In this document: positions 1-64,000 of the stretch, piece after piece
Layout: the number at the start of each line of letters is the position of its first letter
Numbering within the stretch: the stretch's first letter is position 1
Assembly: GCA_001574975.1 (NCBI GenBank)
Contig: KQ965739.1
Location: 446,966 to 510,965, forward strand
DNA length: 64,000 nt
Direction: 5' to 3'
Source of the DNA: Gonapodya prolifera JEL478
Lineage: Eukaryota > Monoblepharomycota > Monoblepharidomycetes > Monoblepharidales > Gonapodyaceae
Translations under genes and position numbers: made by a program
Notes under the pieces: model-generated
What the model was told of the DNA's origin: nothing
Seen by the model: only the letters and a program-made list of their open reading frames with translations
The model's database searches: none

Positions 1-1608
1 TGACATTTGCCTTGTATCCTTTCTCCAAATCTTTGGTGAGGATAACGTATCGATTCTTCCTGACCTGGTCCACCGTTAGGTTCCGCATTAATCAAACGAA
101 ACTGATGCATGGCAATGAGGGGCTCTCACCGCATGCATTCCTGCTTCCTGACAAATAGCTGCGATCTCAGCACCAGATAAACGATCAGGACGCGACACAA
201 CTACAACAAACGTTTTTTCATTGGTAACGCTATCGTTAGAACATGCGCAGAAAGCACACTCACAATCTTCGAGGTCAACCTCCTCAGAAAGATTCATTTT
301 GCCAGTTATGGTGGAAAATATGAGTCGCTTTTGTCGGCGATCCGGCATCGGAAATTCGATTTTGCGATCCAAGCGACCAGGTCGGAGAAGGGCAGGGTCC
401 AAAGTGTCAGCGCGATTGGTTGCCATAATCACCTGTTGCATTCACCGATGAAGCTTAGAGTGTGCCGACCCTAGAAGGGCTGGAGCAACTGGTCTCTCAC
501 CTTGACGTTCGAAGTCTGGTCAAATCCGTCCATCTGGTTCAAGAGCTCTAACAAAATTCGTTGGACTTCACGATCAGCTCCCGTCTGAGCGTCAAAACGT
601 TTTGTTGCGATTGCGTCGATTTCGTCAATGAAAATGATGCAAGGTGAGTTCTCTCGGGCTAGGCGGAAGACATCGCGAACCATCCGAGGACCTTCTCCGA
701 GATACTTTTGCACGAATTCGGAGCCCACAACACGAATAAAAGAGGCTGTCGTATGGTGAGCGACAGCTTTGACGAGCATCGTTTTTCCTGTGCCAGGAGG
801 CCCATAGAGCAGTACACCACGAGGTGGATCAATGCCGATTTGCTTATAAAGGTCAAAGTGCGTCAAAGGTAGCTCCACAGCCTCTCTGATTTCCTGCTTC
901 TGGATGTCAAGACCTCCAATATCCTGGTAAGACACGTCCGGCTTCTCGGCATCTCCCAACATCGCGATACTCGAGTCAGCTTCAGGAGGCAGAACATCGA
1001 CGAGTGAGTTGGAGTGGCGGTGAAGGGCAACAGACGTGGACGGTTTCAAAAGCTCCCGGTCAATAGTTGAGAGGATGCGAACCACATAATTGGAACCGGT
1101 CGTGGAGCCGACAATACCCGTGTGCTGATCAATAGGTTCAAGAAATTGACCAATGACGAGGGGGACTGATTGTATCCGTTTGACTTCTTCCTTTGGGTGC
1201 GCCAAGTTGGTCAGCGAAGCTCATGGTCCGCTTGCGCAAGTGGCTCGATGCCCAGGATAAAACGAACCTGCGCACGGGTCAATTCTCGTTTAAGATTCTT
1301 TTGTTCGTCCTTGATGTATTCTTCTTGTAGTTCCAAGAACTCCAAGTGTCGTTCAAGCTTACCGCGCAACGGAGAGCAGAAGTGAAACAAGGTAGCACGC
1401 TCTTGAAAGTACAAATATCGATAAATGTACCTTTTTCAATTTCATGTAAAGATCCTCTTCCGAGGACTCGTCCGCTTCGTTGGTAGGATTGGCCAACGTG
1501 AGCAGTTCCTGCGGATAAAGCGGGGCATGAAATTCAGCGTGGAGTGGAAAATGTACTAGGGGAGTTAAGTACCTGTGGGGCAGGTAAAGAGATTCCGAGC
1601 TCGTCCAT
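1..1608 (-). CDS. RPT3: 26S proteasome regulatory ATPase subunit 6B (Rpt3/PSMC4), 3' end beyond window
   Basis: An AAA+ ATPase of the proteasome base ring, which unfolds ubiquitylated substrates and feeds them into the 20S core. The first exon (1573-1608) begins [11 protein letters not shown]. An N-terminal coiled coil follows ([17 protein letters not shown]), then the OB region, pore loop KYLGEGPR, Walker A GPPGTGKT, Walker B IIFIDEID and the arginine-finger region [10 protein letters not shown]. The order and spacing match Rpt3 rather than other Rpt subunits. I infer at least six introns with GT..AG ends; for example one ends just before EEVKRIQSV and one splits [13 protein letters not shown]. 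The last visible codons ([15 protein letters not shown]) match the family C-terminus, so only a few residues and the stop are missing to the left. Divergent from RAD50. Confidence 0.95.
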
Positions 1609-1716
1609 GTTTCAGGCGTTCAAGGTGAGGGGGGAAGGTTGCAAACCAATTATGGTATTGTATCCTGGCCAGATGTCTTCGCAAATCAAGGGCCTTCGCA
1701 ACGCAGTTTCGGGTCT
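1609..1716. promoter_or_regulatory. Short divergent intergenic region between RPT3 and RAD50
   Basis: Only about 108 bp separate the two start codons, so both 5' UTRs and promoters must lie here or overlap the neighbouring gene. I see no clear TATA box. The role as a shared promoter is inferred from the spacing alone. Confidence 0.5.
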
Positions 1717-4700
1717 ATGGTGAGCTTGTCTGTTGCAACGAACCACTGTCTCTTAGGGGATTGCCTTAAATATACCTATTTGTTCACTCTCTCTTATGTT
1801 CTCCTCCCGTTTCCCATGTAACCTAGAGCGCGATCGAGAAGCTGTTGATTCGTGGGGTTCGCTCATTTAGCCCCGAAGACCAGCCATCCGTCGTACATTT
1901 TTTCACCCCTCTTACTCTCATATGCGGCCACAACGGTTCTGGGAAGACGGTGCGTGGTGGAATGCTTTCATGAGTATCCAATGCTCACGGAGTCTGCACG
2001 AAAGACCATCATCGAATGCCTGAAGTATGCTACAACTGGTGATATGCCACCAAACAGTAAAGTGAGCTTTATGCAACTCGATTGCAGCCCTCTTAAATGA
2101 ACAGTCTGTTCCTAAGGGAGGAGCTTTCGTTCATGACCCTAAAGTTGCTGGCGAAACTGAAGTCAAAGCTCAAGTCAAATTGCAGTTTCGCTCAGCTGGT
2201 GGCCAAGAGCTTCTTTGCGTCAGATCAATGCAGTTGACCCAGAAGAAAGGCTCTGCTGCATTCAAGACTTTGGAAACTCTTCTGCAGACTTTTGACAAGA
2301 CAACGGGCGAGAAAGTTAGTCTTACTACCCGATGCGCTGATATGGACGCCGAGATTCCCACCTATCTTGGCATCAATCGGGCGATTTTATACAACGTCAT
2401 ATTCTGTCACCAAGAAGAGTCCTCCTGGTGAGCTGATGGATCCGAGCAAAACATGCGTCCTCTTTTTGCCGATTGGAATTAATGAAGGTGTGATTAACTA
2501 CCAGGCCACTTTCCGAGCCATCATTGTTGAAGAAAAAGTTTGATGAAATTTTTGAAGCAACTCGGTACACAAAAGTCCTGGACAATATCAAAGGCCTATT
2601 AAAAGTGCAGAAGCAGGCCATTGCCTTGGACAAACAAGAACTGGCATTCTTGAAAGAAAACAAAGACAAAGCCGCGAGAGTGCAGAACAACTATACATCA
2701 ACGTCCGATAAAATTCAGTCTTTCAATGCTCGTTTGGAAGAACTTGACATGGATATTAAAGCTGTGGGACGAGACTTGATGCTCATTGTGGATCGACTCA
2801 ATGAATGCGCAGAGCAGGAGAGGAAACTTGCAGATCTGGATTCAAAAAGGAGTAATCTCGAGAAACAAGCACAAGGAATAGAAGAACGAATGGAAGTCAT
2901 GGAAGGTTGGTGTAGCCTTTCAAATCGGGAACTTGCAACAAGACGCCCCTTTGTTTTACCTCTGTACAGAGTCTGACGAAGACCTCAAGGTTATGTTTGG
3001 GCTCTTAAAGGAGGAAAATGGAGATCTTGAAGAACAAAAGTCGTCACTCCAAAGGCAGCACTCTGCTGGAGAGGATGTACTTCACAAGTTAGAGGCCGAA
3101 AAAGCGCGCCTGCTTACAGAAAAGGGGAGACTTCAAGCGGAAGACAAAGTGAGATGACTGAGTGAAGCATTTACGATGATGTTCATGTCTTTGTTGTAGG
3201 CTTTTTCGAGACTTGTCGCAGATCGTTCCAAGTTGGTTTCGGAACTGGCATCTCATCATTCTTTAACTGGCGTTTCGCGTGGCCCCCTTACTGACTTGGA
3301 CATCCAGCAATGCACAACCAAACTTCAGATGAAAGCTACAGAAATGGAGGGTAGAGCTGAGGAAATGAGGAGACGTCGAACTGACAAGGAGGAAGCGTTT
3401 ATGTCTGAGAAAGGAGAGATAGGAAGGACCCTTTCTCAGTTTCAGGAAAGGAAACGCGGTGCGAGAAAACAGATTGTGGGTTTAAACCAGTTTAATGTGG
3501 GGCCATGTGCTTCGTTTCGATATCTGTTTGAATCTTGCCAGGAGGAAAATAATGTCAAAATAACTCGGTGCCAGGAGTCAATATCGGGCATACGTTTTAG
3601 CGAAGATGAAATTACTCAGACGCAGGCGTCACTGCAGGACGAAGTGAGAGCTCCATGCAGTTTGTTAATGAAATATGTTTGCATTGACTCTTTCCAGGAA
3701 TCGGCACTGCATCAAGCACAATCAGCATTATCTAATTTGGAGGTAGAAAAACAATTGCGGGAGCTAGAGTGGAACCTTCAAACTGAAGAGACTACAGTGG
3801 CCAAATTTCAAGAAGAGTTTCGCCGCCTCTCCCAACAAACTGCCATACAAGCAAAATACTCAATCAAAGACAGCGAGGAGAAGGCCAAAACAGAAGAAAG
3901 ATCGAAATGGTGTGTATTCCTCTGTTTCTAAAACGATCCCTTTTTTGCTTACTTGTCCATAGTTTTGAGAGTGTTTTGAACGAGTTTCAGAATCTATTCA
4001 TTCATCCTCCAACACTAGAAAGCATTGAAAGCGACGCGCGAAATGCGCTGAAACAGAAGGACCGGGAAGTTCGTGCAGCGCAACAAAAAGTCGCACTGAC
4101 ACAACGGGACCTTTACACGGTTGAGGGCACGCTAGAACTTCACAGAAGAGAACTAAAAGCGAAGGAACAAGAGTTAACCAGTGAGTACAAATTCATGTCG
4201 AAATGCTATACGGTTTGCTCGAACTAGTTTCAGACAAAAAGGACGAGCTATTCACCGTTGTGGGAGACGCTGAATTCGATGAACAGTTGCACGAGAAAGA
4301 AAAGGCAGTATTCAGCCATAAGGCGTGAGTGTTGCTCTGTAACCCCTCTTTCACTTGAAGAACAAATGTGTTGTTCGGACACTTGAAAGTGACGCCGACG
4401 CTCTGAGAGGTGCCGAAAATGTCTATCGTCGATTTGTTCAAAAGTTTCAGGAAAAGCACATTTGTCCACTGTATGAATCTGTCGGTTGCGTCCCTCGTCA
4501 TATTCTGATAGATTTGCTATTCCCGAAGGTGTAATCGAGGATTTGCGGACAGGCAGGCAGAAGAGAGATTTGTATCCAACGTATGTTAACTATTCACAGT
4601 GGTTTTATTCACGTTACTAATCATATCGCCCGGAAAGTTGGAGACAACCCTCGCAAAAGTTCCGGAAACCTACAATTCCATAGTCTATGAGCTCCAGCAA

Positions 4701-7097
4701 TACGAGCATGAGTTGGAGCGCCTCCGGGGTGTAGCGAGCGTTGCACAGACTCTAAAATTACTCGAAACGAGTGATATTCCCGAAAGGATATCACTTGTTG
4801 CAGACACTGATGCAAAGAGGGTTGTGGCATTGGAGGATGCGGAGAAGGTGTGTCCTGTTCTTGACCTAATAATGTTCAAATTTATCACGTCTGGGTAATT
4901 GCTTTACAGGCAGCACTGGGGTTGACGAACGCGAAACTCGAAGAGAAGTCTGCTCAAAGCCTTTGTAAGAAGGTTGAGGATATCGTCCGCCTCTCACGTG
5001 AAATCACAATTCTTGATCTTGAGATCGACAAGTTGAGGCAGGATCTGGAAGGCAGCACACCCGACAGATCACCTGATGACGCTCAACACGATATGTTGCT
5101 GGCTCAGGAAAGATGGTTCGTTTACGAATGTGTCGGGGAGAAGCCATACTAATTTACAAATGAAAATTATAGCAAGGATTTGCGAGAAAGGGTCACAAGA
5201 ATGAATTCAGAGTCTCGTAATAAGCAGAGAGATATTCAATCGCGATCTGACCGGGTACAGGCTCTTCGGAAAAAACTTCATTTACTGGAGGAGGGAAAAC
5301 GTGATCGTGAAAATGCCAGACGAGAAATAGCGAGCTATCGCGAGAGCAACACCAAACTTGAAAAAGAGTTGAGGGTGTGTGGCTATCGGAATCCTTGGTG
5401 ATTACTTAAAATTCTCAATTCTCTTCCAAAGGATGCCGATTCTCGAATCGAGGGGTTGCAACCAAAACTAACACAACTGGAGTTGGCTCATGCGTCAAAT
5501 CGAAATGATATGATCGCCTCGGAAACCGAAATAGCAAGCGCTTTAAGTAATTTCAGAGCTTCTCTTTCTCGTCTTACTTCCATTGAAGAGGAGGTTACAC
5601 GGTGGGTGCTGAAGTCCAAGTCAAGTCACCACTGTTATGATCCCTTATGAGCATTCGACCAAGCTATCGTTCTTTTGGAACGGATGGTCGCCTCAAGAGT
5701 GTTCAGTCTGAATTGGATGCCTTGGATGTGCGTGTTTCCTCGCAAACAGCGGAATTGCGGAAATTGGTCGACAATATATCAGCACTGGAGAAGAAGAAAA
5801 CGGACGACCAGCTTGCTCTGCATCGTATTGAAGATAATATGCAGTTTCGATACTTGGAGCGAGAAGTGAAAATCATCTCGCGGCAACACGCTGAGCTCAC
5901 AAGTGAATTTCGGAGGTTGGATCAACGATCTTATAATCAGCAAAACGACCAACTCAGAAAGAAGCAGAACAAGTTGATGGAAGAGGTAGGCTCATTTTGT
6001 TGCGTCTTTGTGGGATAACTTTCGCTGAGTTGTAATTGTTTTATGCTTCTCCTGAGCGCGCGGGATTGTTGGGTGAAACGAAGCAGCTCGAAGAGAGGCG
6101 AAATCAACTGAACCGAGAACTGGAAAAGGATTACGAAAACGTTGAGGAAAAATATCGAATGCAGCTTATCAAGGTTAAGGTACGACACGCGGGACTGTGT
6201 AAAGGGTTGACAGTAGTTGTTCATTACTCTTCATCTAGACGGAGCAAATGGCCGATGCAGACCTCCAAAAATATGCAAAAGCACTAGATGAGTGAGTAAA
6301 ATTAGTTCCGTGTTGATGCTAATGTAATGCTTTTCTTTCTCGAAGTGCAATAATGAAGTATCACTCCATTAAAATGGAGGAAATCAATAGGAACATACAA
6401 GAGCTATGGGTAAATACGTATCAAGGCAATGGTGCGCAAATACTTCTTTGAAGCTAGTTCATCAAGTCCCAATGTTTCTGTGTCAGATATTGATACGATC
6501 AAGATACGATCTGATTCCGATTCAAGGGGTAATCGAACCTACAACTACAGGGTAAGTGACCCACAGCTACTGGCTGGAGCTCATAATTTCTTAACGGAAG
6601 GCCTCAGGTAGTCATGGTGAAAGATGACACAGAACTCGATATGCGAGGGAGATGCTCCGCAGGACAGAAAGTTCTTGCATCCTTGATAATTCGTCTCGCT
6701 CTTGCGGACAGTTTTGGAGTTAATTGTGGAATTCTTGCCCTTGATGAGCCGACAACAAACCTCGACAGAGCAAACATCGAAAGCTTGGCGCAGTCATTAG
6801 TCACGTGGGTTGATTCTGCTCTTTTAGTGGCGGTATATTTTATCTTCCATTGCCCAAAACCAGCATCATCCAACATAGACGCCAGCAAGCTAATTTTCAG
6901 TTGGTTGTTATCACGCATGACGAGGAGTTTTTGGGCCACATTGGGAGGTCCGAGTTTGCAGACTGGTATTACCGAGTGGAGAAAGATGAAAGGTAAGCGG
7001 TTTGTCTTGGACTTTCGGTTTGGTGAAGCGCTTCCAAAATCTTCTTTCCAGGGGACATTCCCATGTCCACCGACAAGCAATACAAAAGAACTATTGA
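1717..7097 (+). CDS. RAD50: DNA double-strand break repair ATPase Rad50
   Basis: The SMC-like ATPase of the Mre11-Rad50-Nbs1 complex, which tethers and processes DNA ends in the nucleus. The first exon is probably the ATG at 1717-1719 alone, followed by an intron to 1826; exon 2 then reads [14 protein letters not shown], the family N-terminus. Walker A is CGHNGSGKT, the Q-loop region is [12 protein letters not shown], and long coiled coils fill about 2.5-6.4 kb. The zinc hook is CPLC: an intron (4471-4528) falls between CPL and C, and CNRGFADRQ follows. The ABC signature lies in [15 protein letters not shown], Walker B and D-loop are [12 protein letters not shown], and the H-loop is [10 protein letters not shown]. 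The last exon ends [14 protein letters not shown] before TGA at 7095-7097. More than 15 short introns are needed. All catalytic motifs are intact. Confidence 0.95.
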
Positions 7098-7112
7098 GAA
7101 CTTTTAATGTGT

Positions 7113-10100
7113 TTAGTTCATAATTACATTTAATTCCCGTCTAAGAGCTGCGAGTGTAGAAATCGAAGGCTTCGAAAATGTTATTACGTGGTCTTTTTGC
7201 GGAGAAGGAATCTCCTCCACAAGAGTTCTGCCGAATCTTTTCCACACTGCGGCAAGAACGCGACGGGATTCCTGTCCAATAGCGTCTGAAAGAAGTCTGT
7301 AAGTGTCTTTGTTCATTGCGGGATCTAGCATGTCCCCAGCTAGCACCAACAAACACTCATTCCAGGCCTGACAGCCATCCTGGATGGTAAATGTTTCCTC
7401 CGACCACATGAAAATGACTGTTAGCAAGTTTTTCACGATGTGTGCAACGTCCCCAACGTCTCCGGTCAACTTCGTGGAACTAGACGCAATGGAGGTCAAG
7501 CCATTTACAGAATCGACCCATCGCTTGATCCCGATTTTCGTAGCATTTACTAGCATTCGGACAACTATCAACTCTCCTCGCTCTTGCAACGAAAGCACGG
7601 ACTTTCCCAGAAGTTCTGGGCATCGTAAGAACAGTCGAAAGAGCACACGTGAGATATCACCGCGATTCGTTAAAGGAGAAGTGAGGGTACCCGTCGTTCG
7701 GAAAAGAAGCACATCAAGAACTTCCGGGCAAAGTGAACACAACCCAATCATCAATCCTTCAGCCAGTCCAAGACAATGGCGTCCTACTGTGCTGGCGAGA
7801 CTAGCTGCTCCAACGTCCTCCGCTGCCAATTGCCCAAAGAAAATAAAGAGCCTTTGCATTACGCGAACGACCCCTTTTGGGTCAGTACCAGCATGCAACA
7901 TCTGATCCAAAGAAGTGAGCAAGTTTGGCATACACCCAGACCAGTGGCTCGAACTTGGCGTCGTGTGTAGGGTGCGAAAAATCAGTTGCGCAAAGATATC
8001 AGGATCTTGCAGCTCAATAGTGCTCGTGGTCCTAAAGCGGGGTGTTGGCAAAGGTCAAGTCTGTAGCGAACGATGTCTCACATCCCACGCAAAACCTGTC
8101 TACAGGCATGAGACCGCTCAATTAATTCATCACCAAGGTTCTGTAGATGAGCAATACAACAGAGTTTCGGAAACTCTTCTTGTCGGTACGAAGCACAAAT
8201 CTCGACAAACAGCAAAGTACTATTCGCAAAAAGCTGTGAAAACCAACCCAGGAAAGTGAGTTGAATTCGCGCGCTGTCCCCAATTAAGAAAACAGAAACA
8301 TACCGTTCTCCAACAGAGTGCGGTTGGTTCAACGATGCTTTGGGTCGCCCTTACTACATACCTGCCGAACGAGGTTCCTTTTGAGGGGTGTGATGGAAGT
8401 ATGATGTTCCTCCATTGAAGAACACGTTCGACGACAGAGCCAGCGTACTTTGAAACGAGCTCACGCAGATCCCCCACCACTGAGAGTGGAGCTCCTGTAC
8501 AAAAACGAAATGACGATGTTGTGTTCTCGACAAATTCACTCAAAAGCATGACGCTCACCTCCACACAATAAAATTGATGGTTCAAGCAAAGTCATCGCCT
8601 CGAAGACTCTCACAGCAGTACCGATTGAAGTTCCAACATCCTCCAAGACATCTACTATTGCACGACTGGCCCAACCCATCGCCCAGAGAACATCGTCGTT
8701 GCCAGGGTTTGCTTGTGTGAGCCACACGCTCCAACCTTGACGAATACGCTCGAGCAGCAACGGCCAAAGTCGAGCAAAACCACCCGTAGTTCGAAGATGC
8801 GCCTTGAGCGCCATGGTGCATTGTGATAGAAGTCGACCCCAAGTGACCGAGTCTAATGCGGCTGTGGTGAGCATCAAAGAGATTGACTCTCGTATGTACT
8901 CTTCATGGGATGCCGGGTGAGCTTCACAAATTTAAAATTCGATCTTAACGAAACGAACCGTAGCGAGAAGCCATTGAGAGCCAGTCCCATCGTTTTTGAA
9001 TGCTACTCTCAAACTGCATCCAGACTGCCAATGAAACGCTCTCGGCTGGCACCAAATCATGGGACGCGCTCCCAGAGACTTCCCACTTGTTCCACAATTT
9101 CGGTTGAGAAACATTGGTCCCGGTGATCACAAGGCGCTTGTGAATGAAGGCCAGGTATCGAACCAGCACTGTATAAAAAAAGGCGTGATAGGCCTCAACA
9201 AGCTTTCGTGCATCTCGTGCATCCTCGGGCATACTCACGTGGGTGGGTCTCATCGCAATTCTCAGTGCCACTCGCTTCCATCTTCAGTCCCGGTTTAGCG
9301 TGGCGAACGACCATCTGCGCGATCTCGACAGTCGAATTCCAGCCATCCGCTTCGCAGCACAGAGTCCCTCTAAGGAGGGGTCCAAACACCGCATCCAAAT
9401 ACAACATTCGAGCGGACTCATCGTTATCCAAGGGGATCCAGGGGACGAGCGACGAAAAGACTTTCAGTATCAGAGCCAGGACACATGAGGTATCACTTTG
9501 GCTTGCACTGTAAAGAGCATCGCACAACCGCAAAGTGAACGCTGCAGCGACGGCAGGTTGGCGCAACAACTGGGTCAAGATTGCCGTGACCACTTGAGTC
9601 AGCTGTGACTCCGCTTCGTCGTCGGTACCAGATGGTGTTGTTATCGCAGCAGAGCAAAACTGTCTAAGTCGTTCCCACACCGTATTTACAATGCCGACGG
9701 AATCTCTGTGCACGGAACCGACGACAATAATGCAGTGGTCCTCCGAGCTGTACATCAGCTGAGCGTCGCCGAAAACGTGTATATCGCCTGACATGGCTTG
9801 CTCCAGCCGCTGAACGGAACGAGGAGGGAGTACGTCGGCGAGGGTCCAGCCTCTGCCCTCAGTCTGGTCATGCTCCGGGTCAGTCGCATTCCCTTTTGAA
9901 AGCGACGAAAGCATGTCCACAAAGACCTCGGAAACGAGTTTTACCCTGTCCTCTCTGCGACCCGGTGCCGTACGTATCTGCACGTCCTCGCTTGCTATCC
10001 CTAGCGCTTGCTGTCGCGACGTACGAGCCCGCTCGAAGTCGTCCCACCGACCAACCATCATTCCTCTCTTGTTAATTTGCGCTGCGAGCGCGTAGCGCAG

Positions 10101-12967
10101 CTCTTCGCGGCGGGCCCTCTCATCCGCCGGCATTCCGTCGGCAGTCCACACGCCGTCAAGGTTGAGCACACTGGGCAGAAGCGATTTCTCGTAAAAGGTC
10201 TAACGGCCACAAGACAACACATTTTTATAGAGGGCACACGGACACGACAATCGAACGGGGCAAGACGCACCTTGTTGAAGAGGAACGCGTGGTTCAATTG
10301 TTCTGGCACCTCGCCCGAGGCTGCAAAGGCGTCGAGAACGCTTCGCGCATCCACTCGGGCGCCGATGCTTGCGACTGTCGAATGGGATGACATCTGGCGC
10401 AAATGGAAGTGGCGCGGATGTGTTCCAGGCGTTACAAGACGGACTCGTCGCGTTCAGGTGACGAACTCACTCCCATGGCGGCCATCCTCGTCCTGACCGC
10501 CGAAATAACCGCACTCAGCTCTCCCCGCGTACTTGCGGACGGTAGGTTCGACAGTGCGTGCATGATCGCCTGACATCAGGGAGGGGCGATCAACACTGTG
10601 CGTAACACGAGCGAATGGTGCACCAACGGGAGGATTTCCCGACTCACACGAAGTATGTCCGGTGTGGCATGAGGCACGACTTCAGACAGCACCGCGGCGA
10701 CGGTCTGACCACCCCGCGCGTCCTTTGCGAGGGACCCGTCTGCAAACAGCGCCTTGAAAAGGGTCGGAGGATCGGGTGGTGGGGGATGGAGCCGGGGGGG
10801 AGCGGAGGGTACCACATAAGCAACGGCCGCTAGAGTCACCAGCTACACATCCGCATCCCACCTTGACCCACCCGCCAAAGCTCTGCACAAACGTCTGTCC
10901 ATGTCTTGCGGCGCCGCACAGCACGGCGGCCCACGTGAGCGCACGGGCCGTGGCGCGGGCGTCGCCCCCCGTTGCGCGGGATAGGATGTCGCCGCGCAGA
11001 GCGTCGAGCAGGGGTCGCGCGGGGGGCTGCCAGTGGTGGAGCAGGTCGAGGACCGCGGGATTGTGGATGGGGTTCTTGGAGAGGTGCGTGGGCGGTGTGT
11101 TTGTGTGAGTGGTTGTGTGAGGATGGTCCGAGGTGGTGAGGTAGTTCGGGTTTAGTTTACCTCCATCAGGCGCCGAGTGAGAGTTGCGTAGAGTGTGGGG
11201 TTTTCGGCGGCGAACTTGCTCACGAGGGGAGCGAGGGAGGACATGGTGGTGGGTTGTGGAGCGGGCGCTGGGCGGGGTGGTGCGAGTCAGTGTGTGACAG
11301 ATTGTTAACAATGTCGGGAAGAAGGATGAGCGGTCCCATGATCACTCCACATATCAAGATGCAATCCTCTCCACCGACTTCTGTTTATATCATCCTCCCC
11401 TTCCACCCGCACACACTCGGCATTGCACCTTGCCATGCGTCCTGTCTCCAGTCCCCCCTCCCTTCCTTCCCCCCCCCCCCCCCCGCCCCCCCACCCCCTC
11501 CACCGTCCTCTCCCTCCACCCCCCCCCCGCCCCCCCAGCACATTCGGGATTGCACCCTGCCATGTCTCCCGTCTCGCGTCCCCCCTCCTCGCTCCATCGA
11601 CCCTCTTCTCCCTGCCCTGTCCCCAGTCCACACCCCACACTTCAGACGCACCATTCACCCGCGCCGCCACCCACTTCTGCCACGCCACGAGCTGGTCCTC
11701 CCTCGCCGCACTGCGTGCCGCGCACATGCGCGCCAGGGCGTCCACAACCAGCGCTGCGTGGGCGGACCTGGCATCGACCACATCCACGTCCATGGCCGAG
11801 GCCCTGCCCTTGCCCTTGTCCGGGTCCGTGGTGCGCGTCGAGAGGAGCAGGAGCACGCGGAGGGCGTACAAGGCGAGGCGAGGTAGAGGGGGGAGTGTGG
11901 GTTCGGGCGTCGTTCTGAAGGAGGGCAGTCGGGTGTGAGAGAGGGTGGTGATAGAGGGGAGACAAGGGACTGCGGGACGTACGAGTGGTCTTCGTAAAAA
12001 GCGTGGAGTGCAGAAAAGATGTGGTGCGCGGTGGATGTGGATTCGCCGCGAGGGTCCGGCGGTGCAGACACGATGTCCGTAATGAACTCTGTTGGAGGAA
12101 GAGGGGTTGTGGTGCAGTGTGCCACTCTGCGACAAAGACATGGACATGTAAGGCGGCACACGTACCGTCCAGCGTGGTTTGGTACATATTCCCGAGAGGC
12201 GTCTTGCGCGCGGGTCCAGGTCCCGCGCCTATCCCCAGCGACTGATCCCGCGTCAAAACGTACAAGTCTGCCAGGTCCTGCACCAGCAGCGCGCGGATGG
12301 GCGCAAAGAGCGCGTTGAGACGGGACGCGTCCAGCAGCGGCGCGACATGGCGGCGCATGCCGTGGAGGACGACGAGCGCGCCGCGGCGGTGGGCCGAGTT
12401 TAGCGTGGAGTAGGTTCGGGCGAAGTCGAGCGCGAATGCGGCATGGAATGCGGGGTCGTGGGACGAGATGGCGCGGAAGAGCGCGGATGTGGCGGAGAGG
12501 TGGACGTTTTTCTGCGGTGAAAGGAGGGGCGGGGTGAGTGGAGTGAGAGCTGGGCAGGGGGAACGAAAGATCGACACGTGACACACCTCTGGGACGCGCG
12601 CGCTCTGGTCGGCAATGGAGCGGCACAGCGCTGCGGACGCGTGCGATGCGAGTGAGATGCCCAGCGCGGCTGCCTGCGCCGTGAGCGCGTCGATCGCGGT
12701 CTGCGCGTCGTCTTCACCTGCGAGGAACTGTCAGCACGGCGACCGAAACGAGACGCGCCGCACGGGCCACGCACCGACGTGCGAGTCATCGTCGCGTTTT
12801 CTCTTTCCCAGCGTCGACGCGCGCGCGAGTTCCAGCAGCGGATTCGACTCGGCCGCGGTAGACGCAACAGCACGCGCAAGCAGCGACACAACGCTCGGCG
12901 GTGCTGTGGCGCGGTCGCCGTCGGAGAAAAGAAAGGACGGGCGCGGAGGGCGCGCAGTGGATGCCAT
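7113..12967 (-). CDS. Large helical-repeat-like protein of unknown function
   Basis: I do not recognise this protein. The start is the ATG at 12967 ([14 protein letters not shown]), with a KRKRDDD nuclear-localisation-like motif near residue 55; the stop is at 7113-7115. It is spread over roughly a dozen exons and would be about 1,400-1,600 residues. What can be read is mostly alpha-helical and leucine-rich with few charged loops, as in ARM/HEAT scaffolds, for example [20 protein letters not shown] and [19 protein letters not shown]. There is no enzyme motif or membrane segment. The 5' half is markedly more GC-rich than the 3' half. The gene is convergent with RAD50, with 15 bp between stops. 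A FANCA-like or Integrator-like scaffold crossed my mind, but nothing I can see proves either. Confidence 0.75.
11461..11531. repeat. Poly-C / C-rich low-complexity tract inside an intron
   Basis: A run of 15 or more C residues is followed by further C blocks interrupted by G, A and T. On the transcribed minus strand this is a G-rich tract able to form G-quadruplexes. It lies in a noncoding stretch between exons of the large unknown gene. A shorter pure C run sits at about 57795-57806 in a probable intron of the NUP153-like gene. Confidence 0.85.
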
Positions 12968-13145
12968 CCTCAAAGCAAATCGAGTGAAGAGGACGCGGTC
13001 GACAGTTCACCGGACTCAATCGGTTTGTAAATACAAGCTCCAAACAATTTATCCATATGTACATTATATACATTTGCAATTACATCGGTGCAGACCTTCG
13101 ATCATTGTCCATACCGAAACGACACCTCACACCCCGCTCATCCGC

Positions 13146-16100
13146 TCACCCCCTTGCATCGTCCATCTCCAGCGCAAGACCTCCAGAGTCCAGACACCGC
13201 AGGAACGCAGACGTCGGCGGAAGCAGGTGCCGCGGCACAGAAAACGCAATGTCCACAAGCTCGTTGGCCTGCTCGAACAGCTCCATCACGATCCGACGGA
13301 ACACAAACACACCCACAGCGGCGATGATAACGCATGCGAAGCTGAACACCAGGGTCGTCAGCGTCGACGTCATTTGTAGCGAGTTCAGAACTGCGGATGG
13401 GGTGTGAGTGAGTGAGTGGGTGGGTGGGGTGGGTGGGATGATGACATTGAAGAGATTATTGTGATTGCATAGGTGTGGGTATTGCAGAGATTGCGGAATG
13501 ATTGGAAACGTGCAACGAGTGAAAGTATGGAAAGCATGGAAAGGGCGACGAAAGATTGTCAGAAACCACACTCCACCGCGTGGATTCAAAACACAGACAA
13601 CCTACCAAGATTGTAAACAGTCTCACTCTCCTGCAACAGCCCGTCCTTCATGAACGCCGACAGCGCGTACGCCAGCCGCCAGTTATCGTGCGCAGTCGTG
13701 CGCTGCGCACTCGGCGCCGACAGGAAATCTGCAGACGCGTCCAGAAACGCACGCGTGATCTGGATTTGTGAATCCGCTGCTTAGAAGAAAGCACGCGCGC
13801 ACGCGCACCGCGTCACCGGGTCAACGACCCCACCCCGCACCCACCGTTTCAAGCCCGTTGTACACGGTCGCCTTGCTGAACCCGATCGTCGCATTGTACA
13901 CCAGCTTGTCGCACCTACCACCACACGCCACACATTCACTTCTGCCCGCGCACGTACCGAACCCGACGCGACCCACTCACCCTCCCGACAACAAACACGT
14001 GCCTCCATTCAACAACAAATCGTCCAGATCGCGGACCGAGTCCGTCCCCGGAATATTTCCCACGCCGATCCGCACCAGCCGGTGCTTCTCCTCCAGCGTC
14101 TTGATCGTGTACTTGAGAAGCATCTCCGCGTCCCCTTGCTCCCAGTACTGCGCGTCATGCGCCGCGACTTCCGTGTTCATCATCATCGTGTATTGGAACA
14201 GGTACCGTTGCTCCGCGGCGCGTTCTGGTGCGTGCAGGGGGGTTGTGACAGACGTGTGTATTGGGGGTGGTTCGTGCATGCGACAGAGGTGTGACGGTGA
14301 GCGTGCGAAGAAACGGCTCGACGGGGCTCGACTCACCTTGAAACGTTCCAAACGACCGCAAGTAAGCAATCTACAAGCGGCACAGGCCAAACCAAATCAC
14401 GCGGTCAAACATTTGCACCCTGCAACACACAAAACGCAGCAGGCACCCACCCCAATCACGGACGGCGCAAAAATGACCAAACACGACGCCGTCACAAGCA
14501 GCGAGCCCGCCCAGAACAGAAGCTTTGTCACCGACACTTTTCCGGACCCCGACGCATCCGGCTCGCGCAGGCTCCGTGTTGCGTCCATGCCTTCGCCAGA
14601 CTCCTTCTCGTCCGCCTTGTCCTCCTCGTCACTCTGTGCATCGATGATCAGACTGTCCATGGACTGCGCAACCGGATGTCGGTTACCAAGGAGCCGAAAG
14701 GGGGAGAGGGGGAAGGGAGTGACTCACTTCGTCCAAAGCTCGCACAATGGCCTTCCGGGCGGGTTTGGGAATACCAGCAAGGAGCTTGAGCTGGACGAGA
14801 TACAACGATGAGCCTCAAATTCCACATTCTGTTTGCACGCGCTCCGTCCGATGTGGTACACTCACCAACGCCACCCTGCGCCGTTCGTTCTGCCTCATGG
14901 CGCGGAAGTACACGTATATAGCGAGGCAGATTTGCAGAAAAGCTTGTATGCCAAAGAGGATCCACAATGTGCTCTCGATCTTCGCGACTCGCTGAGAAAG
15001 TCAACGAAATGCTTGGAAAGTGCGCTATATGCAACACACCGACGAGAAGGCTCACATTGAGAAAGTCTGAAAACCCTGCGACGACGGCAGTGTTGAACGT
15101 ATGGCCGAGATCCTTCACGAAGGTTCATTATAAACACTCAGCATCCGACGGAATTGAGAAAGACTTTACCTTTGCGTTTTTGAGGAAGAAGGCGAAATCT
15201 TTATTGAATCGAGCGTCTGTGCCGTACACAGATCTCAGAGTGGCGTAGTCCCTGCAGAAAGGGAAACATGGATGAAGCTCATCGAAACCAAACGCCGCCT
15301 CCGCATACCCACCAGTTCACAATCCCGTCGATCGCGTCAAGACTCCTTAGCAGCAAGTTGTATATCGACGATGTCACCAGTGTCCACTTGCAGTCACCCG
15401 TGGTTGCGTCGACACTCTCGAGAACGATACAGGTGTATTCGGCGTCTGCAACAAAAATTCGAACCTTTCGCGAATTTGAAACGCGTTGAAATCCAGCTCA
15501 CTATTATTATCAGGATCTGTTGTCGACACACCGCCGTGATTGAGAGGAAGAAAAGCATGAAAACAACCAGAAGTATAGGGAGCGAAATGGAGGCTCACCG
15601 AGCGCCAAGAAGAATGGAAGGTTTTGCGACCGGATTTTGGATTGAATTGAAGTAATCGCACTCTTGCGGGCGTTGCTACCAATGGAACGCCACTTTAGAC
15701 TGTCATGATGCACCTTGTTTCGCACACTCACAATGCCGTGGAGTCGCCACTTTTTAGGTTCATGGTCATGAGACGGACCTCCTGCGCTACCTCGGTGACA
15801 GCTTTGAAATAGTTACCAGGGATGGAGCAGCAATTGGAATCATGGCCATCGAATGTTGAATTGCGTCAGGCTCTTACACCATGACCACCTCAAACAAGGT
15901 TCTCACCCTGTCGTGCCCTTCTGAAACCTCTATTCTGTCCCACGTAGTACGAGATTTGATTGTATGCAACGGTTGACAGAACTGGGACACGTCGCACAAC
16001 AGTCATTACTCGTATAACATTCCAACCGACCAAAGACTCTCACCGTAACTCGCCGCAGAGAGACTGATCGCCGCCAAAATAATCAAAAGAAGCTGCTTGC

Positions 16101-19100
16101 TCAGAGCTCTAATGGGGCCTTTCATTCTCGACTGAAACTGTTCGTGCAAGAATCGTTGCTTCCGCATTTCCCTCCCGCCACCACCTCCACTACTCGTTTG
16201 AGACTGGGATTCGGGTCTCGCGGCGGAGTAAATGCGTGGAGGAGCTTCGCCAGAGTTGTTGTCAAGAAACTTGGCTTGTTTCATAATTGATGCGCTCTGC
16301 CCTTCACTCCAGGCCTCCACCGAGGAAGGTCTGACAACGGTGACTTTCAAACTCGACGGAGATCGTACGCTTTGTTCTACAGAGGTCGGAGCTTCGAGTT
16401 TGTCTGAACCTTCCTCAAAATTCATGTCATCGTCTGAGCCCTTTCGCTCCATTCTTTCCAGTTCTTCTGCTCTATCGAGCAACACTTTCGCCTGGAATAT
16501 ATCGCCTGTGAACCACCGAGATGTGAAGATGGAGCGAAGAGAAGAGAGGTAGGCCTTCAAATATATCACCTTGAATAACACGGACAAACTCGGCATAAAG
16601 CCTGAGAAGCTGCCGTGTATGAGGAAAACGTGCCAGAAGTTGAGCATATGATTTAGCAGCTGTCGACAACTTCGAGTGGAAGTCCGTAAGCTGTGCCTCC
16701 AGCTGTGCAGATCGCAGTTCGGGGGAGTCCAGCTGCACCCATACTTTGCGGAGGCTTTGCAGGGCTTCTTGATGATATCTGTATTTCATATCAGTTTTCA
16801 GCAAAGGACTTCATTGGCTGGACAGAGAAATGATAATCTCACTTTTTGGCAACACGCTCCAGGCTAGCGAACTCCACGAAAGTTGCAATATTTGTAGACG
16901 CTCTCATACCTGTAGCAGCAACGTGTAAACCGATGTTTTCCCGCGAAAGTCAAGTAATGCTCACCAAGGTCAGCAGCCCTGCGTTGCGTCTCACTCTCGG
17001 CTTCTGCTCGGGGACGTTTAAATGTGAGACAAATTCAAGGAGGTGAAATCGCAACTTTGACACCCACCCAGGGACGTAAAAATGAAGAATTTGAGGCCAA
17101 CATCAGGCTGGGGAAAAATGACATAAAGCTAGTCTGTTAGGCACACTTTTTTGATGGTGCTTACGGTATTGCTGTTGGCCTTTCGAAGCAGGGTATCAAT
17201 CTCGTCGCTACCAGCAGCATCAAAAGAAGCAATGTACTTTGCATGAGCCCAGTAAACAAATGCTGATCGCGGGTATTGCTAGAAGAGCCAAGCGTGAGGT
17301 ATGATTCAACAAAGATTATGTCGCAATCAGACCATCTGAGCTTCTGTGAACAAAACGTGCATGAGAGATTTCGCGCTTTCACTGCTTGTTTGCTGGGCAA
17401 AACGACTGGCGATCTAGAAATACATTATGAAGTGGGTTGTGACAAGGGCTTTCGAAGGTGACCAGATACCTCTGCGTGATAAGGACTCCAGAAAACAGGT
17501 TGAGGAACCACGTCGCGTTCAACTAGGACACCTTTCGCCTCACTCTTGACAAAAGTCAAGCCTTCACGCAGCATTTGAGCTCGCGCTTCGGCACCTCGAG
17601 TCTCTGCCGGTGAAAAGTTTTTCATTCCAGTTAGAGCATTGATTTGCCAACGACTGTGAAACGAGTCCCTGTGACTGGACGGGAGTAGCTCTTGTGAAGT
17701 GGCGGCTTCGGCGTGCATTCGCACTCCTTCTCCTTCATTTAGTTCTGGAACGTCTGCGGCGGAAAGAACAATTTGTTTTTCCCCTGTTTCACTTTTTTTC
17801 CTTTCTCGCTGCCCTAGAAGAGTATCCCAGCGATGCTCTATCCTTGCTATCGCGGAAGCGCTGATAAACATTTGGAATCGTCTCACGACGAACTGCCCCA
17901 TAGCGTACGACAAGGGTATAGCGACACAAAGGACGACAATCGACCCGATGCTTGTGGTTGACTGATCAGCGAAGAGGAGTGTAAGAAGGGCAATTAACGC
18001 TGAAAGGCTGCTTTGGAGCATTCCACCTTAAAATGATGGTAATTGTTGAATGAAAAATGGGCATTCGCAAGACTTGCAAACTCGACCCACCAACTCGGAA
18101 TCCGTTGGTCGTCGGATTATAGTAAGGAAGTCTCCACACTAGAGCGCAAGCAACTGCAAGCATCGACGCAAACACGATGATCATCAAGAAAATGCCATTG
18201 ATTAAAAACACATCCACGAGCACGAAGAGTGTTTTGAAAATCAGGAAAAGAATATCGATATGACCGTTTGTCCGACTCGAAGCACCGCTGTCACATGTTG
18301 TGTGCAATCATGATTCGAAACACAACTGCGACAAGCACTCACGATGCTTTGGGCTCGTTGATAACTAGATATATACTAAAGTGGAAAGAGGTGATTTAGG
18401 GCGTTCTGTAGGGACATGGCAACGGCAACGCACAACTCACCTAACGAAAGCGACAAATAAGAACAGCGATACTGTCACAACAATTGCTGAAAGCACCATT
18501 GCAAATTGCAGTGGCTCCGAGAAACAAGTTCCACTGGTGTTCATGCCATTCTTCGAGCAATCGCACGCGTGCATTAAAATTTCGAGTGACGGTATGTAAC
18601 CGAATGTAACCATGATCGCTGTGACCAAGCGAAGCGCACGAAGTGGCTGAGTCAAGACATTAGTGTCATCCCACATTGAGAAACTCCCTCCGAGAATCTA
18701 CCCACCCAGACATGCTTGAATTGACCTCTACTAAATGACAATACGACATATAATGTCAAGCAAACGGTTGAGAAGACCACCAATACGACGCCCCAGAATG
18801 CGACTTGGAAAGAGGTTATATTTGTGAGGACAAGTGTGAGTGGGTTGAAGACGTATTGGATTGACTTTGGTAGACCCGGTATATAATCTTGCCGCCACGA
18901 AAAGCTCCATATTTGCATATCTGTTGTTGGACGAATGGGTTATTCAGCAGCTTTGCTGAACGGTAAGAAAACCAAACCTTCAAGTAGGTAAAAGAGGTAT
19001 TCGACCCAATGGTCCAGACGATTGTTTCGGCATATGGCATATAGGCTGAAGTATCAAGAAAGCGTTCGTCGTGGGACGAATCACCATTCGGGATGTGAGA

Positions 19101-19436
19101 ATGCAAATGCTACCTCATTCCGAATGCATATCTGGTAATGCTCACATCGTATATAGGAGTCTGATTATAATCCGACGTCCCGATATCGAGTAAATGTCAA
19201 CACGATTGATTAAGAAGTGCTGAACTCAGACTAATCTACTACCTCTCCGAAGCGTGAAGATTTGATCCCGGCCTCTTTGACTCTCCAGGGAACATCGTGA
19301 CTGTATCTCCTCACGCAATTCGCAGGGTTGCTCGCTATCAGCGATCGTCGCTATTCGCGTTCTGTTTCGATGTGTACCTGGAAGCTTGGGAGATGGTGAT
19401 CCGGGAGGAAGGCAGCCCAAGCCTTCGCCTGATCAT
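13146..19436 (-). CDS. tmcB-like multi-pass membrane protein
   Basis: Resembles the tiny-macrocyst (tmcB/tmcC) family of large membrane proteins of amoebae and zoosporic fungi, whose biochemical role is poorly known. In order the exons encode about eight N-terminal hydrophobic segments (for example TSFQVAFWGVVLVVFSTVC and LFVLVDVFLINGIFLMIIVF), a soluble middle with TPR-like helices (AKSYAQLLARFPHTRQLLRL, then FQAKVLLDRAEELE, typical of the family), and a C-terminal half with four or more hydrophobic segments flanking a four-helix-like extracellular region. The last exon ends LALEMDDARG and stops at 13146-13148. The start at 19436 (MIRRRLGLPSS) needs a 71-nt intron soon after it and is less certain than the rest. 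There are about 20 introns. It lies in tandem with the large helical gene downstream. Confidence 0.75.
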
Positions 19437-19861
19437 CAGTGAAAGATTATAAATAACAACCGTGCACCAATTTGAAGAAAAGAAAGAAGAAGAGAGAAAG
19501 GGGGAAAGTGCCATTGTTGTTTGTGTATTGTTTGTGTTGGGCCAGATTCCCGAGCTCGTTTGACAAACGTTCAGGGTGTTCTTGAGATCCGACGCGCGAG
19601 CGAGGGAGAACGGCGCTTCCTCCACGCGGAGTCAACTAGTGCTCCCACTTATCCGTTGTTTTCTTGTCGGACGTGGACGAAGGGAGGAGAAAGGTCCGAT
19701 TGTTTGGAAATCAGGTGAGTTTGGCAGCTGTGTATGCGGGGTTTTGGACTCGCTAAACGAGCCCCAATTTGTCACAACACTCTCGTTACGAACTGGTTGC
19801 TCTATGATAACGCATCGTGGGCGTGGGTCCTGTCTATCCCTCTGACCGTGCTACTAGCGCG
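19437..19861. promoter_or_regulatory. Divergent intergenic region, no gene seen
   Basis: About 425 bp between the tmcB-like gene (minus) and the MATH/BTB-like gene (plus). Short open frames here lack family-like sequence. It probably holds both 5' UTRs and promoters. Confidence 0.4.
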
Positions 19862-22812
19862 ATGCTCGACAGGATGCCTCCCGCACCGCGTTCGACCCCG
19901 CGTCTCCCACCAATTCACACTCCCCAGTCCGCCCATTCTGCTTCAGCTCGCAGACAGTCAGCCGGGCGCGCAAAAACGTTCGCCCACAGTGCTCCATCAT
20001 CACCCCATACTCTTTCGTGCCAGGCGCGCGCTTCCTTCGCGTTTTCGATTAGGAGCTTCACAACCATCTTTGCCGAGGCGGTCGGTGCTCTCGCAGGCGT
20101 AGCGCAGCCGACCTCCAACAACAACCCGTCTGCAAATGTGACCTTAGCACTCTCTTCGGATGTCTTTGTGGATGTCGCTGGTCGAAAATGGTCTCTCTCT
20201 GTCTCACTTGCCCATTCTCCCCTTTCCGAGGTCGCCACTGAATCTCATAGTTCAGCCTTGAGGGCCAACGGCGCAAACTTTTTGTCCGGTTCGATTCATG
20301 CACATGATCCTGCCCCAGTGGGACCGTTCAACTCTGGAGCGCCAACCCTCTTTTCTCGCACATCCTCGGACTTGATGCGCCGCTCTGCTGAACCGCCTTC
20401 CCCGGGTCCTCGACCTGTTTCACCCTCTCCTGCTCCCGGATTTCCCCTTGCTCGAACACCTTCCCGTGTCCATTCTGCGTCAGCTACCACAGGTTCAGGA
20501 AATCCGTTTTACAATTCCCCTAGCAGTACCCCCGTCCGTTCGTGGGGCAAGTATTCGATGGTTCTGGGAAGCCCAAGTCGACCCTCATCTCCGTCCGAGC
20601 CGAACCCATTTGACACCACTTCGGCGAACGGTAACCCTTTCGACTCTGGAATTTCGTCCGCTAACAATGGAAAAATGGGTAAGGATGCTTGGTTGCGCAG
20701 CGGGGAGGCGAAATCTGGACATGCTTGGGTGGTCGGAATTCGCCTCGTGCCAGCGTGAGTTTAAGTCTGGAAGGGATTACCTGTAATTTGGTAACGAAAT
20801 TGTTCATTTTTGCTCGTCTTCATAGGGATGTGCAATCGTCCAAAGCCACACTGCAGCCGTTGCCGACAGTGACCCTCGCGGCTTTTCAGGCTGCAGATGA
20901 TGCGCCAATGTCTCCCTCCATGCCAACACCAGCCAAACTAATGGAAGGAGACTTTGTTTCCTTTTATGAGGCGAACCTTACTCCCCATTCGATTCCTGTG
21001 GCAACAAACAATGGCCTCAATGTCCTCGCCAATAGCCCTGCGCAGTTCCGCCTCAATCGAGTCAAGCGTGCCGGTGACTCGATGTCATCGCCATTTCATT
21101 CAGGTCCGGGCTCCCGGCAGGCATCTTCCTCTCAGACACAGTCCGGCTACGCGGTGGCCGTGCCGCTTGCTCTGGTCCTCGAACGCTTATGTGCACCAAC
21201 ACCGGACACACTCCATATCACCGTGTCCATTCCATCCTCAACTCTTTTTCACTCATCAGCGATCGACGCACTGAATACACATCGATCTTCGAAGATTCTC
21301 AATTTCCCAACGCACATGATGAATGCTGCAGCCCTTGCCGGTCTCACTGACCCTCACCCCGCAGCTCCGGGAGCGCACCCATTACTTCCACGCTATCACC
21401 ACGCCACCGCTGTTCCCAACGCGGCTGACATGCTGCTTGCGATCTTTGACCAGCCGCACATTGCGGACGTGGAGTTCGCTGTGACAGCTGCGCCTGGATC
21501 CTCGGGAGTCCCTTCAGCGAACGCCGGGGGTCGCAAATTTCGCTCCGTATATGCCCAGCGAGCCGTGTTGTCAAAGAGGTGCCCAGCACTGGGCGACTGG
21601 TTTGCAGCCAACGCAAAAGGCGGAGGAAAGGGATCTCTCAACGACAGCCATGAGACACAGGGCGCCGGTGTCTCAGTTGTGAGCCAGGCCGTTAAGCGGA
21701 TCCTTCGCACTGGAGGCAAGGATGCAGGGGACATCGATTTCAGCGAGTATATTTTCGATCCTTCCCGGGGACGCCGCGGGCGGCGAAACCCGTTTGCATT
21801 CTCTGAGTTCTCGGAAGGATCAGATTCAGGTTATGCGGATAACGGAAGCGAGGACGCGACCACAGTTGTTCGTGTGGAGAACGTATCATATGACGCGTGG
21901 TGGTGGTTCGTGAGGTTTCTGTACTGTGGGGAAATCGATGGATTGATTGGTTCGACGGTCACCCAAGCGGACAAGCCGTGGCTCATGGACGGTGGGGCTC
22001 CCGATGACGCCTCGGATGTGTCGGACGATTTGGAGCAACTGTCTTCGGATGATATGTCGCGTCCAGGGACACCCCAGAACAAAGGAAAGTTCTCGCGAGC
22101 GAGTCATATCAAACGTGTGAGGACTCGTACGGACTCATTGAATGGCGATGAAGCTCCCACTACCCCGACCACACCGACAAAGCCCCAGTTGGCAATCAAT
22201 GGTCGAAGCATGACGGGAGCGCAATCCTCAAGCGAGCTGGCTCTGCTTCGGGATCTGTACTCTCTTTCTCGTGCCTTTGGTGAACCAATCCTTACAGCCG
22301 CAGTGCTCGCGCGCATCGCCGAGCGCATCGAGGTGCGGTCCGTGTCGTTTTGGATGGGCGTTGCTGCGGACGAGGAGAAGTGGGCGGCGGGATTGTCCTT
22401 TGGCTTTTCGTTGCGCGATCATAGCCGCGACGCATCTGTCAATGGACTGGGCGGCTTCGGCGACTCGGACGGCATGTCTGACAAGCGCAAGCGTCGGCGG
22501 TCGGGGAAGCGCGTCGGCGCGTCGCCAGCGCGGGCCAGGTTGGACTCGAGCACCTTTGATGGCCTGGAGGTTCGTGTCGGGGGGCTAGCAGGCTCACCGT
22601 TTGGGAACGATGTCGATACGGCCGCTCCCACGTTTTCGTCGCCACTGAGGCTGCTGCTTGTCAGCTGGATCAAGGCCAACTGGAACTCGATCAAGGACTG
22701 CGGCGTGTGGGAGGACTGGGTGGGGAAGCGCGGTGACGGGTGGGAGAGTTTGCTGACCATGATTGTGGAGGCGGTGCGCGAGGTTGAGGAGCTGGAGGCT
22801 GCGCAGGAGTGA
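19862..22812 (+). CDS. MATH/BTB-like domain protein with long disordered inserts
   Basis: Two exons joined by an intron of about 70 nt near 20754-20825 (VPA, then DVQSSKATL). The first 120 residues resemble a MATH-type beta domain (FAFSIRSFTTIFAEAV and a later WSLSVSLAHS). A long Ser/Pro-rich region and a second beta-rich part follow. A BTB/POZ-like core comes next (ADMLLAIFDQPHIADVEFAV, then YAQRAVLSKRCPALGDWF), interrupted by a disordered insert, then AWWWFVRFLYCGEIDGLIG and a BACK-like helical tail (LLRDLYSLSRAFGEPILTAA). MATH-BTB proteins commonly act as CUL3 substrate adaptors; that role here is inference. The start at 19862 (MLDRMPPAPR) is the first ATG of the open frame; a second Met follows four codons later. 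The stop is TGA at 22810-22812. Confidence 0.65.
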
Positions 22813-23701
22813 GGAAGCCCGGGGCGAGTGGGATGTGCAGGACGGTGGAGGGAACAGGAGAGATGGTAGCGGCGGAGGTGTGGAGGAGAGAAAATGTTTC
22901 GAAAAGCAAAACGAGGAGCCATAAACTGGATTGTTGCATTTGTTGGATCTGTACGTCGCCATACCCGCGTGCAAGGACACCCACGACACCCGCGATGCTC
23001 ATCTCATCGACAATGAATATGACGGTGTCTTGGATGCTTGCGTGACATATGGGCATTCTGCTTGCTGTGCCGTACCATGGGCCTACTACTACCAAATCTC
23101 ACGCAGGCCCCTCATTGCTTTCTTTTTTTTATTCTATATATATCGCCACCCCTTGCAACACGTCTGTGCCTGTGTCTCTGCCGGGAGTACGCATTGTAGA
23201 GCTTGGTCTGAGCGCACTGTGCTCCTCCTCGGGGAGCGGCTCTGGTTCGGTGGTCGTGGCGGTCAAAGAGTATTTAACTGTATGTACACGCTTCAATACA
23301 TGGAGGCGCCTGTGGCAAGTCAAAAAAATGCTGGTCACTTGTTTAATGTCAACGCGCTCATACTACCAACAGTCGTTTCTCCTTGGTAGCTCTTGTAAAT
23401 CATCATGACGGAACGTCTTTCGTTTTTTCAGATTCAAATACTATCATACAAGAAGGCAGCGGCAATAGATAAAAATAGTTGCGATGAAGAGTGTCTCTTC
23501 CTTTTCTCGACGAGTGCAGATTATAGTATCTCTCTCTCCCCAGCGTGGAAACAGTGGAAAGTGTGGGCATACGACAGAGCTTTTTCTTTTTCCTTGCTTG
23601 ATTGCTTTTTCCGTTTTTCCGGTCAATTTTTCCACATTTTGTGCTCCTCGTTCTCATTATTCCAATCGACGTGCAGCTGCACGGACCCATGGGTTGCATG
23701 C
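22813..23701. other. Intergenic stretch, no gene recognised
   Basis: About 890 bp between converging genes, becoming AT-rich after 23.1 kb with a long T run near 23121. Open frames on both strands are short and look like chance. It probably holds two 3' UTRs. Confidence 0.5.
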
Positions 23702-24339
23702 TCAGATCTTCGCCTTGACCTTTGGCAGTCTCACAGTAGTCCCACCCAACGCGGGCACAGCGGCTGCGAGCGAGCCGACGGTGCGTTGGGTCTTGAGCTG
23801 CTCGATCTGTGAGTGCTCCCGCTCGATGGCGAGCAGGATCGCATTGGATTCATCCACGGTGTACTTTCCAGAAACTTGAAAAGGGGAGCAGGAACGCGGT
23901 GAGCGGAGCGTGGGAATGCAGGGGTGTCATAGATCAGTCAGTGCGTTCGGTTCCCTCCTGCGAGGCACCGCGCACACTCACGACCACCCTCCATCGCGTC
24001 GAGAAGCCTGAAGTGCAGCCGCTCCTCTCTCTCCTCGACATCGCGGTCCAGTGTCGCATCATTTTCCTCGGCTCGCTCCGGGTGTCGCAGGACTGGGTGA
24101 TGGGTCACGAGGTTCAGGCCATCACACGCACAGGGGCACGAAGTCGCATGGGGGAGCACCGCGCAACGCATCGCAGGCGCAGGCGAGAGTGCGGGGATCG
24201 AAGTGAAGATGGGAAGCGGAGTCGCCAAACTCTCCCAAAAAAACTCACAGGCATCGACAGCGGCACCCGATGAAGGCGACGGGAGGGCGAAGGTGAGCGA
24301 GCCTGCGATTAGGTCGGAGTTGAGAGCGGCGGCGAGCAT
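23702..24339 (-). CDS. Small protein of unknown function (about 125 residues)
   Basis: Three exons fit in phase. The first begins MLAAALNSDLIAGSLTFALP at 24339, the second encodes LRHPERAEENDATLDRDVEE and continues to LLDAMEGG, and the last reads SGKYTVDESNAILLAIERE and ends VRLPKVKAKI before the stop at 23702-23704. The middle and end are charged and helical. I do not recognise the family. An upstream stretch near 24380-24450 also reads like protein (DLRLNDIIRGSQITLEK) and could be a further 5' exon, but I could not find a phase-consistent junction, so the start may be wrong. Confidence 0.45.
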
Positions 24340-25283
24340 CAGGAGAAGGGCGGCGTTGAGCGGAGGAAAGGAGTAGGTTGCTTACCCCGCACTTTTTTCG
24401 AGTGTGATTTGGGAGCCGCGGATAATGTCGTTCAGCCGTAGATCAACGCCCCATGAGAGCTCTCGAGGGGTTCTCTTTGGTTCACATGGAAACAAATAAA
24501 ACAATTGCCGGTGATATCTCACGGATTGTCGTCTTGAAAGTTCCCCAAGTGTGGTTTAGGGGGACATGTGCCCAGGTGCCCCATGGGTATCTTTGGCTTG
24601 GCCCTTCCAATGGTAAGGTTGCGTTATGCAGATGCTTGCGTTGGAGACGAAAGCTCTGTTGACTGACCGCTCGTGGCTGCGGCTTCAACAAGAGTGTTAC
24701 CAAGGGAGCCATCAACAAAAGGTTGAGAACCTTAGCTCGTAAAACCGACCTTGAATACAAGCCTGCGCACGAAACCGCACCTCGCGGCACGGAGACCCGG
24801 TGCTCACCAGACGAACTCGCCATTCCAATTTCTATTGAATGTACGTGGTACAGCACATGGTAGTATATAAAGGCTGATTTAAAGCATTCCCACAAATAGG
24901 AAGCCATTTTCTGAAAGCAGAGGGCCGAAGCGATACGCAATGGAAACCGTCTTGCCCCTTTCAAAACGAACATCGAGATGCTCCACTTCGAAAAAGAGAA
25001 CTAGATTATATATCACTGACCTCACAGCTCACATGGCCTGCTGACCATCTAATAGCGTTTGTCGGCACGAGGTCGAGTGTGTGCAACAACGGGAAACTGT
25101 GCACCGCCAACAGACATACTCGGCCTCCGTCCACCTTTTTATGTGCTCTCATGTACGAACACGCTCACGTGCAAAACACCTGCCTGTACGAATCACGACT
25201 TCGAATGCAGGGCTTTGGTCACCAACCGACCACAGGAGCACACCCGATTGCCAGCCTCCACTGCCTCTCATCCTGCCCACACA
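24340..25283. other. Intergenic or unassigned region
   Basis: A minus-strand open frame at 24482-24973 and a possible short exon near 24380-24450 are the only coding hints. Neither carries a recognisable motif. The right part is the upstream region of TMEM258. Confidence 0.4.
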
Positions 25284-25971
25284 ATGGTACTTCCCCCTCT
25301 CTTCTCTCCTCTTCTTTCTCCTTACCTGGGCCCGCTCTCTCCCTTCCCCGCACTCGCAGTCCTCCAACCTCGCCCCCTTCAGACAACCGCTCCCCGCCAA
25401 CCCCGCGACCCTGTCCTTTCTGCTGCTGCTCGCGGGATTCGCACTGGCGTCGGCGTTTTTGATGTGCGTGGCGTGGTGATTTGGTCGGGAGGGCATCGTT
25501 GCGGTCGGGGGAGCGGGTCGGGGGGATGGAGGTGGAGATGGATTTGCTCTGCCCCGGATAGGATGGTCGCTACGCTCATGCCCAAATGAAAATTGCACTG
25601 GCACGTGTCGTAGCGACAAATGGGGTTCGCACACCGCATTGGCGAAAGCTTGTGTAAAGGAACGAGTAACACGACCGCTCGAGGATAACTCTGATTGGAT
25701 CCCACCGCTTTCTCGCGACACCACACTCACTCCTCTCCCGCTCTCCGCTTTCCCCCGCATCAATCTCCAGCTACGAGGTCACGCAGACCAAATACTCCCG
25801 CTCTCTCGTCCGCGAACTGTCCTTGGCCGTTCCCGCCAGCGCACTTCTCGGTAAGCAAAGGCTCCAGCTCTCTTCGGACCGCCGTCCAATTTGCTGACGT
25901 TGCATTCCCTTCTTACACTCGCAGGAATGGGCATTCTCGTCTCGTTTGTTAATAACGGCGTTGCGCTGTAG
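25284..25971 (+). CDS. TMEM258: TMEM258/Ost5-like subunit of the oligosaccharyltransferase
   Basis: A small two-pass ER membrane subunit of the complex that N-glycosylates nascent proteins. The spliced product is 77 residues, against 79 in the human protein. Proposed exons are 25284-25286 (ATG only), 25360-25463, 25771-25850 and 25925-25971; all junctions are GT..AG and the frame is kept. The sequence starts M-SSNLAPFRQPLPANPA, followed by a first membrane segment (LSFLLLLAGFALASAFL). The diagnostic YEVTQTKYSRSLVRELSLA matches the family YEVTSTKYTR signature. A second membrane segment follows, and the protein ends VSFVNNGVAL. Convergent with DHFR. Confidence 0.88.
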
Positions 25972-26239
25972 CACACGTCCACACGTCCTCCACCGTTTCC
26001 TCCATTGCCGCCATTTTTCCGTCGTATATACGCATAGTGTACTTTTGCCCAATATCAATATTGGGTGCATGCGATTTGCGGTTGCCAAAACAGACATCAG
26101 TACGCACAAAACGTGAAGATACCTATACCACCTCATACCCTCGCCACCACGGCAAACTTGCACCACCGCGCCATCTCAACGGTTGCATAGCCACCCAGTG
26201 TTCGTCCTCGGCACGACCGCCGCGCCTGTACGTCACACC

Positions 26240-27113
26240 TCACACCCGCTCCAACACCGCGAACTTGTACCCAACACCACCCTCCTCGCCTTCGGCACCG
26301 CTATACCGCCCTCGCGTCACCTTCTCTACGGCGCCCGGCACGTCCTTCCACTCGCTCCCGAGCGTCGGGAAGAAGGCGTCGCAGTCCCAACTCGCCCGTT
26401 CCCGAGTCTCCGGTGTCAACCCGCCCTCCGTCGACCGACCATCCTTCTCATCTACAGCCCCAGGCACTGACCCTGTCCCTGTTCGCCAGACGCGGGTCAG
26501 AAACACCCTTTTGCACGCCGGATGGGCGAGTGCTTCGGCGTACACCTGTGCGCCGCCAATGACGAACACTGCGTCCACGCGCGGGACGGCCGCCAGGTGG
26601 TCCATCGCAGACGTCAGCGAAGGTTTGAAAAGGAGCGTGCTAGGAGTCGTGGTGGTAGCGGCGTGCCTTTTTCGTGTGGGGTGCGAGCGAGCTGAATCGA
26701 CCCCAGATGGTATTACAAAGACGCACCAACGCTCACTCGTGCTGCAGGCTCTCCCACCGAGACGTGACCACGACGTTGATCCTGTCCCCGAGCGGACGCC
26801 ATTTGGGCGGGATGGACTCCCACGTCTTGCGGCCCATGATGACCGCATTTGTCACTGTCCTCCCACCCCCCCCGTCGCCCTTTTCCTTCCCCTCTCCCTC
26901 TCCCTCTCCCGCTCCCGCTCCCTGCCACTTTGCCTTCGCTCCCTCCGCCGCCTCTTCACGCACGACTCCGCTCTTCTCCGAGAAATGCGTCGTGACGAGT
27001 CGGAAGTACAGCACGTCGCGTTTGAGTCTCCAGGGGATCGCACCGCGCATGCCGATGCCGCCCGTGTCTGTCACGGCAACAATCATGTTGAGCGGCGGGG
27101 ATGGCGGCGGCAT
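26240..27113 (-). CDS. DHFR: Dihydrofolate reductase
   Basis: Reduces dihydrofolate to tetrahydrofolate with NADPH for thymidylate and purine synthesis. Two exons (26737-27113 and 26240-26639) join across an intron with GT..AG ends to give 258 residues. Visible blocks are MIVAVTDTGGIGMRGAIPW, the active-site acid in WRLKRDVLYFRLVTT (Asp where many have Glu), NAVIMGRKTWESIPPKWRPL with INVVVTSR, FVIGGAQVYAEALAHP, and CDAFFP near the end. Between the second helix and NAVIMGRKTW is an insert of about 45 residues rich in Gly, Glu and Lys, coded by a simple-sequence tract. There is no fused thymidylate synthase, which fits a fungus. The start is the ATG at 27113. Confidence 0.93.
26868..26930. repeat. 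CT-rich simple-sequence tract coding the DHFR insert
   Basis: Repeats of ctccct and cgctcc type, plus a short C run, lie in frame in DHFR exon 1. On the minus strand they encode alternating Gly/Glu/Lys. It looks like microsatellite expansion within coding sequence. Confidence 0.75.
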
Positions 27114-27344
27114 GGGACGTGGGAGGAGGGAGAATCAATGGGGAATACGGTAGGGATTTTATGACCGCAGGCGCATGTGAGAAACAGCACAGGAGATTTA
27201 CCTTGTTCTTGAATGCCATTTTAATCAAGTGAACAATGAATAAACAAGTGTAACGAATTTCGACGGCGACTGTGCTCAAGTTGTCTATACTGCTGACACC
27301 GGACACACAACAGACCCCCACACGCACCCACCACCCCCCTCCCC

Positions 27345-30300
27345 TCACCCCGTCTCTTCCGCCGACTTGGTCACGACACCCCCGCGGTGTTGCGAATTCA
27401 GATTGGTATTGCTTCCGGACACCGTGGACCCCCGTTGTTTTGCAGGTTCCCCTTGCAGATTGGTCAGACTGCCAACCGTGCGTTCCTGGAACCGCTGCTT
27501 GGTGCGCTCCTTTTCCATCCTGGCCCAGACTGTCAGTACATCAATAGGCGGAGCTGGATCAGCACTCGCCACAAACAGATTACACATAACGAAACGCACA
27601 AGATACAACGTACATGCAGGCAGCAACGAGTCCTCCGTCGGAAGTAGGTGAAGTCTCCCGGCGAACACGTAGAAGGCGCCCGAGATGGCGAGTTTGGCGA
27701 GGAAGAACACCACCGTCAACTGGAACGACCACGACGTCGAGATACCGTTGATCACCATGACAAGGCATAGCGCGAGTACGGACAGAGCACCAAAAATCCC
27801 CAGCGGGCTTTTCACGGGGCGGACAACCTACGTATGGAGGTGGTAGGTGTGGAGGCAAGGAAGGACGAGTGAGACAGTGAAGTGACGCTGAGAAACGCGA
27901 GGAACGTGGAGGTGAGAAAGGGTTGGTATTGTGAACGTACTTCAGGGTGTCGGATTTTGAACACAATATAGCATATCGCGATTCCCATGTACTGTTGAGC
28001 AAACATTAGTACAAATCCACAACACCACCATTGTCACAACCCCCTCACAGTAATCGCGCCCGCCAGCACCGTCAAATCCAACAGCACCGTCGACGACGCT
28101 TCAAGAGCCAGAACAACACTCAAACGAGGCCCTTCACCGCAGAAAACAGCAATCACGTACGGATTCCCGCCCCGTGCAAATTGCGTGTGTTGAACACAAA
28201 CAGTGCCATAAGATACGAGTACACAACCGCAAAGTATGTCGCTCGCGTGGGAACACCGTTGGCGTTGTCGTCCGTGACTGACAAGAGCTGCGGTAAGTAT
28301 CCCGCTCGGGAAAGGGCCCACGTTTGGCGCGAGGCTGACCAGAGCTGGAGGTGGTAAGGGGAATTTTGTGTCAACAACTGTGGCAGTGCGACTCTCCCTT
28401 GTTGGTCAAACCACATGTGCGCACCATGCCAAGCAGATTCGCTGTATAGGCCGGCAGGAGAAAAAGGATGTACCGCCGCCGGTATGACTCGCCGAATATG
28501 CTTGCAAATACGTCCACCATTGGGTAGTTAGAGCTTCCCATAACATACTGAGGGACGAGAAGCGCGTTGGGGTCTGTACACTCTCCGCTTTGATGGATTG
28601 GGACAGGACCAGTGACCTACCGCTCCGGGGAGAACGAGCACGTTGAACACCGTCAACAGCACGGCGAAGGCGAAGAGCGAGCCCCAGCTGGCCCAGAGCG
28701 AGGTCTTGACGTCTCGGATAGGCCGTGCGGCTTCCTTCAATGGAGAGGTGGAGCTCTTTTCTGACATCATCAGATGAGACGAAACCGAATCAGACTGACC
28801 TTGGATGCCAGCGAGAGGCATTCGAAGCCAGTAAACCACCACGCAGCCTAAGTAACAACGTTGACACAACTTTTCAGGCTTGGAACTTTTCAAGCAAACT
28901 CTGAACCTCACGTCTGCGGCAAATAAAAACCAGTTACGACAGCTGCTATCACCACGTGCATGGGCACACACCTGGTAGCGCCGACATAATTCCGCGCCCG
29001 TGGTCTGCAAACGCCTCGAGGTAGCAGTAAACTGCGTCCCCTACTCCATGCGTATCACCGTGACTGGAAATGCAAGGGTCCGAGTCCGGCACCAGGGCTT
29101 GAGGACTCGACCATGCCATTGAGGGGTCGAATCGAGTCGCGGCAGTGACGCAGAACGCAATTATCTGGAATGTTTGAGTTGGTAAGGAAGTAGTGGGAAA
29201 AAGCGGGATTGGACAAACCTGTAATGTGCAAACAGCTGGGAATGTGCACTCATGAGAATTGACTGTAAGCACTGCGCGAAAAATGGAGCCCACCGGAAAG
29301 ACAAGCCATGATAGTCCATGAGAGTGAATTTCTGTGGTTGATCAGCCAGACTTGAGGGGGACGCGGAAAAATCAGTTGCAGAATGCCCAACGATTGCACA
29401 GGGTTTCTTACCACAAGGCACAAGAAAAATTATCCACAGAAATGGTCCCCATGTGGAAGGGTCGATGTGCTGAAGAGACGGGACGTCCGAAGGAGCTCAC
29501 AAAATTACGCGTGAGCGTGTGGATCACGCACCAAAAATTCGCTCGCATAGTCTCCGAATCCGACGAGACAAAGACTAATAAACATACAATATCTGAAGTG
29601 GGTGGTGTGGTGCAGTACCTGAGATGTGAGTGAAGTTTGTTTGGTTGTTGATCACTGTGATGACTTACTCAAGATTTTCGCCTGTGCGGCAAAGCGGGGT
29701 TTCCCATCGTCAGACTGTATTCCCACAACCAAATGACAACCAGATACATACTGCTCCCCACAAAAAACGCGGCTCCGTTTCCAAGTACGGCACGAGTGTA
29801 CGCGAAAGCCCCGCCTGGTACCGGCACTGATGTGGACAGTTCAGATAGACAACCAGCAATTCCGGCGTACAAAAGAGCTGCAAGTGCTGTTGCTGCCCAG
29901 AAGCCACCGTACCCTCTAAAGGTAAGCTGACTCGGAAACGAACAAAATGATATCGCAAACAAACAAATTTCTCACGCGTGGGCTATGCCGATGTTCCATC
30001 CTGCGAATTCGCCACTGATAACGGCGGCGATGCCGAGCCCCCAGAGTTGAAACAACGTTGCTTTGTGTTTGGGTGGGGCACGACGCTCCATGTAGACTAG
30101 TTTGGAGGAAAACTTAATCACACATAGTACCCGTGAAGGCACCCTTGCTTACTTTTCCATCGCTCTTCCGAACTGGAGTCGTCGGGATATATGTCACGCA
30201 GAAAGTACCCGTGGTAAAAGCTGTTCCACCTCTGAGAGAGGCGGTCGTTCCAGGTTAAGGACGGGCCTTCGACATTTTTCGTTTCAACGTGGTCCGCAAT

Positions 30301-31027
30301 GGTCACGGCCTTTTTCGTTTTCGGACGAGATTCTACGTCATCCAAAGTTTCTTGCCGGAAACCATCGTGACCAATTTCAGGTGGTTGGACAGAGTCTTGT
30401 TGGCTCATGAGAGCCATCAACGGTGCATGAATCGACTGCCAACTTGTCTGAATCGCCTGTTCTGCAGTTTGCGGCAATCTACCAGGATCACGAAAATATA
30501 CTCTCGACGACCGGCGCTGGCTAGATGGTGTTGATACGGAGGTCTGCTCTGCGTTGGGGCAACTTTCTTCTTGCAACGCTTCTGACGCCCTGCGTTCCCC
30601 CGATATTGAGAATTTGCTTAGAATGGATGATCGTCGGCGAGTGGATGAGGCGGAGGATCCTCGCCGCTTGATGGTGGCCTGAGCCACGTCGGAACAACGG
30701 CTCACTGTGTCAATGAATAACATTCGCGAGCAGGGACACAACTCACGGGGGTAAGTGCGTTTTGGAAGAAAAAGTCGGTATCCATTGAAATTTTCAGAAG
30801 CGAGTCTTCCCCAAGTTTGTCCATCAGTAGTTCCATTTGCCTGGTTGCGTCTGTGTCTGAGATTTGTTTCTGCAGGAGATCGTGAGAGTCCCTTCGCCAT
30901 GCCACACTCGCGGAAGAACGACTCTCGAACTCACTTCGACGTCGCGCACCATGTGGTCCGATAGGTGATTCAGTGCGCTCGTGCTCCCCAGGCCCACTGG
31001 GAACTCGGTTATAAGATCGACGGACAT
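27345..31027 (-). CDS. APC-superfamily amino acid/amine permease with extended cytosolic tails
   Basis: A secondary transporter of the amino acid-polyamine-organocation type. The transporter core starts at about 30.1 kb (KHKATLFQLWGLGIAAVISG, then EFAGWNIGIAHAGYGGFW) and includes LSELSTSVPVPGGAFAYTRA, the TM3 region typical of ethanolamine- or amino-acid-permease-like members. Many hydrophobic exons follow, down to VLALCLVMVINGISTSWSF. Before it lies an unusually long N-terminal part of about 260 residues, starting MSVDLITEFPVGLG at 31027 and rich in Ser/Arg (KRRGSSASSTRRRSSILSK), which looks like phosphorylation-prone cytosolic sequence. The C-terminal tail ends GGVVTKSAEETG. There are more than ten short introns. 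The substrate cannot be told from sequence. Tandem to DHFR. Confidence 0.8.
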
Positions 31028-31265
31028 GGCAGGAGATTGGAAAAGCGGCAGGGGACTTTGGAGGAATTCCTCTGACACTGAGTTCAGCAAAAGGTCTCAA
31101 TCATCAGAATCGATCAGATCTAGTCCGTTTGCTGGGGGAGGGATTGCGACTTAATCGTCCACAGTTCGTTACTTGGCAAAAACGTCAGGCCTCATGCAGA
31201 GCGTAACTACAGTAACAGAAAGGAAACACAAGGAGAATAAACGGTCGACTGCTTTGTCTAATCCA

Positions 31266-34235
31266 TCAAAATACACTCCAACTCCTTCCTGCCATCACCC
31301 TCATCTCCACCACCCTCCTAGTCCAAGAACTATGTAAATTTCCTACAAAGCCCCCAGATCTCGAGCACACCAACTGTTCCAATATGGACCTCTCATTGAC
31401 GTCCAACGTGCTTGTAACCCACGTCGGTAATAAGCCCAGAATATCGTTCTGGAACAATACTGTTCTCCCCTCCGTCTCAACAAGAGCGCTGTTGTTGTCG
31501 CTCGTTACGTCTCGACTTCCACCACAGTCGCCACACCGAAAAACTTTCTTCAACGTCCTCCTGAATCGTCTCGCTCGCGCTCCATCTCCGAACTGATCTG
31601 TCGCAACAAACACGACCGGGTATTGGAAGACTGGAAAATCCCCTTTCAGCTTGTCAAGAATGTCCAATGGATCCTGCCAGCAACTTTTCACGAGTCCGGC
31701 ATTCGCCTCGCCACCATTCACTGCCAACGGCTGACACTTCGCCTCATAATCGCCCTGTCGTGCGTGTATGCACACCAAACGTTGCAATGTTGAGGACGGA
31801 GACGTTAAGGAAGGCGATGCTTTGGACGGCATACCGAGACCGTGCTGCAGCGCCAATCTTTCCAAACATCGGCCAGCAAGCTGGCTGATTTCTGGGCGAT
31901 ATTGGAGAGCTTCTGTTATCTCTCTGTAAATGGGGTCAGAACTCCTCTGCTTTGCTCCACTTCCCTCAGTTGGCCTCAAGAACTCATACATGGTCGTCAG
32001 AGGATATTTCTGCTTCACCCCAAAGTCGTAGTACCAAAACATACTCCCGAGAGCGAGTACACGGGACGAATCTTGACCGTGCCGTTTCAGTATCTCGTTG
32101 ATGGTCAGCTGATAGTAGGTGTTGTAGTCCTCCACAACGCCATCAAACGGTTCCGCGACTACGTCCCTGTAATACTCCACGATCTGCTCAAGAGTCGTCC
32201 CTTCCCCCAGAGAGTGGTATCGTACCGTCCCTAACGACTTTCCCGCATTCAAAGCCAGAAAGTTGTCCATGGAAATGTACCGGCAGGGGAGTAATGTGGA
32301 CAAGGCGCGGGCGTCAAAGTATTTTTCGAACGGTTCCCAAACAAAGTCCAAGGGGCGGAAAAGCACGGCCAAAGGCTTCTTGCCCCCGTTCATTTCATTT
32401 TGACCTGGGCTTGGTGCGAGCTTGTACCGCCAACCCAGGTGCGGAAGCACCACCGTCCGGTCCGTCATCTTCGCCAGAGCACACGCAGACTTAAACCCAG
32501 TCACTTGGTTGTTGAACTGCTCCCAGGGCATCATCATCAGATACTTGTCGTCTCCGTTGGACGACTTCATTCGCCGAAGTGTAATTTCCAGGAGCCGATC
32601 GAGCTGGGGCAGTGACACTCTGATGTCTTGATTCCTCCAGAAGTTCTTCGAGTCCATATTAGTCCAGTCAATCGGTTGGTTGAGTACGGTGTCCATATCC
32701 GCGTTCGTGAAACGGTGGCCTTCTACATACCCGGGTTGAAAGCGTGCATCTTCCAACCTCGAATTCTGGAAAAACACATAATGGACCCCCATGATCCGAC
32801 AAAGGTTGCGAAAAATCGTCTTGCGAAAATTGTAAGGGAAAATCTCGACGACGTGAGTCCCCGGTCGCATGAATAAAACGTGCGCGAGGCCGGCCCCGTG
32901 GGTTGCGACAAGAATATCCGAGCTAGTAATGTGCGACACTTGGTCTTGTAGATTCAGGTGCTCAAAAGCCTGAACATCAACGGTAACGGGTAATTTCTGC
33001 AGGTGTAGAATGAGAGCGTCTTCATTAATGATGGCTCGAGTGCCTCCTGCACGACGCAAAAGAAGCAGTTTAGGTATGGAAGGCGGATTTTCGGCCTCAG
33101 CCGGGGCGTTTGATGATTGCGTTTCGAGATACCCCAAATGTGATGCGGTACTGGACCGAAGTTGGATCAGACGATTGCGGAGGGTTGAGCAGAACGAAGT
33201 GAAAGCTATCTTGCGCAGATGAAATCGCGCCTCCTCCACGCGTTCGACTTCGAGCTCTGCCACATTTGCATCCTTGGACAGACCGATGATGGCACTCTGA
33301 TAGAGGGAGTTCTGCTCCCTGGGATCCTCGAACATAATCAAGGGCTTTTGTGTCACATATTGCAACAGCGGCAGAAACTTTTTTGGCCCCTTCGGGTCTA
33401 CCAACATGATACGCTGATGCATTGGGAAGAACATGTTGTAGTCCATGAGAGTGTACCATCCAGCGACACCCGCATAAATGGTGCGGAAGAGATTGTCCCA
33501 TAGAACTGACATGAAGAGGACGGGTTGTCGATAATAGAGAGCATCGTATGGCAGAGTGGATGGAGGTTGTTCGCGATGAAGGTAAATCGGGAAGAAGGGC
33601 GTACGGTTGGATGGAGGCAGAAAGCCGGGAGGATCTGGGTTGTTCAAATCGCAGTGGGGGTACGGATGAATCCAGGGTGGACCGTTTGGAAACTTGTCCA
33701 GTTCCGGCATTCCCATCATTTGTTCTTGCCAGGACCTCGTTGCGTTCGCCGCCGCGCTTCTCCAATCAACCTCTGTGCAATCGGCGAGAAAGCGGAACAC
33801 CGGACTTCCGAATCCAATCCCGGTAGTCATAGCGATTGAGCCGTTCCACCATGAAGGTTCTTGGAAAATGGGGTTCTTTGGAGAGAGGAATACGTGATAA
33901 TGCCCCCCAATCCGGTAGAGATTTCGAATGTAGCACGTGCACTGGGATGTGCGACATTCTACTTCTGATAAACGCTTATGAACCGGTGGAATACTAGTGT
34001 CCTCGTCCTTGGACAATTGTGAATTGACAGCTTTGACGGGTGACAGATTCCGAGCCCATGTTTCATTGAGCGATAAGGCGGCGCAAAGAATGAAGGTCAC
34101 GGTGCCGATGCAGATGTGTAATGATGGTGCGCGAAGACAGCATCGGATGGGCAACATGAGAGGGGACTCCCGCTGCGACACTGCACTGCGACCCGGATGA
34201 ATAAGTTTAGCCGGCGATTTGTCGAGATTCAGCAT
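31266..34235 (-). CDS. Bifunctional GT61 plus O-fucosyltransferase-like fusion, type II membrane protein
   Basis: One uninterrupted 989-codon reading frame. A hydrophobic anchor lies at about residues 38-56 (ICIGTVTFILCAALSL). The first lumenal domain (about 80-560) carries the GT61/EOGT-like core, with SSDILVATHGAGLAHVLF near residue 440 and GTHVVEIFPYNF just after. The second domain (about 570-989) opens with MPWEQFNNQVTGFKSACALA and contains VCIHARQGDY near residue 825, the HxRxGD-type GDP-binding motif of POFUT-like enzymes; it ends with GGFVGNLHSSWTRRV. GT61 enzymes transfer GlcNAc or xylose, and POFUT-like enzymes use GDP-fucose, so the fusion may add two sugars of one glycan in the Golgi (inference). 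Absence of introns is unusual here. Divergent from the decayed glycosyltransferase at 34.4 kb. Confidence 0.85.
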   Translation of the reverse strand: MLNLDKSPAKLIHPGRSAVSQRESPLMLPIRCCLRAPSLHICIGTVTFILCAALSLNETWARNLSPVKAVNSQLSKDEDTSIPPVHKRLSEVECRTSQCTCYIRNLYRIGGHYHVFLSPKNPIFQEPSWWNGSIAMTTGIGFGSPVFRFLADCTEVDWRSAAANATRSWQEQMMGMPELDKFPNGPPWIHPYPHCDLNNPDPPGFLPPSNRTPFFPIYLHREQPPSTLPYDALYYRQPVLFMSVLWDNLFRTIYAGVAGWYTLMDYNMFFPMHQRIMLVDPKGPKKFLPLLQYVTQKPLIMFEDPREQNSLYQSAIIGLSKDANVAELEVERVEEARFHLRKIAFTSFCSTLRNRLIQLRSSTASHLGYLETQSSNAPAEAENPPSIPKLLLLRRAGGTRAIINEDALILHLQKLPVTVDVQAFEHLNLQDQVSHITSSDILVATHGAGLAHVLFMRPGTHVVEIFPYNFRKTIFRNLCRIMGVHYVFFQNSRLEDARFQPGYVEGHRFTNADMDTVLNQPIDWTNMDSKNFWRNQDIRVSLPQLDRLLEITLRRMKSSNGDDKYLMMMPWEQFNNQVTGFKSACALAKMTDRTVVLPHLGWRYKLAPSPGQNEMNGGKKPLAVLFRPLDFVWEPFEKYFDARALSTLLPCRYISMDNFLALNAGKSLGTVRYHSLGEGTTLEQIVEYYRDVVAEPFDGVVEDYNTYYQLTINEILKRHGQDSSRVLALGSMFWYYDFGVKQKYPLTTMYEFLRPTEGSGAKQRSSDPIYREITEALQYRPEISQLAGRCLERLALQHGLGMPSKASPSLTSPSSTLQRLVCIHARQGDYEAKCQPLAVNGGEANAGLVKSCWQDPLDILDKLKGDFPVFQYPVVFVATDQFGDGARARRFRRTLKKVFRCGDCGGSRDVTSDNNSALVETEGRTVLFQNDILGLLPTWVTSTLDVNERSILEQLVCSRSGGFVGNLHSSWTRRVVEMRVMAGRSWSVF

Positions 34236-34419
34236 TGGCGCGCAAAGTCACGTGTCGATTCTCTGTTTTGAATCTCTGAGGATGCGCGTAAGCTGCAACC
34301 CCTGCTCTCGTCTATGCACGTTTACCGTGGCAGATGCAATCCAACATTGTGCCGTTCGCCCTCACGCCGTACGGACTCAATACCCTCCGATTGCTCTGGC
34401 GCAGAACACGCTCGAGTCT
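34236..34419. promoter_or_regulatory. Divergent upstream region between the GT61-POFUT fusion and a glycosyltransferase relic
   Basis: Some 184 bp between opposed start codons. The shared promoter role is inferred from the arrangement only. Confidence 0.35.
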
Positions 34420-35545
34420 ATGACCTCTTCAAAGAGGCTTTGGCTGCTCGTCATTGGTGCCGCGTTCGTGTTGGTGATTATGTGGCTCTCCGTCATGTTG
34501 GATCTTCGAAAGCACCGCGTCAAGCGCGAGCTCCAGAACGAAACTACTTTCCGACACGACACTACTTTCAAACCTTGCTATGGTGATCGAGCCATCGTTT
34601 ACACCGTCTTTGGAAACAAGTGGATGGACTATCAGGTCATAGCGTTGACGTTCGCTCGGGCGTTCCACCCCACCGAATGTATTTGTAGTTATTCGCCAAC
34701 CTTCCGTTACCGGAAGTGCTCCTCGCTCCGCGCTCGACGAATATCTGGTCAACAATCTGAAAATCAGCCTTGTTTCGGCTGACGACCTGGGGGGTTCGTT
34801 GGAGGATCGGCATCGACTCGAGAATGGGTTCGTACGTCCACTCGTCTGCCAACGATAAAGTCTATGAACTTTTCTGTATCCAGAGGTTTCTGTCGCTGGA
34901 CGCATTCTGTAAGACGCAAGACAGTAATGTTCTTTCATTCCTTCACGCAGACCTAGACATTCTTATGTTTGCGAAGCTCTTGGACGTGTTTGACATCCCA
35001 CCGGAGAAGGACATTTGGGCAATCCGGCCCGGGGGGACGTGACTAGCGCATTGGAATTGGAAATCGGTCGGAGATTTCGCAAAGTTCATCAGGCAGTTTT
35101 ACGCGAGACCAGTGGACATGGTACTGGAGGACATCCGGCGCTTCGGCGACGCCCCAAACAACAAAACACAATTTTCGGACATGTACCTAATGAAGAGACA
35201 TCGTACAAAGACCGGATGCAGTGGGACTTTTCTCCAGATGCGTTTAATGAATGGGAACTCAGCAGCAGCGGCGCTGTCCCGAGACGTGCGGGTGACATCT
35301 GTACGGGGAACGATAAAGAAATCAATGCTGCAAAGATTTTGCAGTGGCGAACAGCGGCCAATGTCAGCCAACTCTTGCCAAACTACTCAGTGCCGTTGTC
35401 CACGGATTCAGGAAAACCGATTGCATTGATGCATTTCCAGGGTGGGGGATGTAAAGACCTTATGTGTGCTTGGTTCTGTATTGCTTTGAACGCCGGCTTT
35501 GCGGCTCAGATACCGTGTTGCAAGGCCAAAATAGGGCCGAAATAG
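34420..35545 (+). pseudogene. Decayed glycosyltransferase-like gene
   Basis: Starts MTSSKRLWLLVIGAAFVLVI, a signal anchor, then AIVYTVFGNKWMDYQVIALT, VVIRQPSVTGSAPRS and LSFLHADLDILMFAKLLDVF; HADLD may be a DxD-like metal site. One good intron (about 52 nt) joins ENGF to RFLSLDAFC. The frame then breaks at least three times. A +1 shift near 34675 separates FARAFHP from VFVVIRQ. An in-frame TGA at 35039-35041 follows IWAIRPGGT, although similar sequence (HWNWKSVGDFAKFIRQFY) continues in the same frame. A -1 shift near 35190 leads into YKDRMQWDFSPDAFNEWE. The rest runs to CCKAKIGPK. This is either a recent pseudogene of a host glycosyltransferase or a region with several assembly errors. No exact family assigned. 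Confidence 0.65.
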
Positions 35546-36136
35546 TTCAGTAACGCGAGACCGATACCTTCCATCTTCGTCTCTGCACACAGTACCTGAA
35601 AGGGCCACAGTGGACATTTTTCCATCGTGCTATCTTTAACACGCTAATGAATTTCGTATAAAAACGGGAATTATAAATTCTACCCACGTCGTGCGTACCA
35701 TATTGTAGGCGCAGGGGAATGGGTGCTGGATGCACCCCCCATCACCTCTCCCGAGACGAGTGGCGGATTCCTCCTCATGAACAACGCCATCGGTATTCTT
35801 CTCATTGTTGTTATGGTGCAAAGAAAAATTTGTATGGGCAATTACACTGCTTTGACACGGAACTTATCTTCCAGGGTGGCTGTCGAGTGGTGTATTTCCG
35901 ACTGCCCTATCACTGTAACTTTATAAGCAGTATTCTTGCTTTTAGATATCACCTCATTACAACAAAAATGGTGCAACTATGAGACGGTGTTATAATGGCA
36001 ATCTTCGGTCACTAAAACGCTGGTATAGAAGTCAGATGAGGAAGGATCCGGACCTCAGCACCTGCGCATAAGCGATAATCATAAACAAGAGGACCGCGGA
36101 TTCTTAAAACAATTGCCATTCCAAATAAGTGGCTGG
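35546..36136. other. Intergenic, no gene recognised
   Basis: About 590 bp after the relic and before the convergent SGNH gene. AT-rich, with only short open frames and no family resemblance. Confidence 0.5.
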
Positions 36137-37769
36137 CTATGAAGCCGCGACCGCGTAAATCCAAAAATGGTGGCCCCCGTCGGGATTTGAGGATTCCTCC
36201 AAAAGCTTGCAGTTCACCTTGTGCATTCCAGGCCCAATGGCGGTCAACGGATCCGATCCGACGGGTATGTTGTGTACTTCATCCCACCATCCGGACATCC
36301 GAATGCCTTTGGTTTCATTGTTGTCAAGCCAACAGTACGCGTCGCCGAGAGAATACTTGCGTGACTTGAAATAGAAGATGACGACGTGACCAACGCTCGT
36401 CCGGATCTCAAACGTAACACTGGATCCAGGTGTGTCTGAAACCACGTAGAACTTTTCTCCTTCCCAGTCCCACAGAGCCCAACCGTGCATTTCAGTTGGA
36501 CCCCAAGGTGACGTGGGGTTCATGGGACTCGGCCGCATCATCTTGCAATGAGGTACGAATTCATTGCTCGTACTTGGATTTGTGGGATCTCATCGCATTG
36601 TGAAATTTGACTCGATAGCGCGTCAAAATGGATCTCGCCCTTCATCGAGTAGCGGGGTTGTGTGAACCTCGCATTGTTGCTGGTGTAGAAAGCAGGTGAC
36701 AAGATTTGCCATGAGTCGGTGGCCTGCTTCATTTGGGTGGAAACGATTCCACGCGAAGTATTTCTCCGTCGTACCAATCCAGTTCTCCAGGAGCTGAAGC
36801 CACCTGAAACAAGAGCGATCAAGGTGTTCATGAGGTGGCCCTCCATGTTATGCAAACAAAACTGCCAAACCTCACATGAAACTCCGCAGATCTATCACAG
36901 GAACGTCGTAGAATCCGGCTAACGAAAGCGGCGTGTCCACAGATCGAGGATACTGTGCAAAGGGTCCCTTTGGCGCAAACGTGGAGACGTAGATGATGGC
37001 AGGTTGCATCGGCAAGCGTCCGATGGAGTGGACCAAATCTTCGAGCTCGGTGACAAAAGTAGCCACTGTGAATCAATTTTGTCATCCGCTCCTTTTCACC
37101 GAGCCCGAGCGCACCGTCACAATCGACCACGAACCTCCCACTATTGACTGAAAGCTCAATCATCACCAAGTCCACACTAGGGGTATGTGTTGCATCCAAC
37201 CGAATCGGAAATATCCTGCGCCCGTCGCCCCCACAGCTCCGTTTACCAGCGTGATATTGGCGAGAGGGAAAGTGGACTGGAGAGACTTCGCCACGAGGCT
37301 GGGCCAGCAGGCTTCGGTTGACGATATGAAGTGACATGCGGTAACTTAGATACCGTGGAGTGCCATCAGTACGGCAGTTGCACGGGTGAAAATCGCGGTC
37401 GAAACTCACTCGATCCCCCGATCACACCAACACGCAGCTCCTGTCCCCTCAGAGCTTTTGCTATTAACCTCTTAATCGCCATTCCGCTTCCTTCGTATGC
37501 TTTCGCTCTAGCCATTCCGATTTTCCCAACATCAGTGCATGCGGCACAGTCCTCACTCAATTTCAATATTTGTTGTTTATAATTCATAATGCTGGGGTCT
37601 CGGACTGTGTCCGGTGTTCGAAACGGGGACTCCTGGGGTTCGCATCCGACGTCGGCAGGCCACGATGCAAGCAACACGACACTTGCAACGACCGCGAGGA
37701 CAGCAATCACGCGGAAGAAGGGGCTACCTGTCCAATTACTTTCTTTGGACCCGAAACGCTCTCTGACAT
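36137..37769 (-). CDS. SGNH-type hydrolase with C-terminal beta domain, type II membrane protein
   Basis: A member of the fungal SGNH esterase-like family found with capsule and cell-surface genes. A hydrophobic anchor (VIAVLAVVASVVLLASW) precedes LRVGVIGGSI, the nucleophile block (GGS). Then come NGAVGATGAGYF, SVDLVMIELSVNSG, and after a 50-nt intron VATFVTELEDLVHSIG. NRFHPNEAGHRLMANL supplies the catalytic His. The C-terminal part (WGPTEMHGWALWDWEGE to FWIYAVAAS) is the beta domain that accompanies this family. It may deacetylate or acetylate a surface glycan (inference). Two junctions are unresolved. The anchor and the likely start MSESVSGPKKVIGQ (37769) are out of frame by one base at a CCCC run near 37723. 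The join between the SGNH and C-terminal domains, near 36.6 kb, also fails to stay in frame. Confidence 0.7.
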
Positions 37770-37950
37770 GAAGGTTGCCAAAAGTCCAAATGTTCTCGCG
37801 CCTTCAGTCTCTGAAACCGTACGGTCTGACGAGTCCAAAACTGTCTTCACGATGACACAATGAGCTCCGCTTTGTGGCTGGCCGCCCATGGTGAGAAGTT
37901 GATGTTGGATAAACTAGTACACTTGGCTAAAATTTTATTGGCAGCTTGTG
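37770..37950. promoter_or_regulatory. Divergent region between the SGNH hydrolase and CHMP7
   Basis: About 180 bp between the proposed start codons. An alternative upstream ATG for the SGNH gene (37889, MGGQPQSGAH) lies in this stretch. Confidence 0.35.
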
Positions 37951-39827
37951 ATGAACGACCTACAACAATTCCTTCACTCTTTGCCCGAATGGAACGACCC
38001 AAAACGCCTAGGTGGTCTTTTCGCAAGATCGACCACACCGAGCGCGGTTACGGATAGAAACTCCTTCTGGAGAAGAGTTATTCTGGAATCCGCACACAGA
38101 GGATTACTCGGAAATGGTAGAGCCACTTTAAGAGTCACTTCAGACTTCGCAATTCGTTTTGCAGATGCCACCGGCAGAGTGCCGGCAACGTTAGATCAAG
38201 TCTTGGTGAGCAGTGATGTATTGAGACTTGTAAGCTCCTTCTCATGAGAATCGCAGGACTCCATGCGATTGGATGAAACGCTCATCCCAGTAAACCAACT
38301 TCATCGTTCGAATGGCTGGTTGAATTGGGCCTGGAACAAAGCGAGCTCTCCTTTCAGTGGACTTTTGGGGGACGAACAGTCCACCCAAGACTTTGTAGTC
38401 GCACCTGTTGCAGAGGTGAGTTTACCTTCATTCGAAGTGTTTAGCTGCATGTATGGTAAAAGACCCCGAGCTTCACAAGCATTGAGCAGCTTGCACATTT
38501 CAAGGGTAGACACTGAAGCTTTGTTCGAGGATTCTAATCGTTGGCGAGGATGTCATATTTTCCCGCATGGAATACTAGGCAGTTCGTGTATACCTCACCG
38601 ACTGACAATGCTTTTTTATGCTAGTTCCTCAGCCGACTCCTTCTCCACTACCACCTTTCATCGAGACGACACCCCACCGACGACCTGCGTCCCCTACTCA
38701 TTCTTAAGGAAGAATATCGTGAAAGTCAAGCACTTGAGAAACAAAGTAGCATTGGCGTGTCTGAGTCCGATTGGGATGTTCTGGTTGGGTGGGGTGAACG
38801 GAAGGGGATGTGGCGCGTTTACGGAGATGGCGGCGAAAAGGTATTAGGCATCATTTTGCACCACGTCCCGAATGTAACTGGAAGGCTTTTTCAAGATTCT
38901 CAAGTTCCACTCTCCTAACACGTACCCCTCACCCCTCCAAGATCAAGTTCTCACCACAGGTCTGCCACTGGCACAAACTTCGCCTCTTTCTTCACCCGCT
39001 CCTCTCACTCCACTTGAAATCACCATATCCCGCCTCAAGCTTACGTACCGAACCTTGCTCAGCTCCCTGACCGCCCTCCGATCAGAACACGCCCGCCTCG
39101 TTGACAACGTAAAGAGGGCGCTTCTCCGCGGGGACCGACGAGAGGCGACCCGATTGCTCAAAAAAAGTAAAGCTGTCACGAAGAGCCTCCAAATACGAGA
39201 GGTTCAGGTCGATGCTGTGGGTGAGGTTGTCGAAAAGCTTGATGATACGGCGGCGCAAGCCGAGGTGAGTCTTGTTGAGACGATGGGCATGCTACTTTCG
39301 TCTCGGGATATGTGTGACTATTTTGAACCACTTTTGATGTTCTTATGCGCTATTTACTCTGGGGACAGATTCTTTCGACAATGCAAACTGCATCCACGGC
39401 CCTTCGCTCACTTCTAGCACACCATAGCATCACACCGAGCCGCGTAGAACGCGTCGCTGACGATCTTCGGGAAGCCCTGAGCGACCAAAGGGAGATTGCC
39501 GAGGCGCTCGACAGGGAAAACACCGCGATACAGAACGATGGCTTTTGGGTTGACGAGGACGAGCTGGAAAAAGAACTTCAAGAGTTAATACTTGCCGAAG
39601 CGCGGGAACAGAAAACCTCATCTTCCCTGCTTGAAGGCGATTTGGGCGGGGTGGACGGTGGGTTGGCCGCCGATACGGGCGAAGCCACAGTGGAGAAGCT
39701 CATAGAAGAGCTGGGGACCATTTCATTGGGCGACGGAATACCGGAGCAAGCTATGCAAGCTGGTGATGTTAATGTGAAAACCACATCGTCGGGCCATTTG
39801 GAAGGTAGAGGAATTGTCCCGGCATGA
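37951..39827 (+). CDS. CHMP7: ESCRT-III-like protein CHMP7
   Basis: CHMP7 recruits ESCRT-III to the nuclear envelope and endosomes for membrane sealing. The start MNDLQQFLHSLPEWNDPKRL is followed by winged-helix-type sequence (FWRRVILESAHRGLLGNGRA, then LDETLIPVNQLHR). A further exon reads LSRLLLHYHLSS and continues into WDVLVGWGERKGMWRVYGDG. The SNF7-like half begins EITISRLKLTYRTLLSSL and has the basic helix VKRALLRGDRREATRLLKKS. After an intron near 39.27-39.36 kb it continues ILSTMQTASTALRSLLAHH and DLREALSDQREIAEALD, with an acidic helix (EDELEKELQELILAEAREQ) and a MIM-like C-terminus. Four or more introns; the one near 38.9 kb is not placed exactly. It looks like a housekeeping gene inside the glycan block. 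Confidence 0.85.
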
Positions 39828-39945
39828 GCATTTACATAAATGTCAATCGTCGAGTTTACAATCAGTCTTAATGCGTATGTCTACTGCGATAATAAACGTG
39901 CGTGAAATAGATTCCAAATAGGAACAGATTTTGAGGCCGAGACTT

Positions 39946-42259
39946 TCAGAGGCGGCCGACCCAGTTGTTAGGTCGCGACAACCAAGACGGACCATCTGAG
40001 TTCGCTTTAGCACATCCCGCCATACCCAAGGATCGCAGCATCCCCTTTAGGCGCGACTCCTTCTTTGCAACAGACTCCACAGATATATTTTCTTGGGCGA
40101 ACTTCCTGGCGTCCCCGGATGCACGCTGCCAGATCTCTTCAGAAGTGTACAGCTTTTCAACTTCAGCAGCAAATGTTGTCGCATCGTTCCCAACTGAGAC
40201 ACCCGGGCACGTTCGTTTCTTGTAACACAAGCCCCTTAGGCCGTGTTTTGTGGTCACAATGGGTAAGCCATGTGCCAGGGCCAAAAAGCTCTTGGTGGAT
40301 ATCCCTTTGTGGAAGAAACGTATTCGAATGGGTGCAAAAATATGTCCAACATATTCGCTCACCGCTTCCCATATTCACCATGGGATTCAGAAACACCCTC
40401 GAGGTTTGCAAGAATGGTAAGACACTATCAACTTCACCGGTGCCATGAACGCAAGGCTTCCCCTGTGCCATTTTAATCCACTTGGGGGATCCAACAAGAT
40501 GGAGTGTGACGTTGGGAATTCGTGCACAGAGAAGGGGCATGATGTCCTTGATCAGAGAGTCCACCACCTCCACGTTACCATTGTGTCCGGATCCCACGAA
40601 AACAACACCTGTCCGGTCCTTGAACGGAACAAGTGATGGTTCCCCGATTTCCTCTGTGAACGGGAGCTGCTCCACTACGTCGGCGCTAACGTGCGAGATC
40701 TGCTGAACTCGAGCCGCATCCTCGTCACTCACGGTCAGCACCAAATCACCCGCTCTATACGCTGAGACCTCGCCTTCTTTGACTTGCTGTAAAATTATTT
40801 GACTTTTTTCTCCCATAAAGTCGGATTTCAGCGACATTCTGTGGTGGTGAATGTCGTCCGTAACCATCACCAACTTTGTACGGGGTGACTTCTCCCGAAG
40901 GACTGGTGCAATTACTTGCGGAATACTCGGTGTGAACTTTTGGGGATTTGTGAACCAAAACCACACCGGGAGAATAGCTACATCAAAGTTTGGGTGCCAG
41001 TTGCTCAGCATGTCGTTCAAACCTGTGAAATTAAAACTGTCCAGAATAAATTGGTGTCCATTTTCAGTAAGCCATTTATCAAACCCAAGAGGCCCCTTGT
41101 CGCGAAACACAAATGTCAGGTCGTGGTCTTCCGCGTGAAGCCACTTGACAAGAGACCACAAACGCCGATCTCCTCCTTCGTTCAGTTTGAAAAGTCGTTC
41201 ATGCACCACGAGAACCCTAAGTTTCCGACATGGTAGGAGAGGCTCGTATCTTGTCCGAATCGCTTCAAAGGCATGGTCGACTGAACCTTTCCTCCCGTAA
41301 GAGTTCTCGTTCCAGTAATAGATGCCGAGCGTTTCATTCAGGAACCACAGTTCTTCATTTCGAGCGATCGCCCGAAGCCACAATTCCCAATCAGAATATG
41401 GGCTGACTTGATTGTCGAAGTATCCAATCCTGTCGTGCAAGCTCGCACGCCACATGGGATTGCTGTGGTACTTGTTACATCAAGAAAACTTCAGCTCATA
41501 TAAGTAATACTTACTTATGTGGAAGATTCTGGGAGGCTTCGACTCTCCCATGTTCATCCAGGATGAAGAAGTGTTCAAGCCTCAATCTGAATGATGCATC
41601 TGAGCGCCACCAAACAGGTCCGTTACCCGTTTTTTCCCAGTCTGCATTCGCAACTTTCGACATTCGCACTCCAGCACAAACCAGCGCTACCACTGGATTA
41701 CGGTCCAAAAACAACATGTGTTGTTCCAGAGAGTCTACACGCTTCCGATCATCCAAATTTGCATTCGTAATATATGTGCCTTTGGCATGAAAGCGAATGA
41801 GTCTGTTCCACACCTATCGAGAACACGTTTGAGCAAATGAGAACCGTCAAGAGGACTCTCACCGACCTCGTAAAGTGGAAGATCATCCATTGGAATTGCG
41901 TAAATATTCGACCATATTTCGGAATATGACGCTATCGTGTGCATCACGAAAGAGCTTTGTGGCCCGACCATTGCCAGCAGAAGCTCGCTTTGGTGAAAGG
42001 CTGTTTGTCTGATTGTGTCGTTTAGGAAGCCAACTATCCATTCATCGGCTCGATAGACTGATGTGATAATCGATATCTTTGGTTCGCGTACGCTCCTGAT
42101 ATTCATCGAGCTTCTGGTTGGGCGAAGGCGAGCATTGTTGATGGGGCGAGATGATGGATTGGTGCTACCATCTCCAATCGAGCCAAGAGCGAAGAGCAAG
42201 GACGCAAGAATCGCAATAGAAGCTACGAACACGATGCGAGGTGGAGATCTGACTCGCAT
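39946..42259 (-). CDS. GT2-GT4 fusion glycosyltransferase, type II membrane protein (copy 1)
   Basis: The N-terminal anchor IVFVASIAILASLLFALG is followed by a GT2 domain: ISIITSVYRADEWIVGFL, the acidic nucleotide-sugar motif ANLDDRKR, and YSDWELWLRAI. The second half is a GT4-type domain: VVHERLFKLNEGGDRRLWSL, VFVGSGHNGNVEVVD, VTLHLVGSPKWI, and the donor-binding NPMVNMGSG joined by a 58-nt intron to GISTKSFLALAHGLPIV. Two more introns precede VWNRLIRFHAKGTY and SNPMWRASLHDRIG. The protein ends RPNNWVGRL at 39946. Such fusions can add two successive sugars in different linkages (inference). Copy 2 lies about 1.7 kb downstream on the same strand and is clearly paralogous over its full length. 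Confidence 0.87.
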
Positions 42260-43124
42260 TGCGACGTGAAGCCGATATCGCCCCAACTGAAAACCTATGT
42301 TGCTACACAAAGTGGATGAATCACTTTAGCCGTAAAACTTTCTGAACGGTCTCCCGTCGGAAATACAGATTCTGTGTTATTCAAAGACTGGCAATCGGAC
42401 AGATAGTCTGCATATTGCTGTACTTCGTCCACCCATTTTATCTCAAGATTTGCAGTTAAAGAGTTCGGGCAAAAGCTACGAAATGAAACAAGTCTTTTTT
42501 GCGCAACTTTTCAGCTTCCGGGGAAGAGCAGAGGACTCTTGTAGATGATGCGCTTAGACCCTAGTAGCATTTTAGAGCGTCTCGTTCTGGTTGCCGAACA
42601 GCTCCTTCGCATTCCTACAAAAATGTGCCACTAATTTGTGCGCCGGTGGAAGGCAGAAATGACGAACCAGGAATGCAATGTTAAATCAAAACTCAGAGTT
42701 TATTTGCAGCGGAGGACAAATAAACTCCCTTTTACTTGCTTGCAGACCCCTCGCGGAACTCCGAGCAAAGCGAGGGGTGTAGCGATTGTGCAAGCACCAC
42801 TCGGTACACACTCCTTCGGAGTACCATTTAGCACAAACGAATTGAAACGGCTTGAAGACAAGTCGACGACTGGAGGTTGTGAAAAATGTGAATTATTACC
42901 GCCATACATTATCTCTTCTTCCTTTCTCATTTTCATATGCTGAGCAACACTCCCCTGCTCGTTCCGTGGGCAAGCACGGCGTAAGGGGACGTATCAAACT
43001 AACCTAAACTAAATTTCCTACTTTTCCTCTTTTCCCCTTTTCGCTCTGGGGGAAATAAAAGCAAAAAATCTGATGATTTGGCTTATCAGTCCTACGCCAA
43101 CCATCTTGTTACATAAAACATTAG
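42260..43124. other. Intergenic region, no confident gene
   Basis: About 865 bp. A 101-codon plus-strand frame (42638-42943) shows no recognisable motif and contains the palindrome listed separately. The end of the stretch is T- and C-rich. Confidence 0.45.
42746..42778. repeat. Perfect 9-bp inverted repeat with 15-nt loop
   Basis: The arms are acccctcgc (42746-42754) and gcgaggggt (42770-42778). A second small hairpin, actcc-ttc-ggagt, follows at 42810-42822. It lies in otherwise empty sequence beside the duplicated fragment. No tRNA-like fold was found. Confidence 0.6.
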
Positions 43125-43672
43125 GGGCAGTCGCATCTTCCTATCTCTTTCGATCTTTACGCTCTCTTACCAGCATTTGGCAACACGTGCTGAAACAAAA
43201 GAGCCTAGATAACCTTTGGGAAGACTCTTTGAAGGATGTCGGGCAACATGTGAGGCGATTTCCAAAACGCGAAGTGTGAGTGGTGCAGCTTCATCAAAAG
43301 CAGCGTCAAACTTCCAAGCACCGAACAAGAAAGGAGGTCTGATGGTCTTAACACTCATCTCGCCCAACTCCTGAATCAACCAAAGTCGCGAAAGCCTCTG
43401 AAGGGAATTCAGGTTTGCTCTCAACTCTCCTATCAACACTACCAGCTTCGGGAGCACCAGGAACATCTTTCGCCGGGTTGGGTGGCGAAGAAGTGTGGGG
43501 AAGAAAAATGATGAAGACTGAATTGCATGTGTGCGTCCCTTTGCCTGAAGGTTTGCACACCCCTGCCCTTGTAAGCGGTGACGTCAAGGCAGGTTTTGGT
43601 TTCCGGTTTGCCAGATCAAGGAGTTCAGCGTCCACACAACCAGAATAAAATCATGTTTCAGGGATCGAAGAG
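43125..43672 (-). pseudogene. Truncated inverted copy of the unknown gene at about 56.1-56.7 kb
   Basis: On the minus strand this matches plus-strand sequence at about 56090-56670 nearly end to end, at roughly 80% identity or more. Shared phrases include DAELLDLA, GAPEAGSV, EAFATLVD, TLRVLE, ARHPSK and LGSFVSA. It keeps the sequence of the source intron, so it arose by DNA duplication rather than from a spliced RNA. Relative to the source it has an extra-base frameshift near the start (catgattttattctgg against catgattattctgg) and lacks the segment around the intron acceptor (source YLDAML). Both gene ends are absent. It sits between the two GT2-GT4 paralogs. Confidence 0.8.
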
Positions 43673-43967
43673 GTTCGTTGTCGTCATCTGTCTGTTCAAT
43701 CGATAGCAATTACCGTCGCAAGATAACGATTGCTTGTGACTTCTCACCCATATGTGATAGGCGACGCCATTGCTGTACCGATATGTTGGGCCCGAATTAA
43801 AGAGGATCGTTGCCTGCCGATGTGTGTATGTGAGTGTTGTGGGCTTCACGGCACAGCACTCTCAACACATCATACGGTTTAAAACAACAGAGCAAAAGAA
43901 GAGAGGGGAATGACTCCGAGCAACGTATGAATGATCAATAAATCAATAGTTCGATGCTATGTGCTAG

Positions 43968-46324
43968 CTATATTTGTACAGGAGCCACCGTTGTGCGGTG
44001 GTGGTACAAGTTCTTAGCTGCGCCACCAACGTCAACCAGTGCTTCGTCTGCTGCATCACAATTCGAACGGGACAACGTGCGCAATAGTCCTTTGAAAATG
44101 GTTTCTTTGCGCTTCAGTGATTCCAGAGAAATGTGTGTCTTTGCATATTGAAAGCCAGATTCTGATGCCTTCTCCCACAAGGCTCGAGACGTATAGAGCT
44201 GTACTACTAGATCTGTAAATGTCAAGTTGTCACTTGCAATGTAGATGCCAGGACAATTGTCATTGTCACAGAGGCCGACTGTACCATACTTTGTACTAAC
44301 AGCCGGCAAACCATGTGCCTGTGCTGTGAATACTTTGGTTGAGATCCCTTTCAGAATGATTCTGTCAGAAAACTTTGGGTGTAGTATGTGTTGAAGCGGT
44401 TGAAACTCACCACTACCAACGTTGTTCGAAGGGTTCACAAACAATCTGCATGATGAAAGAAACCTTTCAACGGAATTCACCGTGCCAGCTGCGACAACAT
44501 TATTCCGTCCCGCTGCCATTCGTATCCATTCGGTAGATCCCACTAGAATCAGCTGTACATCTGGCATTTTCTCCAACACAGCTGGGAAGATGACATCAAG
44601 AAGAGTTGTTACAGTCTCAACGTTGGCATTGTGTCCTGAGCCAAGGAAGAGCAAGTCTTTTCGCTCGTCGAAAGTAGAGCTATGTGCAACAATGTCCTCT
44701 GTGAAAGGTATGGTTTCAATTGTGCTCACATTGCCGCCAACAAACGTTCGAATTACTTCTGCATCCCCGGCAGAAACGGTCAAGAGCAAGTCTCCGGAGG
44801 AATATGCAAATACTTCGCCAAGCTTGACAGAGGATAGTTTTTCTTGACTTTCTTGGCTAGCCCATGTTCTCATCTTCCGTATGTGGTGGACATCGTCAGT
44901 CATTACGACGAGCTTCGTTGACGGCGTCTTTGACCGCAATATAGGAATTGCCACCTCCGGAATACTGGGCACATACTTGCCACCCTCCAACCACCAATAC
45001 CAGGTCGGGAGGATGGCCATATCAAAGTGGGTGTCCAAATCTTCAAGCTTTGCGGCCATCGAGTTCAAAGAAAAATTATCTTGAACGATTTGATGATGCT
45101 TCTGCGAAATCCATTCCACGAATTGGGAGTCCCCCCGGTCAGTCCTGAAAACGAAAGTGAGGTGATGCCCCTCTTCGTCCAGCCATTTGACTAATGACCA
45201 CAAGCGCCTGTCTCCACCTTCATTCATTTTCAAGCTTCGCTCATGAAGAACAAGGATGTTCAGCTTCCGGCATGGGATCATGTGATCATAAGTTATTCGT
45301 AGTTGCTCCACTGAATGGGCCGATTGCACTGCCTTTTGCACATGGGATTGCCGGTTCCGGTAATTTACACCCAAGGTTTCGTTGAGTAACCAAAATTCTT
45401 CGCCCACAGAAACACTTCGAAGCCAGAACTCCCAGTCCGAGACAGGGCTCAGTTCATTGCGAAAGTATCCAACCCGGGAGTGCAAGGCGGCGCGCCACAT
45501 GAGATTGCTGGAACATAAGGGGAGATTACAGTTCGCAGCTGGAAAAGAAGTTAACTCACTTATGGTGGAAGTTCGGTTCAAGGGTAATCCTGCCGTACTC
45601 ATCGTACGAAAAGAAGTGCTCAACTTTGAGCTGAAACGGGTTTGACGCTTGCCACAAGAGAGAGTACTCTCCGCCCGATTGCCAGTTTGCATTTGGTGCT
45701 GTCGTCGCTCGGACTCCAGCGCAAACAAAGCTCGCGGACGGATGGTTGTCGAGGAACGTCATGTGTCTTTCCAAAGAATCCCTTCTTTTTCTATCTTCGA
45801 CATTTGCATTGCTGAGATACGTTCCCCGAGCATGGAATCGAATGAGCTTATTCCAGACCTGTATTTTGGATCATCGAGTGGTCTTCGCGTGCTGGTGATA
45901 GCGAACACGCAGAACATACCTGATCGAGAGGTAAGTCATACATGGGGACAGCAATGATGTTCGGAAACCGGCGAGCATAAGAGGCGATGGCATCTCGCAC
46001 GAAGGAGGACTGATGTCCCACAATGCCCAGGAGAACTTCGCTCTCTCGAAACGCCGTTTGGTTGACAATGTCGCCCAAGAAGCCGAAAATCCACTCGTCC
46101 GCAGAACAGACCGGGACGAGGACGGATATCTTCGGCGGTGCCTCTTCTGCACTTCTATGGTAGCTCCTGAATGAGTTCTTCGACGCAGTGGTGAAAGGTG
46201 CTTCATTATTTGATGTCCCATCTGTGCCGTGGGGAGGTGGTAGTCGTGTCAAAGAAGCAATGAGCAGCCCGAATGTTGCAAGGCAAATAGCAGGTAGCGC
46301 TCGGCGCGGTCGCTCCAACCACAT
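43968..46324 (-). CDS. GT2-GT4 fusion glycosyltransferase, type II membrane protein (copy 2)
   Basis: A full-length paralog of the gene at 39.9-42.3 kb with the same domain order and intron positions. Anchor ALPAICLATFGLLIASL; GT2 part with ISVLVPVCSADEWIFGFLGD, ANVEDRKRRDSLERHM and VSDWEFWLRSV; GT4 part with VLHERSLKMNEGGDRRLWSL, LFLGSGHNANVETV, VQLILVGSTEWIRMAAG, and NPSNNVGSG joined to GISTKVFTAQAHGLPAVS. The intron inside this last motif is 63 nt, free of stops and divisible by three, so retention would insert 21 residues in frame. The protein ends HHRTTVAPVQI. Divergent from the two-domain glycosyltransferase at 46.5 kb, with 198 bp between start codons. Confidence 0.87.
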
Positions 46325-46522
46325 TTCCTCGCTTTGCGATCAGATTATGAGTAACAAACGTGGAGTGAATCGTGTTCCTCTTATTTTGCCGTAAATTGAG
46401 CCTTGTGCCAAGACCGAATCATCTTTGCCATCACCTCCCGCCTCGGGCTCCAAGCAACGCGTCCCAGTAATAGCCACGTGGCATCGATCGCTCTGTGACC
46501 CGTCGCCCGACGCACCCATAAG
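46325..46522. promoter_or_regulatory. Divergent region between two glycosyltransferase genes
   Basis: Just under 200 bp between opposed start codons. A shared promoter would allow co-expression of both enzymes. This is inferred from spacing. Confidence 0.35.
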
Positions 46523-48221
46523 ATGGCGACAGACCTACAGTGGCGTTTCCTTGCTGTGAAACGGCAGACATGGCGATTCTCACGCATCCTCCCCCTGATT
46601 GCAATTGCTGGTGTCATCATTTGGACATCGACCAATTCTTGCGAATCGTTTATACCCTCCAGTATTGCTCCGAACAGCACACACTTAATGTTCCCTCGAA
46701 ACTCAAAAGAAGCGATGGCCTTGCTTGTTCCTTTCACACTTCACGAAGGAGATGAGGTTGCGCGCACGCTTGCCGGGTGGCTTTCCAGACACCCTTGCAA
46801 TTCGTGTGATTTAAACTACGATATCGACCTTGTACTGTACTTTAACAGGGACTGGAAAGAAATTCAAGACACGATCAGGAATACCATAACGTCGGAAGTT
46901 GACGCCGTTATGAGTGGCTCCAAGTGTTTTCGTGGAGTGAGATGGTTGTCAGCCAACTTGACAGATCTGGAAGACATATATCCTGCCGGTCCCGTAAGTT
47001 CACAAAATGAAAGTACTTCGATTTTACTCAGCTTTCGGCCTCTTACAGAGTAATCAGTTCTACAAACTTTTCGGGTCGTTGTTTGAGAATCTCTCGGCGC
47101 AGTATCGTTGCTTTATGTGGATGGAACTTGATGTATTCATGATACGTGAATCCTGGATGGACGCTCTGGCTCGGGAATGCTTCCAAGATTGGCGGGACTG
47201 GTGGATGAAAGGTTCCATCACAAAAGGAAACGTCAAATTGGATGACAGCACCGCCAATTGGTTACCGCATATCAATGGGAATGCATTATATCGCCTTGGG
47301 AAGCCACATTTTAGGAGGCTCATTCATCAAGTGGAAGTCGAATATCCCCCCAACGTTGGCTGGCACCCATTTGATGTTGCCATCTATCAGCTAACCCACA
47401 GACGCGACCAGTATCAACACTATGTGCAATACGCTTCGAAACTGGTTTATTCCGATTTTGTACTGAACTGGTACAATAATCTGACTCAGGAGCGACTTTT
47501 GGCTATTAGCAATGAAGAGAAAGGCACATTTATCGTCCACGGACACCGACCTGATCGACCCCCAAAACGGAGTCCTCTGAAGGAAGCTGAGAATTGCCAA
47601 ATCAGTGAGCTTTCAGTGAGCGGTGTTTCGCTTGTCACGTTGGTAGATAAGAGGTGAGCAACTTGCAGCGAAGGTGCTCCCTGCCGATTGTGAGATTTCT
47701 TGTGAAGCGCCATTGCATCCATCGACATGTCTTTGCAAGATTTAATGAAATTTGACGGATTCCGGGAGATAGTTTTGGTTGATTGCACTGGGGATTCTTC
47801 TTTTGCCGAAACGTTGAAGACCTTTGAGTGGTCCCGGAACACAAAGGTCCGAGCAATAATACCACGTGGGACCACAGACTTGTCACAGGGGGAATGCCGT
47901 GAACTTGGCGGCTTGTTCAGCATTTCTCACAAAGTGATGTTCGTGCCATTGGATACGAAGAAGCTCCCACTTGGATGGGAGACCTTGCCGGAACCGACAC
48001 TCCCACTGGATCCAGACGCTATAAGTGTTTTGACACGGGCGTTACTCTTTCGTAGTATGGGCTATCGGGTACCTTCGTTGCTACAACAAGGAAAACGTGG
48101 CATCCAACAATCAAATGTGGATTCGTTCCGCGTTTTTTCCCGAGCAAGCCTCATCAATTGGACTAGCCTCAACTCAAAGAAGCACAGCAAGCAATGGAAG
48201 CATTGCATTGTTGAACTTTAA
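46523..48221 (+). CDS. Two-domain glycosyltransferase-like type II membrane protein
   Basis: An N-terminal basic tail and anchor (ILPLIAIAGVIIWTS) precede domain 1, which reads LLVPFTLHEGDEVARTLAGW and YDIDLVLYFNRDW. After an intron near 46995-47047 it continues CFMWMELDVFMIRESWMDAL, a DxD-like context; VGWHPFDVAIYQL and FIVHGHR follow. A second intron, about 47654-47708, joins VSLVTLVDK to SAIASIDMSLQDLMKFDGFR, so domain 2 opens like a GT2/GT-A fold (SLVTLV...EIVLVDCTGD). The C-terminus is given as WKHCIVEL at 48221, but another frame (ALSLPSLLFLLLVFIAFE) stays open further and an alternative end is possible. The family is unnamed to me; the GT role rests on layout and context. Confidence 0.65.
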
Positions 48222-48429
48222 CGAAGCAATTGTAGCATTGAGCTTGCCTTCTCTTTTGTTTCTGTTGTTGGTATTTATTGCATTCGAAAATATATGTTGT
48301 TCCGTCAGCCTACCACGTATGTGTCCATAACCGTCAAGCACTCAATCAATTACATAACCATATTTGTACACAATGTGCATAACCGAGGTTGATTCTTTCA
48401 CTTTTTCAGGTTTGATCTACACTCTACTC

Positions 48430-49692
48430 CTATGCACTACCAATTGAAATAAAATTATTCGCTCCTGAGAGTTTACTGTGGTTGTGTTCATTTTCGTGGG
48501 GGACTGAATCTTCCCAGTTACACTTTGCTCGCCAACTACAGTGATCCTTGAAGTTCGCGCATTGTGGTCCATCACACCAATTATGTGCCATAGAAGCGCA
48601 CAGGGTATCTAATTCCTCATCACCAACGTGTACCAACGACTGCAAGCAGACAATGTGGTATCGTTGAGAGTTCAGCACTTCCTCATAAACGTCCATGACC
48701 TCCTTTCCAAGCACGGTTGTCACAAACGTACTGCCTTTGTCGTCAGGACTTATATTTCTTGCTTGCGGAATTAGATATTCCATGTGGATCCCCACAAATT
48801 GAGACAATATGGAGAAGTGCACGTCACCCCCTTCATCCAGTGTTCCATATTTGCGTAATTTGTTCAGCATACTCCTTGCTAACTCTTTGCGAAACAGTTG
48901 GTACGTCAACCTCTGCGTTTCCTTGGTTAGGACATACGCTACGTGAGCGTCAGTCCAATTCATTCGGTATCCAAACCTCTGCTCGAACAGGATTGCAGCA
49001 TTTCTCCGAGCATGCAAATATCCCTGATTCTTCAAATCTTCAGGCGCCATGTCCAACAAGTGAGTCCCAAAGACGGGGAAGGGCGGGACTTGTTCCAGCA
49101 TAATAGCTCGAGGAATGTTCTGCTGAAAAATGTGTTCAGGGAGGACATGTGCCGCGAACACCATATCGTCGTTGAGGTACAGATAGTCGTTTACCAAACC
49201 TTGCACGCGATGAATAAATGTCTCCAAGGTATGAGAGTTGAAATTTGGGAGGAATTCTGCAGGTACAATATCCTGCACTTCTGTAACATGAACCTTCTCT
49301 CGAAACCCAGGGTCCAAGAACTCCAAAGGCAACTTCTGTTCGTCCACAATTATGTAGACGCTGTGGACCCACGGAAGAAACCTCTGAACGCTCAGCAGGC
49401 TCATCAGGATCTCATTGTTCGATTGGGCCCTGTCGCACTCCTCCAGGCGCCCAGCCGCGCTCTGAACCTTCGCACGACTTTTGATGTCCGTTCCATTGAA
49501 GTATAAGTAAATTATATCCAAAGGAGGATGGGTGGAGGTCCCGTTATCTTCAACTGACAAGGGATAGAATCTCCAGACCCTCACTCCATTGAACTGTTCG
49601 GGCCACACACTCCAGAGTAGCATGCAACAGAGCACGATGGCAGGGAGTAGTATCGCGCGCGTGCGGCGACTCAATTGCATCCCAAGGTGCAT
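48430..49692 (-). CDS. Stealth-family sugar-phosphate transferase, type II membrane protein
   Basis: Stealth proteins (bacterial capsule polymerases, animal GNPTAB, fungal xylosylphosphotransferase) move a sugar-1-phosphate from a nucleotide sugar to a glycan. The start MHLGMQLSRRTRAILLPAIV gives a signal anchor. CR1 is LDIIYLYFNGTD. CR2 starts RAQSNNEILMSLLSVQRFL and runs through WVHSVYIIVDEQKLP, NFNSHTLETFIHRVQGL and YLYLNDDMVF (about residue 175). CR3-like sequence includes GYLHARRNAAILFEQRFG and AHVAYVLTKETQRL. The tail has several Cys residues (CANFKDHCSWRAKCNW). It is about 420 residues, in one exon. An in-frame extension upstream of 49692 lacks family resemblance. The natural acceptor is unknown; context suggests a surface glycan. 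Confidence 0.88.
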   Translation of the reverse strand: MHLGMQLSRRTRAILLPAIVLCCMLLWSVWPEQFNGVRVWRFYPLSVEDNGTSTHPPLDIIYLYFNGTDIKSRAKVQSAAGRLEECDRAQSNNEILMSLLSVQRFLPWVHSVYIIVDEQKLPLEFLDPGFREKVHVTEVQDIVPAEFLPNFNSHTLETFIHRVQGLVNDYLYLNDDMVFAAHVLPEHIFQQNIPRAIMLEQVPPFPVFGTHLLDMAPEDLKNQGYLHARRNAAILFEQRFGYRMNWTDAHVAYVLTKETQRLTYQLFRKELARSMLNKLRKYGTLDEGGDVHFSILSQFVGIHMEYLIPQARNISPDDKGSTFVTTVLGKEVMDVYEEVLNSQRYHIVCLQSLVHVGDEELDTLCASMAHNWCDGPQCANFKDHCSWRAKCNWEDSVPHENEHNHSKLSGANNFISIGSA

Positions 49693-50520
49693 ATTAATTT
49701 TCGGATAATCTTGTCTAAATCTGCACACCAACTCCCAAGGAATCCAGTGCAGGCCCGAGGCAAAGTGCATAAACGCCTTTTGTCGACATGAGGAATAACG
49801 AGAAGTGGCGACTCTAGACTGTGTGCAACCTCCGCTGTTGATATCGTGCACCTCCGTCCTTCCCCCCTTCTTCCACCCCTTCTTCTCACCCCACTCCTGT
49901 ACGGGCGTTTAATGGCTCTAGATAATCTCCAAAGATGAGAAGGTGAAATCCAACTTCAACCTCTCCTACTATGCCAACAAAGATCCGCGATAATTGCATC
50001 AACGACCAACTCTCGTCACCTCCACCAAGTTGATCATCTGGCGTGCTCAGACCAAAAAGCGCATGGAGCTTCTCACACGTGCGTCTTGAGGCGATCTACC
50101 TAGACAAGGAGACCTTCTCCCAGGAAAAGGACATCATCGCCACGGCGCACCCACGGTCCGTGTCTGCCCTCCCTCTAAGTGGGCCCGTGAAAATTGCGTG
50201 CGGGTCTACAGCAAACCTGTACAAGTGCTTTTAGACTCTCCGCCTGCATATCCTCGGTACCAAGCCAGTGAGTGATGCGACCATTAACTCCATTCCCACC
50301 GCCGATCAGGCCTTCCGTTTCCTCTCCTCCATCCATCCATATAGTAGAAGAACGAAACCCGAGCTTTCGGTTTGATCGACCTCCTGAACAGCAAGCTGGA
50401 GACCTTGAAGCCCACCAAACTCAACCTCTCGAACTCGACAGTTGCAGCGCGGAATGACCAAAAGACTACCTTTTGGAGAGTTGTTAAACTTCGTCACATG
50501 AGAATACATACGCATGTAAC
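49693..50520 (+). pseudogene. Possible gene relic, origin unknown
   Basis: Protein-like phrases appear in changing plus-strand frames between about 49.93 and 50.46 kb: KVKSNFNLSYYANKDPR, LIIWRAQTKKRMELLTRAS, RLEAIYLDKETFSQEKDII, SGPVKIACGSTANLYKCF, DATINSIPTADQAFRFLSS and IDLLNSKLETLKPTKLNL. They are separated by stops with no convincing introns. It may be a degraded host gene or a retrocopy. I could not name the parent. The first 240 bp are the upstream region of the Stealth gene. Confidence 0.3.
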
Positions 50521-50667
50521 TATTTTAGTCTAGTATGCAAAACAATGAAGTAACTAACGTATCTTCCCCCATTTCGTCCCTCTTTCATCCTTTCGGGCAA
50601 AAATATAGCTAACACAGTGTCATGTCGTTCAAATCCACAATCTATATCGCATTGACAGATCGAGTAC

Positions 50668-51802
50668 TCACTTTTGGCACATGATGAGTTGCTTGCAAGG
50701 GAAGCCAAGTTCGACCATTTCCTCATCGCATCCAGCAGCTTCGTGGCCCGTCCAGCACGGTTCCAAGTCAGCATCCATGAGCTCAAGACCAGCGTCTTCG
50801 AGTTGCAAGAATAGTAAGCCGAGGTTGTGCACGTGTTCGGAATCCTTGATCCACACTTTTGAAATGTGAATCTCGATCGTAAATTGTCGCACGTTGTGGA
50901 AGAAGGACGGGTTGTGCTCTGCGACGTCTCGAGCAAGTGCATATTCGCCTGGCAATTATCACACGTGAAACTAGGGAACAGAGAAGGACAAATCGAATCA
51001 CGTACATCCTTCACAATCCATTTTCAAAACATCAATCTGATCGTGCTTGAAAAACTTTTGTATTTCTGGGACACTTGAGACAAACCACGGCTTGCCCCAG
51101 TTATACTTTTCTGACTGCGACTCGGACAGCGTTGTGGCCCCGATTTGAAAGAACAGCACTCGGTCTGTGAGTGTGGACCTATGGTCCGTGCTGGGGTCAA
51201 ATGCATCTTTGAAGAAACGATAAAGTTGTGAGGTGTCGTCCTTGCCGTTGACGTGATGGACCTACATCCAGAACATCCCCAACGAGTGGCCAAGTCCCTG
51301 TCGAATGCGTATTCTGTTGATATTCCAAATGAGTAGAAAGTACATTCCCCATGTTGCTGGGGTGGATAGTCGCAGATCTTGTGAACTTCCAAATGTTTAG
51401 ATAATTGGTGAACTTCAACAATGTTTTCAAACAACGCAACTTACCTGACCAGGTACTTTCGCCGGGCTCCGTCAGCTTACACAATGAGAGGTTTTGGTAT
51501 TCTTCTTCATCGGTCCCCTCGAGTCGGTTAAGAACGCGAATTCGGTGGCCTGCTCTCCTGATCGCCTCCTTGGCCGCCTTCCTGCACGCTGGCGACCGTG
51601 CATCTGACGCCCAACTGCAATTTATATCGGAAAATCGGACAATTGTGCTCTCCCCTCTCAGCTCCCTCGGCTGAGGTAGCGCATCAGAAAAACGCGACAA
51701 GTGATTCGAGGCTACCCCAAACAGCAAGAGGATGAGCGCGCCTGATGCGACGTAGGGCAGTGAAATTCGCTGGGCCTGTGGAATCCACGATGCGACTGTC
51801 AT
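50668..51802 (-). CDS. FkbM/METTL24-like methyltransferase, type II membrane protein
   Basis: The anchor near the start (YVASGALILLLFGVAS) follows MTVASWIPQAQRISLP. A Cys-bearing stem comes next (FSDINCSWASDARSPACRK). The methyltransferase part has HGECTFYSFGISTEYAFDRD, like the CxxYSFGI..DWSFD block of METTL24-type proteins. The FkbM-type block is IDVLKMDCEGCEYAL, followed by FTIEIHISKVWIKDSEHVHN and ADLEPCWTGHEAAGC. It ends LIMCQK at 50668, where a gtgagt overlaps the stop, so a further exon is possible. An exon join near 51260 (between ATRWGC and VHHVNGKDD) is unresolved. SAM-dependent O-methylation of a surface glycan would fit the neighbours but is inference. Confidence 0.72.
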
Positions 51803-52062
51803 TGGATTGATGAGTTATGAGACAGGTTGATCTGGCCAAAGCACCGGCCGTAACTCGACCCTGTTCACTGCTCAGCGCACTGCCAAAACGCCACCCGCGA
51901 GAGTTCGTCGCGGCTCCTTGAATTAAGGTTGTTCTAGTGAAAAGGCTTCAGGACGTGGTGTTGTTTTTTTCCGTTCCTGACTTCCTTCCTTCACCACGTT
52001 TTGTTTCGAGTTTTTCCGGGTGTTCTCGTAACTATGTACATGTCAAATAAAAATGTGAATTA

Positions 52063-53526
52063 CTACGTTTGCCTCAATGGAATGAAATACGTCAATGCGC
52101 CCGTTCCTTCGTCTCTTATGTACACATAGAACACGACGGCATGGTTCTCGATCAGACCTATGTGATGGTAGCTTGGATAAAGACAATCTCTCCAGCGCTC
52201 AGGCGAAACACTCACAGCATACCACCTTGGTCGGATTTACAACGTCGCTTCGCAAGAATTTGGCGAGGTCTCGCGAGTCAACTCGGGTACGCGCGAATGC
52301 GAAACCATCTCTCGCGGGTTGCGAGTTGGGCGGAGGGAGCGCCGAAGGATCTTTGAAAGAGAAATATGCATTACACACAGAATGTGGGCACAGAACGAGG
52401 CCGAAGCGACATCACTATGAGCGATGTGTGCTTTTTAGGATGACATACCCAGGCCTGGGTTCACAAGTTTCTCCCATCGGGCCTCGACTGTCACACCGTC
52501 CGCTTGCGCTTCCACTCTCCATTCCCCTTGCATGTTTGCAGAGATGACGCATTGTCCGCTAAGCTGCTTCAGACGGTCGACGAGGGGGCGAAGTGCGGAC
52601 AGAGGTGGAGGCATAATGTGAACCTGGAGAAACATCGATCATTTGATGAGGAAATTGACGCGTTCAGAAAGATATCCAGATCCAGGATACGGCGGCCTTC
52701 AGCTTCAGCTTCGTAGCATCTTCAAGTGAGCCCCAACCATGGGCACCATTAAGACTCGTACCAACGGCCCTGCGCTCTCTCAGAGCCCTGTATTTACCTG
52801 GGGATCAGGTACCATGGGTTCTTGGATAACATCTGCTTGCGCCTTCGTGAGCACCCGAACAGGAAGATCTTGCGTAATTTGAACATGCTTATGGGTACGT
52901 GACTGTGATACATGTCAGGCATCACGCACCACAAAGCTCATTTCTCAATTGTCATCGTTTCAAATCAAAACATTCCACTCACCACCGCGGAAACCTGAAA
53001 TGATAGCACAGCTTTTTCATCTCGTTTTGTTAGTCGGAGATTCGTTCCATCTGCGTGTGCTGTCGACTTTAAAGAGCGTGCAAGGAGCTCGGGAGAGAGT
53101 TCCAGCCATATCTACGTGAAAGAGGTTGTGATGGGTGTAGTAGTGAACTGTGCAAACGTCAAGCGAACCTCGTTGTTGTTCTGGGACTCTATGCGGAAAT
53201 CCTCGAATACTTTGTCCTGGAAATAGTAAAGAAGTCAATCATGTTGGGTCCCTCCTCTGTCGAACACATACAGCCTCAATGTGTGCCCAAAGCTGGATTG
53301 CGGAGTCAGCGTTTGTGTCCGCCACAATGAAAAAAACTTTGGTTGGTGTAATTCTCGCAATACATGTTTTGGCAAGAGAGTTTGCACTCTGTGCGATCTC
53401 TGTGAGCGAAGGGAGATTCGAAGGGAAACGGAATGGCCATGAGCGACAAAAGCGTAGAGCAATCACAGTCAATCGTTTACCGACTCTCGAGAATGTCTGT
53501 GTCGACTACTTTCGCGCGCAGTCGCA
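52063..53526 (-). CDS. HUS1: Checkpoint clamp component Hus1
   Basis: A subunit of the 9-1-1 PCNA-like clamp that signals DNA damage in the nucleus. The start MRLRAKVVDTDILE at 53526 matches the family M-FRAKIVD opening. The next exon gives IAQSANSLAKTCIARITPTK and FFIVADTN. IWLELSPELLARSLKSTAH and LRLTKRDEKAVLSFQV correspond to the conserved IYLEL..ENLSRALK region, and VQITQDLPVRVL precedes the conserved VPDPQ. VISANMQGEWRVEAQADG and VTVEARWEKLVNP follow. The last exon ends AVVFYVYIRDEGTGALTYFI, then PLRQT and a stop at 52063-52065. There are about seven short introns; one small exon (DKVFEDFRIESQNNNE) lies between two of them. Divergent from TMEM231. Confidence 0.88.
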
Positions 53527-53657
53527 TGATTTGCGAAGACCCGGTGTGTCCGCAGTACATTCCCAAAAAAAAAAGGACGCACGCCCGCCCTCATCTGCAG
53601 CAGAGAATTTCAGTCTTGCGCCAAATCTCCTGTGCTTTCGCGATCAGGATATGAACG
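53527..53657. promoter_or_regulatory. Very short divergent region between HUS1 and TMEM231
   Basis: 131 bp between start codons, including an A run of ten near 53566-53575 that could act as a nucleosome-depleting poly(dA:dT) element. The function is inferred. Confidence 0.4.
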
Positions 53658-55058
53658 ATGACACTCGAGCTGCACTCTGAGCCCTACCGCCGTCGCTACC
53701 ATGCACCGATATTGTCCGAAGCTTGCTGCGTCTCATTTGGATGGCTCGTGACACTCGTTCTGCTTCCTTTTCTGCTTGCGTATTGGGCCCAGCGTATGTA
53801 TTTTCTCCCAATCGGGCTATGGCAACTGGTGAAAGCATAATCTCAGCATTCACTTTCCAATGACCCCACTTCGCTTGTCTACAAATTGGGCGTACCAACT
53901 CATGCAGCCTTTTGGCTTAAGGAATCCCACTTCCGGGAGCAACCAGCGGCGACGTTTCGCAGGCAGCTGTTGCTTGAAGTCGCTGGGCGATTTAAAACGT
54001 CGCCCAGCGATGAGACACAATCTTTCACAGTTGCCTTTTCTACAAGCAATTACTACATGAAAGCGATGGGTAAACAGGCGAGAGTCGTCACATTAAAGGT
54101 GGGACGGTGTGGAAAGATGAAAATAACGCACAGTTTGAGCACAACTACTTCCCCCCACAGACCTCTGAGGTTGACGTTGATCGCGACGGACGACCAGATC
54201 GGTTGGACTTCCAAATTTCTGTTCCTTTAACGGACTCTGAGCATGCAATGACCTTTCGAATGGCACTTTTGATGGAGTACGAGCTCGGAGTACGTTTCTG
54301 AAGTTACATATTTGGCTCTGGTGTCATTGTTTAATCGACCATAACTATCTGAACGTGAAAAGACTCTTGTCCCGCTTCGCACAACCTCGCTTGCCCTTAT
54401 CCACACTTTTCACCCTGCGCCTGCGGGACGCCTCTATCTATCGTGTGATCTGGTATCTTCGCAGCGCACTCCTCTGCCGGCGGGAGTGAAGAACACGAGA
54501 TATGGAGAGAATCCACTGCGACTGGACAAATCGCTAGGTGAACTGACGGACGGGGGGGAGCTGAGCTTGGGGTTGAAGAATTGGACGTGGGATGAGGTTG
54601 TTAAGGAAACAATGGAGCGGAACTGTAGGTTGGAATGTTACTTGATGCATGAAGCGGTTTTCCACCCTCAACTTCGCACGTTCCGAAAGTTCGAACTCAT
54701 GTTGACTGCCCATATCCATCTTGGAGCAGTGGTCGTGCCGCGGGAGAGCCCTTCATAATATCAGGTGTGATTAGGTACCCTGAGAATAGGATATGGTACC
54801 GACCTGGATTTGCAGAGACTTTGAAATGGGGGGGAGTTCAATACTGCGGTACGTCCGCGCTGAAGCAGCTGATGAGTGATAACCCCACATTACAACCTTT
54901 CTCACCATAACCGCAACAGCTTACTTCCTTCTCTGCCTCATTCTTCTGCGTCCGATCAAGTCGGCAATCTTTCGAACGAGTGCTGTTCAATCCATTATTT
55001 ACAGTGACATGGGAGAAAGAAGTCAGGGTGGTGCGAGGGCTGCCAAGGGGTCGTTTTG
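53658..55058 (+). CDS. TMEM231: Ciliary transition-zone protein TMEM231
   Basis: Part of the MKS/B9 complex that gates membrane proteins at the base of the cilium, so the organism should make flagellated cells. The first exon reads MTLELHSEPYRRRYHAPILS, then a membrane segment (VTLVLLPFLLAYWAQ). Later exons give HAAFWLKESHFREQP (human FWLKRSSYEEQP), DVDRDGRPDRLDFQISVPL (human [20 protein letters not shown]), YELG, SGRAAGEPFIISGVIRYPE and WYRPGFAETLKWGGVQY, which match the most conserved human segments. A second membrane segment (FLLCLILLRPI) and a short tail ending GARAAKGSF close the protein. About six introns. The family is about 316 residues in human and the fit here is similar. Confidence 0.88.
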
Positions 55059-55153
55059 ACGTTGAGGGAACCCTCTGGTTCATTGCTATACATTATGTGC
55101 ATCAAAATAAAGTTGAAATGTATCGGGAACCAAACTTCGAGATCTCACTAAAG

Positions 55154-55821
55154 ATGGCAGCACCATCTCTCCTTTCAAGTCAACAGACTGCGATACTATT
55201 TAAACACCTCCGCTTTTCGACTCTGCCAATGGAGACCGTGTGCTTGGCTTTAGAACGAGAAGTTGGGGATGGGGCCATGCCTCGATTGCTGACTGCAGCA
55301 ACTCTTCTTGTGGAGGAAGATATCATCGAAGATGTGAGCGGTCTTGCGCGATCGTATTGCATCTATGGAAATTCTTGCAACTGGGTCCTTGATAGGTCCA
55401 TGCTCGCCTTTTACTGCCATTCCTCATTTTCCACCTGTGCCGACAAGCAACCCTGCATGAAAATCCCTCCGTTGCATCGCTGCTTGGATACTTATCGCAT
55501 AAGGACGTCGGGGAAGCTTTTGAACCGGACGAGTTCCTTGTCGCGGAAGTGATCGCCGGGAGATTCAAAGTGAGGGATTAATTTGGCGAGATGGGCTGCT
55601 GGCATTCTTGATTGAGACGTGTTGGTGTCCTGAAGCGATTGGGACAAGTTTCGGCTTGGGACCTTCACCGTTTCCTCCACAAAGAGGCACCATTGGAGTT
55701 CTCGCAGGAACACTATGAGGCAGCAGAAATACTGAAAAATGAAGCGAAACCATTACTGGTCGAGAAAAGAAAATTGAGGTCGGTAGACGTCTTCAGAGCG
55801 GAGCTTGCCATACGGGCATAG
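55154..55821 (+). CDS. Unknown helical protein, about 180 residues
   Basis: Three exons join in frame. MAAPSLLSSQQTAILFKHLR to LLVEEDIIED, then VHARLLLPFLIFHLCRQATL to EVIAGRFK, then RLGQVSAWDLHRFLHKEAPL to RAELAIRA and TAG at 55819-55821. The introns are about 50-65 nt with GT..AG ends. The sequence is helical, with an acidic DVGEAFEPDEF stretch and a Lys/Arg-rich C-terminus. I do not recognise the family. It starts about 95 bp after the TMEM231 stop, on the same strand. Confidence 0.6.
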
Positions 55822-55926
55822 GGATGGAAGGGCAATATTGCCAATTTTCTAGTCACCGTGCTCCGCGCAATCGTTGCTCAAAGTTGCTACTTGGTTTTTT
55901 GATTCAGTCCTTCTTCACGCCAAGAT

Positions 55927-56829
55927 ATGGCGGCTGCTACCATTATGGCAACCTCCCTCTTTGGTCTCGTGCCGAACATATCGGCACTGCGATGGCGTCG
56001 CCCATCACGGGTGATGGAGGAGTCTCAAGCAATCTTTACCTTGGAACACTCATCGCTATCGACTGAACAGGGAGATGACCGGGACGAATCCCTCCGAACC
56101 CTGAAACATGATTATTCTGGTTGTGCAGACGCTGAACTGCTTGATCTGGCAACCCGGAAAGCACAAACTGCGTTGACATCACCACTTCCAAGGGCAGATG
56201 CGATGGTGGGTGCTCAAACCTTCTGGCAAGGGACGCGCATTTTCAGTTCCGTTTCCAATCAGCTGGTTATATCCGTACTTTTTCGCCACCCAACCCTTGC
56301 AGAAGATGTCCTTGGTGCTCCAGAAGCTGGTAGTGTTGGCAGGATGGTTGAGAGCAACCCTGAATTCGCTTCTGAGGCTTTCGCGACTTTGGTTGATGCA
56401 GGAGTAGGGGCGGGGTGAGTGCGGAGACCATCAGTCCTCTTATTTTTCGTCTGTCGCTCAGAAGTTTGACTCCGCTTTTGGTGTAGTTACCTTGATGCAA
56501 TGTTGATATTACCACTCACGCTTCGCGTTTTGGAAGTCGCCTCACATCTTGCCCGACATCCTTCGAAGAATCTGCCCGATGGCTTTTTAGGCTCTTTTGT
56601 TTCAGCATGTGTTGCGAAATGCGAGCAAGAGAGCGAAAAGGGCGAAAGAGATAGAAAGATCCGACTGGTACGTCCCAATGTGAACGAAAGCTGCAAGGCT
56701 AGACGGATGACTGATAAGGCATGCCAACTGTACAGGTTTGTGTGTTTCTCTCCTCTCTCCTCCATGACGTGGTGTCTGAATCTCGTTTGCGAGGGTCCTC
56801 TGCTGAGCTTTTGTCATTCTGTATAACGT
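55927..56829 (+). CDS. Unknown protein, source of the duplicated fragment at 43 kb
   Basis: Begins MAAATIMATSLFGLVPNISA. The first exon runs through DAELLDLATRKAQTALTSPL and SNPEFASEAFATLVDAG. An intron of about 77 nt (donor gtgagtgcgg near 56416) leads to YLDAMLILPLTLRVLEVASH, LARHPSKNLPDGFLGSFV and ESEKGERDRKIRLVRP. The 3' end is uncertain: the frame runs to 56829, but a splice site near 56640-56730 could redirect it. Helical, HEAT-like character with no motif I recognise. A partial, broken copy with the same intron lies inverted at 43125-43672. Confidence 0.55.
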
Positions 56830-57159
56830 ATTCACGTGTTCACGAGGCTGCAGAATTATATAGAGATATGCAACAGAAGTTTACGAATTAAGATTGAAAA
56901 ACCGTGCACTCACGAACCCTCGACCGCAGTTCACTAAAAATTCTTCAGCTCTGGGAGCAGGAAATGTGGCGTGAGTTGCCGACAGCGACATTAAGACTAA
57001 GGGCGGCATTGTTTAACGATAAACTCTCCCATCAACGTCGGGTTCAACGGAATCCGAACCCCAATGAATTCAACACACTGGACGCATCAATGGGGCAACT
57101 TTGCACACTTACATTCCGTGATTTCATATGCGTGATTGGCCGCGTGGGATTTCCTGAAA
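56830..57159. other. Intergenic or 5' region of the NUP153-like gene
   Basis: A 99-codon frame at 56904-57203 has no recognisable feature. This stretch may hold promoter and 5' UTR, or an unrecognised first exon of the nucleoporin. Confidence 0.35.
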
Positions 57160-60100
57160 ATGAAAAGGGTATCTGTTGTCTGCGGTATCTCCAATCAAGG
57201 TGAGGGCAGGTGCTTCATTTGATGACCTGGACACTATTGATGTTCTCCTCCGCCGCGTAAAGCCGTCGTCTGCAGCTTCACCTGCTGACTTTGCACTCGA
57301 TGCAACAGTAGTAGACGATCCCGCAAATCCGCCATCGACAGCACCCCATCCTTCGGTGGGCTCGTCCCAGGCCCAACGGCAAAAGCGTCCGCGTTCTCCC
57401 TCTGACCAAACTGATTATGGACCCGCTGAGCCTCAGGATGTGAACGCGGCCGACCGACCTGGTGCTTTCCCATTCACTTTTCAAGCACCAACAGTCCCGA
57501 CACGGTCAGGACGAGAAGAGGAGAGGAATGGTTCTGGGAACAATGGTAGATCTACAGACAGTCGGGGTGGAGGTTCTTTGGGTGGCACAGGTCGTCGCCC
57601 GACTGTTGCGGGTGACGACGAAGAGGACCTATACGGCTATGTATCTGGACAGCCCTCCGTCTCCGCTGCCCGGCCACCCGTCGCACCAGATGTGGATACG
57701 CGGAGAAGTTATCAAGTGGGGCGCAGTGAAACAGGACGAGTGGATGACGGTAAGTTTTCGGATGCCTTGAACATCTACATAATGGATTCAACATCCCCCC
57801 CCCCCCTTCCTACCTTTAAGCATCTTCCCACTATCAACCTCCTCAACCTCCTCGGCGGGCACGCTCTATTCCTGGCTTCACTCTGTTCGCTTCCCTCGAC
57901 AGCTCCCTCGACTCTCCCACATCCAACCCTCGCCCAACACATCCTCATCGTTCGTCAACGTCCTCTTCGTCAACCGCAGCTACACGAAGTCGGCCTGCAG
58001 CAAAATACTACGGTGTAGGGTATGGTACTGGTCGACGGACGTATGGCTCTCTCGGTGCCTACGGATCCTATGCGTCTCCCGCGGTGCGATGGTCGGGAGC
58101 TTCCAACGATGTAGGAGAAGTGGGGACATCTACCCTTGGACATTTGGGAAAGCGACAACGCACTTCTGGGTGGCCTGCACAGGAACTGGAAGGTGATGCT
58201 GGGGATCTGGAAGGGGGAAACGATGGTGACGTGGAGATGGACGACGGGTCCGCCAACACAGGTTCCACAACCTTTTCGGGACCGGTTAGTTCCCCAATAA
58301 GTGGTACCACAGCTGCAATGGCGATTGCAGAAGTGCTGAGAGAGGGAAAGAAGCGAGTCGAACCCATTGCAGCTTCAGCGTTAAACACCGTCCAAGGGAA
58401 GGAACGACCAGTTGGACATGGAAAGGTGAGAGCTAGCCTTTTAACTACACCTCTGTCTCTATTCAAGTATGGGTTTATTAAACATTCAAGGCATCTGGTG
58501 AAACCGCCCCGAACCCATATGCTCCCATCAACCCTTACGCTCCCTCCCCAATCTATTCTCCAACAGCGACAAACGAACCCCGATCATCCTCTTCTAGTGC
58601 TTCCAACCTCTCCACAACATCCGCACCAAGCAAACCGGCGCCTTCAAACTTGTCATCCTTGCGTAAACCACCTCCTACGACAGATACTTCAACTGCACCA
58701 TCAAAACAACCCCGCACATCGACGAATGCAGTCATGTTCTCACCACCGCCCAGCAAAGGGAACGATAGTGGCAAAAGGAACCTCTTTGCTGCTTCGACAG
58801 CATCTGACAGCGCCGACTCTTCTAAAGAGCGGCTTGAGAGTTCAAATGCTTCAGTGGTGACGCAACCTGCCCCACCAAACAATTCTTCTACAAGAATTGG
58901 TCTTTTGAGCGACACACCACCAAGTGCTGATCCGTTGGTGTCTTTAAACACATCCCAACCAATCCGAACTGCACCAGCACAAGCATTTCCAACTACCACT
59001 ACGAGCGTCACACCCAGCACCCCGGCAAAGCCTTCCAGATTTGTACATCTCGCGACCCCGACCAAACCTGTTGTTCCATCCCCGCTCGGCCAGCGGGAAC
59101 CAGTCACCAGTCCCTGGGCAGGCGCAGAGAATGCAGTGAAGCGTACGCCGCACTCAAAAAAGGCAACCAAATTGGCCGGAGAACTGGAAGATGACGGAGA
59201 CCGGCAAAAAAGTGTACATAACTCGGAAGGAGTGATTGACTTGGATGCAGATACTGTGGACGCTTCATCGGCTGACCGGAAAGCTCTCACACATGCAGGA
59301 GATCTCCACAAGGCCAATGGTAACCACGGATCGTTAGACCAGGTCTCACAGACGCCCAGGACTTCTTCTGATGGGAAGAGCGATGCTCCACAGATCCCAG
59401 GAGCGGTTTTATCGGCACCATCCGTGGGACGAGCAGACAAAGTTGGCTACTTGGGCACATCTGGAGTTTCCTTTAAGAGAAAGCTGGACGAGGTGAAGAG
59501 CTACCCTCAGGGACGACTCGAGTTTTGTGGTGTCAATATGTTTTCCTGTGGTTAGGCAAACGACTCGGCAATCGAAAGTCTTCCGAAGTTCAAGTTCGCC
59601 GCAATCTCTTCTACTGCAGGACATCCGTCCCGCAGTAAGCGTCTATCCACCCTCGTGACCAAGGTCGATACGAAAACTCTGGTTGAACTCCCCAAGTTTC
59701 AATTCGGTAAAACTGAGACTCGGTTGGCATACACACCGGAAGCCCCTTCACTGCTTTCGCAAGCTACATCATCCAACGATGCTGGCAGTTCTGGTTTCGC
59801 CTCGGCCCCCCCAAAGTTTGATTGGAAGGCAGCTGGCCTCGAACCCAAAAGTAACGTCCCTGGCCAATGGAAGTGTTCCGAATGCTTGATCGAGGTGCGT
59901 GTTATCGATGTTTGTTACAAGATATATATTTCATGCCCGTTATACCTGTCTTCCTTGTTCCTTTAAAGAACCCCGCGACAGTCTCCAAGTGTCGTTCGTG
60001 TGAAACAGATCGACCCGGGGGTTTGAAGCCACCCACATTGTTCACACCAACCGAACCACCACTTTCTGCTGCGCCCTCCGCGGCTACGACGGTTCTGATA

Positions 60101-61212
60101 TCGGAAACTCCTTCGCCGTCATCATTTGTGACAACTCAACGTCAGCTGGAGTCGACGTCGAGTCAACCGAAGACGGAAGTGCCATTGAAGCCAACCACGG
60201 GATTTGATTTTACTGCAGCGGGTTTCTCGAAGCCTCAGCTGAATGCGGGAACCTGGAAATGCGAAGTTTGTGAGATCATGGTTTGTATCCCACCGTTTTC
60301 AGAGTCGAGCGATATTTAACGTCATGTGTCTTTGTGTTAATATTAGAACCAACCATCTAAAGATAAATGCCAAGCCTGTGAAACACCAAAACCTGGGGCT
60401 GCTCCACCGCAGCCTCAATTAGGTTCAGCGTCCACGGGATTCAACTGGGCTGCGGCTGGTGTGGAGCCACCTAAGACATCCAAAGATACCTGGAAGTGTA
60501 CTACTTGTGAAGTAATGGTGAGTGTGTCAGTGATGACTCATATGAAGCATGTTTTGTAAGACTAAAAACCTCACAGAACAAGGTGACGGACAATAAATGT
60601 GTGGCGTGTGAATCTCCTCGGCCAGGGACCGCTACAGCTGCTCCGCCAAAGGCACCTTCTTCCTTCAATGGGTTCTCTTTCGGGTTGCCATCGAACACGT
60701 CTGCGCCACTTAATACCCCTTCCAGTGGAACTCCAAGCCTACCAGCTTTTGGCGCTTTTGCCTTCGGGGCCCCCGCCTCAAATCCACCGAGTATAGTGTC
60801 TTCATCTTTCGGGGATAATGTTTTCGGAGCTTTCCCAGCAACCAATGCTTCGAATAATGCAAATTCCTCGTCGGCACCTACTGCATCGCAAAATTCTCTT
60901 CCTTCCTCTTCAGAACAAGGTATCGCTGGATTCATTCCGTCGTCTGCCACAGCTCCGCTCAAACAGACGACCGATCTCTTCGGATTTCGCCCGGTAATGG
61001 CTCCTGCGGACGGAAATGATAGGAATGGCGGTTCCGGTGCAGGAGGGTTCTTCTTCGGAAGTGTCAACGGCACAAATGGCAGTTTTCCATCCACATCTTC
61101 TCCTCCTTCAACCTCACCTCCTCGCAATGTCACTTTTGGCTTTGGTTTCGCCTCAACTCCCCCTCTTCCAAAAACTGGAGGAACAGGCTTCTCTTTCGGT
61201 GAAGAAAAGTGA
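57160..61212 (+). CDS. NUP153-like nucleoporin with three RanBP2-type zinc fingers and FG repeats
   Basis: A nuclear-basket-type nucleoporin. The proposed first exon is MKRVSVVCGISNQ (57160-57199), joined over a 76-nt intron to ASPADFALDATVVDDP. The N-terminal half is basic and disordered, with NUP153/NUP1-type phrases (RFVHLATPTKPVVPSPLGQ, SVGRADKVGYLGTSGVSFKR). Zinc fingers follow: WKCSECLIE/NPATVSKCRSCETDRPG, WKCEVCEIM/NQPSKDKCQACETPKPG and WKCTTCEVM/NKVTDNKCVACESPRPG. Each is split by an intron exactly at the slash. Between them are FDWKAAG, FDFTAAGF and FNWAAAG spacers. The C-terminus is FG-rich (FGAFPATN, LFGFRPV, TFGFGFASTPP) and ends GFSFGEEK. About eight introns. The start is the least certain part. 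Confidence 0.82.
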
Positions 61213-61315
61213 AGAGTGAAAATGTTCGCATGCAGTACTCAATTGACATTGTAGAATTTCAAATAATTACGTTTACCGAAACAATTCACGAACAGCTGGA
61301 ATCGGGTATTCTTGA

Positions 61316-62408
61316 TCAATTTTGAACATTTTTGAAAGCGATAATTGCGCCAATGATCGACGCGGCCACAAATATGATTGCGATAAGCAACCACAGAACG
61401 CCCCATACTTTTGGTGACAGAATACCGCGTCCACAAACCCTCGAGAACTGGCTCGCGTCAGACTCGTTGACTCTCCGCTTGATAAGGTCGTCAACGATGT
61501 CGTATAGCGAGTAGAGAGCTGACATCGTCCCCATCCACAGCATAGCGTACCTAATCCAATCCAAGTTAGCATGTTTCAACAAGTCAACAAATTATTCGGA
61601 TGTTTACCTCAACGCAACGGGGACGAAGATGAAGAGCAAAACAATCAACGCGGCAAAGGAAATCGCTATTCCCCTGGCAAGCCAGTTACGGGCCCAAATG
61701 AGAAGAAGGAGCAACACGCCGGCTGGATTGGTTCACCAGTCAGACAATTTAACAGGGTATCGTCGCGAATCCTTACCAACGACGATTGAGACCCATTTCG
61801 AGGCGGTAACATCAAACCCAGCAAAAAGCATGAGAGATCCCCAGAAAGTGCTTCCGATGTATCCGGCGGGCAAGGAGATGGTTGCGATTCCACCTTTGGT
61901 GTGAGTGACTCCTCCAAGGTTTGGGTCCAGCTCAATGCCATCAACATGACCTCCCGTAAGAATTGTAGCTGAGGCATGTCCGAATTCGTGAAGCTGAAAG
62001 CATTCTGTATCATGTGTCATGGCACCAGCCGAATTTGCGTTGTGAGCTCACCCCGATTGTCAAGACTTTGAAAGGGTAGAGGATGTAGTTTACATAAGGA
62101 ATATGCCAGACGATAAGGATAAATATCTGGCAACCCAAACGACCGTTCAGGGCAAGAGCAGCGAGGAATTGTGGCCGGACAAACTCACAGACATCCCAAT
62201 AACTAGTTTTCACAGTCACGCCAAGACAGGAAGATATCAACCATGAGATCCAGTCTTCCGATATGAAAACGTCGGGTTGAGAGGGCTCACTGATATAAAT
62301 AGTTTGAAGGTCATCAGGGGAGGGCTCCAGCAGAGACTTCACGGTGGTCTGCCGACGAAGGAGCAAGTGCGCCTCCTCAAAGAGTAGTGATGGATTGACA
62401 GGCGCCAT
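61316..62408 (-). CDS. M50B-like membrane metallopeptidase
   Basis: Multi-pass protein of the fungal peptidase M50B-like type. Begins MAPVNPSLLFEEAHLLLRRQ at 62408. A hydrophobic segment (IFILIVWHIPYVNYILYPF) comes before the zinc motif HEFGH in QLHEFGHASATILTGGHVDG. GYIGSTFWGSLMLFAGF is the next membrane segment and covers the family glycine-rich region. A later exon gives RGIAISFAALIVLLFIFVPV and ALRYAMLWMGTMSALYSLYD with DLIKRRVNESDA, and the last segment is LWLLIAIIFVAASIIGA. It stops at 61316-61318. Four introns are inferred. Family members are thought to be intramembrane or juxtamembrane proteases; the substrate is unknown. Convergent with the NUP153-like gene, about 100 bp apart. Confidence 0.82.
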
Positions 62409-62512
62409 GATGTCTCCGGAAGACCCCGGGGATCGATAGATATTTTGTTGGAGACCCTATCGACAAGCCGCACCTTGTGCCCAAGTTAGGGCACAGCCCC
62501 TTTGTCCGATGG

Positions 62513-64000
62513 TCACAATGTTGTCTTGTTTACATCTTTTTCTCTGTCTCTCTCTACGAATTTCTTTGCAAGTAGTGCAAAACCATCGAAAACGACTGAT
62601 AACCCCATGGGCGATTCGAAGTACCCGCCTACTTCAATACTGTCAATCTGGGCCATCTTGCTCAAACACACGGTGATCACTGCCAGCTGCCAGCCTGCGT
62701 ACGAGGAGTCGTAGATCGCTGTAAATCGCTCCGATCGCCCACGTAATGGTGTTGTCTTCATGTTATGGGTGTTGTTTTCTGACCAATTGATGCGCACCTG
62801 TAGGCCCCAGTCCCACCCTGGACCGTCCCATATTGCGTCAGCCCGAGAATACGCAGACACCTCAATTTCTTCAAAACGACCCTGAACAGAATTATAGAGA
62901 TTTGCGCCGTCGATTACTTGCCAGAATCTGGCAGTGGTCATGTCCGTTGAATGATAACCAGCGACATTGAGTGGAGTGCCTAAGCGTGCACACCAAGTTC
63001 CTGCTAAACAACCTTTGCAGATAAGTGAAAACTCAGTGAGGCCCTGTAGAGGCTGCCCAGGATGTTGCCAAGTATTTGAATCCAACACCGGTGTTTCAAA
63101 TGAAGGGTTGCGAACAAGATTGTATTCTGAATGGGAAGAAGAAAACGCTCCGCTTAGACTGAAAAGAAAAAGTCATACTCTCATTTTCACCTTCGAGCTG
63201 GTGCTCCTGAATCGTAGAGAACGACATTCTTCGTCCGCTGTCCTCCCATAGAAACCCGTTTCCCACCCTGACCCAAACAATGTATTTTGTCGCAGGCACT
63301 AGTCCATGTATGATAACAGTATCTCCGTGTCGATAGTCTTCACCTTGACCTGAGTTCACAGGAAACCATTCAAATTCATTCACTCCCTCGATGTCAGGAG
63401 CCACATAGACTTTGAGAGATCTGCAAGGTTGCTTGCATTGAACAAACACTGAGAGATGCCTCGGATGAGCCGAAATGAGATCGAGAGCTGTGGGAGGCTG
63501 GGGCACTGCGGAATTGTGAAACCACGAAAATTGGGTGGACGAAGTAAACAACCATCCTCAACCAACCACACCTTCAACATCCATGACCAACGTTCCCATG
63601 ACAAACATCTTGTCGACATGCATTTTCCGCATCGCTATTCTCCAGAAATCGAAGACCCGATTTCTCATCTTATCATAATTCGTCCGATTCTTCCAATGCT
63701 CGACCTGGCCGTGCTGGAATCCGACTGCCGGACACGTAAGAACGCCTATCCCCATATTTTTTACACGCAGAAAAAATTCTTCGTGCTCTCCAAGTTTCAG
63801 CTCCTCGTCCCACTTGATCTTTCTCTGAAAAGAGAGGGTCCGTCCCAAAAAAACGTTCGGTACGAAGTCAACCTTGTGGCAACCACGATGTGATCCCTTT
63901 GAGCCATGTTCTAGTAGAAGAATACGATCATTTTTATCCATGACACCCGAAAAATCGAAACCAAATTTGACATCATCATTCGGAATTTTCCCTGCGGCGA
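62513..64000 (-). CDS. Glycosyltransferase (GT2/GT12-like) with fibronectin-III-like segment, 5' end beyond window
   Basis: The N-terminus lies to the right of the window. The visible GT-A part has VDFVPNVFLGRTLSFQ, then KWDEELKLGEHEEFFLRV and GVLTCPAVGFQHGQ, the NxFLxRT..WDxxLKxGEHEDFF block of family-2-like and B4GALNT-like transferases; His in QHGQ probably binds the metal. After an intron near 63.55 kb comes a beta-rich segment ending HGLVPATKYIVWVRVGNG, like a fibronectin-III F/G strand. A C-terminal region with GWDWGLQVRINWSENN follows and ends KKFVERDREKDVNKTTL at 62513. An intron near 63.1-63.2 kb is inferred. It may belong functionally with the glycan block at 31-52 kb, although 10 kb of unrelated genes lie between. 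Confidence 0.75.

Follow-up and report, generated by a model that had tools for sequence, protein, structure and literature searches.

In excerpts of three published accounts, the galactosaminogalactan (GAG) cluster appears as a set of five genes in Aspergillus, Metarhizium and Neurospora (PMC8224951, PMC7229062, PMC11356417), its content being given as a glycosyltransferase (the synthase), an epimerase, a deacetylase and two hydrolases, GH135 and GH114 (PMC8224951, PMC7229062). As far as these excerpts go, the gene island described here resembles it in the clustering of fungal genes for an extracellular glycan, in the combination of glycosyltransferases (GTs) with modifying enzymes and in its patchy distribution, but differs in holding about 27 genes instead of five, with many Golgi-type GTs and methyltransferase-like genes. 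No GAG synthase, epimerase, deacetylase, GH135 or GH114 was seen among the Pfam-scanned frames of the island, many short frames lying outside that scan. In Cryptococcus, capsule and O-glycan enzymes include CAP10/GT90 and the xylosylphosphotransferase Xpt1, and their genes are scattered; the island likewise combines a GT90 with a sugar-phosphate transferase, activities that in Cryptococcus serve the capsule or protein O-glycans, whereas its genes lie in one locus. Bacterial capsule and LPS loci also bring together many GTs, a Stealth phosphotransferase and sugar-modifying enzymes, as the island does. Unlike them, it has no recognised polymerase or exporter, several of its genes are spliced, most have a hydrophobic start, and both strands are used. 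No description of a comparable island was found in the part of the literature on fungal glycan clusters and chytrids that was covered (few subscription journals among it); the island would exceed by far in size the fungal glycan clusters found there, none of which would be as rich in Golgi-type glycan enzymes.

The window (the whole stretch of Gonapodya prolifera DNA analysed, 64,000 nucleotides) had been given an initial annotation that placed a candidate cluster of seven apparently functional glycan genes and one decayed at 31266..51802. The layout is real, but its right end was misplaced: this segment is the left quarter of a larger run that reaches about C9:560 kb, some 49 kb past the window. 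The island thus measures about 82 kb (C9:478-560 kb), with about 27 genes or gene remnants concerned with building and modifying glycans, 11 of which were recognised on weak or by-eye evidence. Within the segment six genes, not seven, are intact, because the SGNH hydrolase gene is frame-broken. The features of the window are as follows.

31266..34235, minus strand: GT61 (EOGT/POMGNT2-like) and protein O-fucosyltransferase (O-FucT) fusion; single exon, 989 aa, hydrophobic N-terminal stretch
34419..35545, plus strand: decayed type II GT-like gene; anchor exon kept, in-frame stop and frame breaks, GT nature by eye
36137..37803, minus strand: SGNH/GDSL hydrolase; 4-5 exons read by eye, frame certainly broken once and possibly a second time
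37857..39880, plus strand: CHMP7/Snf7-like ESCRT gene, non-glycan; PF03357 at 34.2 bits, CHMP7 name and gene limits by eye
39946..42259, minus strand: GT2-GT4 fusion a; 4 exons, 716 aa, PF13692 at 64.3 bits
43968..46324, minus strand: GT2-GT4 fusion b; 4 exons, 726 aa, PF13692 at 64.7 bits
46523..48221, plus strand: two-domain glycosyltransferase; 3 exons, 529 aa, domain 1 assigned to the GT-A fold via a relative, domain 2 GT-like by eye
48430..49770, minus strand: Stealth-family sugar-phosphate transferase; single exon, 446 aa, PF11380 at 80.2 bits
50668..51802, minus strand: METTL24-type methyltransferase (Methyltransf_22); 4 exons, 319 aa, PF13383 at 41.4 bits
57164..61238, plus strand: FG/RanBP-zinc-finger nucleoporin-like gene, interrupting the run; PF00641 weak and below cut-off, FG repeats by eye
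61736..62456, minus strand: M50B-like peptidase gene, interrupting the run; PF13398 at 74.4 bits, limits by eye
62513..64000, minus strand: C-terminal part of a GT32-type/GT2-type gene or gene pair; start outside the window near C9:512.9 kb, continuity by eye

The fusion at the left end carries both of its proposed domains in one frame, over cut-off in the GT61 half (PF04577, 58.7 bits vs 27) and in the O-FucT half (PF10250, 47.2 vs 31.5), which is predicted to transfer fucose to Ser/Thr of proteins. A PDB sequence search with it returned EOGT (E 2.8e-9) and POMGNT2; relatives occur in Gonapodya sp. JEL0774 (56% identical), Dinochytrium and Blyttiomyces, and invariant columns of the four-sequence alignment fall in the GT61 and O-FucT segments alike. 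The neighbouring GT-like gene is indeed decayed on a three-frame reading; two pieces of it gave no Pfam match when scanned, and a 59-aa piece matches itself alone in the genome. For the SGNH hydrolase the family assignment stands, over cut-off on exon pieces joined with X at the breaks (PF13472, 39.7 bits; PF00657, 27.1 bits), but the gene is not clearly functional, its frame being broken near 37180-37187 and possibly again near 37723, through either local mistakes of assembly or genuine decay. Its four genome matches all lie inside the gene itself. As had been noted, the run is interrupted by the Snf7-domain gene read as CHMP7.

The two GT2-GT4 fusions share 47% identity and have three short introns each, at corresponding positions, and their eight genome matches all fall within these two loci. 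Their GT4 domains are well over the cut-off of 27 bits, whilst the GT2 half has no Pfam GT2 match at E 1 and is aligned at 28-35% identity, over 226-262 positions, with parts of three PF00535 proteins (35% between fusion a and its relative P0001). This half has many bacterial relatives, the best in the cyanobacterium Moorena (37%). Two origins were considered and rejected: import of a bacterial capsule locus, since the widely bacteria-like part is the GT2 half only, and a giant-virus origin, since a scan of viral contigs with fusion b as sole query gave no relative. The adjacent two-domain GT has ten relatives for domain 1, and the fold call is that of one of them, P0007, rather than of the window protein; it was modelled as a GT-A fold with a mean pLDDT of 59.9, useful over about residues 67-330. 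The closest known enzymes are the GT-A enzymes LARGE1, GT8-type and UGGT, at 6-12% identity and with many GT-A families near-equal in score, and the genome holds one weak paralogue of the protein.

The Stealth phosphotransferase is clearly assigned by its CR2 region (cut-off 39.4 bits), with CR3 at 13 bits, under its cut-off of 24.2, and CR1 and CR4 absent from the reported matches; in the PDB it matches GNPTAB (E 9e-17) and CpsY (E 9e-12), and its only place over cut-off in the genome is in the island. The methyltransferase proposed as FkbM/METTL24-like proved to be of the second type, over the Methyltransf_22 cut-off of 22.4 bits (METTL24 being the name we take for this protein) but below that of the FkbM family (PF05050, Methyltransf_21; 19.1 bits vs 22.7). 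Its genome matches are confined to the island region, where the METTL24-like genes number five. The four beyond the window were assigned through paralogy or a weak match: an exon of one scores 25.5 bits, a frame of another 12.7 (below cut-off), and frames of the remaining two have no match. METTL24-like frames are 38-44% identical, and a further methyltransferase-like gene of the island is duplicated, the pair being 60% identical.

Past the window, Pfam recognises GT32/GT2-type, GT90, three GT71, GT77, GT8, GT47 and another GT2; the part of the GT32-type/GT2-type gene or genes outside the window reaches 36.7 bits (PF04488) and 33.4 bits (PF00535), and the frames at 62513..64000 have no Pfam match. 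On weaker grounds we add fucosyltransferase-like genes and about seven further methyltransferase-like genes. The fucosyltransferase-like paralogues are 52% identical, and one of the two matches 'Probable fucosyltransferase 4' (E 0.0016), which would be of the plant type, presumably the family named GT37/XG_FTase; the three frames scanned have no Pfam match at E 0.1. Introns of the intact window genes, where spliced, measure 52-63 bases (six models, four with introns). The N-terminal signal anchors proposed for nearly all genes find a counterpart in a hydrophobic stretch near the N terminus of all eight window glycan genes, candidate anchors by hydrophobicity alone, and of 13 of 16 frames outside; the other three may miss their true start.

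Exon-wise searches of the 47.6-Mb genome gave no second copy for most window glycan genes. The island holds one of three genomic places of GT61, one of five of O-FucT, three of 11 of GT71, one of six of GT90 and one of four of Gly_transf_sug, all of which are lower bounds because the search went exon by exon, and that for Methyltransf_22 missed the window's own gene. Elsewhere in the genome, GT71 and GT61 genes are neighbours at C11, and GT71, GT32 and a GT4-like frame occur together at C117.

Thirteen Pfam-supported GT or Stealth genes lie in the 82 kb, as opposed to 0.17 expected with 96 GTs per genome, or 0.34 with 197, both totals taken from the portion of PMC6690862 that gives them. With 96 GTs assumed, the Poisson chance of 13 is 1e-20, and together with small controls this indicates that glycan genes of several families are packed closer in the island than chance permits. 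Around other GT71 sites of the genome, further GT-like frames were seen in one of six stretches; the left flank of the island was read by eye, and since Pfam on ten long frames there matched nothing, it provides no control. Even so, at least five unrelated genes are interspersed, so that the island is not a tight unit, and some of the GT71, GT2-GT4, fucosyltransferase-like and methyltransferase genes are products of duplication on the spot, so that gene number overstates independent recruitment.

On balance, we lean towards the island being an ER/Golgi assembly line for a surface glycoprotein coat in a chytrid-grade fungus, the joint function of its genes being what we infer. The surface-glycan cluster in a zoosporic fungus suggested by the initial annotation is to that extent supported in part, by the chytrid relatives of the fusion, the families nearly confined to the island and the hydrophobic N-terminal stretches. 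The enzymes would be signal-anchored proteins of type II that act on the lumenal side of the ER/Golgi. The GT61-O-FucT fusion would start or extend O-linked chains on secreted proteins, and further sugars could be added by the GT71, GT32-type, GT90, GT77, GT8, GT47, GT2 and fucosyltransferase-like enzymes. Stealth might then join a sugar through a phosphodiester, the METTL24-type and other methyltransferases could O-methylate the chains, and the SGNH enzyme, if active, may trim or move acyl groups, the end product being a coat of surface glycoproteins that the zoospore or cyst might bear. Against this reading, besides the interspersed genes and local duplications, no gene for nucleotide-sugar synthesis and no sugar-nucleotide transporter was recognised within the island.

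A serious alternative, though one we hold to be the less probable, is that a permissive region has kept duplicates of glycan genes that belong to separate pathways, and that these are clustered without sharing a product. The local paralogues (GT2-GT4, fucosyltransferase-like, the methyltransferase-like pair, METTL24-like and three GT71), the interspersed unrelated genes, the turnover seen in the decayed GT and broken SGNH genes, and the smaller gatherings at C11 and C117 all count in its favour. Duplication alone, however, would not gather different types, and nine different GT types meet here, several of the families being otherwise absent or rare in the genome.

A capsule polysaccharide locus of bacterial or Cryptococcus style, partly of bacterial origin, is improbable. 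The bacterial matches of the GT2 half and the presence of a Stealth relative of CpsY and of GT90 (presumably CAP10), both known from capsule systems, speak for it, but most frames are type II-like, and introns interrupt four of the six intact window genes. Among 79 loci fetched with the GT2 half, moreover, other island families are rare (GT4 half in two, METTL24, the two-domain GT and GT61 in one each, Stealth in none). The likeness to capsule toolkits noted earlier is therefore weak, many bacterial relatives being found for the GT2 half only and no polymerase, flippase, exporter or lipid-carrier step being recognised in the island by eye or in the Pfam-scanned frames. A chance neighbourhood of unrelated genes can practically be dismissed: large genomes do hold some coincidences and the region was picked for looking rich, but the Poisson value for nine genes (each group of paralogues counted once, Stealth omitted) is still 1e-10 after correction for about 580 windows, or 7e-8 with 197 GTs, and four 10-kb stretches lacking a GT anchor, read by eye, yielded no recognisable GT.

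Because no polymerase or exporter was recognised, a bacterial-style capsule is less likely than stepwise assembly in the Golgi, on secreted proteins, of a glycan that carries fucose, phosphodiesters and O-methyl groups. The boldest form of this proposal, a single 82-kb eukaryotic 'glycan island' whose 12-16 GT genes, Stealth and up to eight methyltransferase-like genes make a fucosylated coat with phosphodiesters and heavy O-methylation, confined to a zoosporic stage, is possible, yet rather unlikely.

Little is known about the surface glycans of early-diverging fungi, although they should bear on the settling of the naked zoospore and on host recognition. With many enzymes of one product gathered in a compact locus, the composition of such a coat would become a testable question, and the many methyltransferase-like genes beside the GTs lead to the prediction that native O-methyl sugars are part of it.

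The run of glycan genes that the initial annotation had closed at window position 51802 goes on past the window, to about 559.7 kb of contig KQ965739.1 (C9). The window covers C9:446966-510965; frames were read, and Pfam matches scored in bits, in its end and in C9:510.9-570 kb.

Glycan-related genes recognised in these stretches, in their order along the contig
(1) GT32-type plus GT2-type gene, or gene pair: PF04488 36.7 bits, PF00535 33.4 bits
(2) fucosyltransferase-like gene
(3) GT90: 65.6 bits
(4) GT71: 124.4 bits
(5) second fucosyltransferase-like gene
(6) GT77: 82.4 bits
(7) GT71: 81.7 bits
(8) methyltransferase-like gene: 14.2 bits, below cut-off
(9) two METTL24-like genes
(10) GT2 gene with TPR-like repeats: GT2 106.9 bits, repeats below cut-off
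(11) GT32-like gene with laminin-G-like frame: both below cut-off
(12) another methyltransferase-like gene, duplicated (60% identity between the copies): by eye, without Pfam match
(13) GT8: 27.5 bits
(14) GT71: 95.5 bits
(15) GT47: 34.6 bits (cut-off 33.4)
(16) two more METTL24-like genes

The grouping of the four METTL24-like genes rests on 38-44% identity among three of them; one exon passes the cut-off in a genome-wide search (25.5 bits), one frame stays below it (12.7 bits), two frames have no match, and the METTL24 gene of the window resembles them only marginally (best E 0.005). The two fucosyltransferase-like frames are 52% identical over 128 residues, and one of them matches ‘Probable fucosyltransferase 4’ at E 0.0016. 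Unrelated genes are interspersed, namely CHMP7 (Snf7 domain), a nucleoporin-like gene, an M50B peptidase, RPN13 and a CBM21 protein, the last perhaps of glycogen-targeting type (fetched stretch L032:4908-5444, about C9:515.8-516.3 kb). Similar fragments, by eye apparently one repeated sequence family, also lie between glycan genes at window 43351-43650 and 55903-56415.

Read by eye, the 41 kb to the left show Rpt3, RAD50, DHFR and a dynein heavy chain but no glycan genes, and the 10 kb to the right methionine synthase and again no glycan genes; the island therefore spans about C9:478.2-559.7 kb. (Window 10001-14000 has a GC of 0.60-0.63 against about 0.50 around it, and its long overlapping frames look low-complexity.) The island counts 27 glycan-related genes. 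For 16 of them a Pfam match exceeds the cut-off (15 by hmmscan, the broken SGNH gene included, and one METTL24-like exon by the genome-wide search), and 11 stand on weaker grounds: the two-domain GT, the two fucosyltransferase-like genes, the GT32-like gene with laminin G, the decayed GT, three METTL24-like and three other methyltransferase-like genes.

Within the window, frames of at least 70 aa at 30000-52500 were read and spliced models assembled by hand, and six genes gave uninterrupted proteins, 3725 residues in total.

Intact gene models of the window
31266..34235 (-), GT61-O-FucT fusion: 989 aa, one exon
GT2-GT4 a: 716 aa, four exons
GT2-GT4 b: 726 aa, four exons
two-domain GT: 529 aa, three exons
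Stealth: 446 aa, one exon
METTL24-type methyltransferase, a better name than the FkbM first proposed: 319 aa, four exons

Their 11 introns are of 52-63 bases with GT-AG ends. Seven apparently functional genes had been claimed; in the SGNH gene the frame is certainly broken near 37180-37187 and perhaps again near 37723, where a missed 5′ exon may be the alternative, so that six are intact. In the decayed GT, the reading frame is broken and holds a stop near 35042. A hydrophobic 19-residue stretch near the N terminus (mean hydropathy 1.6-2.8) is found in all six intact genes and in exon 1 of both the SGNH gene and the decayed GT; outside the window it is present (1.7 or more) in 13 of 16 frames and absent in three.

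The fusion protein has relatives in Gonapodya sp. JEL0774 (56% identity, 755 positions), Dinochytrium kinnereticum (37%) and Blyttiomyces sp. JEL0837 (33%), which makes a source in the Gonapodya lineage likely. The Dinochytrium annotation places the GT61-O-FucT pair inside a 1560-aa protein with kinase domains (P0015), perhaps a wrong gene fusion. Among 79 loci retrieved with the GT2 half, weak relatives occur of GT61 in Okeania (L063), of the two-domain GT in Actibacterium (L108) and of METTL24 in a bacterial MAG (L123).

The genome (47.56 Mb, 207 contigs) was searched exon by exon with only the best candidates scored, and family counts are lower bounds, since the Methyltransf_22 search (two places, one in the island) missed the window's own METTL24 gene. 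GT2-GT4 b gave eight matches, all at the two island loci; METTL24 and SGNH four each, all in their own genes; the decayed-GT piece matched only itself, and the two-domain GT its own gene and one weak paralogue on contig C12. Stealth_CR2 has one over-cut-off place, in the island, and one below it on C2. The island holds one of three GT61 places, one of five O-FucT, one of six GT90, one of four Gly_transf_sug and three of 11 GT71 genes (17 matches).

Thirteen Pfam-supported GT/Stealth genes were observed in 82 kb against 0.17 expected from the 96 GTs given for G. prolifera in the consulted part of PMC6690862, by another counting method and perhaps from another assembly (Poisson chance 1e-20). 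Collapsing GT71 and GT2-GT4 copies and omitting Stealth leaves nine types, with a chance of 1e-10 corrected for about 580 windows, or 7e-8 under 197 GTs, the count the same part gives for Rhizoclosmatium globosum; these estimates take genes as independent, and the window correction covers only in part that the region was not picked blindly.

All the controls were small and not blind. Six other GT71 genes were read with 10 kb of surroundings each (frames of at least 165 aa, by eye; site C130 left out); five of these stretches show no further GTs and one, on C117, has GT32 and a GT4-like frame. C65:187-197 kb and C33:291-301 kb (L041, L045; GT71 frames 85% identical) are near-copies, as are C32:267-277 kb and C44:289-299 kb (L042, L043; 97.5%), so that about four sites are independent; such near-duplicates suggest haplotigs or segmental duplication in the assembly. 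On C11, GT61 adjoins GT71. No further GTs were seen by eye around the C12 paralogue and the C2 Stealth place, nor any GTs in four 10-kb stretches lacking a GT anchor (frames of at least 170 aa), L034 and L038 beside the island and L130 and L131 picked by coordinate.

The glycan genes are thus packed together, several are single-locus in the genome, and most carry the hydrophobic N-terminal stretch. Because Golgi-type transferases predominate and none of the island genes was recognised as a multi-pass synthase, polymerase or exporter, we infer stepwise lumenal glycan assembly on secreted proteins, with O-methylation and phosphodiester transfer predicted from family membership; the genes may act jointly. 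A fucosylated product would fit the probable capacity of Chytridiomycota for de novo GDP-fucose synthesis and their reported GT10 and XG_FTase fucosyltransferases (PMC10481521, in the sections consulted). Horizontal transfer into early-diverging fungi, intron-rich G. prolifera cases included, is described in the consulted part of PMC11291939. The excerpts of the literature searched yielded no description of this island; the clustered fungal glycan loci they hold are GAG clusters of five genes (PMC8224951, PMC7229062), whereas we count 27 glycan-related genes here, and we file the island as a large, new form of fungal glycan gene cluster.
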